Origin: Rhizophagus irregularis
Taxonomy: Eukaryota; Glomeromycota; Glomeromycetes; Glomerales; Glomeraceae
NCBI RefSeq assembly: GCF_026210795.1
Contig: NC_089460.1
Location: 124,001 to 188,000, forward strand
Direction: 5' to 3'
DNA length: 64,000 nucleotides
This document shows, piece after piece, positions 1 through 64,000 of this stretch (position 1 is its first letter; every line of letters begins with the position of its first letter). The notes beneath the pieces were generated by a model that saw only the letters and a program-made list of their open reading frames with translations, did not search any database and was not told the DNA's origin. A program made the translations under genes and the position numbers.

Positions 1-3000
1 CATCAAATTGTAAAAACTTTAGACTTTGAGAACGAGGGGAATATCGTTGGTGTAAAATGTAACGAGCGTGCGATTGTTATCAGCTTGAGCAATCCTGCAA
101 AGTTACATATAATATCACCTTTAACACTAGCTCCCTTGTTTCAATCAATGTTGCAAGATATCGCGCTTCACCCATCTACTAGAGCTCCAATTTTTACATT
201 GGGTTCCAGATTGTTAGCGTATGCAACAACGAGCCAACCGTCCGAACCTAATGGAAAAAAGGATAGTGATTTGGGCGATAGTGATGAAATAGTTGATGGT
301 TCTTCTGGCAAATATCAAATAGTTGCAAAAGAAGTTGCAAAAGAAGTAGTAAATGGTGTAAAGTTTCTGGGTAAGAAGCTTTTATTTAATATATTCTTTT
401 ATTTCAATTAGTTTTTAGCTAAATTTTATTTATTTTATCTTATTTATCTGAAAAGGTGATTATGGGTATCAAACACTTTCAGCTTATTTTGCAAACTCGT
501 CAAATTCACAAGCTATACCCCAAATAAAACAATCATCATCTATGCCAATTAATATACAAAATCATTCAGGAGGAATGAGTCCTGCTTCGCGTGGTTCTTT
601 TTCACCTTCACCTAGTCCATCAAATGGACATTATTATAATTCGAGGACTGGAAGTGTTGGCTGTGGTAGCGGTGATAGTGGTAATGGGTTCATGGCCGCG
701 GCCAACAACGGAATGGAAACTGAAAAAGATAGTGGAGCTATAGGAGCAGTATGTAATTGGTTTTGTCTAAATTAAACATATATAGTTTATTTAATTTTTA
801 TTTAATGTTCTTCTAGATTATTATTCGCGACCTTGGCGCTCCTTACGGTTCTAATAAAAAAGAACCATCAATTATAGCGCATTTTGCACCACATACACAT
901 CATGTTGGCCAATTATCATTTAATCCATCTGGTACTCTATTATTTTCAACTTCTGTTCAAGGTCACAAATTTCACGTTTTTGAAATTCTTGGTAAACGTC
1001 GCAGAGGTAGAAGTAATCATAAAGTTAAACATATGTATAAATTAGCACGAGGTTATACTTATGCTAGTGTAAGCGAAAGTGGTGTTGGGTGGAGTAGTGA
1101 TTCTAGATGGTGTGCTGTGGCGAGTGGTAAAGGAACAATCCATTTATTTGCAATAAATCCCTATGGAGGACCGACTCATATACTCTCCCATATATCGGGG
1201 TTGGTTAAAAATATGGATGAACCATATAGTTCGACTACACAATCTCCAGTCGTGCGAATTAAGTCACGAGCACCTTTACCAGCAGATCCTACTGAAGTAG
1301 CTGCTAATGGATTTTCACAAAATAATATTTACCCTATTAATCCTCATGAATATTACTCTTTTCCTCCTCCTGATTCAAATTCTTCTTTCACGACTACAAG
1401 TCCTTCACGTCGTCCTAACCCAATACATTACAATAACACTAATATGTATCCACATCATCTCAATGGACAACTACATCCATTTTCCTATAATATTCCTCCA
1501 AACTCTTTTCATCTTACAAGGAAACCTCCAGGAATATGCATTAAATTTCTTCCTTCATTATCCAATAATTCTAAAACTGGTTTAACAGCTGGTAATAATG
1601 GAATTTTATTTGCTGATTTAAATGCAAAAAGACAAACTAAAAGAAGTTCTTCACCATCCATTAATTATGAAGGTAATACATCCGCAAATTCTAGCAATAA
1701 AAATGGGCGAAGAAGAACTCAATCATGGTCTCAAAATTCTTTGTCAAGTGTTAAAAATACTAGCCGTCAGTATCTTGAAGTGGAAGACTTGGATTCCAAA
1801 CAAGAGGATATTGGATACCAGGATATATTAAGTTTTCATCCGACTGGTATTTTGACTTTACATAGAGTATGGATGGAAGGAATTGTGGTTGGGGAACAGG
1901 ATAGCTCTTCTCGTCAAGGGGGTAATCAAGAATTAAATAATCTAATTACAATGGCAGGTACACCATTGGCTGGTAGTGCAGCTGCTGTTGCCAATGTTGG
2001 TAGAGCACTAGTTGGTGGAGCAACAACTGTTGTAGGAGGAATTACAGGTGTCACGAGAAAAGAAGCTGGTTCTTTAGACATGGTTACGAATTATGATGAT
2101 GTTGCTGAATGGCAATTAGTACGTAGTAATAATTGGGCTGAGGTTAAAAATGTTTTTGAAACACCTAAACTGCTCACAGAAGGTGACATAATAGTTAAAA
2201 GGGATAGTAATAATAAATGGCTGGCAAATGCTGAAATTGCCACACATACCAGTTCTAGAACATCATTGCCCCCATCTTTATGGGCCAATCCTCAATTCAC
2301 CTTCCAAACATTTTTACCTGGTCATAAAGAAACTATTCGCAAAGGTGAAATACCACGTTCAAAGAAAATTGAAATACGAAGGGAGGTAATTGAACATGTC
2401 GAAGTTAATGGTAATACAGATACCTTGGGAGTAAATGGATGGGTAAATAATGGAAAAAGTAATTATGATATTTCTGAAAATCTATCAACTGCTATGCATA
2501 CTTCTCTTGATTTTTTACCATCTAGTCCAACATTAAGTGCTGTTAGTACAAAATCTAAAGATCGAATATCAAATGGTTTTAATGGACATGCATGTACAAT
2601 TCCGGGTGACATATGTAAGCAACTATAATTTTCTTTATTTAGTTATTACTATTATTATTTTATTATATTATTAATTTTATTATTTTAATCAGCAATTACA
2701 CCATTATCATTTGAGGATGCATATCATATTCAGATCTCCAACAATAACCCTGCTACAGCTCCTGCTGCTATCAATTCCACTCCTTATACAACAAAATCTT
2801 CTAAATTAAACAGTACTATGTCTCCAAATATTATAGCAAACAATAATATGATTATTTCACATCCACTATCATTTACAAGATCTACTTCTTCGTTATCATC
2901 TGTAAATACTTCCGAAACCACATTTAGTGATGAAGTTGATGTTCTAACTAAAGGAATTGAACATACAGAAGAGTTTACTAGCGAAGAAGGAAATTTCTTT

Positions 3001-3102
3001 TTTTCACCAGATGGTGATAATGAGGTTGAATTACCAAGTAATAGTATTATAGAATTGCGTAATGGTAAAAGTATTGAAGAACAATACATTGGATGGGTTT
3101 AA
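1..3102 (+). CDS. BCAS3: BCAS3/Atg18-type WD40 protein, 5' partial
   Basis: Four exons can be joined in one frame: <1..370, 456..748, 817..2614 and 2693..3102 (956 residues plus stop; the start lies upstream). Each intron is 68-85 bp with clear sites (GTAAGA, GTATGT, GTAAGC; AAAAG, TCTAG, ATCAG). The protein begins inside a WD40 propeller (IVKTLDFENEGNIVGVKC), has a Ser/Gly-rich loop in exon 2, then propeller blades with HHVGQLSFNPSGTLLF, SVQGHKFHVFEI, GVGWSSDSRWCAVAS and KGTIHLFAINPYGG. A later block, YQDILSFHPTGILTLHRVW, fits the BCAS3 C-terminal domain. The family binds phosphoinositides and acts in autophagosome or cytoskeleton contexts. Long Asn/Ser/Pro-rich linkers separate the domains. 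Nothing is disrupted, so this is probably a functional host gene. Family assignment is from memory of plant Atg18f/g/h and animal BCAS3 sequences. Confidence 0.85.
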
Positions 3103-3689
3103 TAAAATTGAACTTTTTTTTTTAAGTTGGTAAGATATGCAAATCATTTGTAAATTATAATTTTAATTATTATTATTAACGAACTTTGTGAAATTTATTT
3201 TTTTTTTCTGATTTATTTTATTTACAATTTAGATTTTGTAATTATATTTTAATTGTAATATATATATATATTATTCAATACTTATATATATATATATATA
3301 TTTTAAATAGGAAAAAAAATATATAAAAAATATAGTTTTTTAATTGTAAATACAAGTTCTATTATTTAATTCATTTTTTAAAATAAATAAAGTTTAAATT
3401 AGCATAATACTAGAAAATATATGGATCATTTTTATCACATGAACTATATACAGTTCCGGAAACTTTATATTGGTCTAAATTTTAAGAAATTTACTATTGT
3501 TTTTACTCATTTAAATTAAAATTTTACTAGTATTGTTACTCAATTTAGAAATCTTTCCTAATATTTATTATCCAAAATAAAAATAATCTACTATAATTAT
3601 AAGTAGTTTATTAGTAGAATGCAGTATATTATATAAATGCTTTTGTGAAAAAAATTAAAAAAATTCCCAAGAATCCTATTAAATATAAA
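3103..3689. other. 3' flank, AT-rich, no gene
   Basis: This is the 3' flank of the BCAS3-like gene. It has a TA microsatellite near 3257-3300 and AATAAA-type hexamers near 3383 that could serve as polyadenylation signals. I see no coding sequence. Confidence 0.5.
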
Positions 3690-3934
3690 TAAGGTTGCTG
3701 GAGAAACTAGGAGGTTTTGGCAAGTTGGTGAAATGCCAAAATGGTGAAACTTTGCTGAAACTATATGAAAGTCTTATTAAAAAGTTGGTGAAACTCTGGA
3801 TAAAAGTGAAACCTGACGAAACCTATTATAAATGCTGAAACTGCCAAAACCTTGCCAAAACTATAATAAAACTATAGTAAAATTTTGGAGAAACTAATCG
3901 TAGAATTTTGGAGAAGTTTAGGCAGGCAACCTTA
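3690..3934. mobile_element. hAT-type MITE (TAAGGTTGC family), 245 bp
   Basis: The element starts TAAGGTTGCTGG and ends GCAGGCAACCTTA, so the ends are inverted repeats. It is flanked by a perfect 8-bp direct repeat AATATAAA (3682-3689 and 3935-3942). An 8-bp duplication with TIRs of this type is the hAT signature. The interior is a run of short GAAACT/TTGGTGAAA motifs without coding capacity. It is related to the elements at 40000, 40921 and 54323, which share the same TIR and the gaaac/gtttc sub-repeats in opposite orientation. Confidence 0.88.
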
Positions 3935-3942
3935 AATATAAA

Positions 3943-5579
3943 TGACCAATTGAATTGGTACTGTTGAATTATTCAGAAATATATTTACTATCATCAGATA
4001 CAAAAGCCCTATAAAAAAAAATTTTTTAGGACTTTTAGTTTGCATTTTTTTTTTAACCACAACACATTTAATAATTTATTAGAATAACAATAATTCAGAT
4101 AGTAGTTTAGTTCAGTGGGTAAAACACATGTAAAATAATTTATTTTTAGGTAAAAAAAAAAATTTTTTCTTATAATAAAAAGAAATTAATAAAGAAAACA
4201 ATACCCCAAAAAACCTAAAATAGTTTCAGATTTAAGTAGACTTCACTAAAAGGTTTACATCTAGGTTGTAAAATCTACTCAAATATAGGAATATTAAATT
4301 ATCAGTAGACTGAAATACCTTCTGAACTTTATTTAGCTATTTCCTTAAATACTATTACTATTTCAAGTAGATTAAGTCTTATATGGGTGGATTTGATTCA
4401 TGGGATAAAATTGCTTTATTGCCTCATTGGTCCTTTTGCATAATACTAAACTGATCAGCAAACACAAGATTTCATATCAGGTGAGTTGTAGATCAATTGA
4501 AAAAATTATTTTTTTTTAACTTGCCAACGTTAAGAAAAAAATATTTTAAAAAAAAACTGTGTTTTAACCCATCTGACATAGTTACAACCCATCTGACTTA
4601 AGGTATGTCAGTTTGTGAGTTGTATGAATATTTAGTGCTGGAGTTTTTTTTTATTCTTTTGACTAGTTTTCTATTTCTTTTTTTTTTTCTTTTTACCTTT
4701 TAGATCTAAGTTTTTTAAATAATAATTATTGTTCTAAATTCTCCCTTTTTGCTTATATAGATTCATTTAAGAAGATTTATTGTAAAGATATTTTAAAAGT
4801 GAATTTTTGAAAAGATTTTGGGTGGTTATCTTTATACTTCACTATTTTTTGTCACAAGTGTTGAGCGTTCAAAATTTTTTTTCTTATTATACTTAAATTT
4901 AAAGTATTATAAATACTGTAATAGATTAAATTTATAATTTAAAAATCAATTTTTTAGTTTTAACTTGAAACTCGTATACTACTTGTGTACTTTTTAAAAT
5001 TAAAAAGAAGCAAAAGTAAAAAAACATTTTATTGGAGTGGCTTAGCGTTATCATATGATGTTACACTGGTCTACATAAATCTGGCCAAAATTATGTTAAT
5101 TCTGGCCAAAATTAAAATCGTATCAAAATTGATTTTTTTTAATCACACATCTTTATGGATATCGTGCAATGCATCCATAACTTTGCTGTGCTTGAATAAT
5201 GCAAAAATTCAGCATATTTAAGTGATGAAACAAATCTGCCAATATGTATAAATTGAGAATTCAGAAATCATTGAGTCAAAATCTCCAACCATCAGATAAT
5301 GATGAACACTATAGACTAAAAATAAATGCCATACTGAAAGTCTGTTTTTAACTTAACAGTATCCTTTATAAACTCTATATAGTATTATAAAACCAAAACT
5401 GCTAAAGAAACATAATGTATATAAATGATAAAAATAGAAAAGTAACAAAAAGAAAATAAAAATAAAATGGAATCTATATATGTTGTTAAAATACTCAAAC
5501 TTATTGTATTGAAAATACTAATTTACATAAAACATTTATTGCAAGTCTTTTTCTTTCTTAGAATATAAAAGTAATTAAA
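3943..5579. other. AT-rich intergenic, no gene seen
   Basis: No supportable gene. A weak tRNA A-box-like stretch (TTTAGTTCAGTGGGTAAAAC, around 4106-4125) has no B-box partner. The motif TTCTGGCCAAAATTA near 5098-5115 recurs at 12215, 21560 and 46460 (TTCTGGCCGGAATTA variants), so a short dispersed repeat is present. Confidence 0.4.
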
Positions 5580-5836
5580 AATGAGATTAAAATATACATG
5601 AAACTGAAATTGGTTAATTTTGACCTTTGAAATGGTCGAAATGGTCGAAATGATTTTGACTTGAGCCTCTCCAAAAGTTAAAATAGTCGAAATTACGTTA
5701 TAGTCATATGATTTTATAATAAACAATAATATTAAAATTCAAAGTTAACGAATTCTGCATCTAGTGATTCAATTTTTATGATCTTTACACGGTTGGATTC
5801 AGCTCATTGAGAGGATTCCAATGATATGTATTTCAT
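5580..5836. repeat. Dispersed repeat (inverted copy at 44.9-45.2 kb)
   Basis: The stretch holding GGATTCAGCTCATTGAGAGG is present in reverse complement at about 45070-45200 (GAATCCTCTCAATGAGCTGA), with long flanking similarity. The preceding GGTCGAAATGGTCGAAAT part matches 44940-45030 in direct orientation. It has no coding capacity and its class is unknown. Confidence 0.6.
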
Positions 5837-5837
5837 A

Positions 5838-6010
5838 CACTAGTCGAAAAAGGAATATTCGGCCTTAGTAAATTCGGCCTATATTCGACTAAAATTAAAA
5901 AATTCAATCCTTAATTAGCAATGATCTATGATTAGACATTGGTCGAATAACTAACCATGCTGATCGAATAGCCACGTCACATGTTACGCATATCAAAAGT
6001 TTAAAAAAGA
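5838..6010 (+). mobile_element. Possible CACTA-type terminus
   Basis: The sequence CACTAGTCGAAAAAGGAATA followed by TTCGGCC matches CACTAGTTGAAAAAGGACAA at 45267. Behind both lie short TTCGGCC/GGTCGAAT repeats typical of sub-terminal transposase-binding arrays. CACTA is the hallmark end of CMC transposons. I could not find the opposite end or a target duplication, so this may be a solo end. Confidence 0.4.
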
Positions 6011-6124
6011 ATCTTATGCATTCTTTTTTAAACTTTTATTCCTTTTTTTCCTTGTCCTTTGGCACTATAGGTGCAGAAAAAAACAAAAAAATTATTTTAT
6101 TTTATTTTTTTTAAATTTTAAATG

Positions 6125-6415
6125 TGGCCCTTTCCTTTTCGTAAGAATTAATTATGGAAATGCGGAAAAAGTAAAACGAAGGGAAAAGGGTAAAATGAAG
6201 GGAAAAGGGTAAGACCAAGGGAAAAGAGTAAGACGAAGGAAAAAGAGTAAAAAGAAGGGAAAGGGTAAGACGAAGAGGAAAGAGTAAAATGAAGGGAAAG
6301 AGTAAAATGAAGGGAAAGGGTAAGATGAAAGGAAAAGAGTAAAACGAAGGGAAAGGGTAAGACGAAGGAGAAAATGAAAGGAAAGGGTAAAACAAAAGGA
6401 GAAAATAAAAGTGAA
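6125..6415. repeat. Purine-rich tandem satellite
   Basis: Imperfect tandem units of GAAGGGAAAGGGTAARAC, 17-20 bp each, strongly purine-biased on the plus strand. An open frame of Pro/Phe/Leu on the minus strand is a by-product of the repeat. Confidence 0.8.
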
Positions 6416-6424
6416 TGGTGACGG

Positions 6425-6850
6425 AAAAAGGAGTATTTTTTTAAGATTTGTAAGTATTATATTACGAATCTTAAATTTTTTTTCTTTTTTATTATTATGG
6501 AACGGTTTACTAACCGTTCTTTTCTTTTTTTTATAGGTTCAGGTGAACTTTTGACAAATGAAAACCAAGATTCGTAAGTAAGTACAAATCTTGGTTTATT
6601 TATTTTTCTTTTTTTTAAAAAAAATATTACGAACGGTTACTAATAACCGTTCTTTTCCATTTTTTAGGTTTCGGGTGGGCTTCTGAAGAAGGAAAACCAA
6701 GAAACCAAGATTTGTAAGTAAGTACGAATCTTGGTTCTTTTTTTTTTTGTTTTTTTTTAATATATGAACGGTTTACTAACCATTCTTTTTTTTTTTATAG
6801 CTTGTTCGGGTGGGCTTTCGAAGAACAAAAACCCAACATATCGGCGGATT
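6425..6850 (+). repeat. Array A1 of intron-like units
   Basis: Three units. Each has a T-rich tract ending TATAG or TTTAG, then an exon-like block (6537-6573, 37 nt; 6668-6713, 46 nt; from 6801), then GTAAGTAAGT. The donor-like site sits in the loop of a hairpin (ACCAAGATTCGT ... ACAAATCTTGGT). A second hairpin (GAACGGTT ... AACCGTTC) precedes the T-tract. Blocks share GGGTGGGCTTCTGAAGAA. The array is closely related to 12376-12725 and to a reversed unit at 46613-46712. It lies just upstream of the C2H2 gene. Confidence 0.65.
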
Positions 6851-7194
6851 TGTCTATTCTGAAATTATAGGTTAAAATAAAGATTTTCCTGAACAGATCA
6901 TGCTCAGAATTGTACTGTAACACTAGTAAATCAGATGATAAGTTGTCATCTGATTAAATGACCAGCTGAAGTAAAAAATTTTTGTCGCGAACCAAAATTA
7001 TTAGACAAAACATAGTCGTGTAAAAACCCATTTCTCTTACAAAAAACCCATTTCTCATATTCCACCAAAATTTTTATCTTCCAGATTAACAAGTAGGTTT
7101 TTTTTTGAATATATATCAATAAAAAAGAAAGGACTCGTCAAAAAATTTTATATAATTTATTTTATTTGGGTTAATATTGAATTTTTCAGGTATA

Positions 7195-7840
7195 ATGGCT
7201 TATATATTACCTCTTACTCCAATTTCGCCCATAAGTTTTACCGAAGATATTTTACAATGCTCTGTATGTAAAAAGACATTTAAATCTAAGCGAGGTTTAA
7301 GTCAGCATAAAGCAATTATACGCCGATATAATTCTTCTCGCGTAGGCTTTTACAAGCTTCCAAAAAATTTTATAAATGAATTTAAAAAAACACTAGTTTT
7401 TTTAATTCATCGCCAACTTCCTTGTCATTTTACCAAAATTGGATTAAAGGCTGTCACTGTGGCCTGCACTGAAAGTCAGTTTTTTGCTACATTTGGTGGT
7501 AATATTCATCACTATTCTAACAAATCTCGTGTTTATAAGTGCATCTTTGGGGGCCAGATGCATCAAGTAAGCTAGCGCAGGTCTTTGGTGATACAAATTG
7601 GAGAACCAAATTCTATCATGGAAATAAAGTAACTTCGGTGGTGACCAATCTTGATGATATAGATACAGAAGAAGAAAATCCTCTTGATCGGAAGTGAAAA
7701 TTTAAAATTTATTCACAAAGGAACTCACGATATAAACGAGGACAAGTAATTATTGAATGGAAACCCTGACAAGAAAAGGATGTAAAGAGTAATAAATGTG
7801 AAGGTGGATTTTTACATATCCATTTCTGGATTACAAAAAA
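7195..7840 (+). pseudogene. C2H2-type zinc-finger protein, frameshifted
   Basis: The frame opens at ATG 7195, just after a TTTTTCAG acceptor-like site at 7182-7189. Residues 16-40 hold a finger start (CSVCKKTFKSKRGLSQH), but the fourth ligand is not evident (HKAIIRRY). The body (LPKNFINEFKKTLVFLIHRQ, then VYKCIFGG) matches my memory of a large, uncharacterised AM-fungal family. A one-base loss near 7548 shifts the frame: the continuation PDASSKLAQVFGDTNWRTKF is in another frame up to a TGA at about 7696. Similarity goes on (GQVIIEWKP, KCEGGFLHIHFWITKK) with more stops to about 7840. The function is unknown. It could act in DNA binding, but that is only inferred from the finger. Confidence 0.6.
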
Positions 7841-8235
7841 AAGAATAATAGATCATTAAGTAGATAAAATAAAAAAAAAGAAATGTAAAGAAATATATTT
7901 TTTTCCGGGTAAAAATAAAAGAAAAACTTTTTTTGCATGAGTAGATTCAATTATAGAGAAAGCCAATAAATTAGGTATCTCCTTTCACCAGATTGTGTTA
8001 CATCTTCAGTTGATCAATATTGAAAAGAAGGTTACAAATTTAAAATAATTAAATATAGAAAATTTAATAGAACAAATTATTTATATTTTTTTTTCCAGCT
8101 AATTTTTAGAAAGTACTTACATTACATGAATTTAGATTTATAAAATAAAAATGAACATATTAAAAAGACTTGGTTGCACAATCACCTAAATTAATGAGCT
8201 ACGGTTTTGAATATACTAAAAGGTTTCATTTGTGA

Positions 8236-8760
8236 AACAAAAGAATTTCCACCCATACATACTTGCACTCCCGCTTTTTATTAAAGTCTCAAAGTCCGGC
8301 TCATAAGCTCATTAAAACTACAAAAAAGTAAAGAAAGAAGAAATGTTAATATGTTTCTCAAATCAAATAAAAAACCTCCCCTCTTATACTTACTTTACTC
8401 ACTCCCGCCTTCTATTAAATTCTCAAGTCCAGTTCGTTAAAGCCAGCACTCCTACGAAAAGAAAGAAACGTTAATACGTTTCTCAAATCAAAACAATAAA
8501 ACCTCCCTCTTATACCTACTTACACTTCCGCTTTCCATTAAATTCTCAAGTCCAGTTCGTTAAAGCCGGCATTTCTACAAAAAAGAAAGAAGAAACATTA
8601 ATACATCTCTCAAATCAAATAAACAAAACCTCCCTCTTATACCTACTTACACTTCCGCCTGTCATTAAATGCTCAAGTCCCGTTCGTTAAAGCCAACATT
8701 CCTACAAAAAAGAAAGAAGAAATGTTAATACGTTTCTCAAATAAATAAATAAAAAATATA
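8236..8760. repeat. Tandem repeat, about 130 bp x 4
   Basis: Four consecutive diverged copies of a unit containing CCTCCCTCTTATACCTACTT, CATTAAATTCTCAAGTCC and GTTCGTTAAAGCC, ending in an A-rich AAGAAAGAAGAAA stretch. No coding frame is conserved between copies. Confidence 0.8.
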
Positions 8761-9425
8761 TACATGCATATACTCAATATACATACCCATTCTTCCGTTA
8801 TATGTTTAAAGCTGGTGTTCTTACAAAATAAAGTAAGTTTGTCATTGATTTTCTAAAGACTAGAAAATATATATTTTAAAGTTTTTTTTTTTAAAGAAAA
8901 AGTCTTCTTTTTTGAAACGAAAAAAAAAGAATTTTAAAAAATGAAAAAAAAATTTTTAAAACGAAAAAAAAAATGAAAAAAAAATTTTTAAAACGAAAAA
9001 AAAAAATGAAAAAAAAATTTTTTTAAAATAAAAAAAAAATTTTCAAAATAAAAAAAAATTTTAAACCGAAATTTAATATTTAAACCAAAAAAAATATTTA
9101 AACCAAAAAAAAAAAATTTTCTTTTTTTAGCAAAATCGGCTGTTTGTTTGTAAACAAAAAAGGTAATATCAAACAATATGCTTACTATTTAAAAAAAACT
9201 TAAATTATAAGTTGACGTTATAATACTAAAAATAGATTTATTTATATAGTTATAAAGTATAATCAACAATAATAGTACGGATATAAATAAATTTGAGTAT
9301 GACGATTCCGGTTGCTTTTAAAAAAAAAAAAAAAAATTTTTATTTATTTTTTTTTTATTTATTTTTTTTCATCTTATTACATTTAGTTTAATTTTTTTTT
9401 TTGAACAATACGCAAAATTATAATA
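8761..9425. repeat. A-rich low-complexity and AT-rich spacer
   Basis: From about 8870 to 9130 the sequence is built of long A-runs with interspersed CG, TTTTT and ATG (AACGAAAAAAAAAATG units). The rest is AT-rich spacer with a poly-A/poly-T stretch near 9320-9400. No gene seen. Confidence 0.6.
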
Positions 9426-11706
9426 ATGCCAAAAGAAAAAACTATAAAAAGAACCTGTAATAATATTTCCAAGGAAATTACCGAATATCCAAAAACAAAC
9501 GTTATATTGTACACTGACAGAAGACGAAGCTACCAATATGTAGTTAAAATGGAAGGTCTATATCCTCAGCCTTCAGTTTTGGCCTTTTCTCAAGGAAAAA
9601 ATAAATATAAAATTCCTGATTGTTATTGTGTGGAAACTACATGGGGTCGTGGTAATAACAAACGTACAGTAAAATGCTCTATCAATTATGTAAGAGATAA
9701 GCCGCATTTTAGGATTATGTATGGGTTGGATTTTTCAGAAGAGGTTTGTTCAAACATGTCTTCAACAGCAGCAGCAAATGCCGTTGTAAGAGTGAGTATT
9801 ATTAAAATATTTTTTAATTAAATTTTAAATATTATAAATTATTTATTTATTTTTTTTTTTAGAAGCTTTTTCCTAACAATGAGAAGACATTAATATCAGG
9901 CATACATCTTTTTGGAATTCACCTGAAAACATTAAAACAAGTGAGAGAAAAAAAAAAGAGAATATTAATCAATCGAAACCATTAAAACCACTTGATCTTT
10001 GTAGTAAGTCAATGGTATATAAAAGGCAACGAAATTTTGGAGATCAATTAAAAGAACAAGTCCAAATTAAAGGAGTTAAAATTTATGGTGAAGATCAAGT
10101 CACTCTTAAGCGAATTTTGTATAATGTTAATCACACCGACTTTCAAATCAATTATGGTTTAAAAGATAATGAAGAAAAAGAAAAAAAGCTTACATCAATA
10201 GTACAAATAATTGACCAAAATTATATTCCTCGTGAAGGCTACCGGGCTTTGACTGCAATAGAACCTGATTTAGAACGTGAATGGATAGTATCAGATCGAT
10301 GACATAAAATTACAAGAATTATGGATCAAAAAATTATGATCAGCATTATTAATATTCCCATTGTTCCAACTTTAAATGAATTAGATTTTGATGAAAGTTC
10401 AAACATTTTAAATTCAGAAATAACTGAAATAAATAATATTTCAAATGGTGGGCATCGTAGTGCAAAAGATATTTTGAAATATATTATACCAGCTCTAGCT
10501 CTTAATGGAGTATTGGACGTAAATGATCCAATAATTCATTTGAGAATATCAGGAGATGGGCGCAACGTAGGAAGAAGACTTAAACAAGTGATGATCACCA
10601 TGACAATTTTGAACGATATTCAAAATATTCATAAACCTGACTACCATTATACCACAGTTCTTTTTCCTGGTATAGAAAATTATGAGCTTTTAGAAATTAT
10701 GATGATGCCCTTTATCCAAGAATTAGATGATCTTAAAAATTATGGCCTAAAAATTGATGAAATTGTTTGGAAATTTGAACTATATTTTAGTTCAGATTGG
10801 AAATTCCTATCAATTTGCCTTGGATTTAATGCAGCAAATTCAAATTTTTTTTGTCCTTGGTGTCAAATATCCAAACATGGCCAAAATAATAACCAAACAA
10901 ATTGGAAAATAAGCAAGGAGATTGAAAAAATTAATGAATACCCAGGTCATAACAAAAGGCCTCTTTTTTACATGATTTCTTTAAATAACTGGGTTCCAGA
11001 TGAGCTCCACATCATGCTTCGTATTTGGGATCGTCTTTGGAGTTTGGTCATTTCAGAATTGAAAGAATCCAATCAATTTGATGATGTATGTCGTAAAGAA
11101 ATTATGCAGGAAATGAGCCGAATCAGTGTAAATTTCCAATTTTGGAAGGAACATGGAGCTGATGCATGGAATCACACGTCATTAATGGGTGATGACAAAT
11201 TAAAAGTTTTAAAAAATTTTAATTTAGGTCGAATTTTACCACCTACAAGAGCTAAAAAAATTCGTGAATTATGGAATAGGTTTAACCAAATTTATTTCAA
11301 TCTTAAAACAAAAGATTACGATGTACAACAATTCCAATTTGAAGTTGAAGATTGGCTAGAATTGTTCTTAACTCCAGATAGAATTATTCCCAACTCAAAT
11401 CGTATTGAAAAAGGATTGTATAGTCCAAGTTCAATTACGCCATATATTCATGTTCTTGTTTGCCACATATCTGAGTTCATGGAAATACATCAGAAATGGG
11501 GAATGAAAGCGTTCTCATGTGCACCTGTTGAGAAAAAGAACCATCAACAGGTCACTCATTTTTTTCGACAAACTCTTAAAGGTGGTGGTAGTAAACACAA
11601 ATTGGTAATAAGAGACATTCTTGAATATGAAAATAGGTCTCTTTTTTACCTATTTAATGATAACACAATTTCTTCAAAACCAAAGAAACTTCATATTGAA
11701 GATTGA
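9426..11706 (+). pseudogene. Transposase-like gene with CMC-type motif order, broken
   Basis: Exons 9426..9791 and 9863..11706 are joined by a 71-bp intron (GTGAGT...TTTTAG). Two lesions break it. Between about 9913 and 9920 a one-base indel shifts the frame (before: LISGIHLFG; after: NSPENIKTSE). A TGA at 10300-10302 sits in frame between SDR and HKITRIMDQK. The long C-terminal part has, in order, an acidic ISGDGRNVGRRLK, then FSSDWKFLSICLGF, a CPWC pair, DELHIMLRIWDRLW and VEKKNHQQVTHFF. In Tnp2 transposases the order is the same: Asp, SDVPxxRK, CxxC, DxMHxLFLG and FERxNG. I infer an RNase-H-fold DDE transposase with a zinc-binding insertion. The exact family is unknown to me. The N-terminal 190 residues have no recognised domain. 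Confidence 0.6.
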
Positions 11707-12375
11707 AAAATAATTTTGGTTTTATTAATTTAGTGAGAAGTCAATTTTATATTTTGTTTAAATGAAACATTATTAAATATTTTAATCATTTATTTTAATA
11801 TAACTTTAATGCATTCAATTTTTTTAATTATTATACCAAAGTGTAACAAAAGACTGTAATCCTATGTAAAGTGATATGTTATTGATTAAAATATCAAGAA
11901 TCGGATAATGGGACGTTGATCCAATCAAATTGTGCACGTTATGCACTTTAGACTGTGTAACAGTTTCTGTTTCCCATTAGAAAAAAAAATAAGGTATAAA
12001 ATTATGATACGATGACAATATTAAGATTTAATAAAATTAAAAAATTCGTTAAAATTAATTTTTAAAAAATTTATTAGCAATGTTCACTATGCTAATAATA
12101 ACTTGTTAGGTTTGAACATATAAAAAAAATTACATAATTTATCAATAAACTAAAGATTCATTAACTAAATAAAATAATAAAAAAGTTTTTTTAATTGTAT
12201 TGAAATGCAATGTTAATTCTGGCCGGAATTAACATTATTTTAGCCAAAACTTAATTTATAATAATGACAATAATTTTACTTAAATTTTTTGTTTCGAATT
12301 AATACCCTAACTTTACTGCATCTTATGTAACACTTTTTGCCAAAAATAACTTAAAAATTAAATATATCGGGATAA
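11707..12375. other. AT-rich intergenic
   Basis: No gene seen. It holds one copy of the dispersed TTCTGGCCGGAATTA motif near 12216-12230. Confidence 0.4.
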
Positions 12376-12725
12376 GTAATCAAATCAGCCGATATGAAGA
12401 TTTGTAAATACGAATCTTTAATTTTTTTATTTTTTTATTATTACAAATAGTTTATTAATCATTCTTTTTTTTTTTTATAGCTAGTTTGGGTGGGCATCCG
12501 AAGAACGAAAACCTAAAGATTCGTAAGTACGAATCTTTAATTTTTTTTTATTTTTTATTATTACGAATGGTTTATTAACCATTCTTTCTTTTTTTTATAG
12601 CTAGTTTGGGTGGGCTTCTGAAGAACAAAAATCTAAAGATTCGTAAGTACGATACGAATCTTTAATTTTTTTTATTTTTTATTATTACGAATAGTTTACT
12701 AACCATTCTTTTTTTTTTATAGAAT
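12376..12725 (+). repeat. Array A2 of intron-like units
   Basis: Two full units plus partial ones, close relatives of array A1. Each has a T-tract ending TTTTATAG, an exon-like block starting CTAGTTTGGGTGGGC and ending AAAGATTC, then GTAAGT. The donor-like GTAAGT is enclosed by a perfect hairpin (AAAGATTCGT / ACGAATCTTT). A second hairpin (GAATGGTTTA / TTAACCATTC) lies before the next T-tract. The array lies just upstream of an exon of the DDE-like gene, as A1 lies upstream of the C2H2 gene. Confidence 0.65.
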
Positions 12726-13369
12726 GTCAATAATAATTAATTAATTTAATTTACCTTAAAATTATGGAAGTCTTAGGATATAATCATATAAATTTTTTGC
12801 TTCTTATAGAATCTATGAGAGATATAAATCCACCTAGTTTTCCTGATGCATTTGACATTCACAGGTAAAACGCTGACCAATCGGGTACCTACCCGATTGG
12901 TAACTTTTTTTTTGATCAGTCACCTGATTTATTCAATAGTTAGAAATTGGTGTACACTTCAATCAGGTATCAATCAGGTTAATACCCGATTGATAACTAT
13001 CGTTCAGTTTAAATTTACTGATTGATTTCTATTGTTTCAATTAGACTATTGATAAACTATTTTTCTTTAACTAAAATTAAACTATTTTATACTATTGAAA
13101 TTTACACTAACATTTTTTTCAAACATTTACTTTTGAAACTTAAAAAAAAGTTTAAACTATTTCATACTATCTTTAACATTTTTTTTCAAACATTTACTTT
13201 TGAAACTTTTAAAAAAATTTTTTTTTTTAGGAAATTGGTTCCGATTTGGATACCAGAATCTTACAAAAGTTTCAAATATTTTACTTTCAAAACTTTATTA
13301 AACTGAAAAAACCATTTATTTGAAGATATTAATAAACGATTTTTAACATTTTTTTTTAACATTTTATTG

Positions 13370-14350
13370 TAGGAAATCGGTTATAACGAATCCCATAGAT
13401 GAGTTTCAAAAAATAATTTTTTGAAACTCACTTTTTTTTTTAATATTCAATTGTAGGGAATCGGTTATAACGAATCCCATAGGTGAGTTTCGAAAAATAA
13501 TTTTTCGAAACTCACTTTTTTTTTAATATTTAATTATAGGGAATCGGTTATAACAAATCCCATAGGTGAGTTTCGAAAAAATTTTTCGAAACTCTTTTTT
13601 TTTAATATACAATTATAGGGAATCGGTTATAACAAATCCCATAGGTGAGTTTTGAAAAATAATTTTTCGAAACTCATTTTTTTTTATTATTCAATTGTAG
13701 GGAATCGGTTATAACGAATCCCAGGTGAGTTTCAAAAAATTCTTTTTCGAAACTATTAAAAAACGTTTTTAACGTTTTTTTTCTAATACACTATTATAGG
13801 GAATCAGTTACAACGAATCCCATAGGTGAGTTTCGAAAAAATTTTTCGAAACTCTTTTTTTTTAATATACAATTATAGGGAATCAGTTATAACGAATCCC
13901 ATAGATTAGTTTCGAAAAATAATTTTTTGAAACTATTAAAAAAACGTTTTTAACGTTTTTTTTTATTATTCAAATATAGGGAATTGGTTACAACGAATCC
14001 CATAGGTTAGTTTCGAAAAATAATTTTTCAAAACTATTAAAAAACGTTTTACCGTTTTTTTAAAATGTTTTTTTTAATATTCAATTATAGGAACGAATCC
14101 CATAGGTAAGTTTCGAAAAATAATTTTTCGAAACTATTAAAAAACATTTTTAACGTTTTTTTTCTAATACACTATTATAGGGAATCGGTTACAACGAATC
14201 CCATAGGTGAGTTTCGAAAAAATTTTTCGAAACTCTTTTTTTTAATATACAATTATAGGGAATCGGTTATAACGAATCCCATAGATTAGTTTCGAAAAAT
14301 AATTTTTCAAAACTATTAAAAAATGTTTTAACGTTTTTTTAAAACGTTTT
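13370..14350 (+). repeat. Array B1: 11 intron-like units around a 26-nt block
   Basis: Eleven units of 75-105 bp. A typical unit is a T-rich tract, AATATACAATTATAG, the 26-nt block GGAATCGGTTATAACG+AATCCCATAG, then GTGAGT or GTAAGT, and a hairpin GAGTTTCGAAAAAT/ATTTTTCGAAACTC. Longer units add a second hairpin, AAAAAACGTT/AACGTTTTTT. The block itself is an imperfect palindrome. Some units have lost the GT (GATGAG, GATTAG), and one block is cut to about 17 nt near 14090. 26 nt is not a multiple of three, and joined blocks would reach a TAA in the third copy. So a coding function is not supported. Confidence 0.75.
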
Positions 14351-15834
14351 TTTTAATACATATGTGCCGATTTTTGGAATTAGTCTAAATTAAGATTTTT
14401 ATAAAAACTTAATATTTTAGTAAGATTAACATTACACAAATCTAAATTAAATATGTGTTATATATTTACGTAACTCAGATTTATTAAAAAATAAAAAAAA
14501 ATTTTTTTAATCAATATTCAAAAATAACGGTAATAACCACTTCTTTTTCCCCATCACTCCCATCACTTTTCCATCATTTTTCTATTCACTTTTATTAAAT
14601 ATGACAAAAAAGTTTATAAGCAAATATAGCAGTTATTTTTAAGTGGTAAGTAAAAGAAAAAACTTAATATTTTATATACATAGATAAGACATATTTTTTC
14701 ATAATTTTTAGCATTAATTTATTGTTTTTTCTTTGTAAAAAATACATGCAAATAAAAAATAATTATGATGTAAAATAGTTGTAAAATGAATAATAAGATA
14801 TTCTTTTTTTTTCAAAATAACTAATTATATATTTGTTTTTTATCTTTTAAAATTATTTTATTAGATTTATTCTACTAAAATCCTTAAATGGCAAATAAAA
14901 TCTTTTAAATAAAGTAAAAGAATTTGGGATTCTCTTATGAAAGCATTTTTTGGTAAGAAATAAAATTTTCAGATCGGACTTTATGCAGGTGACAAAATCG
15001 TGCATTATTATTCCTGGAGATATGCTAACGTCATCATTTTACATTCATTTGAAAGCTGAGAATTTGCTCTATCGTAAGAATCAAAGATCAGGAAAATTGG
15101 ATCACTGGATGAGGCGTAATTAACGATCAAAGTCAAATCAAATTTAAAAATTAAAAATAAATATATTAGACGTAATTATTCACAATCCAGTGATTCAATT
15201 CATTCGATTTTAGGCTTATTAGATAGACCTCAATTTTCTCTTTCAAATGAATATAATTTCATTCGTGTAGCTTGCATCTACAGGTATTTAATAAAATTTT
15301 TTATATCAGATTTTATCAAATTTATAAAATTTTATATTAATAATATAATTGATGATTCCTAAACATCTACATATATTAAACGAATTATTTTAAATTTATT
15401 TTAAAGATAAAAGTTGGCATCACCTTAGGGAGCAAAGATCATTCAAATTGAATCACTATATGTGAAGTAATTAATGATCAAATTTAGATAAAATTCAATA
15501 ATATACTGAACGTGATTACTGAACAACTAGTGATTCAATTCACTTGATTTTAGATTCATTAGATAGATCTCGATTTTCTCTTTCAAATGAATGTAAATTT
15601 ATTTGTATAGCTTATTTCTACGAAGAATTATCAATGATTTTGTCATGAGAGTTATATTTGATCTTTTAAATTTTAATGATATCTTATATTAAAAAAAAAT
15701 TAAAAATTATATAATTAATTAGTTTTTTTTGCATTATCTGGTATAAATTTATTATTCTTATATAAATGATAATTTATATTTGCTTTAATAAAATTATTTT
15801 TGTGTAAAAAAATTAGATTCCAAGGATCGGCCCA
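14351..15834. other. Spacer between arrays with a diverged duplication
   Basis: It has no gene. Segments near 15090-15290 and 15440-15640 are diverged copies of each other (shared CTCGATTTTCTCTTTCAAATG and TGATTCAATTCA motifs), about 350 bp apart. The rest is AT-rich. Confidence 0.5.
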
Positions 15835-16835
15835 TATGATTCAATTATCAATTATAGGGACAAATCCCATAGGTAAGTTTCGAAAAATAATTTTTCGAAA
15901 CTATTAAAAAATGTTTTTAACGTTTTTTTTCTAATACACTATTATAGGGAATCGGTTATAACGAATCCCATAGGTGAGTTTCGAAAAAATTTTTCGAAAC
16001 TCTTTTTTTTAATATACAATTATAGGGAATCGGTTATAACGAATCCCATAGATAAGTTTCGAAAAAATATTTTTCGAAACTTTTAAAAAAACGTTAACTA
16101 ACGTTTTTTTTTTAATTCTATTATAGGGAATCGGTATAACGAATCCCATAGGTAAGTTTCGAAAAATTAACATTTTTTTATTATTCTATTATAGGAAATC
16201 GGTTATAACGAATCCCATAGATAAGTTTTGAAAATTATTTTTCGAAACTTTTAAAAAAACATTAACTAACATTTTTTTATTATTCTATTATAGGGAATCG
16301 GTTATAACGAATCCCATAGATAAGTTTCGAAAATATTTTTCAAAACTTTTAAAAAAACGTTAACTAACGTTTTTTTTTTAATTCTTTTATAGGGAATCAG
16401 TATAATGAATCCCATAGGTAAGTTTCGAAACATATTTTTTTGAAACTATTAAAAAAACGTTAACGTTTTTTTTTAATTCTTTTATAGGGAATTGGTATAA
16501 CGAATCCCATAGGTAAGCTTCGAAAAATATTTTTTTGAAACTATTAAAAAAACGTTTTTAACGTTTTTTTAAATGTTCTATTATAGGGAATCGGTATAAC
16601 GAATCCCATAGAATCTCATAAGTAATAAGTTTCAGAAATTTTTTTTCGAAACTATTAAAAAAAATGGTAATAAACATTTTTTTATTATTCTTATTATAGG
16701 GAATCGGCTCTGATAGATGTATATACCGGAATTTCATAAGTAAGTTTTAACTTTTGAAACTTTTTTTAAAAAACTTTCTTTAATGTTTTTTTATTTCTTT
16801 TGTAGGGAATTTGCTCCAACCTGCTTTACAGAAAC
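15835..16835 (+). repeat. Array B2: about 9-10 intron-like units
   Basis: It has the same unit as array B1. Blocks start near 15856 (truncated), 15948, 16025, 16125, 16195, 16295, 16392, 16488 and 16588. Near 16700 a longer boundary block (GGAATCGGCTCTGATAG and on to TTTCATAA) is followed by GTAAGT. The last acceptor, TTTTGTAG, precedes GGAATTTGCTCCAACC at 16806. Several units have GATAAG instead of GTAAG. The boundary block and the one after TTTTTTAG at 13230 resemble each other, so they may be the ancestral longer exon-like block. Confidence 0.72.
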
Positions 16836-16874
16836 TTACCATTTTTAATCAATATAGAATCGATATCGTTAAGT

Positions 16875-17215
16875 TTATCTTAACGATATCATTTCAATAT
16901 CATTTCAATATCATTTCAATATCGATTTAATATTGATACGATATCGAAATAAAGTATTATCACTTCGATATCATTTCAATATTAAATTGATATTAAAATG
17001 ATATCGAAATGATAATTAAAATAATATCGAAATGATATCTTTAAATTAAACTTAAAGATGTTGTTTTGATATCATTTCTATTATCATTTTGATATCATTT
17101 TAATATCGATTTAATATCGAAATGATATCGAAGTGATAATACTTTATTTTGATATCGTATCGATATTAAATCGATATTGAAATGATATTGAAATGATATT
17201 GAAATGATATCACTT
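16875..17215. repeat. Giant near-perfect palindrome of GATATC motifs
   Basis: The left arm (about 16878-17037) and right arm (about 17050-17215) are reverse complements over about 160 bp with few mismatches. The arms are built from GATATCATTTCAATATC-type steps. The centre is near 17040. It would form a long hairpin or cruciform. It contains no gene. Confidence 0.8.
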
Positions 17216-18329
17216 GAAAACTTAAAGTTTCTGTAAAGTGGATACCGGATTCCAGATAAAATTTCAGTATTAGTAGTATTTCTGATTTTGTATTTTTAAT
17301 AATTAATAAATTTAAATTATTAAATGTAATTATTGTAAAATATCAAATAAATTTAAATAAAAATGTATGCAATCGGCAGATTTCTTATTGTTATAAATTT
17401 ATCAAAAAGTTATCAATCAGTATACTGATATGTCAAATAGTAAATATCCAGTAAATATCCTATTAGTAACTATTAATACCCGATTATACTCTATTGAATA
17501 TCCCGATTGGTACCCGAGTATCCTCCTTTTGCGCCATCTTTTGGCAGCAATCGGGTTTACCGATTGATGAAAATTTTTAAAAAAATAGGGACCAATCAGG
17601 TGGAATTCGGTCACCTGATTGGTTTCCAATTTGACATCGTTCGACTAGTGATTATGATGAGAAATACACAACAACTAAAACTTCTACAGCACTGTACTGA
17701 ACATATTAGATGCGATTTGTTATATAATGAAATTATTGATCTTTTATGTAATCACAAAGTTGGTTGGAAAGGAGGTATTCATTAAACTTTAGGAAAGGAA
17801 TTTGTAACACGTGTTGCAAATGCTCTTTGGTACATACATTGATTCATATTTAAAATTATTACAATTTTGTTTCTGTCATATGCCTGCATTTTTTAAAGAA
17901 TTGGCAACATATGCAAGTGATAATACTGATAGAAATACATATAACCTCACATATTACACTAGCCATCACAAAAAAGAACCCATTTCACATCAGAAGCTGA
18001 ATCTTTTAATTGAATCATTGAAACTCTCTATAGGTCAACCTTGGGTAAATAATAGTGAATGGAATAATACTATTTCTGCTATATTTCTTTAATAGAAATT
18101 ATGCGAAAATATAGTGAACATTTTGTAAAAAGTAAAACAATAATGGCTGCCATTCATCATAATGATGAATCAGCACGTAATCCAGCAAATAATGCTAGTA
18201 TGTTTCGAGTTCTTGGTTGTAAAGAAGATGATCTTAATGAACAATATCAAGAGTTAAATGATATGATTTTACGATGTAGTTTTTATCAATATATGGATAT
18301 TTATTCTTATCTTTCTATAGACATTATGA

Positions 18330-18449
18330 CACAGGTCAAAAAGTGAAAAATCAGGTACCAATCGGTCACCAATCAGGTAGCTGATTGGTGCCTGATTGGT
18401 GACCGATTGGTGCCTGATTGATGCCTGATTTTTCACTTTTCAACCTGTG
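18330..18449. mobile_element. 120-bp fold-back MITE, CACAGG ends, 3-bp TSD
   Basis: It starts CACAGGTCAAAAAGTG and ends CACTTTTCAACCTGTG, and TGA flanks both sides (18327-18329 and 18450-18452). The whole element folds on itself through ACCAATCGGTCACCAATCAGG repeats. Removing it with one TGA restores the reading frame SIDIMKRYRYLKN. CACAG-type ends with a 3-bp duplication fit a CMC/CACTA-derived MITE. Its sub-terminal motifs also occur in the 12859-17628 element. Confidence 0.8.
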
Positions 18450-18558
18450 TGAAGCGTTATCGATATCTTAAAAATCTTCAATTAACTTGTCCAATTGGAA
18501 TTTATAGGTAATGTAACTATGTAAGCTATAATTATTTGTAATTATTTATTAATATTTT

Positions 18559-21500
18559 CAGTGTTGGCCTTTTGGACTATTGGACTTTTGGACCATTGGA
18601 CTATTGGAATATTGGACTTAGTCCATTCCAATTCCATTAAAATTTGGACTATTGGACTATAGACCTTATCCAACAGCTATAAGTTTTATATGTAATTTTA
18701 GCAAATATATAAATAATTACAAAAGTTATAATTGCAAATCATTTTTTATTGATATTTATTAAAATTTTTTATTGAATTCATCAATTATGCTTAGCATTTT
18801 TATTGATATCTAAAATTTTTTTAATTGTTACCTAAAATAAAAGCTGACAAATAATTGGGTTCCCCTAAACTTTCAATAAAAATATCTTGAAGTTTCCATT
18901 TAGAATTTTGATCTCTAGCAGGATGAGGCAAATTTGATATATTTGTAACATTAATTTCAAGTTCTTCATCATCATCATTACTATCACTTTCATTATCATT
19001 ATCATATTCTTCATTTGATTTATCTTCCAACATATTAATCCATCTTGACACTACACTTCTCCAATTACTTTCAGTTTGAACATTAGCATCTGTTTCAATA
19101 AATTCACTTGATGATTCATCATCTGACACATTCAGATCATCTGATGCATTTGGATCTTCATTTTCATTTACTGGAAGTGCAACACCTGTACTTCAAAACT
19201 TTAATGCATCTTCATCAATTTTTTTTTGTTTAAGTTTTTGTTGCATTGAAGCATGTAACTGAGTCATTCCTAAAATCTTCTCATGCTAAATAATTTAAAA
19301 AAATATTAATAAATGATATAATTATATTTATTATAATTAAATTACTAATAAAAATACTTACTGCTAAACGATTTCGCCGCTTTGAGTGTAACCATCCCAT
19401 TGTGAAAAAAGGTCTTTCAAGAGATGCTGTAGTTACTGCAATTGAAAAAATACGTTCAGCAACACGATAAAGTTCTTTAGAATAACCACGAACATAATTC
19501 CAAAATTCTAAAACATTATTATTAAATTGTCGTGAAGTTGCATCATTATAGGGATATTTTTTTTGTCGATAAGCCTCTAATTCAACTAATATTACAGTCA
19601 GATCTTCATTAAACCAAGCACAATAGTAATAAGTAACCCATTTACCAAGATGTGGAAAAGACAAAGTTTCAATTTCAGGATTAAATTTATCAATACGATA
19701 TCCTGGATAAAGTAAAAATGCCAATAATAAAAGAGGTTGCTCCCAATCACTCCACCTTTTTTCAAGTTTTTTTAAAAGCTTGTTTTTAAGATTATTATTA
19801 TCTAATGAATGTAAAACTATAACTAAATTGCCAAAGCAATGGAGAACATCATGAAGTTGTGAATTATGTCGTTGAAGTTGATTAAGTGCAGCACAATAGG
19901 GAAGTACTAATGTTTCCAATTCTTTAAGCTTTTTCCACCAATTATTATCAGAAATGCAGTTAAGATATTCGTTTGGAAAATCATAAAGATCATCACTTTC
20001 TTGTTCTTCAATTTTTGTTGCTAAATTCTAATAATTTTAATTTTTTTAGTAATAGAATAATATAAATTTTATTAAAAAAAATCAAGACTTACTTTTAATG
20101 CAGATTTTGATCACAATAAACTTGCAAAACAATAATATTGGGAATTCCAACGAGTATCATTAGGTACAATTAATGCATAATATTTATTTTTATACATTGC
20201 TGCTTGCTCTTCTTGTAATTTTCCAATCCATACTTTTGCACGGTTAAAAAAACTAGCAATTGCAACAGCTTGCTCACCAACTTTTGTAAGAGAATTTGAT
20301 TCTTTAAATATATCACCAACACATAGATTCATTTGATGAGCAAAACAGGGTAAAAATAGTTTATCACGATAAAGTAATTGAAGTTGTTTCCTATTAATAA
20401 TATATTTATAAATTTAATAATTAAATTAATTAATTAAAATTAATTAATTAAATATAATTAAAATTAAACAATAAAAAACTGAAAATACACACCATGCAGA
20501 AGCATTTTCTGATGCTGAATCTGTAACTAGCCCATTAACTCTTATATTTTCTTGATTCAATTCTGCAAAAAGTTGTTGTGTAATTCGAATAATCTCATTG
20601 GCAATACCTCTATTACCGCCGCAATTGATTGCTTTCCAAATAATCATTTCGCCTGTAGATGTAATAAGAACTATACCAAAAATATGTTGTCGTGCCACAT
20701 TTTTCCACCCATCAAAAGCGAGGGTTACACCAGACAAATCATTTTTAGCATTATCAAGTAATTTTGTTGAAACTTCGTCAGTTGCATCTTTTAAAATACG
20801 TCCTGATAATACTTTTCGAAAAGGCAATGCAATCATTGGATTTAACCAATGAAATAAATTTTTAACTGCAGGATCCTCAATCCATCGGAATGTAAAGCCA
20901 CATGAAACAGTTACATCCAATAAAAGTTGTTCAAGTTTCTGTTCTTGAATAATTGTTAATGGACAAAATATATAATTATCCAGTGTAATCTCATCCAAAT
21001 TTGATGTTTCTTCTTCAAGTATTGGATTATCATTGTCATCATCATCAGATAATCCATCATCAGATGATTCTGTATGACATCTTTTTTTAAATGGTTTACT
21101 CTTCGCACCATCTTTTGCTGCGTCATCAAGAAGTTTTGCTATTTGTTGTGAACTATATTTCTGCGCAAAATTTGGACAGTTTTTAATATGACGTGCACAT
21201 TCTTTTTTAGTATTTGTAAACTTTAACTTATATGCTTCATCTTTTCCAATAATACTAATACAAGCTCGACATACTGCATACTTGTTGCTTTTATTTACCT
21301 TTTTTGCTGCGTGCAAAACTACAACATATGGTGTTAAAAAATGTGGTTGACGGCCCATAATATTATGATAATTAAAATTAGAAATGAGTACCCTTATCTT
21401 TTCTTTGTTTTATTTTGAAGATGATTGCAAAAAGAGATTAAATAAAAAAATTTTTTTTTTTATATTTTTCAATTGATTGATCATCCTTTTAACCAATTAT

Positions 21501-21733
21501 GGTTAATTTACAGCACAAATTTATGTACACGTATGCTTTTTTAATTGTAAAGAATTAAAATTAATTTTAGCCGGCATTATAAAATTAGCCAGAATTATGG
21601 TATATAAAATTTAATTCGGCCAAATTTATGAGGACATAGTCCATTTGAATTGGAATTGGACTGGATATCTCCATTAGGTCCAAAGTCCAATAGTCCACTA
21701 TTGGGAATTGGACAATGTCCAATTCCAACACTG
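18559..21733 (-). mobile_element. Complete hAT element with TIRs and 8-bp TSD
   Basis: The ends are CAGTGTTGG and CCAACACTG. A perfect 8-bp duplication AATATTTT flanks them (18551-18558 and 21734-21741). Sub-terminal regions carry repeated GGACTATTGGAC on the left and TCCAATAGTCCA on the right. It carries a four-exon transposase gene on the minus strand. It inserted in an intron of the DDE-like gene, so it is younger than that gene. Length is 3175 bp. Confidence 0.93.
18821..21358 (-). pseudogene. hAT transposase (BED/DUF659 type), two nonsense codons
   Basis: Exons on the minus strand are 21358..20493, 20390..20093, 20027..19362 and 19285..18821. They join in frame to 765 codons. The N-terminus has a BED-like finger (CRACI with HIKNC downstream), then an Asp-rich linker. 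Catalytic blocks in order: GVTLAFDGWKN (first Asp), VNGLVTDSASENASA (second Asp), CFAHQMNLCVGDIF, NDTRWNSQYY, and the C-terminal dimerisation block TTASLERPFFTMG (Glu). The C-terminus is acidic. Two in-frame TGA codons lie at 20113-20111 and 19195-19193; both could derive from TGG or CGA by one transition. The rest is open, so inactivation is recent, or it is rescued by another copy. Confidence 0.85.
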
Positions 21734-21772
21734 AATATTTTATTATTAATGTTAATAATTCTATTTTCTTAG

Positions 21773-24700
21773 ATATACGCAAGAAAATTATCTTATTAGT
21801 ACAATAATGTATGTATGGAAAATACCAGAATTTGAAGTGATTAATGAATTTCAAGATGAAACTGAAAAAGTTTGCATGTCAGCTGAAATTCATGAAGGAT
21901 TGCCTAAATACTTTACTCAGCAGATGAGAAAAAATGTTCTTAATAAGGTACTGCTAATTAAATTAAAATTTTAAAAAATGTAAATTGTAAAATTTTATAT
22001 AATTTATTAACGTATTTATATATATTATTTATGCAGTATTCTTTAATAAAAACAGTCACTCCTGCTGTATTACGAATGTTATATTTTGACCTTACTGGTG
22101 ATGCAGCTACTACATTAAATGCTATTAACCGTAAAGTTGAAGAAAGATTATGATTAATGTTAGCACTAGAAGATCCGTCAATAATATTTGATTTGCGAGT
22201 AAATAGTGGATTTAAGGGAACAAAATTTAATCCATTTTGGGAAGAATTAAATCTATATTTTAATGAGGTATTTTTCTATTGAAATTAAATTAAATTTTTT
22301 ATAAATAAAATTTATTAATAACAAAAAATTTAATTATAAAGGAAACACCTGCTGTAGATGATCGATGGCATAATACAATTATGCATATGCCTTTGGCAAT
22401 TTCTATACATGATCTTTATAATATAATTTTAGCAAGGCTTACGTATTAATTATCTTAGAAGTAAATAGCAAATATCTTTACCACTGGATGTCTTTATTGA
22501 AATTGGTGATATCGTAAAGACGATCATGCACGGAATACAGCAACTGGAGTAAAGGCTAGCAGTGGCATAAAGTCCTAGGTCCAAATTTTTGGGACCTAAA
22601 GGAACCTGGTCAGGACCTGGTAAAATGCATCTTTAGGTCCAAAAATTTTGAATGAAAGAGCCGTGATCCTAAGGTTATAAGATAGATGCATATGTTTAAA
22701 TTATATATGTATAATTTGCTGTAAATTTGATTTTAAGTAATTATAAATTGTAAAAAAGTGCACTGCAATATTGCAATACAATTTTTATATTATTAAAATC
22801 ATATAAAAAATGAGTTGCGATATTGCGATTCACATTTTTATATTAAAATCAATATAAAAAAGTGAATCGCGATACCGCAACTCACTTTTTTTTATATAAA
22901 ATCAATATAAAAAAGTGAATCGCGATACCGCAACTCACTTTTTTTATATAAAATCAATATAAAAAAGTGAATCCCGATACCGCAACTCACTTTTTTTATA
23001 TAAAATCAATATAAAAAAGTGAATCCCGATACCGCAACTCACTTTTTTATATAAAATCAATATAAAAAAGTGAATCCCGATATCGCAACTCACTTTTTTT
23101 ATATTTAATTATTACTAAAATTCATAAAATCTATAAATAACTTAGTCGGACTAGGTCCTGGGACCTTGGATCCAGACTGGTCCTAATAGGGGACCTATCG
23201 ATGACGTTCAATAGGACTTATAGATCCCTATATGCGACCAGGACCACCGGACCGACCTAACCATCCATAACATAGGTGTCATCAGCTTTATTATGTTGAG
23301 CTAATTCTTCCCAGGTAAGTTTTTTACCCGAACGCAGCTGAGAATTGAAATTGACATTAGTATGACGCATATCTATTTTTGAAAAAATATTGAAAGATAA
23401 TCTAATATTTTTTTTTTTTAAGTTTGATCTTAAGCATGGTGAACCTCTTCCAGCAGCAATTCACATACCATCATATAAATGGATTCGATTGCAATTTTGG
23501 CCAACAAATCCTATAGTAATAAAAACTATACAATATACAGGAAGATATCAAGTTAAATTCAAGGTACAAGGTAGACTTCTTTGTAAAAAAAGTGTGGATG
23601 CCCACTAATGTGCAGCACTTTTTCGTTATTTATGTGAATTTACAACTCAATATTGACAATATGTATGTTTTATATCAGGCGATGATAAGTATAAGGTTCA
23701 CCATTGGTGAAGGTGTGCGCATTCTTGGAGTACGTAATCGTGATCATTAGCAGCACAAAATAGTACTTTAGGTGCAGCTGACCATGATTTTACAAAACTT
23801 TCTTTACCACCTTCAGTCATTTTTTTTGTTTTAATTCCAAAAGATATATCAGATGGATTTTATAATGAAGAGGTTTTTGTATCTTTTAAAGACACTGTTT
23901 TTGAGCCTAGTAGTGCTATTCAGCATACAACTGAATTTTATAATGTTATCAATACAAAGTATACCCATCATACTTCTCCACCAATTTTGTGTTTGTATAC
24001 AAATGGAGAACCTGATCATAGATGTACTTATGGCTCAGTTCAAATTGCTTTAATCAGTCTTTTTTTAAGTGGAGATTATGATATGCTTATTGTAGTGCGG
24101 ACAGCACCTCATCATAGTTGACAAACTCAGCAGAAAGAATAATTAGTATTTTGAATTTAGGACTTTAAAATGTAGCAATTAAGCGAAATACAATGGATGA
24201 GGAATCAGAAGCTCTTTTTGATAAAGTTGATATATTTGATGAAATTTGTGAAAGTGCAAATAAAAATGCTAATTTAGAAAGGGAATTATGAGATTGCATC
24301 AAAGATATTTAAAATTTATTACATAGCCGTTCTGAAAGATTATTTTTAAAAGATCAACCTTTTAAATGTTATGATGCTACAAGTGAACAAGATATTAATG
24401 GCTTGTTTGAGGTAAGCAGATGACTCAGAATGAACGAATATTTATATTTTATATCACATAATTTATTTAATATCCATTAAATTTATACAAAATTTACACT
24501 CTATATAGTTTATGTCAAAGATTGAGTCTTCATTGACTTGTAATGATGATATTACACAAGTTCAATTAATGCGACATAAAGAATTGATTAATTTTATAAA
24601 AACTCATTATTATGAATGTGCTTATTCTTTTCAAGTATGATTTTATTTTTTAAATAAATATACAGTTTATTTAAATTTAATATTCTTATTATGTTTTTTT

Positions 24701-25335
24701 AGATAAAAAAATGCTAAGACCCGTCATGTGACATATGTATACCAATACGCCTTCCATAAATTATCTTTGATAGTTTACATTTTCTAACTGATCCAATTCC
24801 TGCAAAAGGTATATTTATATTTTATGTTAATAATTTTTTATATTATATCTTATAAAAGCTACTATATATATTACAGACAATCCAGATCATTATTCTTCAT
24901 TTCATACTGTTTATGGAACGGAAACTAGTAAAGAATTTTGTCCAACATTGCAAATTAACCAAACTAATACTGAACCTGTGCCAAAAGGAGTATTAATTCG
25001 TGATTATGTTACATGTTGTGATTGTGAAAAGTGGCGCTGTATTTTTAGTGATAAAGCATTAAGTCAAAAGGAGATGCAGGATTTCAAACAAGCTTTGGAT
25101 GCATACGACTATTCATGTGATGCACCTCTATTTTCTGATGATTATTATTTGATAGAAGTATTGTTTATTTATATAAAAATATTTTGTGACACCCCTATAG
25201 AAATTCTTTACTATTCTAGCCAAAAATCTGGAAATTTTGATATATGCTATTATTGTGGTGCAGATAATAATTTAATTGATCCACCAAGTACACTAATAGC
25301 TAAATATAAGATAGTATACACACGTCAAATAAGTA
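21773..25335 (+). pseudogene. DDE-transposase-like gene, 3' part
   Basis: This continues the gene of 12810-18508. Exons: 21773..21947, 22037..22267, 22342 to about 22450, 23423..24411, 24509..24634, 24703..24808 and from 24877. Each has GT-AG borders. Recognisable blocks are AVDDRWHNTIMHMPLAIS, YKWIRLQFWPTNP, LCLYTNGEPDHRCTYGS (Asp box), IVVRTAPHHS followed by LNLGLQNVAIKR, and a C-terminal Cys region: VTCCDCEKWRC, CDTPIEILYYSS and DICYYCGADN. TGA codons (e.g. ERL-stop-LML, HHS-stop-QTQ) and one indel near 23700 break it. Similarity ends near 25335, where satellite DNA replaces the last Cys motif. I read the Asp boxes as DDE catalytic residues, which is inference. The family has no name I can give. 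Confidence 0.55.
22560..23290. repeat. GGACC-rich repeat with 60-bp tandem hairpin units
   Basis: It lies inside the DDE-like pseudogene. Five tandem 60-bp units at about 22805-23105 each contain AAAAAAGTGAATC, GCGATACCGC and AACTCACTTTTTT, which fold into a hairpin. The flanks are rich in GGTCC/GGACC (GGACCTGGTCAGGACCTGG type). It is probably a non-autonomous element. I could not fix its ends or a target duplication. Confidence 0.6.
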
Positions 25336-26478
25336 AAAATCGGTCAAATATCGGACTGCCGATTTTTGGCTGTATTTGTCCGATTTGTGGCTTTATTCAG
25401 CCGATTTTATGGCGCGAATTGCTAAAAATAGAAATTCCTCTTTTTAATGACAAAAAATAGGAATGTCGCATTTTAAACCATCATGCCGATTCAAACAATA
25501 ATCGGACTGCCGACTTGTAAATAAATTTACAAAATATCATCACAATCAGACTGCCGGCATGAAAATAAACATGCTGATTCATAAATCAGAACAACAAACA
25601 TTTTATATTACCTGCCGATTCTTCAATAATCTTCCAAATCAGACTGCCAATTGTACCGATTCGTATAATAATTTTTCAAAAAATAAGTGCCGATTTATAA
25701 ATTGGCACAACAGACTTATACTGCCATACAGATTCATGCAGTAATCATCCAAAATCGGACTGCGATAATCATGCCATCTCGCTTCAAATAGAATTGCCGA
25801 TATATAGACCAGTAAGCAACAATACTTAAAATAATCCTAGCGCCTCGTTTTTATTTCGATCACAAATAGAATCGAATGTAAATTGCCGATTTATATTTTT
25901 AGACCAAGTAAGAAGCAATACTTAAAATAACCTACGCTCGTTTTTATTTCGATCACAAATAGAATTGAATAGAAATGCCAATTTATAGAACGGTAAGAGC
26001 AATACTTAAAATAAACTACGCCTGTTTTTATTTCGATCACAAATAGAATTCGAATAGAAATGCCGATTTATGCACTAGAACTATACTTAAAATAACCTAC
26101 GCCTGTTTTTATTTCGATCACAAATAGAATTGAATAGAAATGCCGATTTATAGAACGGTAAGAGCAATACTTAAAATAATCTATGCCTGTTATTATTTCG
26201 ATCACAAATAGAATTGAATAGAAATGCCAATTTATAGAACGGTAAGAGCAATACTTAAAATAAACTATGCCTGTTTTTATTTCGAGTAAGCCAGAATCTT
26301 TCTATTTTTGATTTTTTCGTAATTCATCATTACCCGTTTTTTTCTATTATTGACCGATTTTAATTTATATGAACACATATTGTAATATACGTTTTTTTAT
26401 TTTGCAGTTTATGATATATTTATTATTATATTCTTTGCTATATTTATTATTACTGTGTTATAATCGCTCTTACTAATG
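25336..26478. repeat. CTGCCGATT repeats and 90-bp tandem array
   Basis: From 25336 to about 25800 the motif AATCGGACTGCCGATT recurs irregularly. From about 25820 to 26285 there are six units of about 90 bp with TTTTTATTTCGATCACAAAT, AGAATTGAATAGAAATGCC and GCAATACTTAAAATAA. The rest to 26478 is AT-rich. No gene seen. Confidence 0.75.
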
Positions 26479-28682
26479 CTACTTATTTTTATTTCCCTTT
26501 TTAAAGAGAACGTTTTTAGTAGTTGATCCCCTAATAATTTCTTTTGGAACCACTAGTCGAAATAGATCATCCTTTTCATCGCTGTCATCGATAAGAATAT
26601 AATCATTATTATCGGTTTTCTTATTGTCATTATTCTTATCGTTATTATCATCATTAACGTTATTGTCATTTTTATCGTTACTAGCATTGTTTTTATCTTC
26701 GTCGTTATTGTCGTCATTGTTATCGTCGTTACTATTATCCTCTTCATCACCATCTTCGTCAGATTCTTGTATAACCCAGCTTGACGAAATCCACCAACTG
26801 GAAATGTTCTCCTTTGGTTTGCTTTTTTTGTCAAAATTTTCATCTGAGCGGTAACGTGGACGACTTAGACCAGATCCGATGCTAATACCAATTTCTTCCG
26901 ATCGATGTAGAATTTTTTGAATCTAATAAAAATTTATAATTTATTAAGCATAAATGCTATATTCATTAATAACATCACGACTTCGCATACTTCTGACGAC
27001 CGCCACTTCTTGTCATAAATCTTTATTACTGAATTATTGTTAATTAATCGGCCTGATCTTGTATTTTTACTGCGTTTTTTGTTTGCTAATTCCTCGTCTT
27101 CTGTGGACCATTCGTCCGAGTGTATGTCTGAAGTATTAGTCGCCTTTATAAAATCTTTGATGAATTCTTCCCATTTTAAGTTACGAGGTTAGCATTTAGT
27201 CAAAAGTTTGTCTCATGTTGATATCATGTGTTGCAATCCTCTTTTGCGCCGGGACATCTTCTATTGAAGAGTAAATTAAAAAATTAATTAATTGTATATG
27301 TTTTTATTATTAAATAATGAATTTTATACCTGATCCCTCCTGGATATCATGTGTTGTCTTTTGGTATGTTCCGGTATTTTACCCTCTTTTTGCAGTTTCC
27401 AAATCTCTCGGCGAGATTTATGCAATTGTTTTATAATTTTTACTATCTCTATATCATATGCTACAATAGAAGGGTTCATGGCCGATTTTACTGCTGGCAA
27501 AAGTTTTCTTTCTATTGCTTTTTTTTGTTCACTGTACGTCTTTGATAGGTCGAATTGAAGTGACCGATTAAGATTATTGAGAATATGGACTACTTCATCC
27601 TATTTAATAAAACAGTCATTAAATGATCAAATATTTATATTTAATAAAGATAAATTTTAATAAAAATGTATATTTACGTGAAGTGTCTTCTTATAATTAC
27701 TTGATATGAGTGGCAGCTCACGTTTCTGTTCTCTAATAAGAATAGGTGATAAGCTTCTATTGGGACGATTAACTAAAGGTTCTTCATGACTAATGTTTTT
27801 TTCGGTTAGGTTATTTAAGCGTTGTGTGAGATTTAAGATTACATTTCTTAATTCTTGAATTTCTTGGCTTTCAACGCCACCTATTATAAGTCAGTATTTA
27901 ATACAATTTATTTTGAAAATTTTTTTTTTTACATGCAAGTCAGAATAGGAGCGTGAGGGAAATAATACCGCTATTTAGAGCCGGAGTAATTGAAGAGGAA
28001 GGTTGATTTTGCAATATCGAAGATTGATTTGTAAGTGCTCCTATAATAATTATGTTAAATCGGTATATTTTTTGAAATGTAATTAAGACTAATTTAAAAT
28101 AATATTACTTTTTGTTAATGATCTCCCTCTATTTTGTGGTGATGAATCTTTGGATGAGAGAGTGGTAAATTGATCATTAGAATCAGATACTTCATAATAG
28201 GATCGATGATGGTAAGAACTGCGGGATCTAGATTGTGATTTATGTGATTGATGATGTCGACGTGAACGGATAGGGGAACTAGAATGGGATGGAGAGATAT
28301 GTTGTCGGTGAGAACGAGGATGAGAACGATGACTACGAGATTGGGAACGACTATGACTACGAGATTGGGAACGACTATGACTACGAGATTGGGAATGACT
28401 ACAACTACGAGATTGGGAACGACTACGACTACGAGGTTGGAAATGACGATGGGAACGACGTGAATGAGAATGACGATGTGAACAATGTGAGTGGGATCGT
28501 TGATGAGAATGATGTGAGTGAGAATGACGATATGAACAACGTGAATGGGATCGTTGATGAGAACGACGTGAGTGAGAACGACAATGGGAACAACGTGAAT
28601 GGGATCGTTGATGAGAACGACGTAAGTGAGAACGGGAATCTGATTCTTTTTGTTGAGATCTAGTATTGAGATTCCTATGCAT
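26479..28682 (-). pseudogene. RS-rich/coiled-coil accessory-type protein, copy 1
   Basis: Six minus-strand exons: 28682..28109, 28040..27969, 27880..27678, 27599..27330, 27260 to about 27000, and 26922..26479. Exon 1 encodes about 190 residues of Arg/Ser/His repeats (SHSRRSHQRSHSRCS type). Exon 3 is a coiled-coil segment (EIQELRNVILNLTQRLNNL). Exon 4 contains SAMNPSIVAYDIEIVKIIKQ. Exon 5 begins MSRRKRGLQHMIST and has two in-frame stops where the paralogue at 34535-36713 has Lys. Exon 6 has ISSWWISSSWVIQESDEDG and an Asp/Asn tract. The paralogue lies beside Tnp2 copies too, so I infer the DNA-binding partner of a CACTA-like transposase (TnpA-like role). No known domain is seen. Confidence 0.6.
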
Positions 28683-29877
28683 CCTGAGAAATTTGTAAAA
28701 ATTTAAATCTTTTAAATCTTTTCATTATGGTATTTATCATTATTAAAGATCGAACAAGAGATAAAGAAGCACTTTATATATATATTTTGAATCATCCTAT
28801 CATTTAACGCATAATTGTCTAATTAAAATAAACCATAAAATAAATTATTAACTTCGTTATCACATATCAATAAATTTATACTACATCGCTATCCATCAAT
28901 TAAATATATCAATAATCAATTAATATCATTAAATTTAATTAAATTAATTACTTACAGAAGTTTGTTTTTCCAGTAGGAAATCTGTAACGCGACGAAATAG
29001 CGATACGTGACGAAAAAGCAATAGGAAATATTTTTGAAACCGTGATGTGAACGCAAAAAGCGATAGAAAATATTTTCGAAACTGTGATGTGAACGAAAAG
29101 AGAGAGGAAATATTTTCGAACTGTGATATGAACGAAAAAAAGTGATATAAATATCGTTGAAGAAAGCGTGATAAATATACACAAATATATCATGATCAGC
29201 ACCTCCGATTTTGTAGGATTTATGCATCTGGCACGTGACACTTATGCGTCATCCAGTCACGTGATAGTAACAAACTGCGCGTCTGCGCCCAAGGCAGAAA
29301 ATTAGTAAAATTAGTTCGACCTATACTTATTGGCAATAAAAGAATAACTTTTTATACTTTTATACGTGATTTTGATATTTTGATTTAAAAATAACTCAAT
29401 CAATTAATTTTTAACCATCGTTGATGTAATAGCGTATCAGTTTGAGACGAAGTACTCGTGTTATTGTGCCTGCGTACATTACAATAATGAATAACATCTA
29501 CAGGGAGATGTTCCCCATATCGATAGGGAGAATGATCCCATACTAGACTGACTTTTTTGTTTAAATTATAGTTCATATGTATAACTACTAAAATGATAGA
29601 TGCAAGTTTATCACGATCATTCGGCGCTGATGGATAAATCGTTCGTTGAGATACTTGTTACATGCAGTATGATGATTAATTACTATTAGATTTTATACAA
29701 AATTTATGACATTTTAAATCGATTTTAAAGGTATTAATATTATCTTATCTTGTATTATGAAAAAGAAGCTGGTTTAATAGCCAAAAAAAACATCATATTT
29801 ACAAAATATAAAGGAATTTTCAAATTTATCTAGACGCAAAAGCCAAAAAAAAGAAAAAATGAAATATAATTGATTAA
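28683..29877. other. Spacer with 50-bp tandem repeat
   Basis: About 28985-29160 holds three to four units of about 50 bp (GAAATATTTTCGAAACTGTG, ATGTGAACGAAAA). The remainder is AT-rich with ATCAATTAAAT runs near 28880-28950. No gene seen. Confidence 0.55.
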
Positions 29878-30245
29878 TCATGACTTGTGAAATTTGAAGT
29901 ATTCTGATAAGCTGCTAAATGTAGGTGATTGCGATTGTTGTTGTTGCGATTGTTGTTGCAGTTGTTGTTGCAGCTGCGTTTGTTGATGTTGTTGCGAAAA
30001 ATATAATCGTAAATTTAAATCATAAATTTCTTTTTCATAGTCTTTTATTTTTTCATCGTATATTTTTAATCACTCCACCAAATTATTGTTTTCACGGGAA
30101 CGTTTCTCCAACTTATTAAGTAATTTCTCTCCCGAATCGTACACAACTTTTTTAAAGTCCTGCAACTGGACTTGCAAATCGGCAACTTTCTCATCCTTCC
30201 CTTTAGCATTCGCTCTCTTCTATTTTTTTGCGATTTCACGAGGAT
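29878..30245 (-). pseudogene. Coiled-coil, poly-Gln fragment
   Basis: A minus-strand frame reads KGKDEKVADLQVQLQDFKKV, LLNKLEKRSRENNNLVE, then KIKDYEKEIYDLNLRLYF and a Gln-rich tail (QQLQQQSQQQQSQSP) to a TGA at 29880. Two in-frame stops occur: a TAG near 30221 and a TGA near 30074. It is heptad-rich and probably a 3' exon of a dead coiled-coil gene. The function is unknown. Confidence 0.5.
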
Positions 30246-30728
30246 TTGCGAGAATTCAATGATGGTTTGCGAAAATAATCTTTCTGGCTAATCTCGGAAT
30301 TTATAATTCGATGAATAAAACATGTATTATTGCTAAAAATGGCTAATAACATTCATTATGCTATATTTTAGGGGTGGGAGAGGCGCAAAAGTGCCTGTCA
30401 GGTGGTATTTTCCAATCATATATATATAATTGGTTAAAATCCTGAAAGATTTTGAGTAAATATTTGATTAATACAAATTAAATAAATACATATACTAATA
30501 TGGTGATATTTATTCACTGTGCTTCAAAAATGTGGCTGATTGTTTCACTTTAATAAGTATCTAGCGAATCTTTAATATAAATAATTCTCTTAATGAAACA
30601 TAATATATGCGGATTAAAGAAAATAACATATTAATTCAGGATCTCAAAAAATTTCCTAGATAAAAAAATTTTTCAAAAAAATTTCCTATATAAAAAAAAA
30701 TTTTCAAAAAATTTTCCTAGATAAAAAA

Positions 30729-33700
30729 ATGTCTAACCCTCGAGCTGTTGCCAAATCTAATAGAACTGACCTGATAACAAGAACAAGAACTAAAGTATAC
30801 TGCTTTTGTAAAGAATGTAATGGCAAGTTAGTGGACCCAAGAACGAAAACTAAATATGAGTTAAAATATAATATATCTTATGCGAATAATAATTTTAGTA
30901 ACAATTATCAAGAAGCTGAGCCTTCTAATGCTAATCCATCTAATAATTTTTGTGATGATTATCAAGAGGCTGGGCCTTCTGATGTTAAACAATATACTGA
31001 ATAATGCAATGGAATGCGAACCTTTACTCGAGATGATACCTATACATGAATCGGCAAAATATAAATTCACAAAGAAAGGGAAAATATCTGATTACGTTCT
31101 TGAAAATTTATTACCGGATAACGGAAAAGATATGAATAATGATCAAGATAGAGATTTTGAAGACTATGACGACGAAAATAGAGATTCTGAAAGTTTTGAA
31201 GATGATGACGAAGATGGTATTTCTGGCGATTTTGAAGATGATGACGAAGACAGTAATTTTGGATTTGAAAGCGATGAAGAATATAGAGACTCTGAAGATT
31301 TTGAAGATGATGATAAGGAAGAAGTCAATTTTGCGTCAAAAAATTTTGCCAAAACTTCCTAATATCAACAATGATAATTATACCTGGATTATCTTATGGA
31401 TATTACAATATCAACAAAGATATAAGCTTCCTAATGTTTCAATAGATTCTTTATTTAAATTTCTAAGGTTTTTTCTTTTAACGGTAGATGAAAATAAATT
31501 TTTATCTTTTCCTTCCTCCCTGTACGTAGCCAAAAAAATATTGGGAATATCAACGAATATTATCAAATATGCCGCATGTAATAAATGTCACAAATTGTAT
31601 GACATAAATGAAATATCAAACACAACCGAAGTACCAACATGTAGTTTTATAAACTACCTGAATCATAACAAAGAAAGATTTCGACAAAAATGTAATAACC
31701 CTCTAGTCAAAAAAATAGACAGTAATAAAGATGGTGGCAATAATCCAATTATCCGTCTGATAATAACATTTCTATTAGTTAACATTAGGCGCCAATTAAC
31801 CCTATTTTTCGGTCGCAATGATTTTGGGAAATTGGCTATACGTCAAAAGTGGGCAGAAAGGAAAAACGAAACTGAAGCCTTATTTGACATCTATGATGGG
31901 AGGATTTGGATGAGTTTTGAAGATGGCAAAGGAGAACCATTCTTCAAAAAAGAATACGCCGAAACTCATATCGGATTAATGCTAAACATGGATTGGTTTC
32001 AACCCTATATAAATTCCCAATATTCTGTCGGTGTAATATATGCCATTATTTGTAACTTACCTCGAAGCGAACGTTTTAAGCCCTACAATATTCTCACACT
32101 AGCAGTTATACCCAGTCCTAAAGAGTCAAAGAAACATGAAATCAACAATTACTTATACCCCATCATAAATCAGCTGAATCGGTTATGGGAAGGGTATCAT
32201 ATAAAAACCTACAAATATAACAACGGTCGTTTTATCTGTGGCGTGATAGTAGGTTGTGCTAGTGATGTTCCTGTGACTCGAAAATTATGTGGTTTTATAT
32301 CAGCTCAAATCGCATGTTATCGATGCTATAAATCAGCAAACTTGGTAAATAATCAACCCAATTTTGGTGGGTTTGAAGACATTGACGACTGGTTTGTTGA
32401 GAAAGATATTAATTTAATAAGGGAGAAGGCACGTGAATGGAGAAAATGTGCAACCGAAGAATCGCGTAAGGCTCATGTCTTACAGTATCATGTTCGTTGG
32501 TCGGAAGTATACCAATTACCTTATTTTAATTCTGTGCGCTTTTGCGTAGTTGATTCCATGCACTGCCTCTTTCTCGGGGTAGCAAAGTGGATTGTAATGA
32601 AGCTCTGGATCGGCGAAGGTATATTAAATAATAAAAAGCTCAAAATAATGCAAGAGCAAGCCGACTTGATAAAATTTCCAAGTGACCTCGGTCGCCATCC
32701 CGTTAGAATAGCCACTGGCGACAGCTTTTCAAATTTTACGGCGGACATGTGGAAAACGTTTGTTCTAATTTTTGCAATACCTATCACATGGAATCTCTTG
32801 GGAGAGATCGATCAAAAAATTCTTGCTTATTTCGTACGTTCCTGTAAAATTTTAACAAATCGGGAATTACAAAAAAGCGAGCTAAACGAAGCATTTACAA
32901 AACTACTCGAAATGAATAAATTAATTGAAAAAAAATACAGACAAAAAAAAATAAGCCCAAATCTGCATTTATGCCTTCACATATGTGAATGCGCTTTAGA
33001 TTATGAACCTTTATCCTCATTTTGGTGTTTTAGCTTCGAACGAATGAACGGAATTCTAGGTATGATATATTAATTTCGCCGATTTGAAAATCGTATTGTT
33101 TTTTTAATTTATACAGATTGACCAATTTATTTCTTAAGAACATAGGATCTTATAAAAATAGCAAACGTAATATTGAACCAGAGCTATTAAAAATAATGGT
33201 TGAAAGTTTCTTTTTAAGGGTAGAGTGTATCACGTGATACTTCATATAGATCGACTTGTCAAATTCCTTATTACATAGTAGCACTATTTTCTGTACAATA
33301 TAAACTTTTGTAATACTTAATATAAATAAATAAAATTTATATCGTTAGAAAGCCACAATTTTGAACTTTTATTTTTTTAATTAAAAAAACTTTTTTTATC
33401 AAAAAATCTTTAAAAAACACCTAATGAAGTTGCGACTAGGCATATATGTTTTTGCGACTAGGCAATCTTGAATTTTATTGGTTGTTAGTATCAGTTGTAT
33501 ATTTAAAATGTAAATAAATGATCGGCAAACCTATAGTAAAATAATTTGCCACCCGCTACACATAAAAAATGATCGACATATACTTTACCCTTAAACTATT
33601 ACCTCACAAATTGCGATAGCAATATATTAAACACCACTTTGGACATTATAAAGCCTAGAAAATCTGCAGGAAGCTTGGCTGCACTTGACGATTTTACAAG

Positions 33701-34371
33701 TGATGAGTATCAAAATTTTCTGAGGCTTTCACTTATCGAAAATGAATCGGCTTATGGAACAGAACGTTTTTCTGGGTTGTTAATGAAACCGCGCTAAGAA
33801 ACATGTCTCCCAAACCGCGTCTTGGACTTACTGGTTGAATTTTATAATAGTTTGTATGAAGAACATTTCATCCCCATTTATTCTATAACGGGTCCAAATA
33901 ACGATATTGTTGTAATTTCCAAAATTATATAATACGGTAGAATAAGAATTGGGGCGGATATATTTGGTTCCATTCAGGCAGCTCGTCATGAGAAATCATC
34001 ATACATATTAGCTCATTTTGAGTAGGAAGATGGAACTATAGACACATACCCTGGTCAAGTTCAATTTTATTTTGAACATACTATTTATTTAAAAAATTCA
34101 TCATCATTAACTCATTCGCTAGCACTAGTTAAATGGTACAGGCCGGTCCAAGATCATAGGACAAGATATTTTTGTCAAGTAGACGATGACATAAAATCAT
34201 GTAATATATATAGAATTATGGACAAATGGGTTTTATGATATGAGTCGAGATAGTATTATACCGGTACATCATATATTAGGAAAATTTATAAAATGTGATT
34301 TTAATATTGGAATGAGAAAGATAAAAGAATATATGGCCGTGATTCCTTTAAATAAAAAAATTTCATTTTAA
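30729..34371 (+). pseudogene. Tnp2-type (CACTA) transposase, copy a
   Basis: The start is ATG 30729. An N-terminal Cys cluster (CFCKECNGKLVDPRTK) is followed by an acidic linker, with frame changes near 31000 and 31355. The long third frame holds IKYAACNKCHKLYD, IYDGRIWMSFEDG, LMLNMDWFQPY, CASDVPVTRKLCGF, CYRCYKSANLVNNQPNFGGF, DSMHCLFLGVAKWIV and FSFERMNGILG. These are the expected Tnp2 catalytic and zinc-binding blocks. An 86-bp intron follows (33060..33145), and then the C-terminal part, split by a TTAA-flanked MITE. Stops lie at about 33798 (TAA), 33930 (TAA), 34024 (TAG) and 34238 (TGA). It ends IPLNKKISF. It is best read as a once-autonomous CMC transposase, the most complete of the copies here. 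Confidence 0.82.
33218..33590. mobile_element. 373-bp MITE with TTAA duplication (piggyBac-like)
   Basis: The ends are GGGTAGAGTGTAT and ATATACTTTACCC, inverted repeats with two or three mismatches. TTAA flanks both sides (33214-33217 and 33591-33594). Removing the element and one TTAA rejoins VESFFLNYYLTNCDS in the Tnp2 frame. TTAA specificity is the piggyBac hallmark. The element is non-coding. Confidence 0.78.
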
Positions 34372-34534
34372 AAAACAAATGAATCTTATATAAAATTGTT
34401 TATATGTAAATCGGAATGACGAATTTGAATTATATAACATTTGTATTTGATTAAATTATAACTAATTTTTTTTATTAAAGGATATATCATATTTTTATTA
34501 TATTATTATTATATTATTGTTACATATATTATAT

Positions 34535-34570
34535 TTATAAAACTATTAAAGGGTTATTATCATTGTTGTT

Positions 34571-34608
<38 letters not shown>

Positions 34609-36713
34609 CATCGAATTCGTTGTTATTATTATTGTCACTATTGTTATTATTGTCATCATTATTATTATTGTCATCATCATTATTGTCATTATTATTATTA
34701 TTGTTATTATTATTATTATTGTCATTATTATTATTATTGTCATCATTATTATCGCCACCTTTATTATGACTTTCATTGCTGTCTTCGCTGTCTTCGCTGT
34801 TTTCGCTAACTGGCGCCCAGGTGGAAGAAATCCACCAGTCTGGCATTTTTTCTGTCAGTCTACTTTTATTATTGATGACATTATCTAAACGATGACGCAT
34901 ACGGATTAGACCAGTTCCAATACTCTCCCCGATTTCATCCGCCCTACTTAGAATTCTCCTAATCTAATTAAAAAAAAAATTATTTATAAATGTTATATTG
35001 ATAAAGAAATAACTTTACATACTCTCGTAGATTGCCATTTTTTTTCATGTATTTTGATTACAGAATTCAATTTATCTAAACGTTCTGGTCTTTTCTCTAG
35101 ATTTTTTTCATTGTTGGCAAGATTTTTATCTTCCGATGACCACTTATCGGAATGAAGTTCCAAGATCACTACAATTTTTTCACAATCTTTCATGTACTCG
35201 TCCCAGGTAATTTTTTGAGGTTTGCAGTCATTTAAAACCTTGTCTTTTGTGTTAATCATGTGTTGTAAACCGCATTTACGACGCGTCATTTTCTGTTAAA
35301 AAGTTAATTAATAGTTAATTAATAATGTTAATGGATTGCATAGACAATTAGAAATAATTGACAAATTTTGCATTTTATTAAATTTCGTACTTGGTCTCGC
35401 CGAGAAGTCATATGTTGACGTCTACTGTGCGTATCTAATTTGCCATCCTGGGTTATTTTCCAGATATCTCGGCGAGACTTATGAAGCTATTTGATTACAT
35501 TAACAATCTCGGTATCGTATACTTCAATCGATGGATTCATTGCCGCTTTTACCGCTGGTAAAAGTTTTTTGTTTATTGATTTCTTCTGGTCACTAAACGT
35601 TTGTGAAACATCAAATGAAATTCTGGAACCTAAATTATTAATGATTTGAACAACTTCATCCTATTTGAAATAATAATAAATATGATTAAAGATTATAAAA
35701 GATAAATATTTTATAATAGAGGTGTAACTTACACGAAGTGTTTTTTTAAAGATTGGAGTTATTGGTGATAGTTTTTTCCTTTATTTCTGCTTATTACGGG
35801 TGATAGACTTCGATTAACACTTGTTGTTATACTCACGATCATCTTATCACTGGAATGGCTGGAGTTACTGCCTGTCAAAGCCTTCAGTCAACTAGACAAT
35901 TGTGATACCGCGCTTTTTAGTTCTTGAATTTCTTGATTTAATAATTTTATAATAGGAAAAACAGTTATGCAATGAAGCGCGAAGTTGATGAAGCGATGAT
36001 ATGAATGGGTCCTCACCTAAAGATTGCGAAGATTGCTTTTCTTGATGATGTTGCTGTTGTCCACCTATCAGAAGTTAATAAAGATATTATAAATTTATTA
36101 TATTTTTAATTGATTTGATAATAATATATATATAACCACCTTCCAATAAATCCGGCAAATTTCCTATTATTTTACAAGTAATTAGTACAGGTCATATTAA
36201 ATATAATTTCAATAATAATATAAATAATAATACTTTTTGTTAACGATCTCCCCCTAGATGGGAGAGAAGATTGTTGAGAATGAAAAATGGAAGAAGAATG
36301 ATAATGATGTTGACGTCGACGAGAGTGAGAGGGGGGAGAGGGGGAGAGAGAACGAGAATGATGTTGACGTCAACGTTGACGAGAGTGAGAGGAGGGAGAG
36401 GGGAGAGAGAACGAGAATGATGTCGACGTCAACGTCGACGAGAGTGAGAGGAGGGAGAGGAAGAGAGAGAATAATAATGGTGTCGAGAACGAGAATGATG
36501 TCAACGTTGACGTCGACGAGAGTGAGAGGAGGGAGAGGGGGAGAGAGAACAAGAATGATGTTGACATCGACGTCGACGAGAGTGAGAGGAGGGAGATTGA
36601 TGATATTGCTGAGAGCAATCCTGAGAAGGAGAACGAGGATGTGATTCGTTATGTGAAATAAGATTAAGCGTCAATTTATTTTTTTTCTTTATTTTAATAA
36701 TGTAAAGAAACAA
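34535..36713 (-). pseudogene. RS-rich/coiled-coil accessory-type protein, copy 2
   Basis: It is a paralogue of 26479-28682 with the same exon order. The RS/SH-rich exon (about 36713..36255) has SPSSHSRRRRCQHHS repeats. The coiled-coil exon (about 35935-35740) is degraded. Exon 35660..35391 has AMNPSIEVYDTEIVNVIK, then TAG where copy 1 has Gln. Exon 35289..35023 is MTRRKCGLQHMINTKDKVLN. The last exon, 34963..34535, has MPDWWISSTWAPVSENSEDS and then a long Asn/Asp tract from (GTT)n repeats. The conserved WWISSxW motif and order across two diverged copies show it was a real protein. It is convergent with Tnp2 copy a, 160 bp from that gene's stop. Confidence 0.6.
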
Positions 36714-37339
36714 GATTGAAACGAAAAGAAAGGTGAAAAGTCACCTATTTAACCATTACTTACATCATTAAAATAATATCATAATCGTTATCTCTTAATT
36801 AAAAATTAATATCATCGATATCACTTAATTAAATTAATATCATCGATATCACTTAATTAAACTAAATTAATTATCATGTGTATATCACTATTAAAATTAA
36901 ACTAAAAATTAATACCATCGATATCACTTAATTAATTATCATATATATATCACTATTAAAAATCGTAAAATGAAATTTACTTAGCAAAACAATCATCAAC
37001 CATCGTTCTAAAATTCGATAAAGGGATGGAGAAAGTTTTATATAAAAAATTATTGATTTGTTTGTTCACGTGAAATATTAACAAATAATTATACAACAAT
37101 TATTGCCGTTTTCGACAATTGGAATGTCAAACAATATAAGGCGATTTTATAGTAACCAATCAATTGACAAAAGTATTTTTTTTAATCATGATTGTTGCAA
37201 TTGGGCGTATGTATCAGTTTGTATCAGTTTGGAAACGGCTAAACTATTACTCGTAATACCGATAGTATTGTGTCCATATACTAACCATTGTGGGTCCAGA
37301 GTGAAAATTCATGTGATTTGCAAATTTTTAGACATTCCG
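36714..37339. other. AT-rich spacer
   Basis: Short repeated ATCATCGATATCACTTAATT units are at 36780-36960. GTATCAGTTT is doubled near 37208-37230. No gene seen. Confidence 0.4.
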
Positions 37340-37589
37340 GACCTATAAACCTTAAATAATTACTTGCACTAGTTAAATGGTATAAACCGATTCATGATTC
37401 TCAAGATAAGATTTTATTGTCAAGTATATAACGACATAAAATCATGTAATATAGAATTATGGATAGAGATAGTATAATACCAATATATAATGTATTAGAA
37501 AATTTTATTACATGTAATTTAATGTTGAAGTGAGAAAGATAAAAAATTATATGGCAGTTATTCCTTTAAATAAAAAAATATCATTTTAA
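37340..37589 (+). pseudogene. Tnp2 3' fragment, copy d
   Basis: It is similar to the last 250 bp of copy a (34120-34371). Shared pieces are CACTAGTTAAATGGTA, TTTTGTCAAGTA...GACATAAAATCATGTAATAT and GAGAAAGATAAAA, ending in a frame with IPLNKKISF and stop. Together with the accessory gene at 34535-36713 it may be the remains of an internally deleted element of the layout accessory(-)/Tnp2(+). Confidence 0.6.
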
Positions 37590-37874
37590 TAAAAAGAATG
37601 AATTTTCTATAAATTTGAATAACATTATTAAAAATCGGCTCAAATCTCAAAATAATATATCGTGTAACTTATCACGTATTACTAATTTAAAATTGCTATT
37701 CTCCTTATTCTAAAAATAATTATTCTAAAATTCATGTGTATTTTTCATCAGCTTGTTCGCGTTTTTCAGAACGCGTATTTTTATTATATACAATCTACCT
37801 TTCATCATTCCATACCCTTTACTTTCGCTCAATAATTTTTGTCTTTTCATCAATTATATTTTATTAACGCCATT

Positions 37875-38637
37875 ATGGGTTCTCACCGTTTCACAACCTC
37901 GCAGAAAAAATCTAAGGAGCGTTTTAAGACGTTCAAAGCAAAGCGTATGATGACCGTAAAATTTTTGAAAAGTGGGTATCGTACGCAAGGTTCATGGTTG
38001 TATTTCTCTAATGGAGTCATCTGTAGACGGAGTTTTATACTCCCAGAGCTGTCCGGTTTTTAGATGGGTCATCTGAAGATGAGGTTTTGTACCTCCAGGC
38101 AGTCTCAGTTCTTAAATGGAACAATCCTGAAGAATGCTTCCATGGACTATCGACTTATTCACTTAGCTTTTGCTAACCACCCATTATTTATATATATATG
38201 TTATGTATTTTTTTTTATTGCTCAGTGAAAGTCGATTGTTATAACAGAGGCCTGGGAACATGCCTTGCATTAGATGCTTCGCAAACCAAGATACAAGAGC
38301 TCCAAAATGCTCATCGAAAGACTACTAATGCACTACAAGAGCTCCAAAATGCTCACCAAAGGACTATTAATGCACTCTGGAATGCAGAAGATAGGGTTGA
38401 GGAGCTGGAGAACCATGAAGTAGAATCAATTTCTACTCTTCACCGGCAAATACGCAAATTACGATGTAAGTATCTTCCTTATTACTTAAAAATATCTTTG
38501 TCCTATTATTTCATATTATTTCATTAACATATCTTTTGTTAATTTCAGCAGAAAATCAAGCTCTAAAAAATCCGAGAAACTTATTACGCTCCAACTTACC
38601 TAATAATAATAATAATAAAAAAAAAAAATCAAAATAA
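37875..38637 (+). pseudogene. Small coiled-coil hypothetical protein, frameshifted first exon
   Basis: ATG 37875 begins MGSHRFTTSQKKSKERFKTF. The exon has two tandem copies of a motif: ESSVDGVLYSQSCPVF in one frame and GSSEDEVLYLQAVSVLKWN in another, so it is frameshifted near 38050. Exon 38226..38465 encodes a coiled coil with a direct repeat (IQELQNAHRKTTNAL, LQELQNAHQRTINAL). A GTAAGT-TTTCAG intron of 83 bp leads to 38549..38637, which ends in Asn/Lys (a TAA repeat reading). The function is unknown. Whether the first exon is a true frameshift or a missed intron is unresolved. Confidence 0.5.
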
Positions 38638-39838
38638 TTTTTTTTTTAAATAATTATGTTCTCTTTTTCTTTTATGGTATAAGTATATTTCTATTTGTTA
38701 AGTTAAGAAGCACTTAACTCATTTTCCACCTAAGGTCCTAAGTTTATTATCTTTAAGTATATCGTGAAGGTTTAATTCACTTATTTTCCAATGCTTCCTT
38801 TTTTTCTTCTCTATCCAAATTTTCATTGTTATGAAGTCGGTACATTAGTATATATATATATATATTAAAATTATTAAGTCTGCAGTATTACCGCGACAGT
38901 ATTATACTTTAAATCGATAAAGATATGCTGTAACCAGCATAGCTATATTTAAAGGAGCAAATTCTGATTTGTACATCAGACCTCCGATATGAAAAGCGAA
39001 CAATACTATATAATAATACAACATCTGAATTTAATATTAACAAAGATCGGCCATTAAAAATTGGTATTTCCGACTGATGTATCAGATTTCATCGAAAGCT
39101 ATACTGAAATTGGCATGGCTATATTTAAAGGAGCAAATTCTGATTTGTACATCAAACCTCCGATATGAAAAGCGAGCAATACTATACAATAATACAACAT
39201 CCGAATTTAATATTAACAAAGATCGGCCATTAAAAATTGGTATTTCCGACTGATGTATCAGATTTTATTAAAAATCAGCATAAATGGGCACATCTATACA
39301 TAAATACGCGAAAATCGGTATGTTTATGCTAATATCGGCAAAGCTATTTTAAAAGGGTCAAAATCTGATTTTTTTTCATTTGACCTGTGATATCCATTAT
39401 ATCAAAGATGTCAGGATAAAGGCAAAGAATTTAGTACTCATTTAGAAGTTAAAGTAAATAATAATAAGCGAAGAAAAACCAGCTAATTTAGATTAGAAAA
39501 ATGTTTCTTGCAATGTAAATACATAGTAAAATTATAATATAATTGATTTGTAATAAAATTTGGTTAATATTTTGCTAATTGCTGTTTATTTTGTTTACAA
39601 AATAAGCTTTATATATAAATTGCAAGATAATATTTATTATAAAAATCAAAATTTATGGCACAGTATACTAAATAAATCAGTTTTGTATTTATTCACATTT
39701 GTATTTTTTTTTGACCTCTCCCTCCTGGATTTGATCTCTTATATTATGTAATAAAACACAAATTCTAGTTGGTCAGACCTAACCGATACTTAATTACTTA
39801 ATACTGCAATTTTAAATAACTGAATTAGACAAATAAAA
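38638..39838. repeat. 176-bp tandem duplication in AT-rich spacer
   Basis: About 38937-39100 is repeated at 39113-39275 (offset 176 bp, few differences), with GGCTATATTTAAAGGAGC, CATCAGACCTCCGATATG and GATCGGCCATTAAAAATTGG. From 39300 on it is AT-rich without a gene. Confidence 0.75.
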
Positions 39839-39999
39839 TTAATATATCCTAGCTTCTTTTTCATCGTACTCATCATTATTGTTAGAACCAAACACTTCTT
39901 CCTCCGATTTTTCCTCATATCGCTCAGACTTTTTTGGCTTAATTCTTTTTTGACATTTTGCTGGCTGTTCAAGATCTGTCTGCCTATGAATGGCTTTAG

Positions 40000-40243
40000 T
40001 AAGGTTGCTTGTCTAAACCTCTTCAAAATCCTACGATTAGTTTCGTCAAAATTTTACTATAGATTTATTATAGTTTCGGCAGAGTTTCGGCAGTTTCGGC
40101 ATTTATAATAAGTTTCGGCAGTTTCGCCTTTCTCCAAAGTTTCGCCAGTTTTTTAATATAACTTTAATATAGTTTCGGCAGAATTTCGCTTTTCGGCGAA
40201 ACGCCATCTTGCCTAAACCCCTAGGTTTCGGCAAGCAACCTTA
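40000..40243. mobile_element. hAT-type MITE (TAAGGTTGC family), 244 bp
   Basis: The ends are TAAGGTTGCTTG and CAAGCAACCTTA. The perfect 8-bp duplication is GGCTTTAG (39992-39999 and 40244-40251). It carries internal TTTCGGCAGTTTCGGC repeats. Insertion in an exon is proven by the restored frame of the coiled-coil gene. Confidence 0.93.
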
Positions 40244-40920
40244 GGCTTTAGGCAGGCAGATTCTCAAATATCTGTTTAAGCTTTCGTGTAGATTATCATT
40301 CTCGTCTGCAAAGACCTCGTTTACTTGAGTCAAAAAATGATTTTCATCAAATAATCAGTTATTTTCGCATTGAAGCCTTGCATTCTCTACTTGTACTTTA
40401 TCAATTTGTTTCTTTAATTTTAGATTTTCTAAATAAAGAATTTTATTAATAGTAATATTTTTTTACAAATAATTCTGAATTTATACAAATGAAGTCAAAA
40501 TCGTATCTGCTTCTAAATTAATATCATCGTCATCAATCATCATTTCATTATTTTGATTGTCTTTAACCATTAATACAAATTTTTGTGGAATTTGAATATT
40601 TCCATATCATTTTTTCATTTCCGATAACATCTCTTATTGATCTATAAAAATTATTAATTATCATACATATCAATCAGCAATTTTCCAAAATTCAATTACC
40701 TTTAGAAATATTTAGCAGTTCAATTTTTATCCCTTAAACTGTAAGCAATTGCAGGCAAATTTGCCTGCAATTTTACCAAATTTCTGCTCTCATCTAATTT
40801 TATGAAAAATATAAAGCAATTTTAATAAAATTTTTTTCCAAGATAGTTTAAATTATATATTGTGTAGCAATTATTATCATTTATTAATTATACATTAGAA
40901 AATCGAAAATTACCTATTGG

Positions 40921-41164
40921 TAAGGTTGCTTGTCTAAACCTCCTCAAAATCCTACGATTAATTTCGTCAAAATTTTACTATAGATTTATTATAGTTTCGG
41001 CAGAATTTCAGCAGTTTCGGCATTTATAATAAGTTTCGGCAGTTTCGCCTTTCTCCAAAGTTTCGCCAGTTTTTTAATATAACTTTAATATAGTTTCGGC
41101 AGAATTTCGCTTTTCGGCAAAACGCCATCTTGCCTAAACCCTTAGGTTTCAGCAAGCAACCTTA
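40921..41164. mobile_element. hAT-type MITE (TAAGGTTGC family), 244 bp
   Basis: It is a near-identical sister of 40000-40243, of the same length. The perfect 8-bp duplication is CCTATTGG (40913-40920 and 41165-41172). It lies in non-coding DNA of the same host gene region. Confidence 0.93.
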
Positions 41165-41904
41165 CCTATTGGTCAAAAGTTGTATTTTAAAATAATCACA
41201 AAATTTTAAAAAACTTTGCACTTCAACGATTTCATTGATAATTAATTGTAGCTATATAAAAGCTTAATAGAATATGTAGAATTTGGTATGAGAAACGACT
41301 TTTGTTAATATGATTTTTGATATTTAAAAGTAGGATTTTGATTTTACATAGAACCTTAATGAAAATTTTATTATGCATTTTAATTATATATTCATAACAA
41401 TTGATTTTTTTTATCTCTATTTTGTTTATTATAATGCAAAATTTTTATAATAAAAATAAAAAGTTATAATAAATATTCAAATAGAGAAAAAATATGGTAA
41501 GAAAAGTTTAAATTTTATTATATAAAAATTCTGATACTATTTTTGCGGGTTAATTTCTAATCCAATTTTAATGATCAACTGTATATCTAACTCATACAAT
41601 TTATGGCAGAATGTAGATCAATTTGGCTGCAAAATTATGTGACGATCTGGTCAAAATTAAAGAATTTTTTATAGTGTCATTTATTTTAATTTAGAAATTG
41701 CGGGCAAATTTGCCTGCAAAACAGTTTAAGGAATAACCTCATTGTTAGACTCTTCTTGAGTCAGCTTGATCAACTTTGCAGATTTGAGGATTAACTTGAT
41801 GGATGACGATTTGCTAGTTGACTTATTGGTCTTGTCACTTGTTTCATTCAGATCACTTTCTTCTTCCATTCTTTTCTGTTAATGATTAGATCCTTCGCTT
41901 AGTA

Positions 41905-42400
41905 TTTCTTCTTGAAACCTTTGCTGCTTTTGTTTGTTTGACTTGATGAGTGCCGATTTGCTAGTCAACTTATTGGTTTTATCACTCGTCTCATTCAGAT
42001 CACTTTCTTTTTCTGTTCTTCCCTGTTGACGCTTAGATCCTTCGCTCAGTGTTTCTTCTTGAAACCTTTGCTGCTATTGTTTATTTGATTTGGTAGGTGA
42101 TGATTTGCTAGTTGACTTATTGGTCTTGTTACTCGTCTCATTCAGATTACTTTCTTCTTCCATTCTTTCCCATTGACGATTAGATTCTTCACTCAGTGTT
42201 TCTTCTTGAAACCTTTGCTGCTTTTGTTTGTTTGATTTGATGGGTGACGATTTGCTAGTCGACTTATTGGTCTTATTACTCGTCTCATTTATCAGATTAT
42301 TTTCTTCTTCCGTTCTTCTCCATTGACGATTAGATCCTTCATCTGGTGTTTTTTCTTGAAACCTCTATTGCTTTTGTTTATTGTTTTTTTTAGTTTTTTT
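41905..42400 (-). repeat. 147-150-bp coding tandem repeat
   Basis: The sequence GAAACCTTTGCTGCTTTTG recurs at about 41914, 42061, 42211 and, diverged, 42359. The period is a multiple of three or nearly so, consistent with a translated repeat of 49-50 residues on the minus strand. Confidence 0.75.
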
Positions 42401-42415
42401 TATTATTGCTATTAT

Positions 42416-43253
42416 TTGACATTTTGATATTCACTCAATATTCGTTTTAAAAAATTGAAGCAGGTTCAATATCGTCATATTGTCCTATTTATAAATTTAA
42501 AAAATCAAATCAATTAATAATAAGAAAATCATTAACGTTCTACTGCATTGATTTCTCAATTGAAAAATCAACTATAAATCATAATTAAAAAAGACAAATC
42601 AATTAATAATAAGAAATTGTTAGTGTCCTACTGCGTTGATTTCTTGATTGAAAAATCAACTATAAATTATAATTAAAAAGTCAAATCAATTAATAATAAT
42701 AAGAAAATCGTTAGCGTTCTACTACGTTAAAATTTGATATACTTTAATGCGGCAAGTTATACTTTGTTGAAATTTGCAGTAAAATCAAAAATATTCCTTG
42801 TATATTTAGATTCTGTAGCGATATTGTTATTATAGCAATACCACTTCGATTAATACAAAATTGTTACTTTTTAACTTTAGCTAAAATTTACAGTTTTTTT
42901 TGATAAGGTTTGTTTGACATCTGAAAATGATAAAGGGATGATAAAGTGATTATCTTGTTAATAAAAGTTATTTTAAAATAAAATAAGCTTTTTATTGTAA
43001 AATAAGCTTAAATCATATTGCAATTTTTAAAAGTATATTAATTAGAAAATTCGCAAATTTATTATATAAAATTACCAAATTTGCGAAAAAAAATATTAAA
43101 TCCTAAAAAATTATTGAAATAATCATAGAAGCCAAAATTACATTAATTATACAAATTATACAAATTTTGTGTTATTCCAAATTTTATAAAAATCAGCCTT
43201 TTTACAAATTTGGATTTTGCTAAACTTATTAAACTTATTCAAACACTAAACAA
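42416..43253. repeat. 90-bp tandem repeat x3 and AT-rich spacer
   Basis: About 42515-42725 has three units with ATTGAAAAATCAACTATAAA, TCAAATCAATTAATAATAAG and GCGTTCTACT. The rest is AT-rich. No gene seen. Confidence 0.65.
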
Positions 43254-44905
43254 ATGAGCAGAAAAAGGTCAGTCTCTAGTATACTTGACGATCTTGATGA
43301 TGAAGAATCACCTTCAAATCAGCCATCTTCTACTCGTAGAAATAGATCAATTTCTAGTATAATAAACAAAGAAATAGTATTTTCTGCTAGACCAACAAGT
43401 AATAAAAGAAAACTAAGTTTGTAATTATCCTGATTGTAATGGCAACTTGGTAGATTCTCGCACAAAAGAAATTCATGATTCCAGACATCAAGAATACCAA
43501 GATTCGCAAGGTACAATTTCGTCTCAAGTTCATCAACTTGAAATAGGTGAAACATCAACACCCGCTTTAGCTGGATGAATGATTGATAAATCTATTAGAC
43601 AAGAATCGAAAGAATCAGATAACAGTAATCAAGATGATGTTGATGATGAATATTATCAAGATGTCGAATTTAACTTCTTATCTCGACAACGTGCAAGAAA
43701 TATACATGCCACCCAAATTATTTTGGACTGCCGTAATTATAAGTAAAATCCCAAATTCAATTATGGCATCCCAAATTATTTTGGCATTTTACATAGTAAA
43801 TTATATATAAACCGAATGAATTATAACATCCCAAATTATAATTATGGCATCCCAAAATAATTTGGGCAGCATGTATAGCAAGAAAGTATATAAATCGTCC
43901 AGAAATTTCAGAAGATCCAGAAGATTCATCATCATCTGAATATACTACAAAGGAAGATATCACAGTGAATCAGATAATGATCCAATTTTTGGAATTTCTG
44001 GAATTTTTGAAGACTATTCACCACCTAGTTATGAACCATTTCAAAATCCACTATATTTAGAATTGAATTATGATCGATTTTTATGGATGTTACTTTGGAT
44101 AATGAACTTTCGAACAAGATTCAATATCACAAAGACAACTACTGAGACTCTAATAAAATTTATGAAATTGGCCCTGTACGAATTCAGTAGTGACAATTTT
44201 AATGATTTTCCAGATTCGCTTTACTTAACAAGAAAGAAGCTTGAATTAAACGACCAATTTCATAGTTTTGTACCTTGTCTGAAATGTCACAAATTGTATA
44301 AAAAATAGGAAGTAGTAGATTTCAAACAAGAGGACAATCTTGCTATAATAAAATGTCAACACATAGAATTTTCCAATTCTTCAGTTCATAGATCACGTCT
44401 TTGCAATACGGCATTGTCTGAAAAAATTAGCATATCGACAAATTGAACAATAATACGACCTAATTTAATATATCTGTTTGCTGGAATCAATCAACAACTT
44501 GCCCCTATATTTTGTCAGCCTGGATTTGAAAATTCTCTCTGACATTGGGCTAATCGGTCGAATTTTGATAATATTATGACCGATATATATGATGGGCAAG
44601 TGTAGAAGAATTTTAAAGAATTGAACAATAAAGATTCACCAATTTTTTTCAGAAGCGAAGTGGCCGATTTTCATCTTGGCTTGATGCTGAATCTTGATTG
44701 GTTTCAGCCATATGATAGTACTATTTATAGTTTCAGTGTCATATACACCACTATATGCAATTTGCCACGTAATATCTGATTTAGACATGAAAATTTATTG
44801 ACTCTCAGCATTTATCTGGGCCAAAGAAGATTAGCCTACATAAAGTAAATCACTATTTAGTACCAATAGTTAATGAATTGAAAACACTCTGGGTGGGTTA
44901 TACAT
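43254..44905 (+). pseudogene. Tnp2-type transposase, copy b, 5' half only
   Basis: ATG 43254 begins MSRKRSVSSILDDLDDEESP. A frame change precedes the Cys cluster (CNGNLVDSRTKEIHDS). A TATA-flanked MITE is inserted at 43705, and removing it restores RQRARNIARKYINRPE. Later blocks, in several frames, are NYDRFLWMLLWIMNFRTRF, CLKCHKLYKK, DIYDGQV, LGLMLNLDWFQPYDST and ICNLPRN. Many stops occur. Similarity stops near 44905, before the first catalytic SDxPxxRK block, where a dispersed repeat begins. It is dead and truncated. Confidence 0.75.
43705..43873. mobile_element. 169-bp MITE, CATGCC ends, TATA flanks
   Basis: The inverted ends are CATGCCACCCAAATTATTTT and AAAATAATTTGGGCAGCATG. TATA lies on both sides (43701-43704 and 43874-43877), so the duplication is TA or TATA, as in Tc1/mariner-type elements. 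A second copy starts at 63890. Its removal restores an open frame of the transposase. Confidence 0.8.
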
Positions 44906-44929
44906 GAAGTCAAAATTAAAGCCCAAAAG

Positions 44930-45215
44930 TAGAAATATTTCGACTTGGGAAGGTCAAAAGTTAAAATTAAAGTCGAAATGGTCAAAATTACATCATAGTC
45001 ATGTGATTTTTATAATTATAATTTAATATAAAATTTTAAACGTGAATAACTCCGTCAATATTGATGCTACAGATATGAAATACATATCGTTGGAATCCTC
45101 TCAATGAGCTGAATCCAACCGTGTAAAGATCATAAAAATCGAATCACTGGATGCGGAGATCGTTAACTTTGAATTTTAAAATTATTGTTTATTATAAAAA
45201 TTAAAGACTATTTAA
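44930..45215. repeat. Dispersed repeat (partner of 5580-5836)
   Basis: It contains GAATCCTCTCAATGAGCTGA and AACTCCGTCAATATTGATGC. The second motif is repeated at 45235. See 5580-5836. It truncates Tnp2 copy b. Confidence 0.6.
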
Positions 45216-45266
45216 TACCAAATTTTAAACATGAATAACTCCGTCAATATTGATGCTACAAAATAT

Positions 45267-45480
45267 CACTAGTTGAAAAAGGACAATTCGGCCTAAATTT
45301 GACCAGGTCGAATATAGGTCGAATGATGGTCTAACCTGTGTCAAATTGAGGTCAAATTTTTGGGCGCATTTGAAGTGCCAATCGTTTCAAATTCGGACAT
45401 TATTCAACCATTATTTAAGCTTAAATTGACCAATATTCGACCTTAAAACTTTAAGCCGAATTATGGTCTAATAACAACCC
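45267..45480 (+). mobile_element. Possible CACTA-type terminus
   Basis: CACTAGTTGAAAAAGGACAA is followed by TTCGGCC and sub-terminal GGTCGAATATAGGTCGAAT repeats. It is the second copy of the end found at 5838. The opposite end was not found. Confidence 0.4.
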
Positions 45481-45635
45481 ATTTATTTACGATTTTTTTT
45501 ATCAAATTTATTATTAAATAAATGTATTTATTAATGCTTAAATACTTTATAATTATATTATTATTATTGCATCTATTTAATTTACAAAAAATATTTCTAA
45601 TTCAAATACAATTCCACAATTACATAATTCATGTA

Positions 45636-46595
45636 CAGTCAACTCCCTCTATAGTCACTCCCGTTATAGTCACATTCTACTATATAGTCATACCAGTTGA
45701 ATGTTCAAAACACTTTATTATTAAAATCTATCCTATATAGTCACAATCTATCTATAGTCACTATCACACCTATCCTCAAAAATCTTATATTAAAAAGAAC
45801 CGTTTATAATCACAGTTATATAAAAAATATATTAAATAACTTGGCATCTAATAATCGTACAATGATGTATCATAGCTTGTTAGAATCGTCTCACTGAGAC
45901 GAATCGAATGGTGGTAGTTTTATCCTTTTCCGATCACTGGCTGACGAGTTATTCAACAAAATGTTAAACATCGGCATTATAATATTTCTTGATTTACGTT
46001 TACTGCGCCATTTAACATTTTGCTAGATTTCTCGGTACCTAGTGATTGTAAAAAGACGATTTATAGCTCGTTGGAATCGCCTCATCGAGACGAATCGAAT
46101 GGTGGTAAGCTCATCTCTCTGTGATCAATATTGACGGAGTTATTACTTAAAAACCATTTAATATTTTTTAATTTCGGAAATTGATCTAGTGATTGGATTT
46201 CGATGTATCTATACCATTAGATTCGTCTCATCAAGACGAATCGAATGGTAGTAAGATCGTCTTTCTAGGATCAATATTGGCAGAGTTATTACACAAAAAC
46301 CATTAATATTTTTTTAATTTCGGAAATTAATCTAGTGATTGGATTTCGACGTATTTTATACCATTAGAACCGTCTCATCAAGACGAATCGAATGGCGGTA
46401 AGATCATCTCTCTACGATTAATATTGGCGAAGTTACGATACAATAAAGTTTTAAGTATAATTCTGGCTAAAATTATGTTGATTTTTGGCCGGAATTATGA
46501 TATACAAATATAAGAAATTTTTTATATAGTCACATCTCTTTATAATCACCAAATATGGACTGTCCCAAATGTGTGACTATAAAGAGAGTTGACTG
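45636..46595. mobile_element. Pogo/Tc1-like non-autonomous element, 960 bp
   Basis: It starts CAGTCAACTCCCTCTATAG and ends CTATAAAGAGAGTTGACTG, with TA on both sides (45634-45635 and 46596-46597). TAGTCAC motifs recur near both ends. The interior has no transposase, only three diverged units with CGAGACGAATCGAATGGTGG and ATCAATATTGACGGAGTTAT, related in style to the inverted-repeat elements further right. Confidence 0.85.
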
Positions 46596-46612
46596 TATTC
46601 GTATATATGAAT

Positions 46613-46712
46613 TTTTGATCATTCTTTGGCAATCCACCCGAACCTATAAAAAAAAGAGAAGAACTGAACGGTTAGTAACTGTTCATAATATTAAAAAAAA
46701 ACCAAGATTGTT
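46613..46712 (-). repeat. Reversed single unit of array A family
   Basis: Read on the minus strand it gives AACCGTTCAGTTCTTCTCTT, then TTTTTTATAG and GTTCGGGTGGATTGCC. This matches the T-tract, acceptor and block of the 6.5-kb array. So the unit is dispersed, not only tandem. Confidence 0.6.
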
Positions 46713-46744
46713 TCGCATTTTTTTAAAATTTTTGAGCATTAAAA

Positions 46745-47504
46745 ATTAAAAATTCTGATACATGAATTTATTCGTTGTCCAATGGTCATACAAAAATGAA
46801 TTAGGACTCATTAGATTTGTCTCGATGAGACGAGTCAAATTGTGGTAAGATCACATCTTTAGCATCGATAGATAGCTTGCTAATGCCAATTTTTTATAAA
46901 TCATTTAGCATAAATCAACTTATGATCTATTGATGCTAGAGACATGAACTCACCACCATTTGACTTGTCTCATTAAGATGAGTCCAATGAGTCCTAATTT
47001 ATATTTGTACTACTATTGGATGACAAATAAATTCATGTATAAATTCATGTATTAGAATTTTTAATTTTTAACGCTCAAAAATTTTAAAAAAATGCGAAAC
47101 TTGACATTATTTGCCATCCAGTAGTTGTACGTGGACAATTTAATATTCATTAGATTCGTGTCACTGATACGTGTTGAATGGTGCTAAGATCATGTCTCTA
47201 ACACTGATAGATGGCTTGCTAATTCCAATTATTGATAAATTATTTAGCGTAAGTTAACGTGTGATCTATTGATGTTAGAGATATGATCTTACTACCATTT
47301 GATGCGTCTTGTCGAGATGAATCTAATGATATATGGCTTGACTTTGTACGATCACTAGATGGACGGCTATTCGATTTTTCGCATTTTTATAAAAATTGGA
47401 TTTAACTGAATTGAACTGCCAGTTTTTCAGTTCAGTTTTTACGGATTTTGGCTTTAATCTGAACTATCTATAATCTGGACCAAACTGACCTGTTCAGAGC
47501 TTTA
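46745..47504. mobile_element. Fragment of the TAAAGCTC inverted-repeat family
   Basis: Arms such as TCTCGATGAGACGAGTCAAA and GACTTGTCTCATTAAGATGA alternate as in 59796-62490. The right end, CTGTTCAGAGCTTTA at 47490-47504, is the family's TIR. The left end is missing. It is more diverged than the 60-kb copy. Confidence 0.6.
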
Positions 47505-47589
47505 ATTTCTATGCATAAATAGTAAATAAACAAATTAAATTAATTACAACCAAAAATGTGAAAAAGAATTCAAATTAGTTTCCTTTAAA

Positions 47590-49110
47590 AGAATATTATG
47601 TATTGAGTAATATAAACTCAAAAAGGACCTGCGGTCTTGGTTGTTCCTGTAAATAATCTATCGTTACGTGCTCCTGTGCCTTCTCCGTTTTTACTAAAGT
47701 CGCCATTACCGACATGTGATCTGAATGCTTTACTGATCCCATTATGGAGCTGATACCTATATAAAAAATATGAGAAAAATTAAAAAAAAATAAATTAAAA
47801 AAATAAGTTTCAAATTTCAAATCGAAACTTACCAAATTAAAGTCCCAAAACTGAAGGAATCGATACCTATAAAAAAAATATGAGAAAAATTAAAAAAAAA
47901 TAAATTAAAAAATTGTTTTGAAATTCAAATCAAAACTTACCAGATCAAAGTCTCAAAGCCAAAGGAAATGACATCTATAAAAAAAATATGAGAAAAATTA
48001 AAAAAAATAAATTAAAAAAAACATAAGTTTCAAAATTCAAATTGAAACTTACCAAATCAAAGTTCTAAAGCCAAAGAAGCTGACATCTATAAAAAAATAC
48101 AAGAAAAATTAAAAAAAAATATAAGTTTCGAATTTCAAATCGAAACTTACCATATTGGTATATTCAAGTCCTAAAGTTGAAAACTGATATCTACAAAAAA
48201 AGAGAAAAATTAAAAAAAAATTAAAAAAAAATATAAGGTTTGCTTTAAAACTTATCGATCCAAATCTAAAGAAAGAAGTCGATATCTAAAAAAAAAAAAA
48301 ATTAAAACGTTTTAAAAAAATTGAAGAAAAAGTTTCAATGCTTTTGCTTTGAAGTTTACCAATCCAAAGCCCAAAAGAAGAAGCCGATACTTAAAAAAAA
48401 ATAATTTTTTTATCAAATAAAAAAATCAAAAAAAAAAATGATTCCAAAGTTTCAATTTAATAGTTCAAGTTATCAAGAAAGAAGCCAATATTTTTAAAAA
48501 AAGAAATAAAGTTAAACCAAATTTTTTTTCAAAAGAAAAAATTTACTAAAAAAAAATTTTGAATGAAACTTACCTATTCAAAGCCCAAGGTTGAAGCAAT
48601 ATCTACAAAAAATAAGTTTCGAAGGCAAAGAGCAAAGTCAAAGCCAATATATACTTAAAAAAAAAGAAAAAAAAAATTAGTTTAAAAAAAAAATAGTTTC
48701 AAAAAAATGAAAACCTTTTGAAACTTTACCGATTTAAGGTGCGATACATATCATAGCACCTAAAAAAAAAGAAAAAAAAATTATAAATTTTATTTTAAAA
48801 AGAAAAATAAGTTTTAATTCAAAACTTACTGATCTAAGGTCTATAAAAGTCGAAGCTGATACATACTTAAAAAAAAGAAAAAAAATTAGTTTTAAAAAAA
48901 AAATAAAGTTCTGAAAGAAACAAAACTTTCAAAACTTTACTGATTTAAAGCGTAACGTAAAAGCTAACACATACTTAAAGAAAAAAAAATTTTTTATTTT
49001 AAAAAAAGACAAAAAAAAAATAAAGCTTTCAAAAAAAATGAAACTTTTGAAACTTTACCGATCTAAAGTATACCGATACTTAAAAAAAGAGAAAAAAAAG
49101 TTTAAATTAA
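47590..49110 (-). repeat. Array C: minus-strand intron-like units
   Basis: On the minus strand, exon-like blocks of about 30-41 nt alternate with T-rich introns of 70-90 nt. Three clear blocks are 34 nt (e.g. starting ATGTCATTTCCTTTGG and ending TTTGATCTG). They are followed by GTAAGTTTCGATTTGAAATT, which pairs with GAAACTT downstream (hairpin), then T-tracts and TTTTATAG. At least ten units can be followed from 49080 to 47760, the distal ones degraded. The last acceptor opens a larger frame to about 47590 (HNGISKAFRSHVGNGDF or the alternative frame SVKHSDHMSVMATLVK). The block sequence is unrelated to arrays A and B, but the plan is the same. Confidence 0.65.
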
Positions 49111-50637
49111 ACTTTTTTTAAAAACTTTAAAAAAATTATCTTTCAGCACACAAACTATAATTGGACTAGTCTAATCAGCCAATTTTGACTTTTGAATTAA
49201 TAAGATATTTTATTTTAGCCATAATTAGTCTAATTTGGTCAAAATTTAATGTTAGCCAAAATTTAAATCGAAATCTGGCTGTTTTATCACATGACCAAAT
49301 TTTCTTATTTTGACTATAATTTGTACTATGACTTTGTATACTTTGTAAAATAAAAATAAAAACTTTGATGTACATTGAATATTATTATTAAATGCTGTAC
49401 ATGTGATAATAATTTTGTGGATGATGTTCATTAATGTCAAAATATTGCATGTATATATTTTTTTAATAACAATTGCGATGTAAATGATTTGCAAAAATAT
49501 ACATGTAATGAACATTTTTCCTGTGACTTCCTGATGAAGTCACCAAAAAAGACAGAATTTACTTAAAAGCAGAATCAAGATAATATTCCAAATATTACGT
49601 AGAAGATTAATAATAACTTAAAAAGGGAAAGTCTTTTGGAAAAAAGAAGCAATCTACTTGTAAAAAAGACTTTGATGGTAATTACAAACTTATTATTTTG
49701 GCTAAAATTCAAGATCACTAGCCAACTGATGAGATGATTGAGCCAAATATGAAGATTGGAAATTTAATGTACTTGCTATCATTTATATAATATTAACTCT
49801 TTTTTTACTTTACTTTTTATTATTAAAATTCTTTTTTTTTCTGTTATTTCATAATGGGTCTTATTAGAATTTCCTTATAGGTATAAACTGAGAGAAAGGA
49901 GTTTTCTCTAAAAATAAGTATGCATATGTAAATGCAGAAAGTCTCTCTGCTTTAAATACTGCTTAAATTCTACCTGATAGTGTATATGCATGTGAAGTTA
50001 TTTTTAAAATGATGAGTGGTTTAAGTCTTATTAAATTATTTATTATATAGTTTATTTTATTTGTATAATGTATTATAAACTCATTTATTTTAATAAAGAT
50101 TTAAATATATTGCAGCAAAAAAAAAAAGAAATTTAAATATTTTATACTAATTTTATAGTTAAATAAATACCTTTAAAGGGTTTGCAATTTGATAACTAAT
50201 TTGTTGCTTAAACTACAATATATAATTATAAATGATTAGGATTGTTAGAATAAGAAATTGGTATTCTTTAAATTTAAAAGTACTAATATACTAGTACTAT
50301 AATATAATTTTATATTAAATAATTAATATTTAATATAAAAAACTCATATGGGCTGATTTGTCTACCTTTAATTAAAATATTGATTTTATTACATTTTTAT
50401 TATACAAAATACTATATAATATACAGTAAATTAGGAGTGAGTATTAAAAAACTTTTATTTAATGTTATTATACTATAAGTTGGTAAATATTTCTTTTAAA
50501 TTAATATAATTCTTAGCACTTACTATATATATTAAAAATTTGTATCTTAACTTTAAACGTAAATATCTCCAGATCTAATGATCCAATCGGCAAGCTCTTT
50601 TTTCGCTCATATAGACCAGATCAAGGGCTTTCTGAAG
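49111..50637. other. AT-rich intergenic, no gene seen
   Basis: Low-complexity AT-rich sequence. It holds a GGCCAAAATTAG-like diverged repeat at 49140-49300. No frame is supportable. Confidence 0.4.
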
Positions 50638-53600
50638 TAGGGTTCGATCCAATTTTTTAGAGACAATCCGGATCAAATTCGGATTCCCTTTAATGTATCC
50701 GCCAAATCCGGATAATAATCCGGATTTGAAAATTTTACGGATAATCCATAAATTCCAGATCAACCTGACCATCAAATTTAAAAAAATCAAAATTTATTAT
50801 TTTTATTAATTTATTTTTCGCAAAAATAAATTATTTTAAATATTATAATTAATTTTCATTTAATAATTTTAATAATTATACTTTTTAAAACTTTATTGAA
50901 GCAACTTTATTGAAAAAACTTTACTGAAAAAACTTTATTTAAGAAACCGAAACCCTTAATCTATCTCAATATGACTCGTTTCATCATCCCATTCTGATGC
51001 AAAAACGTGCATTGTATTAAGATTTCTTTTTAAAAAAAGCATTTTAGCTGCCAAATTTGTATCTAAACTTGTCCTTTTAGTATTAATAAGATTTCCGGCA
51101 TCTGAAAATAACTGTTCACTTGACACTGACGTTGCTGGTACTGCAAGATACTTTCGGGCAATTCTGGCAAGTTTTGGAAACATTTGTAATCGTAATTTCC
51201 ACCAATCTAAAGGATTTTCAGTTTCCAATGCTAATGATAATGACAAATAATTTGTAATTTCATCAATAATTGGTGTATTTGAATATGATTTATTCCCTCT
51301 TTTATTTTTCATTTGCCGCCGTTGACGATACTCTTTATGTGAATGCATAGAAGATTCTGCATTAAGTGGAGTTGATGGATTGTTTAATAGTTCGGATGTT
51401 GATGTTTCTACTCCACCCAATTCACTGCAGAGTTTTTGGACAATTCGTTGTTTCTCATCATCATCTAGAAAATCTAAGTTTTTGTAACGAGGATCTAATA
51501 AAGCTGCCATTAAGCCAAGATCATTTGGAATATCCCAGTAATATATCAATGCATTATAAATATTTTGTTTTATTTTTTCCAAAATACCTACTGTATTTAA
51601 CGGATTTTTAATTGAAATCTTCTTCTTTGTAATATTACTTATAACTTCATCGTCATCAAAGTCAGTCTGTTGTATTTCTAGGGCTTCCGATCCAAATATG
51701 GTATTCTCATTCAAAAAATCATCATTATTTGATGGTACTTCAGTAGCTAAATCAAAAATCATTTCTTTAATTATTGGAATAACTCGGCTTAAGGTAATAT
51801 ATGAATTTCCAGAAAATTCACGAGTTGCTTCTTCAAATGGCATTAGCAAATCAACAAGTTGGTCCAGCAACTCCCATTCATCATCCGTAAGTAACAATCT
51901 CTTCAATCTATTTCCATCTTTTTTGATTTCACGATCTGTTGATGTGGATAAATCGGCCTGAAGTTGAGTAATAGCATCCTTTAAAAAAAATAAACGATCC
52001 CACGCATAGTACAATGAATTCCAACGTGTAGATACATCTTGAATACAACGCAAAATATCTGTATAGTCAAGTTTTCTCTGCACCTGCTCTAATCTTTCCA
52101 CTTGTTTTTGATATTGAAAAAATTAATTAGTCTTCTTGCGCGTGCTACCAAAATTTCTGCTGGAGCTAATCCCTTTCCAATTGCCAACTGGAGAGTGTGT
52201 GCCGTACAAGGAAGATGTCGGATATTTTCACATCCATTTTTCTGATTTAATAAAGGAAAAATTGCTACTATATTAGATCCATTATCCGTTGTGATTGAAG
52301 TCACTTGATTTCCAAGATTCCATGCTTCAATACACTTATGAAGTTCATTGGCAATAATGTTACTAGTATGCGGAGAAGGAACATATTTATTTTCTAGCAT
52401 TGTATCTTTAATTTCAAATTTTGACGTAATCCAAGTTGCAGTAACTCCTAAATACCCATGCTTGGCTCTACTAGACCAGAGATCAATTGTAAGAGAAATA
52501 TTTTCAGCAGTTTCAGTAAGGAGATTCTGCAAATTTTCCGATTAAACTTATAACTCTTAACAACTATTGTTCTAATTTTTTTTTCTCCTGGAATAATAAA
52601 GGAAGGATCGAATTCTGCCATTTTTTCTTTATAGGCTTCATTAGTAACTGCAGAAAGGGGTTGATTTGTAAGTAACATCCATTTGAGGGTTGCTTCTTCA
52701 CGTCTTTTTTGAATATGTTTAGGATGAGGTTTATGATTTCGTGCAAAATCAGTAATTTTAGAGTTGCGTGGCTAAAATTAACAATATGACAGTATTTAAA
52801 AAAAAAATTTAATGAATACATAATGGTCAACAGCTGTATTTACCTTTTTTGAAATATCTGCATCATCAGATGATACAATATTATATTTGTCTCTAAGATG
52901 CACGATAAGATTGCCTGTTGAGCTTCTACTCTTTCCGCACTTATATTCTTGACCACATTTTATACCACTTCCGTCTAAAATATTGCAAATTCGAATGTCT
53001 TCACCTTTATCATTAACTTCCTTTTCAAAATATTCCTGAGTAAATGATGGTTTTTTACGCTTATATTTATTATTAATCTCAGGAAGCTCAGCTCCTTTGC
53101 CTAGATAAAAAACAATTACATCAATAAAATAAATAATAATTTATTGCAATTTATAATTTTAAAATTTACCTTTTTCTTTGTTTCCTGAAGATATTGTGGA
53201 AAAGGAAAGGGTTCTTTGAACGACAGGTAGTTTTCTAGTAACTACTGGTTCATGCAAAATTTCTGAACTTCCAGGTACTTCGATTTGCTGTTCCAAAATA
53301 ACATCTGGTATTTCAAAGTTAAAATCTTCGTCAGGGTAAAAATCTGAACTATTTGCCATAGTAAAGGTTTTAAAATTCAGAAAAAAAAATAGCAAAAGTT
53401 CCGTAAGGGCTAAAGGAATGAAATAGGAATGGTTTGAAGGCAAAAGGAACATGATAAAAATAGGGATAAGGCAGCGTGAAAATAGTCCAAAATGAGAAAA
53501 ATGAATTGCGAAAAAAAAATAAATTTAATACTAAGATTAAAAAACTGATATAATTTTAAAATTTTTTAAATTTTTTTTTTCGATCCTTTTAATTTATATT

Positions 53601-53752
53601 ACTACAATCCGGATTATAATCTGGATGATCTGCAATCCTTAATCCGATAAATTTATGGATCCATCTGTCAGAAATCATCGGATAAGGATATCCGATTTTT
53701 ATTCGGATGAGTGGATCAATCTGAATTTACCAGATTACGGATCGAACCCCTA
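50638..53752 (-). mobile_element. Second hAT element, TAGGG ends
   Basis: The left end is TAGGGTTCGATCC and the right end GGATCGAACCCCTA. Sub-terminal regions carry ATCCGGAT/AATCCGGA repeats on both sides. The 8-bp flanks do not match (TTCTGAAG and CTAAAAGA), so either they have diverged or one flank was rearranged. The right flank is Tnp2 coding sequence, and the left flank is not. It contains a hAT transposase gene on the minus strand. Confidence 0.75.
50956..53359 (-). pseudogene. hAT transposase (BED type), two frameshifts
   Basis: Exon 1 is 53359..53169 (MANSSDFYPDEDFNFEIPD), exon 2 is 53100..52844 and exon 3 runs from 52771 to the stop at 50956. Exon 2 holds a BED-like finger, CGQEYKCGKSRSSTGNLIVH, but the final His is Tyr (HLRDKY). 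Transposase blocks: NISLTIDLWSS (Asp), VTSITTDNGSNIVAIF (Asp), LPCTAHTLQLAIG, DVSTRWNSLYYAWDRL, and the dimerisation region LDWWKLRLQMFPKLARI with PATSVSSEQLFSDAGN (Glu). Indels near 52525 and in a T-run near 52103 shift the frame. Otherwise it is open, so it is nearly intact and clearly different from the hAT at 18.6-21.7 kb. Confidence 0.85.
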
Positions 53753-55508
53753 CTAAAAGACCAATTTCAGAGATTTGTTCCATGTACAAAATGCCACAAA
53801 CTCTATAATAAACAGGATGTAGAAAACTTTCGTTAAAATGAGAGTTTATCGGTTATGAAATGCCACTATATCGAGTTCCCAAACTTGTTTCGCCAAGGTA
53901 CACGCACTTGCGACACACCTTTATCACGACAAATCGATGTTTTAAAAGTTTAAGCCGAATCAATATACCCATTTGCTGGATTTCGACAATAACTTTCTGA
54001 TATGTTTTGTCGACCTGAATTCGAGAAATCCCTCTGACATTGGGCAAATCGATCAAATTCAGATAATATTTTATCCGATATTTATGATGGACGAATATGG
54101 AAAGAATTCAAAGATATAAACAACAATGATTCATTAAATTTTTTCCGAAATGAAGTTGCCGACTCGCATCTTGGTCTCATGTTGAATGTTGACTGATTTC
54201 AGCCATTCGATAGAACTAATCATAGTACCAGAGCCATTTATGCAGTTATTTGTAATTTGCCATGTAACATATGATTTAAGCGAGAAAACTTGCTGCTCCT
54301 TGGAATGCTACTGGGTCCGAACTAAGGTTGCTTGCCAAAACCTCTCCAAAATCCTGCGATAAATTTCAGCAAGATTTTACTATATATTTACTATAGTTTC
54401 GGCAGGGTTTTGGCAGTTTCGGCAAATGGGGGTTTCAGCATTTCGGCAAAGTTTTGGCAGGATTTTTAATATGATTTAATATAGTTTCGGCATTTTCCGT
54501 ATAGGTTTCGGCAGTTATTAAAAAGGTTTCGGCAAGCAACCTTAGTCCGAACGAAGTGAGTCTACATAAAATTAATCATTACCTTGCACCAATCGTTAAT
54601 GAGCTGACATTTCTCTAGGAAGGGATTATTCTAAATCGAACATACGAGCATCAGTTAGAAAAAAAAATTTGTGCAGCGTTGATAATGGTATCGTGCAATA
54701 TACCCGCTGCGAGAAAAATTTGTGGGCACGTTTCTGCATTGGTTTCTTGCCACCGATGCCAGAAAAAGGCAAATTATGAAAATCATCAGCATAATTTTGC
54801 TGGAATGGGAGATATGGAAGATTGGTTTGTTGCCAGGGATTCAAATGAACATCTCCAAAACGCACTTGGCTGGCGACGGTGTAATTCGGACGCATCAAGA
54901 AAGAGATTTGTTAAACAGACTGGAGTAAAATGGTCAGAACTACTTCGCTTGCCTTATTTCGACCCAATTCGTTTTACTATCATTGATCCAATGCATTGTC
55001 TATTTTTAGGCATTGCAAAATGGATTGTGAAGCGAATTTGGGTCGATCAGGGAATCTTAACTTCAAGTATGCTCAATGAAGTTCAAAAACAAATGAATCG
55101 ATTTCAAGTTCCGGTTGATTTGGGTCGAATTCCTGGCAAAATCGACTGCAGGAAAGGATTTTCTAACTTCACTGCTGACCAGTGGCGAAATTTTTTCACA
55201 ATTTATGCCACAGTATCGCTTTGGGACCATCTCTCAGCTGAAGATAGAAAAATTCTGACTCATTTTGTCAGAATTTGTTCGATATTGGTAAGTCAGATTA
55301 TAGAATTTGACATGTTGCAGGAAGCCCATAGACGACTTGTTAAAATAATAAAGCTCATTGAGGTACAATATGGCAGGAATAAAATTACGCTGAATCTACA
55401 TCTCTCGCTTCATTTGTCCGAATGTTGTTATGATTTCAGCCCATTGTATGTGTTCTGGTGTTTTTCATTCGAACGCATAAATGGAATACTCGGTAAGATA
55501 CACTGGCC

Positions 55509-55559
<51 letters not shown>

Positions 55560-56443
55560 GGTTTTAAATTTTCTTTTAAATACAACCCTTAGGATCATTA
55601 CCGAACAGTAACAGAAAAATTGAACCAGAACTAATGCGTCGATTAATGAATAATAACCGAATCAGATATATCATTACTTCTAGCGCTCAGATGAAAGGTC
55701 TTGAATTACTCGAAAATCATCCTACCGTTGGATCACTATCAGAAAATGACCAATTCGCTTCAGATGAAATGGAAAGGTTTTGGCTAAATTCAAAAAATAT
55801 CCAGGAATTTACTGTTACTAGATGTGAAGCGTTTCCTGGTGAAATGTTAAAACCTACTTCTGAAAATGTAGTATTATCACAATCGATGCTCGATTTAATG
55901 ATCGATTATTATATTGCTACATATGAAATGTATAATTTCTGAAAACCATCTGATACTATAGAGCAAGATGCGATAACTATTCATGTAAAAATGGATAAAT
56001 TTGGAAGATGTCGTATTGGATCTGAGGTGTTTGGCTCCGCGTTGTCATTTCGACACATAAAAAGTTCATATGTATTAGCCAAATTCATAATGACTGATGG
56101 AGAAGACGATCGTTATTCTGGACAAGTCCAGTATTATTTCAAGCATGAAATTGACTTGCCAAATGGACCTACTGAGCATTATTTGGCTTTTATTAGGTAG
56201 TACCGACCAGCAGACACAGCAAATATTCGGTATCATTTTAGTATTGATGATACTGAAGAAACGGAAACATGCAATGTTGAATTATGGAAAACAGATTTTT
56301 TTCCTGAAAGTAGGGATTGTATTATTCCAGTACACAACATTCTTTGCCGATTTGTGCTCGCTAAATATAAAATTTCTTCTAACTGCAACGCAACTGAATA
56401 TTTAGCGATAAATCCATTAAATCGCAAGTTTCACATTTGGTAA
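53753..56443 (+). pseudogene. Tnp2-type transposase, copy c, 5' truncated
   Basis: It starts abruptly at the hAT end with FVPCTKCHKLYNKQDVENF and DIYDGRIWKEFKD, with several stops. After a MITE (54323-54544) a long open part has SCNIPAARKICGH, CHRCQKKANYENHQHNFAGM, DPMHCLFLGIAKWIVKR and FSFERINGILG. An intron, 55493..55592, carries a (TTA)n microsatellite. The C-terminal part (KIEPELMRRLMNN and on to ATEYLAINPLNRKFHIW) has TGA at about 55940 and TAG at about 56199. The second half is in much better condition than the first. Family: CMC transposase with DDE and a CxxC insertion. Confidence 0.82.
54323..54544. mobile_element. hAT-type MITE (TAAGGTTGC family), 222 bp
   Basis: The ends are TAAGGTTGCTTGCC and GGCAAGCAACCTTA. 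The perfect 8-bp duplication is GTCCGAAC (54315-54322 and 54545-54552). Removing it rejoins LLGPNEVSLHKINHYLAP in the Tnp2 frame. Confidence 0.93.
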
Positions 56444-56804
56444 TTTACTAAAAGCTACAGAATTTTTCTTTACAATAATTGTTTAACGAATTTTATGGAA
56501 TTGGTTATTTAATAATAAATAATACGAATAAATTGATTTACAATAAAATTTGACGAATCTTTAACTTCAGTGTTTTCTTATTTTACTTATATGTCATTAT
56601 TATTTATTGATATTAATTAAAATTAATTAAAAAATTGGTTAAAAATCGTCAAAAAAGTTTTAAGTCGATCGTTTAATAAAAATCAATAAAAAAGAAGTAT
56701 TGGTCGATTTATGGTTTTTTTTATGTTAATGCTCAATCAAAAATTGACCAAAAATCGACCAGTTGATTTATGCCAAAATTTTTCTGAATTTTGTAATTAG
56801 CCGA
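56444..56804. other. Spacer upstream of the 56.8-kb gene
   Basis: AT-rich, with facing motifs AAAATCGTCAAAAAAG and GACCAAAAATCGACCAGTTG at 56640-56762. This could be a diverged element end or a promoter feature of the next gene. Confidence 0.35.
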
Positions 56805-57365
56805 ATGTGTGATGAATCACGTGACGATGATGATGAACTTTTGACGAAAGGTATTAATGCCGAAAGAAATGATTTCGACCAGTGTCATTATTTTCCTAAA
56901 TCTGGTAGTATACAAGTTTTCAGGTCTTTTGATCCTGTTGCTATCTTCTTACGTTACCTTTCTGAATGTTCCCTACCTGAGTTTTCTTCTGTAGAACTTG
57001 TGGGTGAAAATAAGGCTCTCCTGCGCAATTATAAATTTGTGATTAATATTAGGGGTAATAAGTTTATTAATCTTTCTACCTTAGCATATGCTTTAGAGTC
57101 TATAGATGGTATTCGTGAGATTCTCCCCTTTCCAATAAAGTATATTAAGAATGATGTGGGTGATATTTATTCTAAAATTGCTATAGTCTTCACTTCAAAG
57201 ATTCGGGTACATATTTGGCCTAAATCTGATAAGGTTAATATATTTGGCACTAAGACTGAATTGGATGCTGATATGATTTATAAGTTCTTACAGAAGTTGT
57301 TCTCTAATCCATATGATTTTGGGGATTTTATTTGTGATACACCTATTCCAGATTGTGAGAGGTAA
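56805..57365 (+). CDS. Hypothetical protein, possible TBP-like fold
   Basis: An intact single-exon frame of 186 residues. I chose ATG 56805 because the upstream in-frame part lacks another ATG. An acidic start (ESRDDDDELL) precedes YKFVINIRGNKFINLSTLAY, ALESIDGIREILPFPIKYIK, then SKIAIVFTSKIRVHIWPKSD and KVNIFGTKTELDADMIYKFL. The order helix, strand with positive residues, FxSxKxxxxG-like turn and a C-terminal helix is reminiscent of one half of a TATA-binding-protein saddle. This is a weak, by-eye resemblance. Codon use is richer in C/G than the neighbouring transposons, and there are no lesions. It is convergent with the gene at 57385 with a 19-bp gap. No known family is certain. Confidence 0.6.
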   Translation: MCDESRDDDDELLTKGINAERNDFDQCHYFPKSGSIQVFRSFDPVAIFLRYLSECSLPEFSSVELVGENKALLRNYKFVINIRGNKFINLSTLAYALESIDGIREILPFPIKYIKNDVGDIYSKIAIVFTSKIRVHIWPKSDKVNIFGTKTELDADMIYKFLQKLFSNPYDFGDFICDTPIPDCER

Positions 57366-57384
57366 AAAATAGTTTTACTGAAAA

Positions 57385-58068
57385 CTAGAAACCCTCTATT
57401 TGTAAAATCCAGCAATCACATTCCTGACTTCTTGTTGGCATAAGACATTTGTCACATAGAGTTATAGCCAACTCATTTTTTAGCCTATCCAGCTGACTCT
57501 CGGTGGTTAGTGCAAGATTTTGGTAGTATTCATTGAATTCATTCTGCTCTTCTTCATCTATGTCTTCATCTATATCTTCATTTGTGTCTTCGTCCATATC
57601 TTCATCTCTTTTAATATGGTAAATGCTGAATTCATTTCTATATTCATTATTAGGATTTGTGGATATTCTTTGTATATTGTAATCTATAATGTTGAATGTT
57701 GTAGGTTTCTTTTTTGATAATATTTCTACTAAGTCTAATAATGCATATGCTAATTCTTTATCCTCTGAGAAGTTTTTAATGATATCTGAAAATCTTTCAT
57801 ATATTGCCATCTCATCTGGTAGAATAGAATATCTTATTCGTGATAAAAGTGATGGATGTATCCATATATCATCACCTTCTAACATCTCATCAAATATTTC
57901 TACTAGCTCTTCTAATCCAAATACTAACATACTTTCTTTGCTAAATTCAGAATCTAAAGCTTTTAAATATGCTATATCTAAATACCACATTATTTCCTTT
58001 ACCCATTCTTCTATGTTGAGTTCAAACTGACCTAGTATACGTCTTAGTGATGGTCTGTATTGTGACAT
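57385..58068 (-). CDS. Hypothetical acidic protein with C-terminal Cys cluster
   Basis: An intact single-exon frame of 227 residues from ATG 58068. The N-terminal half is helical (YRPSLRRILGQFELNIEEW, LDSEFSKESMLVFGLEELVE). The middle contains an Asp/Glu repeat (DMDEDTNEDIDEDIDEEE), then a predicted helix and CDKCLMPTRSQECDCW, with four Cys close to the end that could bind zinc. It is unbroken, unlike nearly all frames around it, which suggests recent function. It faces the gene at 56805-57365 with almost no gap, and the 3' ends may overlap as transcripts. I do not recognise the family. Confidence 0.6.
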   Translation of the reverse strand: MSQYRPSLRRILGQFELNIEEWVKEIMWYLDIAYLKALDSEFSKESMLVFGLEELVEIFDEMLEGDDIWIHPSLLSRIRYSILPDEMAIYERFSDIIKNFSEDKELAYALLDLVEILSKKKPTTFNIIDYNIQRISTNPNNEYRNEFSIYHIKRDEDMDEDTNEDIDEDIDEEEQNEFNEYYQNLALTTESQLDRLKNELAITLCDKCLMPTRSQECDCWILQIEGF

Positions 58069-58249
58069 CTTGTAAACCTTTTATATGTGAATCTTTTATT
58101 CAATTACATTTTTTCTCGATATAAGGGTAATTGCTTGTCTTGCTATTTCGCTCTATTGACTCCATAGCTGGTTTCCTGGATGGGTTAATATTTCCTTACC
58201 TTTTTTTGGCTCTGTTGGCTTTGGAATCCTATTTCTTGTTCGGTTAGGA

Positions 58250-58620
58250 GTAAGTAGGTGAAAATATAAGTAGGATGAATAAAAAGTAGATAAAATAGGT
58301 GATTTAAAGAAATAAGTAGGTGAAATAGGTGGTATAAATAGGTAAAAATAGTGATATAAATAGGTGAAAATATAAAAAGGTAGCCAGGATTGGACCCACA
58401 GCCGGTGGGAGAGTAATGGGAGTAGCAAGAAAAAGGTGACTAGAATTGGACCCACAGCCGGTGGGAAAGCAACGGGATGGTAGCAAGAAAAAGGTAACCA
58501 GGATTGGACTCTGAGAAAAGTGAGCCAGAACTGGGATTTATATACTACTCCTGACCTGAAAAAAATTTTCAGGTCAGGTTTATCAATTAACCTGACCTGA
58601 CCTGACCCATTCAGAGCTTT
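58250..58620. repeat. 63-bp tandem repeat and a solo TAAAGCTC-family end
   Basis: About 58255-58380 holds AAGTAGGTGAAAATA-type short repeats. About 58380-58515 has three units with GGATTGGACCCACAGCCGGT. It ends with ACCTGACCTGACCTGACCCA and TTCAGAGCTTTA, the right TIR of the 59796 family. The minus-strand frame over it is a repeat artefact. Confidence 0.6.
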
Positions 58621-59795
58621 AGTAAAAGTCATTTTTCACTTATTTTGCAACTTTCTCAGTAAAATAATCTACTACTACATCTAATACTGACATAGTTGTG
58701 AAGCTGTGATGTTAAACTCTTTAAAAATGTGGATTATTTCATGCTTGCGTCAACTTTTCCTAAGCATTTTTGTCAAAAAACTGTTTCTGCTTTCTGTGTG
58801 AATTTTTGGAAATGAGATCTATAAGAAGGAGTTCTTTTTTTTTAAATTAAATAAATTAAAATATTGAAAATATTAAATATATATAATTTTTAATATACTA
58901 AATGACAATTATCAAAAAATCAACTATATTTTTTATTACTTGTTTATTACTTGGCCATTTTTTAGTAAAAGTTGCTAAAGGAAAAGTTTAAGTTTTTTTT
59001 ATTTAAGTAATATAAGATGCTTTTTAGTAGTTTAAGGATTTCAAGAAATTTTCTTTAAAATTTATTTAAATCTTTAAAATTTTCAGATTTGGTAGAGTTA
59101 CATAATTTGGAATAGTTTAGCTAATAGTTCATATCAAAAATAATTTTATTTTTATAAAACTTAACTTTTACTGAATTTCTGAAAGTTGTAATAGTTACAA
59201 ATAAAGTAGTTGAATTTTAAACTTTACATTAGTATGAAGTTTTCTTATTAGTTTTTTATTTTTAAAAGTATTATAAAGATTTTTTTGCAAAATACTAGTT
59301 AAAGTAGGAATAATCACTTGAAAAATAAACTTTTTTTTTTATTATTAGTTATTATTTAAGAATTGTAATAATAGATAGAGACTTGAAGTTTATTTTTTTT
59401 TTCCTTCAGATTTCAAAGTTTTTTAAAAGTTATAATTTTCTTTTATTTTTATTTTTATTTTTTTCTTTTTTTTTCTGAAATTTTAGCATTTTTTCTCTCA
59501 ATTGTTTTTTGAAGAACTTGAAGGTATTGGAATGTTGATTATCTAAGTTAAAGGTTTGATATAACTAACTTTTTAGATTTTGTAGATTGGTTTAATAAGA
59601 AGAGACTAATGGATTGATGCATTTTAGTTTTTAATTTTTATTAATTCAAGTTGATCAGCAATAGAACTATTAAAAGTATTTATATTAGATAATATAGTTG
59701 GATCTGATGTATTTACTTTCAAATTATATTAATTATTTATGCAGTATTCTTCAGATAAGCATATTTATTAGTAGATAAAATCCTAAACAGATTTG
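58621..59795. other. AT-rich intergenic, no gene seen
   Basis: T/A-rich sequence with no supportable coding frame or repeat unit. Confidence 0.4.
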
Positions 59796-60324
59796 TAAAG
59801 CTCCGAACGGTTCAGGCTAAACCGGAGAACCAATCCAAAACCAGCTCAAAATTCGGTTTAGTTCGGTTTGGTTCGGGTATTAGAACTGAAATACTGGCGG
59901 TTTGGTTCAGTTTAATCCGATTTTTATAAAAATGTGAAAAATCGAATAGCTGGCCATCTAGTAATCGTACAAAGTCGAGCCATATATCATTGGATTCATC
60001 TCGACGAGACGCGTCGAATGGTGGTAAGATCATGTCTCGAGCATCGATGGATCACATGTTAACCCATGCTAAATGATTTATAAATAATTGGAATTAGCAA
60101 GCTATCTATCGGTGCTAGAGATATGATCTTAGCACCATTCGACGTGTCTCATCGAGATGAATCCAATGAATATAAATTCGTTCATGTATGACCACTGGAT
60201 GGCGAATAATATCAAGTTTTGCATTTTTTGAAATTTTCAAGCGCTAAAAATTAGAAATTCCGATACATGAATTTATTCGTCGTCCAATGGTCGTACAAAT
60301 ATGAATTAGCATTCATTGGATTCG

Positions 60325-62180
60325 TCTCGATGAGACGCGTCGAATGGTGCTAAGATCATGTCTCTAGCACCGATAGATAGCTTGCTAATGCCAATTTTTT
60401 ATAAATCATTTAGCGTGAATTAACTTACGATCTATTGATGCTAGAGACATGATCTTAGCACCATTCGACTCGTCTCATCGAGACGAATCCAATGAGTCCT
60501 AATTTATATTTGTACGACCATTGGACGATGAATAAATTCATGTATCGGAATTTCTAATTTTTAACGCTCAAAATTTCAAAAAAATGCGAAACTTGATATT
60601 ATTCGTCATCCAGTGGTCGTACACGAACGAATTTATATTCATTGGATTCGTCTCACTGAGACGCGTCGAATGATGCAAAGATCATGTCTCTAGCACCGAT
60701 AGATAGCTTGCTAATTCCAATTTTTTATAAATCATTTAGCGTGAATTATCTTACGATCTATTGATGCTAGAGACATGATCTTAGCACCATTCGACTCGTC
60801 TCATCGAGACGAATCCAATGAGTCCTAATTTATATTTGTACGACCATTGGACGATGAATAAATTCATGTATCGGAATTTCTAATTTTTAACGCTCAAAAA
60901 TTTCAAAAAAATGCGAAACTTGATATTATTCGTCATCCAGTGGTCGTACACGAACGAATTTATATTCATTGGATTCGTATCACTGAGACGCGTCGAATGA
61001 TGCAAAGATCATGTCTCTAGCACCGATAGATAGCTTGCTAATTCCAATTTTTTATAAATCATTTAGCATGAATTAACTTACGATCTATTGATGCTAGAGA
61101 CATGATCTTAGTACCATTCGACTCGTCTCATCGAGACGAATCCAATGAGTCCTAATTTATATTTGTACGACCATTGGACGATGAATAAATTCATGTATCG
61201 GAATTTCTAATTTTTAACGCTCAAAAATTTCAAAAAAATGCGAAACTTGATATTATTCGTCATCCAGTGGTCATACACGAACGAATTTATATTCATTGGA
61301 TTCGTCTCACTGAGACGCGTCGAATGATGCTAAGATCATGTCTCTAGCACCGATAGATAGCTTGCTAATTCCAATTTTTTATAAATCATTTAGCGTGAAT
61401 TAACTTACGATCTATTGATGCTAGAGACATGATCTTAGCACCATTCGACTCGTCTCATCGAGACGAATCCAATGAGTCCTAATTTATATTTGTACGACCA
61501 TTGGACGATGAATAAATTCATGTATCGGAATTTCTAATTTTTAACGCTCAAAAATTTCAAAAAAATGCGAAACTTGATATTATTCGTCATCTAGTGGTCG
61601 TACACGAACGAATTTATATTCATTGGATTCGTCTCACTGAGATGCGTCGAATGATGCTAAGATCATGTCTCTAGCACCGATAGATAGCTTGCTAATTCCA
61701 ATTTTTTATAAATCATTTAGCGTGAATTAACTTACGATCTATTGATGCTAGAGACATGATCTTAGCACCATTCAACTCGTCTCATCGAGACGAATCCAAT
61801 GAGTCCTAATTTATATTTGTACGACCATTGGACGATGAATAAATTCATGTATCGGAATTTCTAATTTTTAACGCTCAAAAATTTCAAAAAAATGCGAAAC
61901 TTGATATTATTCGTCATCTAGTGGTCGTACACGAACGAATTTATATTCATTGGATTCGTCTCACTGAGATGCGTCGAATGGTGCTAAGATCATGTCTCTA
62001 GCACCGATAGATAGCTTGCTAATTCCAATTATTTATAAATAATTTAGCGTGGGTTAACATGTGATCTATCAATGCTAGAGACATGATCTTACCACCATTC
62101 GACGCGTCTCGTCGAGGAGAATCCAATGATATATGGCTCGACTTTGCACGATCACTAGATTGCCGGCTATTCGATTTTTC
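60325..62180. repeat. 327-bp satellite, about six units
   Basis: The marker TCTCACTGAGACGCGTCGAA (or close variants) begins at 60325, 60651, 60978, 61305, 61632 and 61959, a constant step of 326-327 bp. Units are almost identical. Each unit contains a long imperfect palindrome around TAGCACCGATAGATAGC and GATCTATTGATGCTAGAG. Confidence 0.92.
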
Positions 62181-62203
62181 GCATTTTTATAAAAATTGGA
62201 TTA

Positions 62204-62386
62204 GGGAGCTTACACATATTATGTAATTATTATAGGGGGGGAGGGGGGTAGTTAAAATTTTACGTTACACTTATTTAAATCATATGATTTATAAATATTA
62301 TAATTTGATTGGTTATGAAATCTAACAGGGGGGGGGGGGGTAAGGTTTATAAGAAAATGAATATTACGTGATATGTGTAACTCCCC
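62204..62386. mobile_element. PIF/Harbinger-like MITE with long G-runs, 183 bp
   Basis: The ends are GGGAGCTTACACATAT and ATATGTGTAACTCCCC. TTA flanks both sides (62201-62203 and 62387-62389). Removing it gives AAAATTGGATTAAACTGAAC, as in the uninterrupted copy near 47395-47412. It contains G7-A-G6 at about 62235-62248 and G13 at 62328-62340, very unusual in this AT-rich DNA. Confidence 0.82.
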
Positions 62387-62549
62387 TTAAACTGAACCAA
62401 ACCGCTGGTTTTTCGGTTCGGTTCTTACAGATTTCGGCTCTAATCCGAACTGTCTATAATCCGGACCAAACTGACCCATTCGGAGCTTTACAGATTTGTA
62501 TGCCATTTTACTAACAGATGAAAGAATCCTATAATAGGATTATAAGAGG

Positions 62550-63885
62550 TAAAGTTCTGAACAGGTCAGTTTGGTCCAGATTATAGACGGTTCAGATTAA
62601 AGCCAAAATTTGTAAGAACTGAACTGAAAAACTGGCGGTTCAGTTCAGTTTAATCTGATTTTTATAAAAATGCGAAAAATTGAATAGCCATTGTAATAAC
62701 TGAAAATATAATAGATAAATGACGCAGTAAATCCTGTGGCGCAGTAAGTCACATGATATGGTTACACAAGAAGAAATAGTTGGGAATACAAAGTCACGTG
62801 ACAAGTCACATGGCGGAGTAAGTGATGGATAAATAATTAGCCAATAAAATTATATTTATAGTTTAGTTTAGTGTAACGAGATAGTCATATGATAATAGAT
62901 CTTCAAATTTTATTAGAAATACTAGAAATATTAGAAATATTTTTCTTAAAAATGTATAAATACAAGTGGATTTCGATAGGAAATTCCGCAGTTCAATTTT
63001 TGGAAAATAAAAATTTTATTTCGTCTTTAATAATAAACAAACACATTCTTTTAGCCTTTTTCTTATGAGTAAAAAGTGCCACATTAATTATTTCATTTTA
63101 ATTAATGGTTTAATGAAAATATAGAGAAACTATTGTAATTTAAAATTTCGGTAAGAAATAATGTTTTGTAATTTTTGTAACTAATTTTTATTTTAAAACC
63201 AAGCATAAATATTATACGAACTCAACACGTCGGTGGCAACATACGATATTTTATTTTAATATCCTATGGGCGGTGTGTCACACCGTCCATCTAGTGATCA
63301 TACAAAGTCGAGCCATATATCATTGGATTCGTCTCGATGAGACACGTCGAATGGTGGTAAGATTATGTCTCTACCATTGATAGATCACAAGTTTAACTCA
63401 CGCTAAATGATTTATCAATAATTGGAATTAGCAAGCCATCTATCGGTGCTAGAGACATGTCTTAGCACCATTCGATGCGTCTCAGTGAGACAAATCCAAT
63501 GAATATAAATTCGTCCATATATGACCACTGGATGGCGAATAATGTCAAGTTTCGCATTTTTTTAAAATTTTCAAGCGTTAAAAATTAAAAATTCTGACAT
63601 ATGAATTTATTCACCGTTCAATGGTTATACAAATATGAATTAGGACTCATTAGATTCGTCTCGATGAGACAAGTCGAATGGTAGTGAGATCATGTCTCTA
63701 GCATTAATAGATCATAAGTTAATTCACGCTAAATGATTTATAAAAAATTGGCATTATCACGTGTTCTTACCACCATTCGACTTGTCTCATCGAGACGAAT
63801 CCAATGAGTCCTAATTCATATTTGTATGACCATTGGACGGCGAATAAATTCATGTATCGGAATTTTTAATTTTTAACGCTCAAAA
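62550..63885. mobile_element. Second TAAAGCTC-family copy, interrupted
   Basis: The left end, TAAAGTTCTGAACAGGTCAG at 62550, runs to GAAAAATTGAATAGCC (about 62693). The core resumes at about 63288 (CCATCTAGTGATCATACAAA) and continues with the usual arms to 63885, where a CATGCC MITE starts. Between lies about 594 bp of other sequence (62694-63287, with CACATGATATGG and GGGCGGTGTGTCACACCG). I could not define its ends, so it is an insertion of unknown type. Confidence 0.7.
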
Positions 63886-63889
63886 TATA

Positions 63890-64000
63890 CATGCCACCCA
63901 AATTATTTTGGACTGCCGTAATTATAAGTAAAATCCCAAATTCAATTATGGCATCCCAAATTATTTTGGCACTTTACATAGTAAATTATATATAAACCGA
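63890..64000. mobile_element. CATGCC MITE, second copy, cut by window end
   Basis: It is nearly identical to the first 111 bp of 43705-43873, again preceded by TATA (63886-63889). It is inserted in the inverted-repeat element. Confidence 0.85.

What the first reader, a model, noticed from the sequence alone, without database searches (positions are those of the whole stretch)
6425..49110. Same unit plan in three sequence-unrelated arrays (A, B, C)
Arrays A (6.4 and 12.4 kb, reversed single unit at 46.6 kb), B (13.4-16.8 kb) and C (47.6-49.1 kb, minus strand) have different sequences. All still show an exon-like block of 26-46 nt, GTRAGT placed in or beside a hairpin stem, a T-rich tract, and ATAG. 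Convergence on one plan suggests selection on splicing-like signals or one amplification mechanism acting on exon-intron units.
Basis: inference. Interest (0 to 1): 0.82.

Follow-up and report, generated by a model that had tools for sequence, protein, structure and literature searches.

The report
Transposons carrying chains of hairpin mini-introns
In a fungal genome, several families of jumping genes carry chains of tiny exon-like blocks separated by short introns whose splice signals look unusually perfect and sit in RNA hairpins, which suggests transposons shaped to be spliced, although no RNA data were at hand to prove it.

Summary
A and B lie inside CACTA-type DNA transposons: matching 3-bp target duplications flank 21 of 22 A elements and 14 of 19 B elements. 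C lies in another inverted-repeat element. The two A arrays are one array split by a nested transposon; B is split likewise. In A, donor stems covary in one loop class while the loop GTAAGTAC stays nearly fixed. A introns have GTAAGT in 225 of 310, against 3 of 33 ordinary introns that I predicted in kinesin and chaperonin genes; TACTAAY is in 287 of 310 (rows chosen partly by that motif) against 1 of 33. A genome-wide pattern gave 1,474 matches against 444 for its reversed control; all six regions I opened hold units of this plan. A fourth such array lies in the window. Exon-like blocks keep no reading frame, and insertions show no clear sense bias. Splicing is untested, no spliced genomic copies were found, and B and C fit the signals less well. 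Most likely: non-autonomous transposons carrying tandem structured spliceosomal mini-introns.

The parts
5838..12722 (+). A element: CACTA-type transposon, left inverted repeat CACTAGTCGAAAAAGG at 5838-5853, right end missing, cut by a nested element
   Evidence: complete relatives
6161..6411 (+). purine-rich tandem stretch of the A element, before the first A unit
   Evidence: also seen in L005 and L009
6425..6836 (+). A units, first part
6837..12396 (.). nested inverted-repeat element (CATATCGGCGGATTTG .. CAAATCAGCCGATATG) that splits array A; holds open frames 7156-11706 without a Pfam match for those tested
8250..8760 (-). array E: fourth array of the same plan (block of about 51 nt, GTAAGT, hairpin GAAACGTATTAACGTTTC, pyrimidine tract, GTAG); not in the finding
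   Evidence: the one unit folded gave z +1.75
12397..12722 (+). A units, second part
12860..17650 (+). B element: CACTA-type transposon, ends CACAGGTAAAACG and CGTTCGACTAGTG, target duplication ATT at 12857-12859 and 17651-17653
13349..14358 (+). B units, first part
14359..15838 (.). nested inverted-repeat element (CATATGTGCCGAT .. GGATCGGCCCATATG) that splits array B
15839..16833 (+). B units, second part
45267..46710 (-). fragment of a reversed A element: inverted repeat at 45267 and one unit at 46600-46710
47748..49110 (-). C units
49523..49536 (-). start of the C element (CATCAGGAAGTCAC); no other end found in the window

Best explanation
The arrays are cargo of non-autonomous DNA transposons (CACTA-type for A and B, another inverted-repeat type for C). 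Each unit is a short, probably non-coding exon plus a spliceosomal intron of about 50-100 nt. The donor (GTAAGT in A) sits in or at the base of one hairpin, the branch point (TACTAAY/CTAAC where present) at the tip of a second hairpin, and a T-tract and AG follow. The units multiplied by tandem duplication inside the elements and spread by transposition, with some exchange between families. When an element is transcribed, I expect the spliceosome to remove the introns one by one and leave a chain of mini-exons. Shown: the elements, their ends and target duplications, the unit plan, the covarying donor stem in A, and a consensus in A better than in my sample of ordinary introns. Inferred: transcription, splicing, tandem duplication, common descent of most families. 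Speculative: that splicing benefits the element, for example by export or by escape from RNA silencing.
For: Target duplications: 21 of 22 A elements, 14 of 19 B elements. All 22 A elements carry 6-21 units in one orientation, 0-1 in the other. CTAA in 332 of 372 A hairpins; the first AG after it is TAG in 350 of 372. Donor hairpin with 8-nt loop: loop columns 127-134 of 134 fixed, stem 96% paired with 16 double changes in 30 distinct rows, 0 when slid. GTAAGT 225 of 310 in A against 3 of 33 in predicted ordinary introns; folding z -2.1 against +0.2. B: no AG within 20 nt before the acceptor in 164 of 164. Grammar tests. Genome-wide pattern 1,474 against 444; six of six opened regions hold units of the plan.
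Against: No RNA evidence. No exon-exon joined copies in the genome for one A and one B junction (0 matches at up to 3 mismatches). B donors are not GT in 46 of 172. B and C give 0 in the strict grammar, and no CTAAY was found in 14 introns of three C loci. The 12-nt donor loop class has 1 double change, as a slid version does, and the branch-point stems are hardly better paired than one slid version. Array E does not fold well. Hairpin-only arrays without donors or acceptors exist (L015 1-1046). A units are copies of each other, so counts are not independent. The reversed pattern still gives 444 matches, so part of the 1,474 is chance.
Confidence: 0.7

Rival explanations
1. DNA-level hairpin arrays: the palindromes serve transposase binding, replication or recombination, and the splice-like motifs are incidental or relics.
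For: Most parts of a unit are palindromic, the exon-like blocks included. Hairpin-only arrays without donor or acceptor exist (L015). B donors vary G/A.
Against: The order donor, branch point, pyrimidine tract, AG is absent from antisense strands and not reached by shuffles. Loops rather than stems are fixed in the A donor hairpin. CTAAC is the commonest apical 5-mer in six new loci (CTAAY in 22 of 90 hairpins), with 0 of 18 in antisense and 0 of 20 in host introns.
Confidence: 0.17
2. Introner-like elements: the whole transposon acts as an intron where it lands in a gene, the arrays being helpers.
For: The B left end reads CACAG|GTAAAA (donor-like); A and B right ends read ..CGACTAG|TG (acceptor-like). 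The window B copy lies in sense in an open frame. CACTA ends can be used as intron ends (PMC4219821, passage).
Against: Open frames of 80 codons or more span 7 of 19 B empty sites (4 sense, 3 antisense; two of the 7 lack a matching duplication) and 13 of 22 A sites (8 sense, 5 antisense; some repetitive): no clear bias, and many sites have no long frame. Internal splice sites would not leave a clean junction.
Confidence: 0.06
3. Protein-coding repeat genes with mini-exons, such as secreted effectors with tandem repeats.
For: Spliced A chains are open over at least 90% of their length in 9 of 21 elements. SP7-like effectors of R. irregularis have tandem repeats (PMC11333574, passages).
Against: A block lengths leave remainders 0, 1, 2 in 122, 95, 70 of 287. 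The antisense of the same chains is as open or more. Chains of the six new loci and three C loci are broken by stops. Three-frame openness of A blocks is only slightly above dinucleotide shuffles (23 against 16.9 of 83 clusters, 9 of 300 shuffles as high).
Confidence: 0.04

Closest known systems
CACTA (CMC/EnSpm) DNA transposons, non-autonomous members
   Same: A and B: ends beginning CAC, 3-bp target duplications, elements without a long open frame, tnp2-type transposases present in the same genome.
   Different: Internal tandem arrays of intron-exon units in one orientation; no such cargo appeared in the paper listings I saw. No autonomous partner with these ends was identified.
Introners (intron-generating transposable elements; PMC9860276, passages)
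   Same: Mobile elements that carry splice signals; some derive from DNA transposons.
   Different: Introners make one intron per insertion in a gene. Here the element carries many introns and shows no clear preference for sense insertion in open frames.
CACTA elements spliced from host transcripts (soybean TgmR*, maize Spm; PMC4219821, passages)
   Same: Element ends can mimic splice sites; right ends here read TAG|TG.
   Different: There an intron holding the element, or the element ends, are spliced; here signals are internal and repeated.
Symmetrical stwintrons of Hypoxylaceae fungi (PMC8469720, listing and start of abstract)
   Same: Fungal introns, repeated in the genome, with symmetry.
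   Different: Stwintrons are nested introns in genes, not tandem arrays in transposons. Only the listing was seen.
SP7-like effectors of Rhizophagus irregularis (PMC11333574, passages)
   Same: Probably the same organism; tandem repeats.
   Different: SP7 repeats are coding; the blocks here keep no frame. The SP7 motif was not searched for here.

Membership tests
CACTA transposon (elements A and B) | Terminal inverted repeats beginning CAC | tested here: met
   A: CACTAGTCGAAAAAGG at both ends in 22 elements; no end pair in 3 of the 25 loci examined, and 17 loci had been picked by this repeat. B: imperfect pair CACAGGTAAAACG / CACTAGTCGAACG.
CACTA transposon (elements A and B) | 3-bp target site duplication | tested here: met
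   A 21 of 22 (exception L025); B 14 of 19 hand-paired elements.
CACTA transposon (elements A and B) | tnp2-type transposase in the element or in a partner with the same ends | tested here: inconclusive
   Longest open frames in the 22 A elements are 93-204 codons, in two B elements 80 and 94. The genome has at least 155 tnp2 matches (capped). Comparing its listed rows by eye, I saw none inside a pair of A ends. No autonomous partner identified.
CACTA transposon (element C) | CAC ends and 3-bp duplication | tested here: not met
   Ends CATCAGGAAGTCAC; 2-bp flanking repeats AG, TA, CT, by eye, in the three copies with both ends (L004, L017, L019). Class left open.
U2-type spliceosomal intron (array units) | Donor, branch point, pyrimidine tract and AG in order | tested here: met
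   A, strict and loose grammar; 225 of 310 GTAAGT. B and C meet the loose form only.
U2-type spliceosomal intron (array units) | Removal from RNA | not testable with these tools
   No RNA data. Spliced genomic copies sought for one A and one B junction: 0.
Introner | Element inserted in exons, its ends giving the splice sites | tested here: not met
   No clear sense bias at empty sites: B 4 sense and 3 antisense of 19, A 8 and 5 of 22. End motifs compatible in B only.
Tandem-repeat effector gene (SP7-like) | Repeats keep one reading frame | tested here: not met
   The SP7 motif itself was not searched for.

The most novel reading that the evidence does not exclude
A genome-wide superfamily of selfish elements in this fungus is built of tandem hairpin mini-introns whose loops display U1- and U2-matching signals better than the host's own introns. 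The elements are selected to engage the spliceosome, as decoys or as a shield against RNA silencing, and trade exon-intron modules among transposon families.
Probability: 0.3. Interest if true: 0.88.

Novelty: new variant of a known kind. Interest (0 to 1): 0.72.

Why it matters
If the units are spliced, these transposons are natural multi-intron RNAs in which structure as well as sequence presents the donor and the branch point. That would make testable how hairpins shape splice-site choice, why a transposon would keep many introns, and how tandem exon-intron units arise. It could also explain part of this genome's repeat DNA and warn annotators about false multi-exon genes.

Tried and rejected
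SP7-like effectors were considered first and set aside because blocks keep no frame. A first attempt at host introns used a wrong frame condition and is discarded; replace it. The 33 ordinary introns come from 34 adjacent exon pairs of Kinesin (PF00225) and Cpn60_TCP1 (PF00118) matches; one pair gave none, and two further pairs were left out beforehand because one search gave only long introns (268 and 248 nt). They are my predictions, chosen with a score that favours GTAAGT, several with a small margin over the second choice, and the kinesin genes look partly paralogous.

Biases of the A counts: the hairpins were found by likeness (up to 4 substitutions and one indel) to consensus hairpins that include TACTAA, so the TACTAAY count is raised by selection. 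The donor was anchored on its stem, not on GT; 60 of 372 hairpins had no anchor, and the 312 rows include off-register ones (for example CAAAGA, CAAGAT), so 254 of 312 GT is a low estimate. In one search the branch-point sets were anchored on their loops, so those loops are fixed by choice. One search takes the best hairpin in a window, often not the branch-point one. The six regions were picked by me from the first places listed (C1 and part of C2), mostly where hits cluster; L091 and L094 hold few units. Introns are defined by GTRAGW, so its donor counts carry no weight; CTAAY was in 20 of its 48 introns. The matches can overlap. B ends were paired by hand: 19 pairs out of 45 left and 39 right ends.

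Literature: no paper on tandem mini-intron arrays in transposons appeared in the listings. In two R. irregularis transposon papers in which I searched for terms, 'splic' occurs 0 times (PMC8647823, PMC11075540). Subscription papers are not held.
Full report
What was checked. The window is G000:C32:124001-188000 in a genome of 146.7 Mb and 32 contigs. A passage of PMC11333574 mentions chromosomes 1-32 of strain DAOM-197198.

The arrays as seen. Array A has blocks such as CTAGTTTGGGTGGGCATCCGAAGAACGAAAACCTAAAGATTC, then GTAAGTACGAATCTTT (a hairpin with the donor in its loop), an AT-rich stretch, a second hairpin such as GAACGGTTTACTAACCGTTC, a T-tract and TATAG. B has 25- or 26-nt blocks in 105 of 108 cases, a longer donor hairpin, and in part of its units a hairpin ACGTTAACTAACGT. 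C has 34-nt blocks in 21 of 37 cases and a donor hairpin starting GTAAGTTTCGA. The window copy of C shows no clear branch-point hairpin, but a C-type unit in L015 has GAAACGTTCTAACTGAACGTTTC.

They are transposon cargo. Searching the genome with the arrays gave at least 381 (A), 317 (B) and 55 (C) matches. Of 25 A loci examined, 22 have a pair of inverted repeats CACTAGTCGAAAAAGG, and 21 of these 22 have identical 3-bp flanks; the elements are 1,429-4,289 bp long. Of these loci, 17 had been picked by the inverted repeat, so the match of the flanks, and not the repeat, is the test; all 22 elements carry A units, 6-21 in one orientation and 0-1 in the other. B lies between CACAGGTAAAACG and CGTTCGACTAGTG with identical 3-bp flanks in 14 of 19. 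These are marks of CACTA elements. C elements have ends CATCAGGAAGTCAC and, by eye, 2-bp flanking repeats in the three copies with both ends. Open frames in the elements are short. In the window, the A element starts at 5838, is cut by a nested element (6837-12396) and lacks its right end. The B element runs from 12860 to 17650 with duplication ATT and is cut by a nested element (14359-15838).

The plan beyond chance. The grammar test was written after seeing the arrays. Loose form: A1 5, A2 2, B1 2, B2 4, C 4; antisense 0 in all; 0 of 200 shuffles reach these. Strict form: A1 5, A2 1 (1 of 200 shuffles), B and C 0. Of 17 other arrays, 8330-8754 gave 2 loose matches on the minus strand and proved to be a fourth array, E; 46074-46435 gave one; 15 gave none. 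The rest of the window gave 11 loose matches per strand in 59.9 kb.

Loops fixed, stems covarying, with limits. In 26 A loci, the window included, 372 branch-point hairpins were found by likeness to a consensus; CTAA is kept in 332, and the first AG downstream is TAG in 350, within 12-20 nt in most. Among 134 donor hairpins with an 8-nt loop, the loop reads GTAAGTAC with 127-134 of 134 at each position. The stem is paired in 96% of cells with 16 double changes among 30 distinct rows, and 0 when the partner is slid by 1-3 columns. The 12-nt loop class (80 rows) pairs in 93% but has 1 double change, as one slid version has. The two branch-point sets show 12 and 6 double changes against at most 5 and 2 when slid, while their percentage paired (73 and 71) is not far above one slid version (63 and 70). 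Four units were folded: A z -3.1, C-type in L015 -4.8, B -3.2, E +1.8.

Better signals than ordinary introns. I predicted 33 ordinary introns in kinesin and chaperonin genes. Their length (46-154 nt) and AG (24 of 33 TAG) resemble the arrays, but GTAAGT occurs in 3 and TACTAAY in 1, against 225 and 287 of 310 in A, and they show no folding excess (mean z +0.2, n 33, against -2.1, n 40). The sample is small and predicted, A units are copies of each other, and the A rows were chosen partly by the branch-point motif.

Genome-wide. The pattern GTAAGT-N45-74-TACTAAY-N8-30-TAG has 1,474 matches; read backwards it has 444. Many of the listed rows have other sequences around the motifs. I opened six regions. 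All contain units of the same plan, from a few (L091, L094) to arrays of roughly ten or more (L089, L090, L092, L093). Their donors, pooled with those of three C loci, often continue TTCGA, TTCGT or TTCGC (23 of 48), and branch-point hairpins of the type GAAACGTTNCTAACGTTTC recur. With the mixed arrays of L007 and L015, this points to common descent of most families rather than convergence. No tree was built.

Coding and insertion tests. A block lengths leave remainders 0, 1, 2 in 122, 95, 70 of 287. Spliced A chains are open over 90% or more in 9 of 21 elements, but the antisense is as open or more. Chains of the other loci are broken by stops. Open frames of 80 codons or more span 7 of 19 B and 13 of 22 A empty sites without a clear sense bias. 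Two A elements (L024, L040) sit in frames that look like tnp2 transposase, the one beside L024 being listed as such. No exon-exon joined copies were found for one A and one B junction.

Mechanism. The best reading is a set of non-autonomous transposon families with internal chains of structured mini-introns, spread by a transposase in trans and lengthened by tandem duplication. A benefit through the spliceosome is conceivable: introns raise mRNA levels in Cryptococcus neoformans (PMC3744415, start of abstract seen in the listing). That such introns shield transposon RNA in this fungus is my speculation. The main gap is RNA evidence.

Noticed in passing
window 16885-17211: Large near-perfect palindrome inside the B element: arms of 163 nt, 92% complementary, 1 nt apart.
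   Followed up: no
window 31136-33073: Open frame of 645 codons with a Transposase_21 (tnp2) match, E 3.8e-11; its inverted repeats were not found.
   Followed up: partly
window 50956-52122 and 19281-20027, minus strand: hAT-type transposase C-terminal regions (Dimer_Tnp_hAT).
   Followed up: no
window 817-2628: Ordinary host gene: BCAS3-type WD40 protein (PF21034, E 3.8e-23), with short introns near 370-455 and 750-817.
   Followed up: partly
window 60104-62129: Satellite-like array of 327-bp units, 6.2 copies, 94% matches.
   Followed up: no
L009 1152-4762: A complete A element lies between pieces of other A-type repeats, so A elements seem to insert into each other.
   Followed up: partly
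L015 1-1046 and the end of L009 (minus strand): Arrays of hairpins such as GGAACGTTGGCTAACGTTCC alternating with GAAACGTTTTTTAACGTTTC, mostly without donors or acceptors.
   Followed up: no
L007, L015, L089, L093: Arrays of different families run into the same downstream sequence (CCTTGTTATGGTTGTGTCACC .. CAATCCAATTATAACAAG), perhaps a separate small element.
   Followed up: no
L016 (G000:C22:1-6000): A C element lies within a few kb of a TTAGGG telomere repeat.
   Followed up: no
A blocks of the fetched A loci and the window: GAAGAA, a motif known elsewhere as a splicing enhancer (recalled), occurs in 180 of 286 A blocks; the perfect hairpin TTCCGAAGAACGGAA in 19.
   Followed up: no
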